A stretch of 29,032 nucleotides of DNA, from positions 1 through 29,032 of the forward strand of contig CBDUXP010000051.1 in NCBI GenBank assembly GCA_965371225.1. Reading direction: 5' to 3'. Below the pieces are notes generated by a model, which ran no database searches, was not told the origin of the DNA, and worked only from the letters and a program-made list of their open reading frames with translations. Position numbers and translations under genes: made by a program. Source of the DNA: CBDUXP01 sp965371225 [NCBI: uncultured bacterium]. Its GTDB lineage: Bacteria; Abyssobacteria; SURF-5; CBDUXP01. The stretch's first letter is position 1; the number at the start of each line of letters is the position of its first letter. This document shows positions 1 through 29,032 of this stretch, in pieces.

Positions 1-54
1 GGGAGGCGGTTGCGCGAAGCGCAGAGCCGGATTCCGGGTGGGGCGGATACAAGA
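1..54 (+). repeat. Dispersed hairpin repeat, copy R1
   Basis: Member of a family found at least nine times here. Its layout is GCGG, then an inverted repeat (TGCGC-GAA-GCGCA in this copy), then AGAGC, GGGATGCCGGG-like, GGGGCGG and TACAAGA. The copy starts at the window edge and may extend upstream. It is followed within 15 bases by a different inverted repeat (67-100), so repeats cluster here. Confidence 0.8.
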
Positions 55-66
55 ACGCGAATCCGT

Positions 67-100
67 GCCGCGGGCGGACACGCCGGTCCGCCCCGTCCCT
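67..100. repeat. Inverted repeat, GGGCGGAC type, copy 1
   Basis: GGGCGGAC and GTCCGCCC flank a short loop and give an 8-bp perfect stem. The same element recurs at 19624-19660 with loop changes. It sits downstream of the YkgJ-type gene on the minus strand and could act as a transcript-end hairpin, but no T-tract follows. Confidence 0.6.
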
Positions 101-175
101 GCACGCGGCACCCCCTTCCACTACCGCGTCTCGCTATAGGGGCAACCCAGGTGGCTGCCCAAGACGGCCGCCGCC

Positions 176-730
176 TTACCGCGCGAGCGCTTTCCGTTTC
201 CGCTTTCTAGTGTTTGGTTGGGCTTTCCCGTTCGCGGTCAGACGGAGCGGACTGTTCTCGGCGGCCTTTTGATCTTCCGGCGCGCGGGCCAGGTTGCGCC
301 GGCGCGCACTGCCCTTGAGGGCCTTGTGGTACAGGCGCGGCTGATGCTGCTTCAGCCACGCGAGGAATTCGTGCGCGGTATCGAAGCCACAGACCTCGCC
401 GTAATCGTCATTCGTCACTTCACAGTCGTTCGGGGTGAACTCCTCGCAGAGGTCCGGCCGCGCCTCATAGACGCCACACAAGCCGTCGGGCCGCAGGGCC
501 TCGCACTGCGTCCAGAACTGCACGTACCAATCATGTGCGTCATCCTGATACACGCGGACGTTGCCGTGGTACAGGTACCAGAGGATGCTGCTACAGGTGT
601 CCCGATCGGTCGGCCGGTCGATCGGGATGGCGATGTACGTGCAACAGTGCGCACACTCGCTGCATCGGGGATCGTCCGTATCGGTGGCCGGTAAGACCGG
701 CAAATCTACGAGGAACCCATTTCCTGCCAT
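176..730 (-). CDS. YkgJ-type CxxCxxCC cysteine-cluster protein
   Basis: 184 aa. The N-terminal part carries CSECAHCC, the CxxCxxCC signature of the YkgJ / UPF0153 family, which probably binds zinc or an iron-sulfur cluster. Further cysteines follow in TCSS, QCEAL, GLCGVYE, PDLCEEF and NDCEV, as is usual for the family. The C-terminus is a lysine/arginine-rich tail. I chose the ATG at 728-730 because AGAGG lies just upstream; the open frame further upstream is antisense to the next gene. It is divergent from the ferritin-like gene at 938. The biochemical role of the family is not settled. Confidence 0.85.
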   Translation of the reverse strand: MAGNGFLVDLPVLPATDTDDPRCSECAHCCTYIAIPIDRPTDRDTCSSILWYLYHGNVRVYQDDAHDWYVQFWTQCEALRPDGLCGVYEARPDLCEEFTPNDCEVTNDDYGEVCGFDTAHEFLAWLKQHQPRLYHKALKGSARRRNLARAPEDQKAAENSPLRLTANGKAQPNTRKRKRKALAR

Positions 731-937
731 GATGACCTCTTCTATCGCGCCCGGCGGGGTGCTGCGCGCTATTGTACACAACACCGCAAGGAATGGTAGG
801 GGCTGCCGCCACGCCCCAACGCGTCCTAGCAGAAAGCACAGCTTCACCGCCCCGCGACAGAGTTCACCTTGGCGCCACGAGGGCTCAGGCGCTAGACTCA
901 GAGCGCCCGGGCATACCCGAACCCAAGGATCTGCGCC

Positions 938-1963
938 ATGCGTACTGCCGAACTCGCACAACTGGAAAGCACGGGGCAGCGTTCGTACGCCAGCCTCTTT
1001 TCCAAAGCCCACACTCTCATCTGGGATATCGACCGGGACTTGGACTGGTCTATTGAGGTAGCGCCCGACGATCCGTTGATCGCCCCCACCGCCCTCTGGT
1101 GCCACCAGGCGCCCACGTGGCAGGCGTTGGCCCCGGAACAGCACGCAGTCGTCGCGCGCGAGGACACGTTGCGCACCGTGCGGCTTCTCAGTATTGGGGA
1201 GAGCGTCGCGCAGGTCGTGTGCGCCAAACAGACGCTGGTGTTCGACCGGGAGGACTGGCGCAACCACGCGAGCGCCCAAGCCCTGGACGAGGCGCGGCAC
1301 CACGTGGTGTACGAGCGGTTTCTCGAGAAGTGCGGCGGGACGGAGTACTACGTGTCCGAGGGGCTGGAGCGCATGTTCGACATGGCGATCGACGCCGAGG
1401 ACGCAACGACGCTCACCCTGCGCGAGCAACTCATTCTGGAAAGCGTTGGGTTCGGCCTGTTCAAGCGGTTGGCCGTGCACGCGGCCAATCCCCTGCTCAA
1501 GCGCATCTTCGAGCTGGTGATCCGCGATGAATCGCGGCACATGGCGTTCGGCCTGCACTACATCAAGGCGCACGTGGCGACGCTGGACCCGGACGCGCGC
1601 ACCGAATTCGCCCGCGAGGCGCTGGACTACATCAACATGTTCACCCGCACGAACCGTCCCACACTCGCGGACGACCTGGCCAAGGCTGGGGTGGCCGATC
1701 CGGTGGGGATACGGGCGCGTATCATCGAGGAAATGCAGGAGGTCCAGACGCTGCGGGGGATGGAAATCGTCGCGGGCCAACGGGAGCCGGATTGGGGCGA
1801 CCCGTTTATCAAGCTGTTCCTGAACCTCAAGTACGTGGGCCTGCTGGACGACGCCATCGTGGACGCGCTTGGCGACACGTACGAGTATCTGCGGCAGTAC
1901 GCGACGCTCGTGAATCGGAAGACGGCGCCCGCGATCGACGCGGACAATCCCCTCGCCGCTTAG
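938..1963 (+). CDS. Diiron ferritin-like / ribonucleotide reductase R2-like protein
   Basis: 341 aa, mainly alpha-helical. The expected carboxylate-bridged diiron ligands are visible: Glu88 (IGES), Glu118 and His121 (DEARHH), Glu168 (ILES), and Glu198 and His201 (DESRHM). This E, ExxH, E, ExxH spacing is that of the R2 / ferritin-like oxygenase group, which also contains AurF-type N-oxygenases. The specific substrate cannot be read from sequence. AAGGA lies about 8 bases before the ATG. The stop codon overlaps that of the convergent SGNH gene by 4 bases. No large-subunit reductase gene is nearby, so an oxygenase is more likely than a true R2 subunit. Confidence 0.85.
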   Translation: MRTAELAQLESTGQRSYASLFSKAHTLIWDIDRDLDWSIEVAPDDPLIAPTALWCHQAPTWQALAPEQHAVVAREDTLRTVRLLSIGESVAQVVCAKQTLVFDREDWRNHASAQALDEARHHVVYERFLEKCGGTEYYVSEGLERMFDMAIDAEDATTLTLREQLILESVGFGLFKRLAVHAANPLLKRIFELVIRDESRHMAFGLHYIKAHVATLDPDARTEFAREALDYINMFTRTNRPTLADDLAKAGVADPVGIRARIIEEMQEVQTLRGMEIVAGQREPDWGDPFIKLFLNLKYVGLLDDAIVDALGDTYEYLRQYATLVNRKTAPAIDADNPLAA

Positions 1964-3477
1964 CGCGCGGGCGCTGACGGCGCCGGTGCGGGCGGCGGCT
2001 CACTGCCACCAGCGCCGCCGGCAGCGTCGTGTTGTTCCGGAATCCGAAAAGTGTGCGGCGTTGGAAGCTGCCCGGCAATCGTCTCCGCGGCCACGCGATT
2101 GCCCCGCGGGTTCCAGTGCGTGTTGTTCGGCACGTACGTGCGCGCGTCCCGGTCCGCCATCTGCAGCGGCGTCAGAAGGTCCACGACCCCTACCCCGTAT
2201 CCACTGGCCCAGTTGGCCACGCGCCGTTGCGGGCGGTTCAGGTCGAGCGCATCCCCGGCCGCGCCGCCGACGGCTGCGCGCACCCGATCACTCACCTGAA
2301 ATTCGTCGGGGGCCAGCACGACCGCCACGGGCAGCGCACGTTCCGTACACGCATCGAAGAACGCGGACATCAGGTCCTGCGCCCGCGCATACGCCGTATC
2401 GACCGCTCCCCCTTCCGGCGCGCACACGGCCAGGCGCCGCTGCACGACGGCCCGATACTCCTCGTCGGTAAACCGCACAGCTTCCGGCGTCGTTCCCCGG
2501 TACACACCGGCGGTGAGCACCGGCCCGAACCGGCGCAGAGCCGTGACCGCGTAGTTATGCCGGAGCGCGGGAAACGGGCGGTGGGGATGCCATTCCGTGA
2601 TGTCATTCCCCACGAAGAACGTCAGGAGCACCGCATCCACGGGCAGACGCGGCGCGAGGGTTTCGAGCACCTGAAGGTAATCCTCCGGCCCGGCGCCGGG
2701 CACCCCGCAGTTGAGGACTTCGACCTGCCGCCCCCACCGCTCGGTCCACAGGGTTTCGAGCAGCATCAGGAAATTCTCCGGCGGCGGCACCACGCCAAAC
2801 GCGAAGCTGTCGCCGAGCGCAAGCACGTAGGTGGTGTCGGGCTCGCGCTCCGTGGGAAATTCCGCGTCGTAAAACCCGAGCGCGTTCGTGCGATAGCCCG
2901 TGTGGATAGGCTGGTGCGGCGGCAGCGCGGCCGGCCCCGTTACGGCGACCCACTGTTGTCCGCTCACCGCAACGAACAGCCGCACGATAACTTCCAGCAC
3001 CGCCCAAGAGATCCACACGTTCAGACCCACGATGTGGGCGTACCGCAGGCGCCGCGCTGTCGCTTCCGCCGGCCATACCGGTACAGCGCGCCAATCGAGC
3101 ACCGCACCGAACGCGGCACCGCCGAACACGCTCAGCAAGAAGAACAGGTGGGGTTGGCCGACCAGTTCACGCGCTTCTCCCACCAGGGCGGCCACCAACC
3201 CTGCGCCGATGGCGTGGAGGGCGACCCACACGCTCCGGCGCGCGGGAGGCTGGCGCACGTCACGAAACTGGCCCCAGGCGACCCGCAGCAGGAGCAGCCC
3301 CGCGGCCACCCCGGCCATGGCGGTCACCCACGCCAGCTTGCCCGGCGGCGCGTCGGCGGAGCGCAGGGGCAACAGCGCGCACATCAGCACCGCTATGCCG
3401 GCGACACACCGGACGGCACCGCCCGGCATGCGAACCGGCGCCGGTTCGCCCGGGGGCGGCGCCGCGCCGCCTACCAT
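1960..3477 (-). CDS. Membrane-anchored SGNH/GDSL-type hydrolase
   Basis: 505 aa. The N-terminal 170 residues hold four to five hydrophobic segments. The rest is an SGNH hydrolase domain: LALGDSFAFG carries nucleophile Ser224, VGND (about 289-292) supplies the oxyanion Asn, and the catalytic His454 is in NNTHWN. The usual Asp three residues before the His is Asn451 here, as far as I can align it, so the triad may be altered. The C-terminus is Ala/Pro-rich. The ATG overlaps the arfB stop (ATGGTAG), so the two are probably co-translated. Related proteins are esterases or acetyltransferases of surface polysaccharides, which fits the AlgI-like gene nearby on the opposite strand. Confidence 0.8.
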   Translation of the reverse strand: MVGGAAPPPGEPAPVRMPGGAVRCVAGIAVLMCALLPLRSADAPPGKLAWVTAMAGVAAGLLLLRVAWGQFRDVRQPPARRSVWVALHAIGAGLVAALVGEARELVGQPHLFFLLSVFGGAAFGAVLDWRAVPVWPAEATARRLRYAHIVGLNVWISWAVLEVIVRLFVAVSGQQWVAVTGPAALPPHQPIHTGYRTNALGFYDAEFPTEREPDTTYVLALGDSFAFGVVPPPENFLMLLETLWTERWGRQVEVLNCGVPGAGPEDYLQVLETLAPRLPVDAVLLTFFVGNDITEWHPHRPFPALRHNYAVTALRRFGPVLTAGVYRGTTPEAVRFTDEEYRAVVQRRLAVCAPEGGAVDTAYARAQDLMSAFFDACTERALPVAVVLAPDEFQVSDRVRAAVGGAAGDALDLNRPQRRVANWASGYGVGVVDLLTPLQMADRDARTYVPNNTHWNPRGNRVAAETIAGQLPTPHTFRIPEQHDAAGGAGGSEPPPAPAPSAPAR

Positions 3478-3896
3478 TCGTCACCCGCGGGTGCGCGGCG
3501 GCCACGCTTGAGGTCGCCCCGCCGGCGTTTGCTCTCGACACGCCGGCGCTTGGCCGTACGCGATACCCGCATGGGTTTCCGCCGCCGCGGCGGGTACAAC
3601 ACGCTGCGCACCATCTCCGCCAGGCGGGCCTCCGCATCTTGGCGGTTGCGCGCCTGGGTGCGATGGCGCGAACTGGTCACGAGCAGTTCCCCCCCCTTGG
3701 TCACGTGGCCGGGGTAGGCCTCACGCAGCCGCTGCTTCACGCCGGCGCTCAATGTCTCCGAGGTCGTCAATTGCAGCCGCAGCTCCACCTTGGTAGCGAC
3801 CTTGTTCACGTTCTGGCCGCCGGGACCGCCGCTCCGAGCGTACTGCACCACCAGGTCCTGGTCGGGAATATGAATGTGGGGAGTGATTTCGATCAT
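3471..3896 (-). CDS. arfB: Ribosome-rescue factor ArfB (GGQ peptidyl-tRNA hydrolase)
   Basis: 141 aa, the usual length for ArfB/YaeJ. It hydrolyses peptidyl-tRNA on ribosomes stalled on truncated mRNA. SGGPGGQNVNK places the catalytic GGQ at residues 26-28. There is no stop-codon recognition domain, which separates it from RF1/RF2. The C-terminal 40 residues are strongly basic (RRRK, KRRRVESKRRRGD), matching the tail that enters the empty mRNA channel. The start is the ATG at 3894-3896, giving MIEITPHIHIP; the longer open frame upstream lacks family similarity. Its stop overlaps the start of the downstream SGNH gene by 7 bases. Confidence 0.92.
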   Translation of the reverse strand: MIEITPHIHIPDQDLVVQYARSGGPGGQNVNKVATKVELRLQLTTSETLSAGVKQRLREAYPGHVTKGGELLVTSSRHRTQARNRQDAEARLAEMVRSVLYPPRRRKPMRVSRTAKRRRVESKRRRGDLKRGRRAPAGDEW

Positions 3897-4024
3897 AGTG
3901 GGCCGGCACGCCGCAGCCCGCGACTGCCCCCATCGATTGTACCGGGGCCGCCCGCCGCGGCGCCGTGACACTGCACAGACCGCTCCACTAAGATACCGCG
4001 ACTTCCCGCCCGCGCGCCCCGCTG

Positions 4025-5416
4025 ATGCTCTTCGTCTCCCTGCCATACGCGACCTTGCTGCTCGCCACGTGGGTCGGGTACTGGGCGCTGCCGTGGCGTC
4101 GCGGGCGCATCGCGTTGCTACTCGCGGCGTCGTACCTCTTTTACATGAGTTGGAACCCGCGGCTCGTGGGGCTCCTGCTGTTCTCTACCGGCGTGGATTT
4201 CGTCGCCGGCCACGCCATCGCGGCCGCCACCGACCCCGCGCGCCGGAAACGCTGGCTCATCGCCTCGCTCGTGGCCAATCTCGGCGTCCTTGGCGTGTTC
4301 AAGTATTGCGGGTTCTTCGTCGACAGCTTCGTCGCGCTGCTGCAGAGTGCAGGCATCCAAGCGAACGCGCGGTCGTGGGACATCATCCTCCCGCTCGGCA
4401 TCTCCTTCTATACGTTCCAGTCCATGAGCTACACCATCGACCTCTACCGCGGGCGCCTCCAGCCCACGCGCAGCCTGCTGGAGTTCGCCACGTTCGTCGC
4501 GTTCTTCCCGCAGTTGGTGGCCGGGCCCATCGTGCGCGCGCGCGACTTCCTGCCCCAGTTGGCCGAGCGTAAGCGGCTGGCCGCGGGGGATCTCCAGGAG
4601 GGTGTGGACCGCATCCTGCTTGGAGTGGTGAAGAAGGCGGTGCTCGCGGACAACCTCGCGCCGTTCGTGGACGCGGTGTTCGCGGCGCCGGGCGCGACGG
4701 GCACGGTCCACGCCTGGGTCGCTCTCATCGCGTTCTACGGCCAGATTTACTGGGACTTCTCGGGCTACACGGACATCGCCATCGGCTCCGCGCGCCTGTT
4801 CGGCTTCCACATCCGCGGCAATTTCGAGCGGCCGTACCTCAGCCGGTCGCCGCGCGAGTTTTGGCAACGCTGGCATATCTCCCTGTCCACCTGGCTGCGC
4901 GACTACCTCTATATACCGCTCGGCGGCAACCGCGGCTCACAAGCACGGCTGTACCGGAACCTGCTGCTCACGATGCTGCTCGGCGGCTTGTGGCACGGCG
5001 CAAGCTGGATGTTCCTGCTCTGGGGCGCGTATCACGGTGCGCTCCTCTGCCTGCACCGCCTGTGGACCGACCGCGGGCGGCGCATGGCCGCGGGCATCGC
5101 GTGGCCGCTCATGTTCCTCGCAACGCTCGTGGGCTGGATGCTCTTCCGGGCAAATACCCCGGCCGACATGGCGGCGTACGTCACCGCACTGCTGCCCACG
5201 GGGCCCCTGACGCTCTCCCCCGCAGCGGTCGCTGCACTGTGCTTCTGCGCGGTCGGCATGGTCATGGAAACCGTCGGCCCATCTGTCCGTGTATGGTGCG
5301 ATCGTGATGTCCCGATCGGCCCCGTTCTCCGCGGCGTGCTGTGGACGGTAGCGGTCGAGGTCGTCATCATCGCCAGTCCCTCCGACCTCCAGAGCTTCAT
5401 TTACTTTGTCTTCTGA
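4025..5416 (+). CDS. AlgI-like MBOAT family O-acyltransferase
   Basis: 463 aa, polytopic. Family hallmarks are LPLGISFYTFQ, the segment FPQLVAGPIVRA, FWQRWHISLSTWLRDYLYIP (from about residue 279) and GGLWHGASW with the presumed catalytic His at about 323. Members pass acyl groups, usually acetyl, across the membrane for O-acylation of alginate, cellulose, peptidoglycan or other glycans. Eleven or more hydrophobic segments are visible. It overlaps the next gene by 11 bases, and that gene encodes an SGNH-like protein, the usual AlgJ/AlgX-type partner. No alginate biosynthesis genes are in the window, so the acceptor glycan is unknown. Confidence 0.9.
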   Translation: MLFVSLPYATLLLATWVGYWALPWRRGRIALLLAASYLFYMSWNPRLVGLLLFSTGVDFVAGHAIAAATDPARRKRWLIASLVANLGVLGVFKYCGFFVDSFVALLQSAGIQANARSWDIILPLGISFYTFQSMSYTIDLYRGRLQPTRSLLEFATFVAFFPQLVAGPIVRARDFLPQLAERKRLAAGDLQEGVDRILLGVVKKAVLADNLAPFVDAVFAAPGATGTVHAWVALIAFYGQIYWDFSGYTDIAIGSARLFGFHIRGNFERPYLSRSPREFWQRWHISLSTWLRDYLYIPLGGNRGSQARLYRNLLLTMLLGGLWHGASWMFLLWGAYHGALLCLHRLWTDRGRRMAAGIAWPLMFLATLVGWMLFRANTPADMAAYVTALLPTGPLTLSPAAVAALCFCAVGMVMETVGPSVRVWCDRDVPIGPVLRGVLWTVAVEVVIIASPSDLQSFIYFVF

Positions 5417-6410
5417 ATCACCACATCCCGCCGCCACCGTCTCCCGGTTCGCAATCACTGTGTGCACGGCGACGCTGGGCCTGGCGCTCGCCAGCGCGGC
5501 GACAGTCGGCGGGCGCGGCATCTGGCGCCTCGCGGAGTACCACTTCGACGTGGAGGAATTCTGGCCGGAAGCGCTGCGCATTGGGCGCGCGTTGCACGAG
5601 CTGCCCCGAGTGACCGAACCCCGGTGGCTCTTCGTCGGCAGCTCGATAGTGTTGTACGACGTCATTCCCGAATCCTTCGAACGCGCGGTCGCAACCGTGG
5701 AGCGCCCGCCGAACGTGCGGACCCTCGCGACACCCCGCGCCGTGTTCACCGATGCCTCCGCGCTCACCCAACTCGCGCACGCGGCGGCCCCCGTGCACAC
5801 GGTCGTCGCCGGCGTGCATCCCCGCGACTTTTCCGTCGGGGTGGATCCGCGCACCACCCTCGTCGCGAACATCTTTGACCGCAGCACCCTCGACGTGCCC
5901 GCGCTGGCCGGGGGTTCGCCCGCCCGCCGGTTGGAACGCGGGGTCGCGACCGTGTGGCCCGCGTTTCGGACGCGGCGGCTGCAAACCCGCGTGTTTCACG
6001 CCTTCCTGCCGGACGTGCCCCCGCCGTCGGGGATGAGGGAACAGCCGCTGCACGCCGCGCAGGCGACGCACTTCGACGGCGAGAACACGCCGACGGCAAA
6101 CAATCCGCAACTCGACGAACTGCACCGGTGGGCGGCCTGGTGCCGGGAGCAGGGCATCCGGCCGGTAGTGGTCTACTTTCCGGAGCAGACCGGCGCGGCG
6201 GACGCGCACTGGGACGCGGCACACGGGGCCGCGTGGATTGCCACATTGGACCGCGCATGCGCTGCAGCGGGTATCGCGTTCGTCAACGCGCGGGATGCGA
6301 TGCCGCGCGACGCGTTCTTCGATTTCAACCACCTGCACGAGCAAGGCGCGGTTCGCTTCAGCGAGTGGCTCGGGACGGAAATCGCCCGGGAATTGGCTGC
6401 GGCGCCGTAG
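5406..6410 (+). CDS. SGNH-like periplasmic partner of the MBOAT acyltransferase
   Basis: 334 aa. Residues 14-35 form one hydrophobic segment, either an uncleaved anchor or a signal peptide. FVGSS (about 76-80) resembles the SGNH nucleophile block and DFNHLHEQGA (from Asp306, with His309) resembles the terminal Asp-x-x-His block, so an acetyltransferase or esterase fold of the AlgJ/AlgX type is likely. The chosen start is a TTG at 5406-5408 inside the end of the upstream gene, implying translational coupling. A GTG at 5460 is an alternative. Overall similarity to named families is weak and the assignment rests on these motifs and the overlap with the AlgI-like gene. Confidence 0.75.
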   Translation: MSSESPHPAATVSRFAITVCTATLGLALASAATVGGRGIWRLAEYHFDVEEFWPEALRIGRALHELPRVTEPRWLFVGSSIVLYDVIPESFERAVATVERPPNVRTLATPRAVFTDASALTQLAHAAAPVHTVVAGVHPRDFSVGVDPRTTLVANIFDRSTLDVPALAGGSPARRLERGVATVWPAFRTRRLQTRVFHAFLPDVPPPSGMREQPLHAAQATHFDGENTPTANNPQLDELHRWAAWCREQGIRPVVVYFPEQTGAADAHWDAAHGAAWIATLDRACAAAGIAFVNARDAMPRDAFFDFNHLHEQGAVRFSEWLGTEIARELAAAP

Positions 6411-6535
6411 GTAACGGTCGATTGCGCGTCGCTCCTCGTGTGAGCAGGCCTTATGCCTCTCCACCCCGGGCGACCGCGTGGGTCTCGCGTACACCGGACG
6501 CTGGACCGTAGGGGCGCAGGTTTTTCGCTCGCGGC

Positions 6536-6815
6536 TTACACGGCAGCCAGGAAGTCCTGCACGCGACCCGGCTACGTGCGGATATCCGCCAGCGACTCGG
6601 CGAGGGAGAGCGTGGCGTTCGGCATCACCTCGGCCAAGGTCTCCGCCGTGGACACCGGATGAGCGGGATCCGTTGCCCAGGCGAGGATCAACGCGGGCTG
6701 GATAATGCCGACCACCTGCTCGCGCGGGGGCGTTGTCGTCTGCGCGGCTGCACGTCATCCCGTGCGCCCACACGAGCGGCGCGCCCGTCCCGCGCTCCTC
6801 GTACGCCAACTCCAT
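6536..6815 (-). pseudogene. Alpha/beta hydrolase, internally deleted and frameshifted remnant
   Basis: From the ATG at 6813-6815 the frame reads MELAYEERGTGAPLVWAHGM, the start of an alpha/beta hydrolase with its HG oxyanion motif. After about 27 codons the hydrolase reading moves to another frame and continues as PALILAWATDPAHPVSTAE and ending near RVQDFLAAV, the C-terminal cap of the same family with its Asp loop. The middle, including the nucleophile elbow, is missing. A TAG interrupts the C-terminal part where Trp would fit. About 280 bases remain, against 780-870 for an intact gene. It lies directly downstream of the 2H phosphoesterase gene on the same strand. Confidence 0.7.
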
Positions 6816-6826
6816 GCCACGCACGT

Positions 6827-7366
6827 TCAGGCAGGCATCGTCAGACTTACGATCTCGATTTCCACTTCCGCGGGGGTATCGATGATACCGATCCGGTCGA
6901 CTACGACGCTCGTCGGGTACCCGCGATCGACGCACAATGTCAGGGCGTCCCCCACCACGCCGGGAGCCAACTCGGGCGCGAGCGTACAGTGAGGCACCCA
7001 ACGATCCGGCATACAGTACGCGTCCAGGTCGGCGCCGTACTCAGTCGCGAGGACTACCGCCGTTCGGTGGAGTTCAAGCAACTGCGGCGCAACCGCGACA
7101 CCGATGAAGAGCACGGGCGGATCGTTCGGGAAGACTCCCAGGCTCGGGCACTCCACCGAGAAGGGGGCGACCAACCGCACCGCCTCACACAGGGCCGGGG
7201 CAAACGCTTTCAAGTCCAATTGCCCACAAACGGCAAGCGTGATGTGCGGTCGATACGGACCGGTATGCATGTACGAAGAGAGGCCGGCGTCATGCAACGC
7301 CTTCCAGAGCGTGCGCACTTGCGTCTCACCTTCAGCGGTGAACCACACCGATATCGCAAAAGCCAT
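6827..7366 (-). CDS. 2H phosphoesterase (2'-5' RNA ligase / cyclic phosphodiesterase family)
   Basis: 179 aa from the ATG at 7364-7366, which is preceded by GGGGAGG at good spacing; the longer frame upstream is unlikely to be translated. Two HxT motifs define the superfamily: YRPHITLAV (His41, Thr43) and WVPHCTLAP (His126, Thr128). They form the two-histidine active site that hydrolyses or ligates 2'-5' or 2',3'-cyclic phosphodiesters. The spacing of about 85 residues between the motifs is normal. The true substrate is not predictable. The hydrolase remnant follows on the same strand. Confidence 0.85.
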   Translation of the reverse strand: MAFAISVWFTAEGETQVRTLWKALHDAGLSSYMHTGPYRPHITLAVCGQLDLKAFAPALCEAVRLVAPFSVECPSLGVFPNDPPVLFIGVAVAPQLLELHRTAVVLATEYGADLDAYCMPDRWVPHCTLAPELAPGVVGDALTLCVDRGYPTSVVVDRIGIIDTPAEVEIEIVSLTMPA

Positions 7367-7529
7367 TGCGTTCGCCTCCCCGTCGCTGTTCAGATGCCGC
7401 CCGTGCAGGCCGATCGTGAGACTACCGCCAGGCGGCGGACAGCGGACGGGTCTCCGGGCTTGCGGAATTGGGGTGTATCGCACATTCTAGGGCAGGTGGA
7501 GTATCCACATCACCATGGGAGGGGAGATC

Positions 7530-7961
7530 ATGACTGCAGGACCGACACAGACCACGGCGACCGTCATCCCGGGGATGCGGTATCGCGACGCCGCGGTGGC
7601 CATTGACTGGCTGTGTGAAGCGTTTGGCTTCGAGAAACATTTCGTCGTGCCCGGCGAGAACGGCACGATCGTGCACGCGCAACTCACGTTCGGCAACGGC
7701 ATGATCATGCTCGGCTCCATCCGCGACGGCGAATATGACCGGCTGATTCAACAACCGGCAGACGTGGGCGGGGTGGAAACGCAAGCGCCGTACATTATCG
7801 TCGAGGATGCGGACGCGCACTACGCGCAGGCGACGGCCGCTGGCGCCGAGATCGTGATGGACATTGCGGACCAGGACCACGGCGGGCGCACGTACACGTG
7901 CCGCGATCCGCAAGGGCATGTCTGGAACTTCGGAACGTACGATCCCTGGCAACACGGGTAA
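7530..7961 (+). CDS. VOC superfamily protein (glyoxalase / bleomycin-resistance-like)
   Basis: 143 aa. The N-terminal segment MRYRDAAVAIDWLCEAFGF, a central QLTFGNGMIMLGS strand and a C-terminal CRDPQGHVWNFGTYDPW match the betaalphabetabetabeta repeats of the vicinal oxygen chelate fold, close to the PhnB-like / YdeM-like group that carries a DxxGHxW end motif. I chose the ATG at 7530 because a strong GGGAGGGGAG precedes it; an ATG at 7515 lies within that signal. Possible metal ligands are His in the N-terminal half and Glu/His in the C-terminal half, but the function cannot be specified. Confidence 0.85.
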   Translation: MTAGPTQTTATVIPGMRYRDAAVAIDWLCEAFGFEKHFVVPGENGTIVHAQLTFGNGMIMLGSIRDGEYDRLIQQPADVGGVETQAPYIIVEDADAHYAQATAAGAEIVMDIADQDHGGRTYTCRDPQGHVWNFGTYDPWQHG

Positions 7962-8007
7962 CGCCGCGGACCGCCCGATGCGCGTGTGAGTGCGGCCGCT
8001 GAAAGCC

Positions 8008-9390
8008 TCACCGGGCCGCCCCGTCGCGCGCGAGGTGTTCGATGCGCGTGTGATCCAGGCTCAGGCGGATACGCCGCACATTGAGGGTGACCGCGACGAA
8101 CGCCTCAGCCGCCGCGAAACCCATCCAGAATCCGTACACGCTCCACGGCTCGGGTAGGAACCAGCCGTACCCGAGCCCGAGCGCCACGGGGAAACCCACG
8201 ACCCAATAGCCGGCGAGGCCGTACAGCATGGGCACGCGCGTGTCCTTGTAGCCGCGCAGCGCGCCGAGCGCCGCTTCCTGCGTGCAGTCCACGAACTGAT
8301 AGACCGCGACCACGAGGAGGAGCTTGGCGATCATCGTAATCAGATCCGGCGATTGGGTGTAGAGCGATGCGATCGCGCCGCGGAACACCACTAGCGCAAG
8401 CGCCATCATCGCGGCGTAGCCAACGGCGAGCATGACGGCGGTCTGGCCCGTCACCCTCGCCTGCGCGTAATCCTTTGCGCCCACGGCATGCCCGACGCGA
8501 ATGGTGGCGGCCATCCCAAGCCCCCCCGCCACCATGAAGATGAGCGTGGTAACGTTCCCGCCGATGTTGCCCGCGGCGACGGCGAGTTCACCGAACGGGG
8601 CGAGGAGGAGCGTGCAGAGCGCGAACAGGCTGACGACGCCAAAGATCTTGAGACCGATCGGAATACCAATGCGGGCGAAGCGGCGAAACTCAGCCACATC
8701 GGGGCGCCAATCACGTGCGAAGATCCGCGTGCGCGCGTAGACGGGCCGCGTGATAACGAACAGGATGAGCGTGAACTGTAACCACCGGATGATCGCCGTG
8801 GCGACACCGACGCCGACCCCGCCCAACTCCGGCGCGCCGAATTTGCCGTAGATGAACGCGTAGTTCAGCGGCACGTTCGCGAGCAGCAACACGCCCGCGA
8901 TGATCATGGGTGGCCGCGTGTTCCCCAGTCCTTCGCACGTCATGCGGAACACCAAGAAGAGCGCGAGCCCGGGATAACCCCAGAGCAGCGCGCGCAAGTA
9001 GCCGGTCGCCACGGTCGCGGCGGCCGGGGTGACGCCGAACAGCGGCAGTGCCCGACCGGCGTTCGCCACAATCAGCATCATCGTGAGACTCACGCCCAAC
9101 GCGAGCCACACACCCTGCCGCACGACGGCGCCGATCTCTGCATCGCGGCCCGCGCCGTGCAACTGCGCGACGATGGGCGTCAGCGCGTGCAGAATGCCCA
9201 TAGTCAGCACGTGAAGCGGCATGATGAGGCTACCGCCAAGCGCAATGCCCGCCAGGTCCGTGGGCGCGTAGCGGCCGGTCATTACCGTGTCCACCACCTG
9301 CATACCCACCTGCAGCGCCTGCGCCATCGCGATGGGCGTGCCGAGCCGCAGCAGCGCCCACAGCTCGCTGGTACGCGTCTCCCCCCTCAC
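8008..9390 (-). CDS. MATE family multidrug / toxin efflux transporter
   Basis: 460 aa with about 12 hydrophobic segments, the normal MATE size. The N-terminal half contains the family stretch GTPIAMAQALQVGMQVVDTV followed by DLAGIALGGS, and the second half has GNIGGNVTTLIFMVAGGLGM and FVDCTQEAALGALRGYKDTR, which match the paired MATE repeats. These proteins export cationic drugs or metabolites using Na+ or H+ gradients. The start is a GTG at 9388-9390 with GAGAGGGG upstream. It converges on the VOC gene and no regulator is adjacent. Confidence 0.9.
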   Translation of the reverse strand: MRGETRTSELWALLRLGTPIAMAQALQVGMQVVDTVMTGRYAPTDLAGIALGGSLIMPLHVLTMGILHALTPIVAQLHGAGRDAEIGAVVRQGVWLALGVSLTMMLIVANAGRALPLFGVTPAAATVATGYLRALLWGYPGLALFLVFRMTCEGLGNTRPPMIIAGVLLLANVPLNYAFIYGKFGAPELGGVGVGVATAIIRWLQFTLILFVITRPVYARTRIFARDWRPDVAEFRRFARIGIPIGLKIFGVVSLFALCTLLLAPFGELAVAAGNIGGNVTTLIFMVAGGLGMAATIRVGHAVGAKDYAQARVTGQTAVMLAVGYAAMMALALVVFRGAIASLYTQSPDLITMIAKLLLVVAVYQFVDCTQEAALGALRGYKDTRVPMLYGLAGYWVVGFPVALGLGYGWFLPEPWSVYGFWMGFAAAEAFVAVTLNVRRIRLSLDHTRIEHLARDGAAR

Positions 9391-9531
9391 GTCAGCGTGC
9401 CCCCTCTCCGCAGCGGCAGCGTATCACCTGCGCGGCGCCCCGTTGCGGGGATGCCGGCGTGTCGGGTAACATCTCGCCCCGCGCGAGGGCGGCTCGCGCA
9501 CACCATCTTCTGAAGAAACGGACCGTAACCC

Positions 9532-10281
9532 ATGAGTAAGGTGCTGCTGGTGACGGGCGGCGGCCGCGGCATCGGCGCGGCAGTGTGTCGCGTGGGCGCG
9601 GCGCGCGGGTACGACGTCGCGGTCAACTTCCGGCACGACGCCGCGCGCGCGCAAGCGGTGGTCGCCGACGTGGAAGCCGCACACCAACGCGCCGTCGCGA
9701 TCCAGGCGGACGTCCGCCGCGCGGACGAAGTCGCCGCGCTGTTCGACGCCGCCGAGGCCGCGCTCGGCCCGGTCACCGCGCTCGTCAATAGCGCAGGCAT
9801 CACCGGCCGCGCTTCGCCCCTGGCCGACGCGCCCCCAGCCGTCGTGCAGGAGACCATCGACGTCAACGTGATGGGCCCGTTGCTGTGCGCGCGCGAAGCC
9901 GTGCGGCGCATGTCCACCGCGCGCGGCGGCGCCGGCGGCGCTATCGTCACCATCTCCTCCGGCGCGGCGACGCTCGGCAGCGCGGGCGAATTCGTCTGGT
10001 ACGCCGCGAGCAAAGCCGCCGTGGACACCATGACCCTCGGCCTCGCCACCGAAGTGGCCACTCAGGGCATCCGCGTCAACGCCGTCGCGCCCGGCCTGAC
10101 CGACACCGAACTGCACGCACTCTCCACCGGCGAACCCGGGCGCGTCGCGCGCATGGCTCCCGGCATTCCGCTCGGCCGCGCCGCTAGCCCGGAGGAGGTC
10201 GCGGAGCCCGTCCTGTGGTTACTCTCCGACGCCGCCGGCTACGTGACCGGCGCCATCCTTCGCGTTGCCGGCGGCCGCTGA
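9532..10281 (+). CDS. SDR family NAD(P)-dependent oxidoreductase
   Basis: 249 aa, a classical short-chain dehydrogenase. The Rossmann motif TGGGRGIG is at residues 8-15. The NAG motif is present as NSAG in VTALVNSAGITG. The catalytic Ser is in TISSGAATLG and the YxxxK pair is Tyr157 and Lys161 in YAASKAAVD. A C-terminal PEEVAEPVLWLLSDAAGYVTG is typical of FabG-like enzymes. An Asn-Phe-Arg after beta-2 (VNFRHD) suggests NADP(H) preference. The substrate is unknown. The ribosome binding site is weak. Repeats begin about 30 bases after its stop. Confidence 0.9.
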   Translation: MSKVLLVTGGGRGIGAAVCRVGAARGYDVAVNFRHDAARAQAVVADVEAAHQRAVAIQADVRRADEVAALFDAAEAALGPVTALVNSAGITGRASPLADAPPAVVQETIDVNVMGPLLCAREAVRRMSTARGGAGGAIVTISSGAATLGSAGEFVWYAASKAAVDTMTLGLATEVATQGIRVNAVAPGLTDTELHALSTGEPGRVARMAPGIPLGRAASPEEVAEPVLWLLSDAAGYVTGAILRVAGGR

Positions 10282-11230
10282 CGCCCCACTCGCCGGGTAC
10301 TCCCGCCAGCGCAGGGGAAGCGGGAGGCGGTTGGGCGAAGCCCAGAGCCGGATCCCGGGCCGGGCGGGTAGAAGAATCAGCCGCGTCGCCGGCTGCGCCA
10401 GACTCCGCGATCAGCTTTCTCGTTCTTAGTATTCTTCGTGCCCTTCGTGGACCCCTTCCAAAATTCCCCGCAGTTGTCTCACTCCCTCTCGGCGTCCTTG
10501 GCGCCTTGGCGGTGAATCCAAAATCCCCTGCCGTTCTCTGACTCCCTCTTGCTGTACTTCGTGCCTTGGTGGTGAGGCCAAAATTGTCCGCAATGCCATC
10601 ATCCAGGTCCGCGTCCCAGCTCTCCTCGTTCGTTCTCCGCGTCCTTGGCGACTTGGCGGTTATCCCATAGTCCTCCGCCGTTCGATCCAGCGTCGGCACA
10701 TTCAGCACCCGCCGGGCCGCGCGCCGGAGCGCCGCGTCCATCTCCGGCGTCTCCTGTGCCTCCGCCTCATCCGCCGCCGCGCCCCCGTCCCCAGCCGGTG
10801 CCGACCGCGGGCGGGCGGGCGGCAGCCCCAGGCGCGCCTTGATCTTCAATTTTGCCTCGGTCAGCAGCTTCAGGTCGCGCGGCTCCTCGTGGTGCGCCAT
10901 TGCCGCCGTCAGGATCGCCAGGTCCCGCACATCATCCAGCAGCATCAGGTATTGCAGGCGCTCGGAGGAGACCAGGGGAAAGCGGTCGCGCGTGGCGCGG
11001 AGCGGGATGCCGGGCTCGGCGGCTACAAAGTCAGAGCCGTCCGCGGGCGCGCACACCAACTCCGCCAGCAGCTCGACCCACAGCCCCTCGGCACACTCCA
11101 CCCGCGTATCCCTCGGCGCAGACATACGCACAGTGTTCCACGCCCCCGCCCCCTCGACCACGACGAAGGTGTTAATAGGTAACGGGTACGGTCCGCCTAA
11201 ACCCTGGCCGCACGCCACCTTCCACTGCAT
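10184..11230 (-). CDS. Hypothetical ORF partly built from dispersed repeats
   Basis: Long open frame of 348 codons; I do not recognise it. The most gene-like part follows the ATG at 11123-11125 (MSAPRDTRVECAEGL) and runs through an acidic helical stretch containing LQYLMLLDDVRDLAIL and LLTEAKLKIKARLGL. Between them, FVAAEPGIPLRATRDRF is the in-frame translation of hairpin repeat R3. From about residue 190 the frame reads three times a peptide like TAGDFGFTAKAPRTPRGSE, which is the translation of tandem 'cgtccttggcgccttggcgg' repeats, and then hairpin repeat R2. The last 98 bases overlap the SDR gene antisense. It may be a real small gene with a repeat-extended end, or entirely spurious. Confidence 0.35.
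   Translation of the reverse strand: MQWKVACGQGLGGPYPLPINTFVVVEGAGAWNTVRMSAPRDTRVECAEGLWVELLAELVCAPADGSDFVAAEPGIPLRATRDRFPLVSSERLQYLMLLDDVRDLAILTAAMAHHEEPRDLKLLTEAKLKIKARLGLPPARPRSAPAGDGGAAADEAEAQETPEMDAALRRAARRVLNVPTLDRTAEDYGITAKSPRTRRTNEESWDADLDDGIADNFGLTTKARSTARGSQRTAGDFGFTAKAPRTPRGSETTAGNFGRGPRRARRILRTRKLIAESGAAGDAADSSTRPARDPALGFAQPPPASPALAGVPGEWGVSGRRQREGWRRSRSRRRRRVTTGRAPRPPPG
10313..10376 (+). repeat. Dispersed hairpin repeat, copy R2
   Basis: Stem TGGGC-GAA-GCCCA followed by AGAGCCGGATCCCGGGCCGGGCGGGTAGAAGA-like sequence. Both arms differ from R1 (C to G and G to C), preserving pairing. It lies about 30 bases after the SDR stop codon. Confidence 0.8.
10430..10665. repeat. Tandem degenerate 'cttggcgccttggcgg' repeats
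   Basis: Units of roughly 65-70 bases share CCAAAATTnnCCGCAnT, a CTCACTCCCTCT-like stretch and CGTCCTTGGCGCCTTGGCGGT. At least three successive copies are visible (around 10457-10515, 10525-10585 and 10630-10662). The same core recurs singly at 19692 and in degenerate form at 24139. Elements of this kind are widespread in several environmental phyla. Read on the minus strand they are translatable and make up the tail of the ORF described at 10184-11230. Confidence 0.65.
10975..11030 (+). repeat. Dispersed hairpin repeat, copy R3
   Basis: Stem CGCGC-GTG-GCGCG, then GAGCGGGATGCCGGG, CTCGGCGG and CTACAAAG. The outermost pair is C-G where other copies have T-A, again a compensated change. It lies in frame within the hypothetical minus-strand ORF. 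Confidence 0.7.
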
Positions 11231-11279
11231 AATGTTGTCTCATGTAAAATCTAAATGGCTCTATTGGAGGCACAGTGGG

Positions 11280-12248
11280 ATGGCTGCAAAACTGGAAGTA
11301 TGGGAAGTATGGCGGTACGAATCAAGCGGAAAGCTAGTTGCTAAACGCCCTTTCTACCACCTTGGAAACGCCCCGGCGAACGCGGTCACGCTTCCACGCA
11401 GCATTGATCTGAATAGGCCTATTGTCATACCCCTCAATAGGGACATGACTCTTTCTCGAGAAGGCGCCCATCGCATTCGGGCAGCGACAAAATTGGAGGC
11501 AACGCCGTACCGAGTGGAGATTGAAGCGACGCAGTCCAGTTTTCGGATTATCAGACACTGGAATGTTCATCACTTGCCGCAGAAGACGTCGGATCCCACC
11601 GCGCCGTTAGAACAGCGAATTGACCTATCGCCAGCAGAGGGCCACACGAAGGAAGAGGACGAATACTTAGGCGCCAGAGGACCTCATTGGACCAGCTTCC
11701 TAACAGGATTAATTGGACTGATCTATGTATTTGAGGACCGTATGCTAGGCGGGGCACTTCTCGCATTAGCGATAGCAATCGCTGTGTTTACCAGACGAGG
11801 CCAGGATCAAGAACGATTGGCCGAAGTCTCTGCGGCCAAAGCACGTCTCCGCGAGCGTGCAGCCGAAAAGCTAAGTGCTGCCCTGGCGAGCTTAGAAGTC
11901 TGGGCTCAATTCGATGGGGTAAGTTTCGAGAATGCTGTTGCGGAGGTGTTTCACCGACAGGGTTACACAGTCGCTCATACGCCGCGCTCCAGCGATCAGG
12001 GTGTGGACCTATTCTTAGAACGTGACGGCAAGACTATTGCAGTTCAATGCAAATCTCACAAGAAGGCTGTCGGAGTGTCGGCGGTCCGAGAACTCATCGG
12101 ATCTATGGCATCATTTCCGCAAGTGGACGACGCCATCCTCGTGAGCCTATATGACTTTAGTCGTCCCGCAAGAGAGTTAGCTAAGCAACAGAACATATCA
12201 CTTTACTCAATCTCACGAGACTTTCTAGGAACGGAGGCGAGACTCTAG
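11280..12248 (+). CDS. Membrane-anchored Mrr-type restriction endonuclease-like protein
   Basis: 322 aa. Residues 1-130 are an unrecognised N-terminal region. Two hydrophobic segments lie at about 138-150 and 156-171 and are followed by a charged helical linker to about 205. The C-terminal domain is Mrr-catalytic: FENAVAEVF with Glu217, then GVDLFLERDGKTIAVQCKSH giving Asp243 and the QxK pair Gln256/Lys258 of the PD-(D/E)xK nuclease core. Mrr-like enzymes cleave modified foreign DNA. I chose the ATG at 11280 because GGAGG precedes it; an ATG at 11232 is possible. Base composition is AT-richer than flanking genes, suggesting transfer. Its stop shares CTAG with the end of a comM fragment. Confidence 0.8.
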   Translation: MAAKLEVWEVWRYESSGKLVAKRPFYHLGNAPANAVTLPRSIDLNRPIVIPLNRDMTLSREGAHRIRAATKLEATPYRVEIEATQSSFRIIRHWNVHHLPQKTSDPTAPLEQRIDLSPAEGHTKEEDEYLGARGPHWTSFLTGLIGLIYVFEDRMLGGALLALAIAIAVFTRRGQDQERLAEVSAAKARLRERAAEKLSAALASLEVWAQFDGVSFENAVAEVFHRQGYTVAHTPRSSDQGVDLFLERDGKTIAVQCKSHKKAVGVSAVRELIGSMASFPQVDDAILVSLYDFSRPARELAKQQNISLYSISRDFLGTEARL

Positions 12249-12325
12249 ATGTGCTCTTGGTCGATGGTGTCGGTGGCGGCGAGGTCGGCGATGGTACGGG
12301 CGACTCTTACCAGGCGGTGGTAGGC
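12245..12325 (-). pseudogene. comM: comM (yifB) C-terminal fragment A
   Basis: Minus-strand reading gives [19 protein letters not shown] then TIDQEHI and a TAG. This is the conserved C-terminal helical segment of the Mg-chelatase-like AAA+ ATPase ComM/YifB, which intact would continue with about 15 more residues ([11 protein letters not shown]). The fragment ends exactly at the stop codon of the Mrr-type gene. No N-terminal comM sequence precedes it. Compare fragments at 13479 and 27859. Confidence 0.7.
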
Positions 12326-12382
12326 CGGGGCGCCTGCCCCCGCACGTGTCCGGGCCTATCGTCGTTCAACACATGGCTCCGC

Positions 12383-13342
12383 TTACCCGTTGCCGGAGGG
12401 CTGGTCCGTCGTCGACTTCTCTGACGAGTCTTCGGTTCCGCCCGTCGAGCGGTACGCGTCTTTGTGCGCGTTCCACCAACGAAAGAAGGCCTCACGATTA
12501 TCCAAGAAGGGGCGCTCAATCTTGGCCTCTTGGTCGATCAGGACTAGGGCGCGCTGGACACCGCGGAGGCTGTCGTCCTTCTCCAGTATCCAGAACATGA
12601 AGGCCAGTCTCTCATACAGTGAAAAGCGGGCCTGATCCCAGACCGTTACCAGGAAGTCTTCTTTTGCGGCATAGGTGGTGGTGGGATAAAGCCTTCGAAA
12701 CCCCTCTAGAGTTGTCGTGTTCGGATCGATACCGGCGCGTTTCCATGCCACGTTAGGCAGGATTCTAATGTCTAAGAAGGGGTGCTTATCCGCTATGATC
12801 GTATTCGTTGCCGCGATCGCCATCACTTGAAACGGGCCTTCGGTGCGGGCTTCCATAAGATCTTCAAAGGCCCACCGATCGTCATTATTTGCGCGTAGCA
12901 CCCGTTCATGAAAAACTGTGAGTTCTTGCTGAACCTGCAGTTGGTCCTGCGCTTCTGTCATAGTGGCTTCAAGTGCTGCCGCTCGCGCTTCGGCAGCGTC
13001 CAGCAGCGTCTGTAAATCGGCAATCTTCTCGTGTGCATCACCAGCATCTCTGGCCGTGGACGCGATGAACGCGGCGTGTTGCCCCGCTGTAGCCTCCAAA
13101 GCCACCACGCGCTCAACACTCGCGTTCACCTGCCGCTCCTGTTCCGCAAACAGTTCGCCTGCCGGTGTTTTAACGCGCGTGATTCTGGGGAGCATGTACA
13201 GCACCGCCGCCGCGATGAACCCGAGCGCACCAAGCCCGAGCACCCGGACCATGCCCATTTGGGGCGTGTAAATCCCCAAGTAGCCGCAAACGACAAGAGT
13301 ATCGATGAGGACCAGTACCGCCAAAAGCTGGATGCCATTCAT
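12383..13342 (-). CDS. Membrane protein with coiled coil, unknown function
   Basis: 319 aa from the ATG at 13340-13342; a GTG at 13358-13360 is also possible and neither has a clear Shine-Dalgarno. Two transmembrane helices lie in the first 55 residues (IQLLAVLVLIDTLVVCGYLG and the segment around VLGLGALGFIAAAVLYML). Residues of about 65-150 are a coiled coil rich in Ala, Glu and Gln. The C-terminal domain has aromatic-rich stretches such as ERLAFMFWILEKDD and AFFRWWNAHKDAY and ends in a low-complexity tail. I do not recognise the family. It starts about 135 bases downstream of comM fragment B on the same strand, and shares the AT-richer composition of the Mrr-type gene. Confidence 0.75.
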   Translation of the reverse strand: MNGIQLLAVLVLIDTLVVCGYLGIYTPQMGMVRVLGLGALGFIAAAVLYMLPRITRVKTPAGELFAEQERQVNASVERVVALEATAGQHAAFIASTARDAGDAHEKIADLQTLLDAAEARAAALEATMTEAQDQLQVQQELTVFHERVLRANNDDRWAFEDLMEARTEGPFQVMAIAATNTIIADKHPFLDIRILPNVAWKRAGIDPNTTTLEGFRRLYPTTTYAAKEDFLVTVWDQARFSLYERLAFMFWILEKDDSLRGVQRALVLIDQEAKIERPFLDNREAFFRWWNAHKDAYRSTGGTEDSSEKSTTDQPSGNG

Positions 13343-13478
13343 AGCGGGCCAGATGGGCACTGTAGTGCGTACAGGCTAACGGAGGCAAGGCAGGGGGGAG
13401 GGTGTGTGAGATAAGGCCTCGCATTACCACGTTCCGGACAATTCATCTGCAGCATCACTAGCCTTGAGACCCGTTCAC

Positions 13479-13558
13479 CTAAACCCACAGATTCCGATCC
13501 GGTGACCGAGACTGAATCGCCTCGCCCATGCTTTCCTGGGTGATGGGGTCGCTGGCGG
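13479..13558 (-). pseudogene. comM: comM (yifB) C-terminal fragment B
   Basis: Minus-strand reading gives DPITQESMGEAIQSRSPDRN then LWV and a TAG. It aligns with the extreme C-terminus of ComM as seen in fragment C ([25 protein letters not shown]). Several substitutions (Tyr to Ser, Leu to Pro) show decay. It is preceded on the same strand by the tail of a luciferase-like oxidoreductase gene and followed by the membrane coiled-coil gene. Confidence 0.65.
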
Positions 13559-13568
13559 GCGGTCAGGA

Positions 13569-13640
13569 TCAGGCGCGCGGCGGGCCTTTGCGCAGGCGGA
13601 CGCGGGCGTCGTGGAGGGTGACGCCCCACGGCGGGCATTC
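13569..13640 (-). pseudogene. C-terminal fragment of a luciferase-like oxidoreductase gene
   Basis: The 24 codons read ECPPWGVTLHDARVRLRKGP, PRA and a stop. They match the end of the intact gene at 16774-17610 (SCMPWGVTLDDARARLRKGP, PRG, stop) at both protein and DNA level, including the bases after the stop. Only this tail remains; hairpin repeat R4 abuts its upstream side. Confidence 0.75.
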
Positions 13641-13718
13641 TTGTAACCGCCCACCCCGGTATCCCGCTCCGGTCCTCCGGACCGACCACCTCCCACCTCT
13701 GGGCTGCGCCCAACCGCC
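13638..13718 (-). repeat. Dispersed hairpin repeat, copy R4 (expanded)
   Basis: On the minus strand: GCGGTTGGGC-GCA-GCCCAGAG, an extra segment with its own palindrome GGTCCGGAGGACC, then GAGCGGGATACCGGGGTGGG and CGGTTACAAGAA. It ends exactly where the luciferase-like gene fragment begins. Confidence 0.7.
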
Positions 13719-13788
13719 GACAGCCGGCCCGTGTCGCGCCGGGCAGGGGCCGGGTTTGCGGCCCCGCCTCCCCCACTGAAGAAGGCGC

Positions 13789-13817
13789 TTGACATCTGAG
13801 ATACTTGTATATACAAT
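13789..13817 (+). promoter_or_regulatory. Sigma-70-type promoter of the marR-like gene
   Basis: TTGACA at 13789-13794, a 17-base spacer and TACAAT at 13812-13817: a perfect -35 and a one-mismatch -10 at ideal spacing. The ATG is at 13826, so the leader would be very short or absent. The -10 overlaps the palindrome at 13805-13816. Confidence 0.7.
13805..13816. promoter_or_regulatory. Palindromic operator, probable MarR-type site 1
   Basis: TTGTATATACAA is a perfect 12-bp palindrome placed across the -10 box of the promoter. MarR-family proteins commonly bind such sites and block their own promoters. An 11 of 12 match lies upstream of the next gene at 14302-14313. Confidence 0.65.
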
Positions 13818-13825
13818 TACATCAG

Positions 13826-14284
13826 ATGCGCGACGACACCCCCAGCGATCCTGCAGACGTGATCGCCCAGCACTGCCTGGCGACGCGCGTCCGTTTCCTG
13901 AATCGCGCCGTGTGTGGGATCTATGACAGCGCCCTGCGTCCGCTGGGGGTGAAAACGAGTCAGGCCAACATCCTGGTGTTCATCTCCCGCCGCAAATCGA
14001 CCACCCCGACGCGCCTCGCCGACTGGCTGCACATGGATGCGTCGACCGTCAGCCGCAATGTGGAACGCATGCGCGTCCGGGGCTGGATCGAGACCCGGCC
14101 CGAGGCAGACGGGCGCGCGCACACCCTCCGGCTGACGAGAAAAGGCAAGGCGCTGGTGACCCGCCTCTTCCCCGCGTGGCAGGGCGCACAGGAACAAGCA
14201 CATGCCCTCTTGGGTCCGGATGGTGCGCAGGCCGTCAAGGATCTCGCCACCACCGTGCGGCGGGGCGCGGGGGCGAGCGCATGA
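13826..14284 (+). CDS. MarR family transcriptional regulator
   Basis: 152 aa from the ATG at 13826. A TTG at 13805 would add seven residues but lies in the operator. The central winged helix-turn-helix is visible as TTPTRLADWLHMDASTVSRN (recognition helix) followed by VERMRVRGWIETRPEADGRA, with the wing at RAHTLRLTRKGKAL. N- and C-terminal helices would form the dimer interface. It is followed 48 bases later by the reductase gene on the same strand, and the same palindromic half-site occurs in both upstream regions, so it probably represses both itself and that gene in response to a small ligand. Confidence 0.88.
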   Translation: MRDDTPSDPADVIAQHCLATRVRFLNRAVCGIYDSALRPLGVKTSQANILVFISRRKSTTPTRLADWLHMDASTVSRNVERMRVRGWIETRPEADGRAHTLRLTRKGKALVTRLFPAWQGAQEQAHALLGPDGAQAVKDLATTVRRGAGASA

Positions 14285-14295
14285 TGCGTTTGCCC

Positions 14296-14313
14296 ATACA
14301 TATGTATATACAA
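14296..14313. promoter_or_regulatory. Probable MarR-type operator site 2
   Basis: ATACATATGTAT (14296-14307) is a perfect palindrome overlapping ATGTATATACAA (14302-14313), which differs by one base from site 1. It lies between the regulator stop and the AAGGAG of the reductase gene. Confidence 0.55.
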
Positions 14314-14332
14314 CTATCTAAGGAGCCGCCTC

Positions 14333-15673
14333 ATGCCCACCCTCGCTGAACATCCCACGGTTCGTGGATACCGGGAACGACACACGGACGCGCCCGACGC
14401 GCACCGGGGACGGCAACCACTCGACGCGGCGTGGCTGCGCACCCTCTGCCTAGAGGCTGGGGCGGATGACGTGGGCTTCGTGGATATCGACAGCCCGGAC
14501 CTGGGGGCGGAAGGGGCGAACATCCGGAAGGCGTTCCCCTATGCGCGCACGCTCATCAGCTTTGTGCGCCGCATGAACCGCGAGAATATCCGCCACCCGG
14601 CGCGCTCGCTGGCGAACCTGGAGTTCCACCACTCCGACGTGAATGAGGTGGCCCGCGATATCTGCCGCACCTTGGAGGGACACGACGTGCGCGCCGCGTA
14701 CAACGCGATGGGCTTTCCCATGGAGGCGGACCGCTGGCCGGAGCGGATGTGGGTCATCGCGCATAAGCCGGTCGCCATTGCGGCGGGGCTGGGCGTCATG
14801 GGGATTCACCGGAACGTGATCCATCCGACGTTCGGCAACTTCATCCTGCTCGGCACGGTGGTGCTCGACCGCGCCGTCACGGAACGGGCCGCCCCCCTGG
14901 ACTACAACCCCTGTCTCGAATGCAAACTCTGCATTGCTGCGTGTCCCGTCGGCGCCATCGGCTCCGACGGCCACTTCGACTTCGCGGCGTGTTACACGCA
15001 CAATTACCGCGAGTTCATGGGCGGGTTCGGCGACTGGGTGGAGAACATCGCGGAGAGCGGGAGCCGGGCCGAGTACCGCGCCCGCGTCTCGGACAGCGAG
15101 ACGGTGTCCATATGGCAGAGCCTGGCCTGGGGCTCCAACTACAAGGCGGCCTACTGCATGGCGGTCTGCCCCGCCGGGGCAGACGTGATCGGGCCGTTTC
15201 TCGAAAACCGAAAGCAATTTCTCACCGACGTGGTGACGCCGCTCCAGAAAAAGGAGGAGCCCGTGTACGTGATTCCGGACAGCGACGCGGAAGCGCACGT
15301 ACGGAAACGGTTTCCACACAAAACTATCCGACAGGTCGGGAGCGGCCTGCGCGCCAAGTCGGCGGCCGGGTTTTTCGGGGCCCTGCCCCTCGTCTTCAAC
15401 CGGCACAAGAGCGCGGGGCTGAACGCCACTTATCACTTCACGTTCACGGGTGCAGAAGAGTATGCCGGCACCGTCGTCATCCGGGACAAACACATGGACG
15501 TCCAGCAGGGGCACATCGGGAAAGCGGACCTCCACGTGACGGCCGATACGCACACCTGGCTCAAGTTCCTCGCTAAGGAACGCAACATCGCGTGGGCCAT
15601 CATCCGCCGCAAGATTCGGCTGAAGGGCTCCCCCAAGCTGCTGCTCGCCTTTGGCCGTTGCTTCCCGTCGTAG
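14333..15673 (+). CDS. 4Fe-4S reductase (reductive dehalogenase / QueG-like) fused to an SCP2-like domain
   Basis: 446 aa. Residues 40-180 resemble the domain before the clusters in epoxyqueuosine reductase and reductive dehalogenases. Cluster 1 ligands are Cys194, 197, 200 and 204 (CLECKLCIAACPVG). The second motif is only CMAVCP (Cys275, Cys279), so a second full 4Fe-4S set is partly degenerate or uses other cysteines such as Cys220. Residues from about 350 to the end look like a SCP2 sterol-carrier domain (ATYHFTFTGAEEYAGTV, ADLHVTADTHTWLKFL), which would bind a lipophilic substrate. No twin-arginine signal is seen, so it is cytoplasmic. AAGGAG sits 8 bases before the ATG. Control by the adjacent MarR protein is likely. 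Confidence 0.82.
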   Translation: MPTLAEHPTVRGYRERHTDAPDAHRGRQPLDAAWLRTLCLEAGADDVGFVDIDSPDLGAEGANIRKAFPYARTLISFVRRMNRENIRHPARSLANLEFHHSDVNEVARDICRTLEGHDVRAAYNAMGFPMEADRWPERMWVIAHKPVAIAAGLGVMGIHRNVIHPTFGNFILLGTVVLDRAVTERAAPLDYNPCLECKLCIAACPVGAIGSDGHFDFAACYTHNYREFMGGFGDWVENIAESGSRAEYRARVSDSETVSIWQSLAWGSNYKAAYCMAVCPAGADVIGPFLENRKQFLTDVVTPLQKKEEPVYVIPDSDAEAHVRKRFPHKTIRQVGSGLRAKSAAGFFGALPLVFNRHKSAGLNATYHFTFTGAEEYAGTVVIRDKHMDVQQGHIGKADLHVTADTHTWLKFLAKERNIAWAIIRRKIRLKGSPKLLLAFGRCFPS

Positions 15674-15806
15674 TCGCCTAGGCCGCGCAGCATGCAGGGC
15701 GGGGCGGGGAATGGTGCAGGCATTTTGCACGGGACGATGAAATCCCTAGTATGGAGGGCGCTGCGGGGCGTTCTGGCCCTGAGTGGGCTGGCCCGGAGGA
15801 GGGCGC

Positions 15807-16727
15807 ATGCGGGCACACCGACCGTGGGGGTTCACACTGGTTGAACTCCTGGTGGTGATCGCCATTTTCGGCATCCTGGCGGCGTTTCTCTTGACGGCGT
15901 TGACCAAGGCGCGGGAGAATGCGCGCCGGTCGGCGTGCGTGAGCAACCTGCGGCAGCTTGGGGTCGTCCTGCACCTCTACGCGAACGAAAACCGCGACCG
16001 CTATCCCACCCTGGACGACCGGCCGAACAATTACATGCTCGACGGCAGCGCGATCTTCCCGGAGTTCTTGTCGAACGTGAACGTGCTGGGGTGCCCGTCC
16101 TCGCCGGGGTTCGATCCCAGACAGAGCTTCCGCTTGGCCTCAGGCCCCACGGAGTGGCATGCGGGTATGCAGCTTGGCGATCCGCACCCCGATTGCGTCA
16201 CGATGGTGTCGTATTCGTATTCCGCCTCGGTCGTCCTCAGTAATTCGAACATGATCGCGGGATTTGAGGCCCTTCAGATCGGCGGCCTGGAGTGGTCGAA
16301 CAACTACGTCGTGAGCGCGTTCGGGCGGCCGGTCAATGCGTGGCGACACTTCTCCGGCAACCTGGCATCCTACGGCTTCACGGGCTCGGGCAACGCGGAT
16401 GGGGATATTCTCTATCGGTTGAGCAGTGGGGTTGACCGGTTGCTCCTGTCAGACATGAACGTGGCCCAAGTTGGCGCCGGCGGTGGGTTGAGCGGCGAGG
16501 CCGCGTCCACGGTCCCGGTCCTGTGGGACTTGATCTCGACGAACCTGCGGGACTTTGCGCACCTGCCCGCGGGACAGAACATCCTGTACCTGGATGGGCA
16601 TGTGGACTTTGTGCGGTACACCCGGTCGAACACGCGGTTTCCGTCCACCCCGCTGTATGCGACCGTCCGAGGGGGCGCCCCGATGGCACAAGGCGGGCCC
16701 GAGGTCCCCTGGGGGGATTGTCCCTGA
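15807..16727 (+). CDS. Prepilin-type protein of the DUF1559 / H-X9-DG class
   Basis: 306 aa from the ATG at 15807, preceded by GGAGGAGGG. The type IV prepilin signal is [18 protein letters not shown]: cleavage after Gly8, Phe9 methylated, Glu at +5, then one hydrophobic helix. [20 protein letters not shown] is the standard pseudopilin continuation. Near the C-terminus [15 protein letters not shown] matches the DG end of the H-X9-DG motif. Proteins of this type occur in large numbers in Planctomycetota, Armatimonadota, Verrucomicrobiota and relatives, usually as single genes of unknown role at the cell surface. No secretion or pilus assembly genes are nearby. Confidence 0.85.
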
Positions 16728-16773
16728 GTCCGCTGCGACCGAGCGGGGATTTCTTTCGGGCGCGCGGTCGGGA

Positions 16774-17610
16774 TCAGCCCCGGGGTGGGCCTTTGCGGAG
16801 GCGGGCGCGGGCGTCGTCGAGGGTAACGCCCCACGGCATACAGGACTCGACCCACCAGGTCGCGCCGACCTCGGCATAGGCGTTCGGCATGGCCATGTCT
16901 TGACCATCGGTCGTCATTCCGCATTGGACGAACTCGAACAGGCCGTCGCCTTCCCGGTGCTCGTTCACGTACGCCACCAAGTCGCGGAATTCGTCCGGCG
17001 AAATCGTACCGCCCTCCAAGGGGTCCTTCGCCATGGGCACCACGCCGTCCCACCGCGCCGCCCGGCGGAAGGGTTTCTTGAACGGCCAGGTGCCCGCCAC
17101 CCAGATGGGAATGCGGGGGCGTTGCACGGGCGGACCGAACCCTTCCGTCGCAGCGGTGTAGTGGTCGCCCTTGTGCTCGACGGGCTCGCCGCTCCAGAGC
17201 GCATCGAGCAGGGTGAGTCCTTCGTCGAGCATGGCGCCGCGCACTTTCGGATCGCCCTCGTCGCCGAACGCGGTGTACTCCGGGATGCCGGGGTAGCCGG
17301 CCCCGGCGCCGAAGATCAACCGGCCACCCGACAGATGATCGAGCGTGGCGGTCTCCCGCGCGAGCTTTGCGATGCGGCGGCGCGGGACGGGCGTCACCAT
17401 CGTGCCGATGCGCAGGCGTTCCGTTTGCATGGCCATGGCCGCCAGCGCGACCCAGGGATCCGCGGTGGGTTCGCTGCGCCGGAAGATTTCGATGTGGTCC
17501 CACAGGAAGAACCCGTCCCATCCGGCCACTTCCGCGTCGCGCGCCAGGTCGGCGAGGGCGCGCGCGTCTCCCCCGATCCCGAAATTGGGAATGATGTATC
17601 CGTATTGCAT
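16774..17610 (-). CDS. LLM class flavin- or F420-dependent oxidoreductase
   Basis: 278 aa with a bacterial-luciferase-type TIM barrel. Characteristic blocks are MQYGYIIPNFGIGGDARALA, the GWDGFFLWDHI strand, RLRIGTMVTPVPRRR, LSGGRLIFGAGAGYPGIPEY with the family GAGxG, and a C-terminal PWGVTLDDARARL. I chose the ATG at 17608-17610; the longer open frame is degenerate repeat sequence. It is divergent from the PaaI-type gene. A deazaflavin-type oxidoreductase at 19145 suggests that F420 may be used in this organism, but FMN cannot be excluded. A copy of its 3' end lies at 13569-13640. Confidence 0.88.
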   Translation of the reverse strand: MQYGYIIPNFGIGGDARALADLARDAEVAGWDGFFLWDHIEIFRRSEPTADPWVALAAMAMQTERLRIGTMVTPVPRRRIAKLARETATLDHLSGGRLIFGAGAGYPGIPEYTAFGDEGDPKVRGAMLDEGLTLLDALWSGEPVEHKGDHYTAATEGFGPPVQRPRIPIWVAGTWPFKKPFRRAARWDGVVPMAKDPLEGGTISPDEFRDLVAYVNEHREGDGLFEFVQCGMTTDGQDMAMPNAYAEVGATWWVESCMPWGVTLDDARARLRKGPPRG

Positions 17611-17728
17611 CGGGACAGTGTATCCGCCCACCCACGGCCATTGCCTTGTGTAAACGGATTCACCGCTTGAGGCAGGCTGCTTGCCCGCACCGGTGGCCGG
17701 TGGATACCCTTTGATCCGGAGGAAGATC

Positions 17729-18178
17729 ATGGAGCGACGTTTGAGCTTTCAGCAACAATTCTTTCCGGACGGCGAGTGCTTCGGCTGCGGGCCGAAGAAC
17801 GCCGCAGGACTGTCAATCGAAAGCTTCCCGACTGGTGATGGTGAGATGGTGTGCGACTGGACCCCCCGGCCGGAACACACGAACGGTGGGGGTGCCGTGT
17901 GCGGCGGCGTGCTGGGTAGCATTCTGGATTGCCATGCAGCGGCGATGGGGGCTCACGCGCTTTCGGAACGCGACGGCATGTACGCGTTTGGAGTCACCAA
18001 GGAGTTCACGATCCAATTCCTCCGTCCCGCGCCCATGGAACCGATGCGCCTCGTTGCCAAGGTGACCGAACTCCGCAGTCGAAGCGCGGCCGTGGAGGCG
18101 ACGGCGGCCGTGAACGGCGAAGTCTGCGCCCGGTTCAGCGGCGTCTTCGTGGTCCCGCGCCAAGCCGCATCCGCCTAG
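17729..18178 (+). CDS. PaaI-type hotdog-fold thioesterase
   Basis: 149 aa from the ATG at 17729, with GGAGG 7 bases upstream. CFGCGPKNAAGL near the N-terminus and GGAVCGGVLGSILDCHAAAM in the middle match the PaaI / YbgC-like thioesterase family, where the Asp in the long helix (SILDCHA) is the usual catalytic acid. TKEFTIQFLRPAPMEP is the following beta strand. Such enzymes hydrolyse acyl-CoA esters, often aromatic ones; the substrate is not predictable. It is separated from the divergent oxidoreductase gene by about 120 bases that contain degenerate repeat traces. Confidence 0.85.
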   Translation: MERRLSFQQQFFPDGECFGCGPKNAAGLSIESFPTGDGEMVCDWTPRPEHTNGGGAVCGGVLGSILDCHAAAMGAHALSERDGMYAFGVTKEFTIQFLRPAPMEPMRLVAKVTELRSRSAAVEATAAVNGEVCARFSGVFVVPRQAASA

Positions 18179-18269
18179 CGCGACCGAATCGCCCACCCCC
18201 ACTGCCTGCCTGAGCGCGCGGGTATGGGCTGGTTGCCCGGGTCAGGCCGCCCGCGATAGGCTCGGCAGC

Positions 18270-19046
18270 TTGAGCCACGCAGAACACGACGCGCTCCGGC
18301 GCAGCTTCGATGACGCGGCCGACGCGTACGCCCGGGTGCGCCCGGGCTACCCGCCGGCGCTCTTCGATGGCCTGGCCGAACTGGGCGGGCTCTCGCGCGA
18401 CGCACGCGTGCTCGAGATCGGGTGTGGCACCGGGCAAGCGACCCGCGACCTGGCACGGCGCTGGCGCGTGGTCGCGGTTGAACTCGGCGAGCGGCTCGCG
18501 GCGGGCGCCCGGCGCGAACTCGCGGACCTGCCCGACGTGGAGATCGTCACCGCCGACTTCGATCAGTGGGCCGATCCGCGCACCTTCGATGCGGTGTTCG
18601 CGGCGACGGCCTACCACTGGCTCGACCCCGCGCACCGGGCGACGCGCTGCGCCGCGCGCCTTCGCGCCGCGGGGGCGCTGGCCATCGTCACCAGTTGGCA
18701 CGACGTCGAAGGCGATGCGTTCTGGTCCCAGGTCCAACCATTCTACGCGCGCTGGTCACCGCCGGACGTTCCCACGCCGAACATGCCCGACCTCCCCGCC
18801 GAACTCGCGGCCTGCGGCGCCTTCGAGAACGTGACCGAGCGCGCGTATCCGTTCGCGATCCGCCTGGACGCGGACGACTACCTCGCCCTGCTCGACACCT
18901 TCTCCGGGCACCGGATCATGGACCGGGAACCCAAGCGCCGGCTCTACGCCGCGATCCACGACCGCATCAGCGCGCAGCCCGGCGGCACCGTCGAACGCCC
19001 GTACGGTTGCCGGCTCACCGTCGCGCGCCGCACCGACGGCGGGTGA
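18270..19046 (+). CDS. SAM-dependent class I methyltransferase
   Basis: 258 aa. Motif I is VLEIGCGTGQATRDLA at about residue 47, the acidic end of beta-2 is VVAVELGERLA, and motif post-I/II is FDAVFAATAYHWLDPAHRAT, which is typical of the Methyltransf_11/25 small-molecule group. The C-terminal part (YPFAIRLDADDYLALLDTF) matches the substrate lid of this subfamily. The start is a TTG at 18270-18272 giving the common N-terminus SHAEHDALRRSFDDAADAY; its ribosome binding site is weak. Substrate unknown. Confidence 0.85.
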   Translation: MSHAEHDALRRSFDDAADAYARVRPGYPPALFDGLAELGGLSRDARVLEIGCGTGQATRDLARRWRVVAVELGERLAAGARRELADLPDVEIVTADFDQWADPRTFDAVFAATAYHWLDPAHRATRCAARLRAAGALAIVTSWHDVEGDAFWSQVQPFYARWSPPDVPTPNMPDLPAELAACGAFENVTERAYPFAIRLDADDYLALLDTFSGHRIMDREPKRRLYAAIHDRISAQPGGTVERPYGCRLTVARRTDGG

Positions 19047-19080
19047 CGGCGGCGGCATGATAGCCTGTGGCACCCGCAAG

Positions 19081-19138
19081 GCGGCCGGTTGCGCCGCAGG
19101 CGCAGAGGCAGGCTGTCCGGCCGGGCGACTACAAGGAG
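19081..19138 (+). repeat. Dispersed hairpin repeat, copy R5
   Basis: Stem TGCGCC-GCA-GGCGCA, then GAGGCAGGCTGTCCGGCCGGGCGACTACAAGGA. Its terminal TACAAGGAGA is the ribosome binding site of the gene that starts at 19145. Confidence 0.8.
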
Positions 19139-19144
19139 AGACTC

Positions 19145-19606
19145 ATGAGCGAATTCAGCGTGCCGACACACTTACCCGACTGGATTGCCGACCACGTCAA
19201 GCTCTACCTGGACAGCGGCGGCACTGAGGGCCACATGTGGGATTCGTCGGCCCTGGGCGGCCCCGGCGTGTTGCCGTGCCTCCTGATTGCGGCCAAGGGG
19301 CGCAAGACGGGCAAGACGACCACCCTGCCCCTGCTCTATGGCGAGACCGACGGCGGGTACGTGATCGTGGCGAGCCGCGGCGGCGCCCCGCAGCATCCCG
19401 GGTGGTACCTGAACCTCATGGCCCACCCGGAGATCACGATTCAAGTGGGCACGGAGCAATTGCAGGTCAAGGCGCGGGACACCACCGGCGACGAACGGGA
19501 CACGTTGTGGAACCAGATGGCGGAGTTGTATCCGCCGTACAATGACTATCAAGCGAGCACCGAGCGCCGGATTCCCGTGCTCGTCCTGGAACCGCGCGCC
19601 GCCTGA
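19145..19606 (+). CDS. Nitroreductase/deazaflavin-dependent oxidoreductase (DUF385-type)
   Basis: 153 aa. The block LLIAAKGRKTGKTTTLPLLY followed by GGYVIVASRGGAPQHPGWYLN and PEITIQVGTEQLQVKARD matches the F420-dependent Ddn-like family (split beta-barrel flavin/F420 binding). These enzymes reduce nitroaromatics, quinones or other substrates with F420H2. The ATG at 19145 is served by AAGGAG, which is the end of hairpin repeat R5; the gene has no other visible signal. It sits between the methyltransferase and a small membrane protein with no obvious operon link. Confidence 0.85.
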   Translation: MSEFSVPTHLPDWIADHVKLYLDSGGTEGHMWDSSALGGPGVLPCLLIAAKGRKTGKTTTLPLLYGETDGGYVIVASRGGAPQHPGWYLNLMAHPEITIQVGTEQLQVKARDTTGDERDTLWNQMAELYPPYNDYQASTERRIPVLVLEPRAA

Positions 19607-19623
19607 TCGCCCCGCCCGCCGGG

Positions 19624-19660
19624 CCCGCCGCGGGCGGACACACAGGTCCGCCCCTACCCA
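19624..19660. repeat. Inverted repeat, GGGCGGAC type, copy 2
   Basis: GGGCGGAC-ACACAG-GTCCGCCC, an 8-bp stem, followed by CCTACC. It lies 18 bases after the stop of the DUF385-type gene and resembles the element at 67-100. Confidence 0.65.
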
Positions 19661-19691
19661 GGCCCCGCCCGTTCTTGCCGGTTATTCACTC

Positions 19692-19755
19692 CGCGTTCTT
19701 GGCGCCTTGGCGGTTCAGGTAATCCGTGTTCATCTGTGTTCATCCGTGGTTTCAA
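19692..19755. repeat. 'ttcttggcgccttggcggtt' plus 'atccgtgttcatctgtg' repeats
   Basis: Two adjacent dispersed repeats: CGTTCTTGGCGCCTTGGCGG (19694-19713), then AATCCGTGTTCATCTGTGTT and CATCCGTGGTTTC (19721-19753). The second recurs at 24221-24252 and the first at 10430-10665. Both are common in large environmental genomes. Confidence 0.65.
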
Positions 19756-19756
19756 T

Positions 19757-19817
19757 CTTGGAGCCGCCCGGCCCGGCATCCCGCTCTGGCCCAGGGGGCC
19801 AACCGCGGTCCCGCTTC
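19757..19817 (-). repeat. Dispersed hairpin repeat, copy R9
   Basis: On the minus strand: GCGGTTGGCCC-CCT-GGGCCAGAG, then CGGGATGCCGGGCCGGGCGG and CTCCAAGA. The stem is TGGCCC/GGGCCA, different from every other copy yet fully paired. Confidence 0.75.
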
Positions 19818-19863
19818 TTCGCCGAAAGGCTTGCCTGTAGAATGACCGGTAGGAGACCGCACC

Positions 19864-20298
19864 ATGTTCATGATCGACTATAAAGACGTGGGGTGGCGGT
19901 ACTGGTTCCTCACCGTGCTGCTGTTAACGGCCGGCGTGCTGGGCAACCCCATCGCGTTCCAAATCGCGATCGGCCTCACCGTCGTCCACCTCGTGCACTT
20001 CGTCCTGCGTAACGGGAGCGTGACCGCGTTCCCGGTGCAGGTGCGGGCCGCGTACTTGCTTCTGCTGGTCGTCGCCTATGCCGAGCCGCTCCGCCTGCTG
20101 TACTGGATTCCCACGATCGGCACGTGGGCGCTCGTCTCAGTTGGCTATTGCACGATGGCGCGCGTCGTATCGCTCCTGCCGTGGAATCGCGACGAACCGT
20201 TGTCCCTCGCTCTCGTGAAGCGCACGTTCCTCTCGCGACCGGTGCGCGGCAGCCTGATGCAGACCCCTCTCGGGTCGCAGCCCGCCGCCACCCAGTAG
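19864..20298 (+). CDS. Small integral membrane protein, unknown function
   Basis: 144 aa with four hydrophobic helices: FLTVLLLTAGVLG, FQIAIGLTVVHLVHFVL, AAYLLLLVVAYAEPL and the segment around IPTIGTWALVSVGYCTMA. A charged C-terminal tail of about 40 residues follows. GGTAGGAG lies 8-10 bases before the ATG. I do not recognise a named family. The stop codon TAG is the first part of the palindromic repeat at 20295-20331, so the present C-terminus may have been created when that repeat arrived. Confidence 0.75.
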   Translation: MFMIDYKDVGWRYWFLTVLLLTAGVLGNPIAFQIAIGLTVVHLVHFVLRNGSVTAFPVQVRAAYLLLLVVAYAEPLRLLYWIPTIGTWALVSVGYCTMARVVSLLPWNRDEPLSLALVKRTFLSRPVRGSLMQTPLGSQPAATQ

Positions 20299-20331
20299 GG
20301 GCGCGATTCATCGCGCCCACGTAGGGCACGG
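20295..20331. repeat. Palindromic repeat GGGCGCGAT type, copy 1
   Basis: GTAGG then GGGCGCGAT-TC-ATCGCGCCC (9-bp perfect stem), then ACGTAGGGCACGG. A second copy is at 23979-24016. It could act as a transcript-end hairpin although no T-run follows. Confidence 0.7.
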
Positions 20332-20391
20332 ATGGCAATCAGGGCCCTCCCCATTGCGCCCCCACGGGATGTGCGCCGGCTCGCGTGGCCC

Positions 20392-20832
20392 TTACGTTTC
20401 GAGTTCACACGGTGGAGCAACGGCTTCCGGAGTTCCCCGTCCCGTTTCAACAAGCAGCCGTAGGCTTTCCAAGAAGTAGGCCCAGCTCATCCCACAATCG
20501 CGGTAAATGTCGGTCGCCTCGGACCAGCCGGAGTGATCGAAGCGAACAATGGTCTTCGACTCACACCGTTCGAAGGCAAAGCGGATTTCCGTTTGCGCCC
20601 ATATACCCTCGTCACTGATGCAGCGCCAGACAATTTCTGAGTTGGATGTCATCGTCGTTACGTCGAAACGCGTGGAGCCCTCGGGGAAATGCAGCGTCAG
20701 GATATGCCCCGGCGCGTACTCTTCCGCGCTCGCTCGCGTAAACCATGCGGCAATGCCAGCGAGCGTGGCGACCCGGCGGTACACGACCTCCACGTCGCCC
20801 TCAACTCGAATAAGAAACGCGATGTCAAGCAT
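20392..20832 (-). CDS. SRPBCC / AHSA1-type START-fold protein
   Basis: 146 aa. The N-terminal IRVEGDVEVVYRRVATLAGI and AAWFT match the start of the AHSA1 (activator of Hsp90 ATPase-like) family, and the C-terminal helix begins MSWAYFLESLRLLVETGRG, also as in that family. Between them, FDHSGWSEATDIYRDCGMSW is the typical last strand and helix junction. Such proteins bind hydrophobic ligands in a helix-grip cavity; functions vary. GGAGGGATA lies before the ATG at 20830-20832. It stands alone, with repeats on its downstream side. Confidence 0.85.
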   Translation of the reverse strand: MLDIAFLIRVEGDVEVVYRRVATLAGIAAWFTRASAEEYAPGHILTLHFPEGSTRFDVTTMTSNSEIVWRCISDEGIWAQTEIRFAFERCESKTIVRFDHSGWSEATDIYRDCGMSWAYFLESLRLLVETGRGTPEAVAPPCELET

Positions 20833-20948
20833 AGGACATATCCCTCCAACGACTGTGCAGGGACCAGTATACGTCGACTAGTCCAGGGAGACGCCTTCCA
20901 GATTGCTCGCGGATTCCGGGGGTCGTGCGCGCAGGCGCGGGCGCTCGC

Positions 20949-21164
20949 TCAGGCGATGCGTGCGTGCGTCTTGAGAAACCCGAGTCCCTGCTCCGTGATG
21001 TGCACCATCCGCTCCCGCCGCTGCACGAAGCGCGCGTCCACCGCGTCTTCCCAGATCGGGAGGCGGGGGCAGGACGTCCGCCACGCCTCCATCACGTCCG
21101 TGTACCGTCTCGGCTCAGCCGCAATCCATTCCAGAAGGTCGAGCACCAGCGCTTCGTTTTCCAT
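20949..21164 (-). CDS. Small winged-helix-like protein
   Basis: 71 aa. The order is a helix (ENEALVLDLLEWIAAEPR), a second helix with YTDVMEAWRTSCPRL, IWEDAVDARFVQR, and then a strand pair ending VHITEQGLGFLKTHA, where TEQGLGFL resembles the wing of helix-turn-helix proteins. I know similar short proteins from other genomes as uncharacterised ORFs; DNA binding is inferred only from this layout. It shares a strand with the SRPBCC gene and the histidine kinase gene but the gaps of over 100 bases argue against tight coupling. Confidence 0.65.
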   Translation of the reverse strand: MENEALVLDLLEWIAAEPRRYTDVMEAWRTSCPRLPIWEDAVDARFVQRRERMVHITEQGLGFLKTHARIA

Positions 21165-21263
21165 CTGTTAGCCCGCGATCGCCAGGTAGAATTTCTCACC
21201 GGAACACAGGCAATTATCCTACCAGGCCCACACGTTTGACCGTGGGGCGGCAGAGTGCGAACG

Positions 21264-23750
21264 CTACGTGTCCAACGCCGTACGGAGGGCGGCGGTGAGC
21301 GTCTGGAGGCGGTAAGGCTTCTGCACGAAGCCGGCCAGGTCCGTGTCCGCGAACACGTCGGTCGCGTCCTGCTCGTTGTACCCGCTGCACAGGATCACCC
21401 GCACGTCCGGCTGGATGCGTCGCATCTCGCGGAAGGCGGCCGCCCCGCCCAGGTGCGGCATGGTCAGGTCCAGGAGCACCAACACGATCTCCTCCGCACG
21501 CGCGCGAAACACCTCCACCCCCGCCCGCCCATCATCGGCCGTCAGGACCGTGAACCCGTACCGGGTGAGGACGCGTTTGGCATGCTGCCGCACCTGCTCC
21601 TCATCGTCTACGACGAGGACGGTCCCGCTGCCATGCCACGTCTCACTCTCTACCGTCCCGCCCGGATCCCGCGTACCCGCCGCCGGCGCCGCCGCGGGGA
21701 GCAACATGGTGAACGTGGTGCCCCGCCCCGGTTCGGAGTCGACCGTGAGCGCGCCGTGATGCCCCCGCACGATTCCCTGCACCGCGGCGAGCCCTAAGCC
21801 GCGTCCCTGGAACTTGGTCGTGAAGAAGGGATCGAACATTCTCGCGACCGTCTCGGCGTCCATACCCGTCCCGGTATCCGCGACTTCGAGGTACACGACG
21901 TCGCCCGGCGCGAGGTCGTCGGTCAAATCGCGCTCGGCCAGGTACGCCGCATCCACCGCCACAACGCCCGTGGACACGGTCACGGTCCCGTTGCGTGTAC
22001 CGATCGCCTCGCCCGCGTTGATGATCAGGTTCATGATCACCTGCTTCATCTGCGCGGCATCCGCCTCGATCGCCGGCAGGTCGGGTGCAAACTGCGTCTC
22101 CAGCACGACCCCCTTGCTCAGCGTCGCCTCCAGCAAATGCGCAATCTCCCGCACGAGGCGCCCCAGGTCGAGCGCCTCGACGATGAAGGAGCCCTTGCCC
22201 GAATACGCAAGCATCTGCTTGGTGAGGTCGGCGGCGTGGAGTGCGGACTGGCGGATATCCTCGACCTGCTCGCGCACAGTCGCCTCGGGCGGCAGATCCA
22301 GCAACACGAGGTCTGCGCCACCGAGGATGCCCGTAAGCAGGTTGTTGAAGTCGTGCGCGATGCCGCCGGCCAGCACCCCCAGGCTTTCGAGCTTCTGCGC
22401 GTGCTGCACCCGCCGCTCCAAGAACAGGCGCTCCTCCTCCGCGCGCTTGCGCTCCGTGATGTCGTGGACCATACCGATGAACAAGGGCCTTCCCTGCAGG
22501 CGGACTTCACTCACGGCCAGTTCTATCGGAAACGTTGTTCCGTCCTTGCGCAGACCGGCGAATTCGCGCGACGTGCCGACGAGGTGCGCCTCTCCCGTCT
22601 CAAAATACCGCGCGAGATAGCCATCGCATGCATCGGCATGCGGCGCGGGCATAAGCCTGGACACGTTCTGGCCCAGCATCTCTTCGGTCGAATACCCAAA
22701 CATCGCCTCCGCAGCGGGGTTGCAGGACTCCACGATGCCCCGGTCGTTGATCGCAATGATGGCATCGAGTGTCCCATCCATGATCGTCCGGAGGCGTTGC
22801 TCCTTTTCGTCGAGATCTGCCCGTGCTGCATTCAGGCGGACCACCGCGAGTTCCTCTTGCCGGTACGTGTGCACGTAGTCCAGGGCAAGGCCGGTCAGGG
22901 GGACGAGGTACGCCACGATCTTGAGAAAGTGCGCGACATTGAACGCGTTGTCGAAGAGGGCCGTGGATCCAAAAGCCATGTAGGCCTGGGTGGCCACGTC
23001 CGGAATCACACTCACCAGCAGCGCATGCGAGAACAGGCTGGGGTGGGCCCGATGCAGGGGCCGATACACGAAGGCGCCGGCAAGCATGAACAGCACCAAC
23101 GGGCCAACATCATACGGCCGGGTGATCAGCGAGGTCGGGTACATGGTCTGCGGAAGCTGGCGGCTCGTGGCGCACACGTGGATGATGAGATAGGCCGTCA
23201 CCCCGAACGCCAGACTCACGCCGGTGACGAGACGGGCATCAGCGCGCGTGCGCATCGCCTTCGTGCTCATCACCAGGCCCACCCCGGCGACGGTGATGAG
23301 GACATTGAACAGCCGGCAGAGCGCCCACGTAAACGGGATCAGGTTCCGGTTGTCGGCCATCGCATCAATCAGGCGATTCGCCGCCAACGTATGAAACGCG
23401 TCCATGCACCCGGCGTAGAACAGGGCCACGCCAATAATCGGTGTCACCGCATCGCGCTTGATGCCAAAGTGGATGAGGGCGAGCACGACCGTAAACAACG
23501 CGGCCGAGAACGCACTCCATTCCAGAAGGGTGTGCGTGAACGCGCCCCGGAGGCCGTGAAACACGGCGTTGACCTGTTCACCGGCAGGCAGGTCCTGCGC
23601 GCCGGTCAGGTCAAGCGGGGGGGCCTTGGAACCGAAGTCGACGCCAGCGAGATTGAGCAACAACGGGGCGACGCAGATAGCCACCACGACCCAGACCACA
23701 AAGTCCGGAAGGCGCAACTGCTCCCGTGGAGGCTGTTGGGCCGTACTCAT
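21264..23750 (-). CDS. Hybrid sensor histidine kinase / response regulator with MASE-type membrane sensor
   Basis: 828 aa from the ATG at 23748-23750, which has GGGAG 6 bases upstream. Domains: residues 17-295 are a MASE3-like membrane sensor with about eight helices, including the segment GVALFYAGCMDAFHTLAANR; about 315-430 is a PAS domain ending FIGMVHDITERKRAEEE; the HisKA box is GGIAHDFNNLLTGILG with His466; the HATPase has an N box near NLIINAGEAIG, then VADTGTGM and GRGLGLAAVQGIVRGHHG; the receiver holds VLVVDDEEQ, phosphoacceptor Asp761 (LLDLTMP) and Lys811. All key residues are present. No partner regulator is adjacent, so the output may be through the receiver or a distant protein. 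Confidence 0.92.
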   Translation of the reverse strand: MSTAQQPPREQLRLPDFVVWVVVAICVAPLLLNLAGVDFGSKAPPLDLTGAQDLPAGEQVNAVFHGLRGAFTHTLLEWSAFSAALFTVVLALIHFGIKRDAVTPIIGVALFYAGCMDAFHTLAANRLIDAMADNRNLIPFTWALCRLFNVLITVAGVGLVMSTKAMRTRADARLVTGVSLAFGVTAYLIIHVCATSRQLPQTMYPTSLITRPYDVGPLVLFMLAGAFVYRPLHRAHPSLFSHALLVSVIPDVATQAYMAFGSTALFDNAFNVAHFLKIVAYLVPLTGLALDYVHTYRQEELAVVRLNAARADLDEKEQRLRTIMDGTLDAIIAINDRGIVESCNPAAEAMFGYSTEEMLGQNVSRLMPAPHADACDGYLARYFETGEAHLVGTSREFAGLRKDGTTFPIELAVSEVRLQGRPLFIGMVHDITERKRAEEERLFLERRVQHAQKLESLGVLAGGIAHDFNNLLTGILGGADLVLLDLPPEATVREQVEDIRQSALHAADLTKQMLAYSGKGSFIVEALDLGRLVREIAHLLEATLSKGVVLETQFAPDLPAIEADAAQMKQVIMNLIINAGEAIGTRNGTVTVSTGVVAVDAAYLAERDLTDDLAPGDVVYLEVADTGTGMDAETVARMFDPFFTTKFQGRGLGLAAVQGIVRGHHGALTVDSEPGRGTTFTMLLPAAAPAAGTRDPGGTVESETWHGSGTVLVVDDEEQVRQHAKRVLTRYGFTVLTADDGRAGVEVFRARAEEIVLVLLDLTMPHLGGAAAFREMRRIQPDVRVILCSGYNEQDATDVFADTDLAGFVQKPYRLQTLTAALRTALDT

Positions 23751-23829
23751 ATGCGCTCCCTGGTCTCTGCGCGCACCTGGTCCTCCCGCGTGCTCGTTTC
23801 GCAAGTACGCAGATACTGCTAATATCGCT

Positions 23830-23835
23830 ATTATA
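23830..23835 (-). promoter_or_regulatory. Possible -10 element for the histidine kinase gene
   Basis: TATAAT on the minus strand in an AT-rich pocket about 80 bases before the kinase start. No good -35 is visible at 17 bases, so this is tentative. The stretch 23751-23978 contains nothing else that I can identify. Confidence 0.25.
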
Positions 23836-23978
23836 CATATTTCTGATAGCCCTGCACAGGCAGGTGGACCCAGGGGATTACCCGGCCAGTGACACACGAC
23901 ACACTCACTGAAGCGCCCGCCGCAGATGCCGCCCCGGGACAATGCTCGTCTACGCCCTCGACCGCGAGTCGCGCGTGC

Positions 23979-24016
23979 GTAGGGGCGCGATACATCGCGC
24001 CCACGTACGGCACGGG
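23979..24016. repeat. Palindromic repeat GGGCGCGAT type, copy 2
   Basis: GTAGG then GGGCGCGAT-AC-ATCGCGCCC and ACGTACGGCACGG. It differs from copy 1 in the loop and one flanking base. It opens a cluster of at least five repeats. Confidence 0.7.
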
Positions 24017-24047
24017 GCAATGGTCTTTCTGTGTAGGGGCGGGTCTA

Positions 24048-24103
24048 GGGGAAAGCGGATGCGCGAAGCGCAGAGCGGGATGCCGGGCTCGGCGGCGACA
24101 ACA
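24048..24103 (+). repeat. Dispersed hairpin repeat, copy R6
   Basis: GGAAAGCGGATGCGC-GAA-GCGCAGAG, then CGGGATGCCGGGCTCGGCGG and CGACAACAA. It is closest to R3 outside the stem and to R1 within it. Confidence 0.75.
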
Positions 24104-24158
24104 ACCCGCCCGTCCCATTCCCGGCGGCCTTACACTCTGCGTTCTTGGTGGCTTGAAC

Positions 24159-24217
24159 GGCGGCCGGTTGCGCCGCAGGCGCAGAGGCAGGATGCCGGGT
24201 GGGGCGGCTATAAGGAC
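24159..24217 (+). repeat. Dispersed hairpin repeat, copy R7
   Basis: GGCGGCCGGTTGCGCC-GCA-GGCGCAGAG, then GCAGGATGCCGGGTGGGG and CGGCTATAAGGA. Nearly identical to R5 on the 5' side and to R1 on the 3' side. Confidence 0.8.
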
Positions 24218-24220
24218 GTC

Positions 24221-24252
24221 AATCTGCGTTCATCCGCGTGCATCCGCGGTTT
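24221..24252. repeat. 'atccgcgttcatccgcg' repeat, copy 2
   Basis: AATCTGCGTTCATCCGCGTG and CATCCGCGGTTTC, related to 19721-19753. It abuts the transposase remnant. Confidence 0.6.
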
Positions 24253-24253
24253 C

Positions 24254-24313
24254 ACCCCGCGCCGTCACGTGGTACACCGCCCCCGCAAACTCCAGCCGCA
24301 ACGGCCGCGCCAT
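24254..24313 (-). pseudogene. N-terminal remnant of a REP-associated tyrosine transposase (RAYT)
   Basis: The first 20 codons on the minus strand from the ATG at 24311-24313 read MARPLRLEFAGAVYHVTARG, the conserved N-terminus of RAYT / Y1_Tnp (REP-associated) transposases, whose HUH and Tyr motifs would come later. The similarity stops where the 24221-24252 repeat begins and a TGA follows at 24230-24232. No other part of the gene is visible. RAYTs mobilise short hairpin repeats, and two copies of the hairpin repeat family lie within 270 bases. Confidence 0.7.
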
Positions 24314-24405
24314 GGACCGCAGCCGGCCCGCTCAGATACGGCAATGCAAGACTTGACGCCATGTTGCGAGGTGTAAGTCCGACCCCTAGCGTTTGCTCCT
24401 CATTT

Positions 24406-24969
24406 TCAATTCACAAGAGCAGCCCATGGGCCGAGTTCCGACCACAGCTCACTCGGTCGAAGGATCTGCAACGCTTCTATCTTGACCTTGTCCCTATGCC
24501 TCCATATGGAGCGGCGATCCACTGTGAGGAAGATGTCACACTCCACGACGACAGCCTCCGCTATTAGCTTCCGGTCCGGCTCGTCGGGGAAACAGGTGAG
24601 AGTAGAAGCGACGGCAGTGACTCTTGCTTGGAAGTTCTCGCTTGAGAGAATGTTGCGATTTTGCGGATCACCCCAGTCCCACCAATGGTGGAATATTTCC
24701 AGAGTGTAGTTCTCCAAGAAGTGTCTATTAGCCCGCCCAATTTCTTCAATTGTCGTAGGAGTGATGTACAGGGGCATACAAACACGTCGGAACACTTGAA
24801 CAATGTCGCGCAACGCCTCGATGTCTTCTTGATCTTCAATCGGCCGGCGTAGATACTCGCTCTGCGCTTCACCGCAAAGACAGTTGTCAAACACGTACTC
24901 GCCGAAATCAGACAAGCGGTTGACAACACAGGTGTCCAAGAACACTTTTCGGGTAAGCGTGCAAGTCAC
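24406..24969 (-). CDS. PIN-domain-like protein
   Basis: 187 aa. FLDTCVVNRLSD near the N-terminus places the first PIN Asp at residue 12. DRKLIAEAVVVECDIFLTVD near residue 135-160 supplies further acidic residues in the order seen in PIN nucleases (D...E...D). TTIEEIGR in the middle may give another Glu. PIN proteins are Mg-dependent RNases and often toxins. The start is a GTG whose GTGA overlaps the stop of the upstream gene by four bases, so the pair is translationally coupled. Base composition is clearly AT-richer than the flanks, which suggests acquisition. The fold is inferred from motifs only. Confidence 0.75.
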   Translation of the reverse strand: MTCTLTRKVFLDTCVVNRLSDFGEYVFDNCLCGEAQSEYLRRPIEDQEDIEALRDIVQVFRRVCMPLYITPTTIEEIGRANRHFLENYTLEIFHHWWDWGDPQNRNILSSENFQARVTAVASTLTCFPDEPDRKLIAEAVVVECDIFLTVDRRSIWRHRDKVKIEALQILRPSELWSELGPWAALVN

Positions 24970-25511
24970 CGCATTCTCTTGACTGCGTCCCGTATGTAGC
25001 GGGCAACCTGATCATCGAGGCCGCAATCGAGCGCCAACTTGTAGAACTCTTCCGCCGCGTCACGGGACACTAGATGATGTAGGCGCACCTGATGTTTCGC
25101 GTAAACAGCAAGTGTCTCGTAATCCCCAGACGTTACCGGACCACAAGCCGCAACCTTCCGATCGAACGCTTCGACAATGGCCTCCTTTAGATCGGCGCCG
25201 AAGATAAAGTACCGCAGGTACTTTACGAAGTGCGGATGCCTTAGAATCTCATCTCCACTGCAGCCGTTCTTTTCAAATATCTCCTTTCGCGAGGATTTGG
25301 TACGACCGATGTTGAGTTCGGGATGCGTGAAGTACAGAATGCGCACCTCCGGAATAGCATTTCGCTGCAATAGAGATGTGGTCAGTTCGCGCGCTGCCTC
25401 TCCGCTTGCAAGCGCCGCGTGATAATCGTGCGGCGTATGAGCCGGGTAGAAGTTGATCAGGGCAAACAACTCGCCTTCAGCTTCGGTAAGTTCAACAGCA
25501 AGGGCAGGCAT
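24966..25511 (-). CDS. Unknown protein, coupled partner of the PIN-domain protein
   Basis: 181 aa with no family that I recognise. GGGAGGTGA lies 4-5 bases before the ATG, the strongest ribosome binding site in the window. The N-terminal half includes a RILYFTHPELNIGR stretch and a positively charged TKSSRKEIFEKNG loop; the rest looks helical, ending ARYIRDAVKRMR. There is no helix-turn-helix, ribbon-helix-helix or other familiar antitoxin fold. Being first in a two-gene unit with the PIN protein makes an antitoxin or a specificity subunit plausible, but this is context only. Composition is AT-rich like its partner. Confidence 0.7.
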   Translation of the reverse strand: MPALAVELTEAEGELFALINFYPAHTPHDYHAALASGEAARELTTSLLQRNAIPEVRILYFTHPELNIGRTKSSRKEIFEKNGCSGDEILRHPHFVKYLRYFIFGADLKEAIVEAFDRKVAACGPVTSGDYETLAVYAKHQVRLHHLVSRDAAEEFYKLALDCGLDDQVARYIRDAVKRMR

Positions 25512-25612
25512 CTTTCACCTCCCTTTTCTTACCTATGGCCATACATCAGGATAGTCCGCGCAGCGCCCACTAAGAGTCCGTGACGGCCGGACATGTAGCC
25601 CGGCGATCTGCT

Positions 25613-25861
25613 TCAGTGTTCGCGGTCCTTTGGCGGGTTCGGATCATTACCGGGCACGATAGTGTCTTTGCTTCTGAATTTTCCATCGCGTGCTTGGGTG
25701 GTTAACTCCCCACCACCTTGATTCTGCAACATGTGCCTTGCGGTATCGTTAGCTTCCTTCTGCGTCTCGTGTACGCTAGATGCTCGGCTCGCATCGTTTC
25801 TCTTATTAGCCCATTTACCGTTAGGCTGCCGGTAGACCGTTCTATCTCTGCCTTTGCTCAT
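25613..25861 (-). CDS. DUF2188 family small protein
   Basis: 82 aa. The pattern VYRQPNGKWANKRNDASRAS, HETQKEANDTARHMLQNQGG and the segment RDGKFRSKDTI matches DUF2188, small proteins with a beta hairpin and one helix that are common in genomic islands and phage-like DNA. Their function is unknown. The ATG at 25859-25861 has only a weak GGAAAA signal. It is transcribed in the same direction as the PIN pair but separated by about 100 bases. Confidence 0.8.
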   Translation of the reverse strand: MSKGRDRTVYRQPNGKWANKRNDASRASSVHETQKEANDTARHMLQNQGGGELTTQARDGKFRSKDTIVPGNDPNPPKDREH

Positions 25862-25902
25862 GACCAGTTTTCCGATCTGTAGGAATTACATCATGTTGGA
25901 AT

Positions 25903-26254
25903 CCACGTATCATCGCTTCTCCGTACTTAAAGAAACGTGGAGGCGAGCACGGGCCCTGCGTGCGTCCGCGAGAAGATTGTCCCCCATCCGGGGGTCAGCC
26001 GCAGAACGCCCCTGCCCACCCGTGCACTTTGAGAGTATCCCTGGATCGAAATCGGTCCGGGACCACAGGTGTAAGCACACACCTGCGGCGGGGTCCGCCT
26101 TCGTTAGCTCTCGCTAACCGACGAATAAGCCGCTTCCCCTGTATCTCCACAACACAACCCCTTCAGGGCAGAGTCTCAGCCGGTGCTTCAGCTGCGCATG
26201 GTGGGGGCAACCAAAAGGTTTTTCATGATTAACCTCCACGAGGTTGAGGGTTGC
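25903..26254 (+). ncRNA. Candidate structured RNA, unknown class
   Basis: The gap between the DUF2188 gene and the cyclase-like gene holds no convincing ORF but a dense series of stems: 25903-25908/25935-25940; 25947-25951/25959-25963; CCCCC-ATCC-GGGGG (25981-25994); a 10-bp stem at 26038-26062 with one bulge, one U-G pair and an AAAU loop; CAGGTGT/ACACCTG (26066-26085); GGCGG/CCGCC (26087-26099); GTTAGC-TCTC-GCTAAC (26103-26118); and AACCTC-CAC-GAGGTT (26231-26245) enclosed by GCAACC/GGTTGC (26207-26212/26249-26254). The U-G pair forms only if the plus strand is transcribed. It does not match tmRNA, RNase P, SRP or 6S that I can recognise. The bases from 26255 to 26388 hold nothing I can identify. 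Confidence 0.45.
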
Positions 26255-26388
26255 TTGTATTCACAGTGGCCTATTTGTATCAGACACGCGAACAAAAGTC
26301 AAAAGAACGCTGCTTGGCGAAGAGGAGGCCGGGCGCCTGCTGCACCAGTCGCCAACCTATAGCCAGAACTTTCGGTACGACATGCACG

Positions 26389-27846
26389 CTACCCGGAATA
26401 CAGAACCTTGAGCTCTGTAAACCAGACGAAGCAATAAGCCAACAAGGCTAGCCCAGTAATGAGCGCAAGGTACGCCACCCATGTCCCAGCCCCGCGCAGT
26501 CGACGAGCTCTCGACACTCTATCGAGTTCTTCTTGGTACCATCTCAGTAGCTCCCTGGTTGTCTTAGATGAGGGCTCTTTCAATGCCGCCTCGGTAGGCT
26601 TGGGCATTGTCGTTAGGCGGAACACCGTATGTTGCCCGATGCTCGCCAACAGAAACAATAGTGCTGCGAGCCCTAGCACGCCTGCTATCGTCACGCCCAC
26701 CAATAATCCTTCGACTTCTGCAAATCTATCCGCCTTCAAGGTCTCCATGATGCTAGTTGTACCCTGCCAGACATACCACACCGCAGATAGATAGGCGGTC
26801 ACGAGAATAATCCCCGGCCCGGAAAACAAATCCAGCGCACTTATGCGCCTGTATTCGAGGTCAGTTACATGCCTCAACGTAGACAAGAATATCTGAAGGG
26901 ATGAGTCTGCGTCCGCTGAACTACCTTGTTCCGTTAGGTGTAACGTGTTCCTACCCTCTTCCAACTGTGATCCCTGTTTATCGCCATGTTCTTCGTTCTG
27001 GCGTTCTGACTCGCTTGGCTCCTCAACAGTTGAGTCCGAATACCCATCTCCACCGTCCGCGCTACGCGCTGGCAAGTTCTTGCCTTCTGGGGGAGAGGTC
27101 GCAAGTGATTCTAGACGAGCATTAACGAAATCAAGCGTGTTTTCCCACTTTCTCTTCGCATCGACAGGTAGGGATGCATATGGGCCAAACAAGGGCTCGA
27201 AAGCCTGATAGAACTGGGGCATCGTAATTGGTGGTGACGCCTTCCAATTGTTGGCGAAAATAACTGGCCAATCAATTACAGCTTGATTCAACGACTGCCC
27301 GTTCTTCAGGGGCACATCGTGCCGTATGATCTTATTCCCCAAGGGCAAATGCCCGGCCAACTCGCCCACTTGTTCATCGACCACGATCCCAAGCCATTGA
27401 GCCGTTTCCGCGAGTTCATACGCCCGCACATGGGCGCTTCCGGCAAATAAGTTCTCGTCCAAGTTGAAGCGGAAGTCGCCGAGTGCGACGCCCCCTCGAA
27501 TGGGAACACAACTGTTAAATGCTTTTCCGAATAGCTCGCTAGCAAGCACAAGAGTGGCCCACAAGTCGACTTCCTCATCGCCGTAGGAAAACATGATAAC
27601 CGTGTCCGAGAAGATGAATGTGCGTACTCGGTCAGAGATGAGTTTTCCCGTGCTTTGAATCTGCATCACAATTGCAGATGCCTCTTTTCGACACGCATTG
27701 AGATCGCAAAGGGCACCCCACGCCTCCATCTCGTCTCGTACGATGGCATTCTTCATGCCTAACAAATCGAAATGCACAACATAACGTCGGGAATTGTGAT
27801 TCTCGATGAGTGGTACAGCCTTTAGGGTATGTTCTTGTTCTGGCAT
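26389..27846 (-). CDS. Class III nucleotidyl-cyclase-like protein with C-terminal transmembrane helices
   Basis: 485 aa from the ATG at 27844-27846, with GGAGG upstream. The N-terminal 230 residues resemble the adenylate/guanylate cyclase fold found in accessory islands: YVVHFDLLGMKNAI with Asp27, FIFSDTVIMFSYGD with Asp81 (the two metal-binding Asp), then PIRGGVALGDFRF and AYELAETAQWLG. Residues of about 250-310 are an acidic low-complexity linker. Three hydrophobic segments follow: IILVTAYLSAVWYVW, GVTIAGVLGLAALLFLLASI and the one around YLALITGLALLAYCFVWF. Pycsar anti-phage systems pair a cyclase with a membrane effector, so a single-chain version is a possibility. It starts 13 bases after the comM fragment C stop. 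Confidence 0.75.
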   Translation of the reverse strand: MPEQEHTLKAVPLIENHNSRRYVVHFDLLGMKNAIVRDEMEAWGALCDLNACRKEASAIVMQIQSTGKLISDRVRTFIFSDTVIMFSYGDEEVDLWATLVLASELFGKAFNSCVPIRGGVALGDFRFNLDENLFAGSAHVRAYELAETAQWLGIVVDEQVGELAGHLPLGNKIIRHDVPLKNGQSLNQAVIDWPVIFANNWKASPPITMPQFYQAFEPLFGPYASLPVDAKRKWENTLDFVNARLESLATSPPEGKNLPARSADGGDGYSDSTVEEPSESERQNEEHGDKQGSQLEEGRNTLHLTEQGSSADADSSLQIFLSTLRHVTDLEYRRISALDLFSGPGIILVTAYLSAVWYVWQGTTSIMETLKADRFAEVEGLLVGVTIAGVLGLAALLFLLASIGQHTVFRLTTMPKPTEAALKEPSSKTTRELLRWYQEELDRVSRARRLRGAGTWVAYLALITGLALLAYCFVWFTELKVLYSG

Positions 27847-27858
27847 CAATCGCCTCCA

Positions 27859-28058
27859 CTACAACCACAAATTCCTGTCCAATGACCGATACTGGATGGC
27901 TTCGGCGATGTGGGTTTGGTCGATGGTGTCGGCGGGGGCGAGGTCGGCGATGGTGCGGGCGGTTCTTCTAGGCGCCAGGCCCGACAGCCTGCCTCTGCGC
28001 ATACGGCGCAACCGGCGTCCCTGAGCAGGCGGTCGTAGTCGCGGGCGCTGGTCCGCAT
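27859..28058 (-). pseudogene. comM: comM (yifB) C-terminal fragment C, split by a repeat
   Basis: From 28058 the minus strand reads [13 protein letters not shown], then 56 bases that are hairpin repeat R8, then, in a shifted frame, [34 protein letters not shown] and TAG. Together these are the last 48 residues of the AAA+ helicase-like ComM/YifB, involved in natural transformation in some bacteria. The repeat length is not a multiple of three, so the frame is broken. The start overlaps the stop of the alpha/beta hydrolase gene (TGATG). No upstream comM sequence is present. Confidence 0.75.
27964..28019 (-). repeat. Dispersed hairpin repeat, copy R8
   Basis: On the minus strand: GACGCCGGTTGCGC-CGTAT-GCGCAGAG, then GCAGGCTGTCGGGCCTGGCG and CCTAGAAGA. 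It interrupts comM fragment C, so both ends are defined by the coding sequence it splits: about 56 bases. Confidence 0.75.
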
Positions 28059-29008
28059 CACCGAGGCGGGTTGGCGCCGGCGAGGGTCTTCTCGCTCAGG
28101 AAGTCGGCGATCATTGCGTGCGTCTCTGCCGAACGCTGGAGTTGTGGCACGTGCCCGCAATCGAGCTCCAGGTGATGGGCAGCCGGCAACGCGCGCCGCA
28201 CGTGTGACGCGAATTCGATGGGGACCAGCCGGTCCTGCTTGCCCCAGATGAAGAGCGCCTCGGGCTCAAGCCGCGGCAGGCGTGTCCAAAGGCCCTTCGG
28301 CCCATGCGGCTCTTCGAGGTAGATCTGACGCGCAGCCGCGTAAAAGGCCATGCACCCGCGCCGTGTGAGGTAGACGCGTAGGAACTCGTCCACCCCCGCC
28401 TGCACCCAATTGCTCTCCGCCCCGGGAATCATCCGGCGGACCACGCGCTCGACGACGCGACGCGGTATTACCCGCGTGAGGGCGAGCTCTGGGCGAAGGA
28501 GCCGGACCAGCGCCGCAAACCGCCGTTCTCGCAGCCAGGCCAGCGACGGGGCGAGCAAGACCAGCCGGCCTACTCGCTCAGGATGGCACAGACCGAGCTC
28601 CAGCGCCGCGCGCGCCCCCAGGCTGTTGCCAATCACATGGGCACGGCGGACCTCGAGGGCGTCCATCAAGTGGAGCACGGCGCGGGCGAAGAAAGGCGCG
28701 TGGTAGGGCGCGCGCAGGGGCTTGACTGAGTCGCCGAACCCTGGAAGATCCAGCGCGACCATCCGGAAGCGGTCGGCCAGGGCGACGACCGTTGGCAGAA
28801 GCGATACCTTGGTCGCTCCCAGCCCATGGATCAGGATAACCGGCGGGCCGGTGCCCGACTCGAGGATCGAGAGTTCGCCCGAAGGCGTCCCGACTCGCCT
28901 GAAGCACAACCGGCCCGGCCCTGTGATGCCGCTCGTCGCCGCGAGCAGCCCCACCCCCAGATGCAGGTTTTTGCGAATGATGAGACGTCCCGCGTTGTAA
29001 GCATCCAT
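28058..29008 (-). CDS. Alpha/beta hydrolase (5' end possibly beyond the window)
   Basis: 316 aa. The oxyanion HG motif is [11 protein letters not shown], the nucleophile elbow is [15 protein letters not shown] (Ser in GNSLG), the acid is in [11 protein letters not shown] and the catalytic His is in [10 protein letters not shown]. The set is that of the haloperoxidase/MhpC-like group; substrate unknown. The ATG at 29006-29008 has GGAGGA directly against it, too close for a normal Shine-Dalgarno, and the frame stays open to the window edge (IAEDLRGG precedes it), so the true start may lie outside. Its stop overlaps the start of comM fragment C. Confidence 0.85.
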
Positions 29009-29032
29009 TCCTCCGCGCAGGTCTTCCGCGAT

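What the first reader, a model, noticed from the sequence alone, without database searches (positions are those of the whole stretch)
12245..28058. Three comM C-terminal fragments, each next to an accessory module
Minus-strand tails of comM are seen at 12245-12325 (ends TIDQEHI), 13479-13558 (ITQESMGEAIQ to LWV) and 27859-28058 ([12 protein letters not shown] to LWL). Fragment A abuts the Mrr-type nuclease stop, fragment B precedes the membrane coiled-coil gene, and fragment C lies 13 bases from the cyclase-like gene. comM is a known integration target for genomic islands in other bacteria. Repeated tails suggest that modules here carry or rebuild the comM 3' end on integration, much as islands do at tRNA genes, and have stacked up away from an intact comM.
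Basis: partly seen in the sequence, partly recalled or inferred. Interest (0 to 1): 0.75.

Follow-up and report, generated by a model that had tools for sequence, protein, structure and literature searches.

The report
comM gene tails marking foreign inserts
Three leftover 3' ends of the DNA-uptake helicase gene comM each border a stretch of foreign-looking accessory genes, and similar comM tails stand behind comM genes in unrelated bacteria, so they look like scars of insertions at comM, but how the inserts got in is not shown.

Summary
Three comM 3' fragments lie on the minus strand (A 12248-12340; B 13479-13553; C 27859-28049, with a dispersed repeat lodged inside). The 3' end of each borders a low-GC block (0.52-0.57 against about 0.64-0.68 in most neighbouring genes): the Mrr nuclease gene, a coiled-coil gene, and a four-gene block ending in the 'cyclase-like' gene. 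Elsewhere the geometry exists. In G736 an intact comM is followed by four comM tails on the same strand; G037, G103, G114 and others show one or two. In all, 13 of 13 extra comM 3' copies within 40 kb of a resident comM lie downstream on the same strand. Against a tRNA-like attachment site: left edges are not significantly clustered, no recombinase was found in the window or beside the stray copies examined, cargo elsewhere is (by eye) mostly not defence, the excess of C- over N-terminal copies is not significant, and an LLM oxidoreductase gene has its 3' end duplicated here too. Verdict: probable scars of recombination at comM 3' ends; mechanism open.

The parts
12248..12340 (-). comM 3' fragment A (about 31 codons, cut 15 codons before the comM end)
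13479..13553 (-). comM 3' fragment B (last 24 codons and stop)
27859..28049 (-). comM 3' fragment C (about 45 codons and stop, interrupted by a dispersed repeat)
27965..28023 (-). copy of a dispersed 55-60 bp repeat inside fragment C (related copies at 19077-19137 and 24159-24217)
   Evidence: families D9, I1, I2
11226..12248 (+). module 3, low GC (0.52): gene with Mrr_cat nuclease domain, converging on fragment A; start uncertain (ORF 10839-12248)
12383..13360 (-). module 2: 325-aa gene (GC 0.57) between fragments B and A, no family found above cut-off
24406..27849 (-). module 1: low-GC (0.52-0.56) four-gene block behind fragment C: 486-aa gene 26389-27849, DUF2188 gene 25613-25861 (also PADLOC PDC-S16), 181-aa gene 24966-25511, 187-aa gene 24406-24969
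13554..13632 (-). duplicate of the 3' end of the LLM oxidoreductase gene (87% over 79 bp), directly upstream of fragment B
16774..17730 (-). LLM (Bac_luciferase) gene whose 3' end is duplicated at 13554-13632

Best explanation
The three fragments are scars of recombination at comM 3' ends. Foreign low-GC modules became joined to the 3' end of a comM gene, directly behind the stop codon in B and C, and the comM tail stayed with the module or was displaced to its far side; the stretch B - coiled-coil gene - A - Mrr looks like part of a stacked array of the kind seen in genome G736 (comM - insert - tail - insert - tail ...). Shown: the tails, the GC steps at their 3' ends, the same geometry behind comM elsewhere. 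Inferred: that the window's modules arrived by such events, and that the tail served as homologous or attachment sequence. Not known: the enzyme.
For: Tails verified. GC is lower behind the 3' end of each tail; the mean step of the three is reached with p 3e-4 to 2e-3 in four window settings, 0.016 and 0.045 in two with an 80-bp right side; B alone is weak (p 0.02 to 0.42) and the test was designed after GC was seen. Parallels: G736, intact comM followed by four tails on the same strand (left edges -83, -89, -83, -35; right edges 0 or +1 from the stop codon), a fifth on another contig; G037, G103, G114, G123, G158, G008, G477 and one of three G438 copies: 13 of 13 comM 3' copies within 40 kb of a resident comM lie downstream on the same strand. 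Right edges lie within 1 nt of the stop codon's end in 7 of 12 tabulated copies, five of these in G736. G037 has a Phd/PIN pair between comM and tail; in G131 a tail lies 0.7 kb before a type I restriction system.
Against: No intact comM in view and no genome for the window. No match of 11 recombinase queries in the window better than E 0.003 at 22% identity, none at E <= 1e-4 in 12 stretches around stray copies, none in the G736 stretches. Left edges not significantly clustered (p 0.13; one per genome 0.46). Upstream flanks of the three tails differ (abhydrolase gene, LLM tail, coiled-coil gene). Fragment A is cut inside the tail, not at the stop. An LLM gene tail is duplicated in the same window. 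The excess of C-terminal over N-terminal copies (15 against 7 of 247 genomes with more than one) is not significant (p 0.13). Copies in G438, G444 and G461 have no evident islands, by eye. Some G736 tails share sequence beyond comM, so part of that family may be a dispersed repeat.
Confidence: 0.45

Rival explanations
1. Homology-facilitated illegitimate recombination: DNA from relatives whose comM (or LLM gene) is followed by accessory genes recombined through the gene's 3' end on one side and joined at random on the other, leaving gene tails of variable length beside the new genes. No dedicated attachment site or enzyme exists.
For: Left edges are variable (-35 to -289), no recombinase was found, most copies are 75-97% identical to the resident comM, as expected from related donors, and the 3' end of a second gene (LLM) is duplicated in the same window.
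Against: Right edges stop within 1 nt of the end of the comM stop codon in 7 of 12 copies, though five are from one genome; repeated stacking at one gene in G736 and GC steps at all three tails of the window ask for some preference for comM.
Confidence: 0.3
2. Debris: partial comM duplications (or LLM and comM pseudogenes) shrank to short tails by deletion in repeat-rich intergenic DNA, and the accessory genes came in later and independently.
For: Copies without evident islands in G461 and G438; G444 has ten matches with variable edges; the excess of C-terminal over N-terminal copies is not significant; the window is rich in dispersed repeats, one of which sits in tail C.
Against: All three tails of the window border low-GC blocks at their 3' ends; 13 of 13 copies near a resident comM lie downstream on the same strand.
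Confidence: 0.25

Closest known systems
Dehalococcoides ssrA islands (PMC3146451; passages seen)
   Same: Tandem modules behind one target gene, separated by direct repeats of the target's 3' end; low-GC cargo.
   Different: There the target is the tmRNA gene, the repeat is 20 bp, one insertion point is inferred and a putative serine recombinase (DsiB) is carried by many islands. Here the target is a protein gene, edges vary and no recombinase was found.
Tn6022 (AbaR kind) and Tsy elements in comM (PMC10293859, 'Modularity and diversity of target selectors in Tn7 transposons'; passages seen)
   Same: comM is the target.
   Different: They insert inside comM, guided by TnsF to the Walker B motif; here only 3' tails are present and no tns match was found (TnsF itself was not searched for). 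G103 carries TnsA/TnsB/TniB/TniQ genes between comM halves and looks like the known kind.
comM interrupted by defence-bearing elements in Acinetobacter (PMC11472951; passages seen)
   Same: Accessory and defence genes at comM.
   Different: Interruption of one resident comM; the passages seen describe no repeated tails.

Membership tests
Tandem islands at a gene's 3' end (ssrA/tRNA type) | Direct repeats of the target's 3' end at module edges | tested here: met
   Tails A, B, C at GC steps; the step at B is weak on its own
Tandem islands at a gene's 3' end (ssrA/tRNA type) | Intact target gene at the head of the array | not testable with these tools
   No genome held; present in G736, G037, G114
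Tandem islands at a gene's 3' end (ssrA/tRNA type) | Fixed crossover point (common left edge of repeats) | tested here: not met
   Left edges -35 to -289; clustering p 0.13, one per genome 0.46; in G736 alone 4 of 5 lie within 6 nt
Tandem islands at a gene's 3' end (ssrA/tRNA type) | Site-specific recombinase in at least some modules | tested here: not met
   None in window or 12 stretches or G736, with 11 query proteins only
Tn6022/AbaR Tn7-like elements | tns genes and insertion at the comM Walker B motif | tested here: not met
   Best tns match in window E 0.003 at 22%; only the last 24-45 codons of comM are present
Tsy elements | YRec, small HTH and TnsF between comM halves | not tested
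   No TnsF query was run; one ORF taken by eye for a tyrosine recombinase gave no window match
Large-serine-recombinase elements in comM | Serine recombinase abutting a comM fragment | tested here: not met
   Best window match E 0.03

The most novel reading that the evidence does not exclude
The comM 3' end is an attachment sequence for small accessory cassettes without their own recombinase, moved by an enzyme supplied in trans: each cassette carries a comM tail of roughly 85-130 bp, restores comM when it enters, stacks behind it, and can be placed elsewhere with its tail. A protein-gene counterpart of tRNA/ssrA arrays, in at least the phyla of G037, G736 and the window's source.
Probability: 0.2. 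Interest if true: 0.75.

Novelty: new variant of a known kind. Interest (0 to 1): 0.5.

Why it matters
comM encodes the helicase that helps bacteria recombine foreign DNA in transformation, and mobile elements are known to break it (PMC10293859, PMC11472951). Arrays that leave comM whole and stack cargo behind it would be a gentler use of the same target, and comM tails would be a simple search handle for inserted accessory genes in genomes of uncultured bacteria.

Tried and rejected
Count of comM tails in the source genome: not possible. Tail pattern in genome contigs and viral contigs: 0 hits; a dispersed-repeat pattern in viral contigs: 0, another in 40 genomes: 0 of 40. So the source clade was not found. 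Homologues of the modules: the 486-aa and 325-aa genes have no plasmid match, the 486-aa gene no viral contig by exact peptide patterns; the Mrr gene matches 56 plasmid records, over about a third of its length in the ten listed.

Idea that comM's 3' flank is a general defence hotspot: 78 loci rows read by eye (several are the same gene, some are comM fragments; no family search was run on them); only G037 shows a toxin-antitoxin pair. Not supported as a general rule.

Controls. GAPDH C-terminal search: inconclusive, because of paralogues and a cut match list; some short frames occur there too. N-terminal comM search: 7 of 247 genomes with more than one match against 15 of 247 for the C-terminus; p 0.13, and 9 clear strays against at most 5 unexamined N-terminal cases gives p 0.42. 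Confidence in the best explanation was lowered from 0.5 to 0.45 for this, and the debris rival raised from 0.2 to 0.25. Left-edge clustering: not significant. Repeats of 9 bp or more between the module ends compared: none. Reading B and A as halves of one split tail: set aside, because they overlap by about 30 bp at about 70% identity (counted by eye).

Not followed up: G366, G428, G430, G459, G526 (near contig ends), G816 (contig end), G144, G160, G230, G742. G446 and G494 matches did not look like comM by eye. Left out of the 13 of 13 count: fragment-to-fragment pairs in G444 and G214 (same strand within a pair) and two distant G438 copies on the other strand. Left out of the 12-copy edge table: copies of G158, G008, G438, G444, G461, G477, G214, G264.

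Full report
1. Observation. Fragments A, B and C are comM 3' ends on the minus strand. A and C are 85.5% identical over 69 columns of DNA, B and C 75% over 52, ending at both stop codons. The same tail matches in 34 of 40 unrelated genomes at E <= 1. Fragment C carries a copy of a dispersed repeat between [10 protein letters not shown] and ARTIADL.

2. Surroundings. GC is 0.52 in the Mrr gene, 0.57 in the coiled-coil gene and 0.52-0.56 in the block 24406-27849, against 0.64-0.68 in most other genes; one further low-GC gene (20392-20832, 0.58) has no comM tail. The mean GC step at the 3' ends of the three tails is reached by 16-24 of 3401 circular shifts for four window settings and by 55 and 136 of 3401 for two with an 80-bp right side; for independent draws p runs from 3e-4 to 0.045. 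Singly, A has p 0.009-0.024, C 0.022-0.21, B 0.020-0.42. The Mrr gene matches Pfam Mrr_cat (E 3e-25) and the DUF2188 gene PADLOC PDC-S16. The 486-aa, 325-aa, 187-aa and 181-aa genes match no family above cut-off. Directly upstream of B lies a 79-bp, 87% copy of the end of the LLM gene at 16774-17730; the three genes between the two LLM ends have normal GC.

3. Other genomes. With a 65-aa comM C-terminal profile (A1), genomes with at least one match and with more than one: phylum of G037, 218 and 15 of 247 (E <= 0.01); phylum of G022, 127 and 3 of 149; phylum of G006, 132 and 8 of 151; phylum of G011, 123 and 3 of 135 (the last three at E <= 0.001). Of the 15 I count nine with stray 3' copies (G037, G103, G114, G123, G131, G158, G214, G238, G264); G079 and G082 have two full-length genes, G249 looks like a contig break, and G144, G160, G230 are unclear. 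In the same 247 genomes an N-terminal profile gave more than one match in 7, two of them full duplicates and five not examined; the difference is not significant.

4. Geometry. Copies within 40 kb of a resident comM on the same contig: G037 1, G103 2, G114 1, G123 1, G158 1, G008 1, G438 1 and G477 1, G736 4. All 13 are downstream on the same strand. In G123 the resident comM runs off the contig edge and in G103 it is itself split further upstream. In G736 the blocks shared with comM are 37-91 bp and end at the last base of the stop codon or one base beyond; copies 1 and 3 share a further 47 bp upstream, copies 2, 3 and 5 at least 20 bp downstream, and an 80-90 bp repeat lies near copies 2, 3, 4 and 5. 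Over 12 tabulated copies in seven genomes the right edge is within 1 nt of the stop codon's end in 7 (five in G736), the left edge is scattered.

5. Cargo. G037: Phd/PIN pair. G131: type I restriction genes 0.7 kb behind the tail. G736: DUF5995, DUF2939, sulfatase, a helicase and genes without family. G114: efflux-type genes; G103 and G123: mixed genes, all three read by eye only.

6. Mechanism. Gene-restoring integration would explain the stop-codon edge and the stacking; illegitimate recombination with a homologous anchor would explain the variable left edges, the lack of recombinases and the LLM tail. I give the common core (scars of recombination at comM 3' ends) 0.45 and do not claim an enzyme.

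7. Side finding. In other genomes comM is split by elements whose large serine recombinase gene lies against a comM fragment: G264 and G242 at the CPCG codons, G232 and G242 near residue 225-250, G078 near residue 300-311; a recombinase-like fragment, seen by eye, lies 0.7 kb from a comM 5' part in G123. A double-XRE HTH gene lies head-to-head with comM 3' fragments that start near CPCG in G158, G008, G264 and G214 (the four used for the profile). Of nine matches in 352 genomes searched (118, 119, 115), six lie next to a comM fragment: G123 twice (one already seen), G070, G067, G609, and G584, where it follows the comM 5' part; not so in G075 (contig edge), G675 and G724. My paper searches on comM with integrase or serine recombinase terms showed no description of this in their listings; one of them matched the word too loosely, lists were cut, and only open-licence papers are held.

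8. Known background, seen as passages: ssrA arrays with a 20-bp repeat and a putative serine recombinase (PMC3146451); Tn6022 and Tsy in comM (PMC10293859); comM broken by defence-bearing elements in A. baumannii (PMC11472951).

Noticed in passing
L206:4870-5792 and L212:13209-15753 (G264); L219 (G242); L214 and L215 (G078); L213 (G232): Large serine recombinase genes lie against split comM genes at different places in comM; G242 has two such recombinases in one comM.
   Followed up: partly
L167:4869-5276, L104:400-969, L201:2688-3143, L204:6583-6942, L173:6334-6690, L166:18599-18894, L208:1525-1827: A double-XRE HTH gene sits against comM fragments at the CPCG codons in several phyla.
   Followed up: partly
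L217:1-3753 and L165:17759-18418 (G103): TnsA, TnsB, TniB and TniQ genes between comM halves: a Tn6022-like insertion.
   Followed up: partly
window 1-55, 10322-10376, 10977-11031, 19080-19137, 24050-24104, 24159-24216, 27965-28023: Dispersed GC-rich 55-60 bp repeat families, one copy lodged in comM fragment C.
   Followed up: partly
window 13554-13632 and 16759-16837: The 3' end of an LLM oxidoreductase gene, with 15 bases past its stop, is duplicated, with three genes between the copies.
   Followed up: partly
window 10478-10683: Three copies of a 59-bp repeat close together upstream of the Mrr gene.
   Followed up: no
L176-L183 (G444): Ten comM C-terminal matches in one genome, several copies starting at the CPCG codons with shared upstream sequence.
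   Followed up: partly
L207:832-1209 (G264): A further comM 3' copy on another contig of the genome whose comM is split by an insert of about 80 kb.
   Followed up: no
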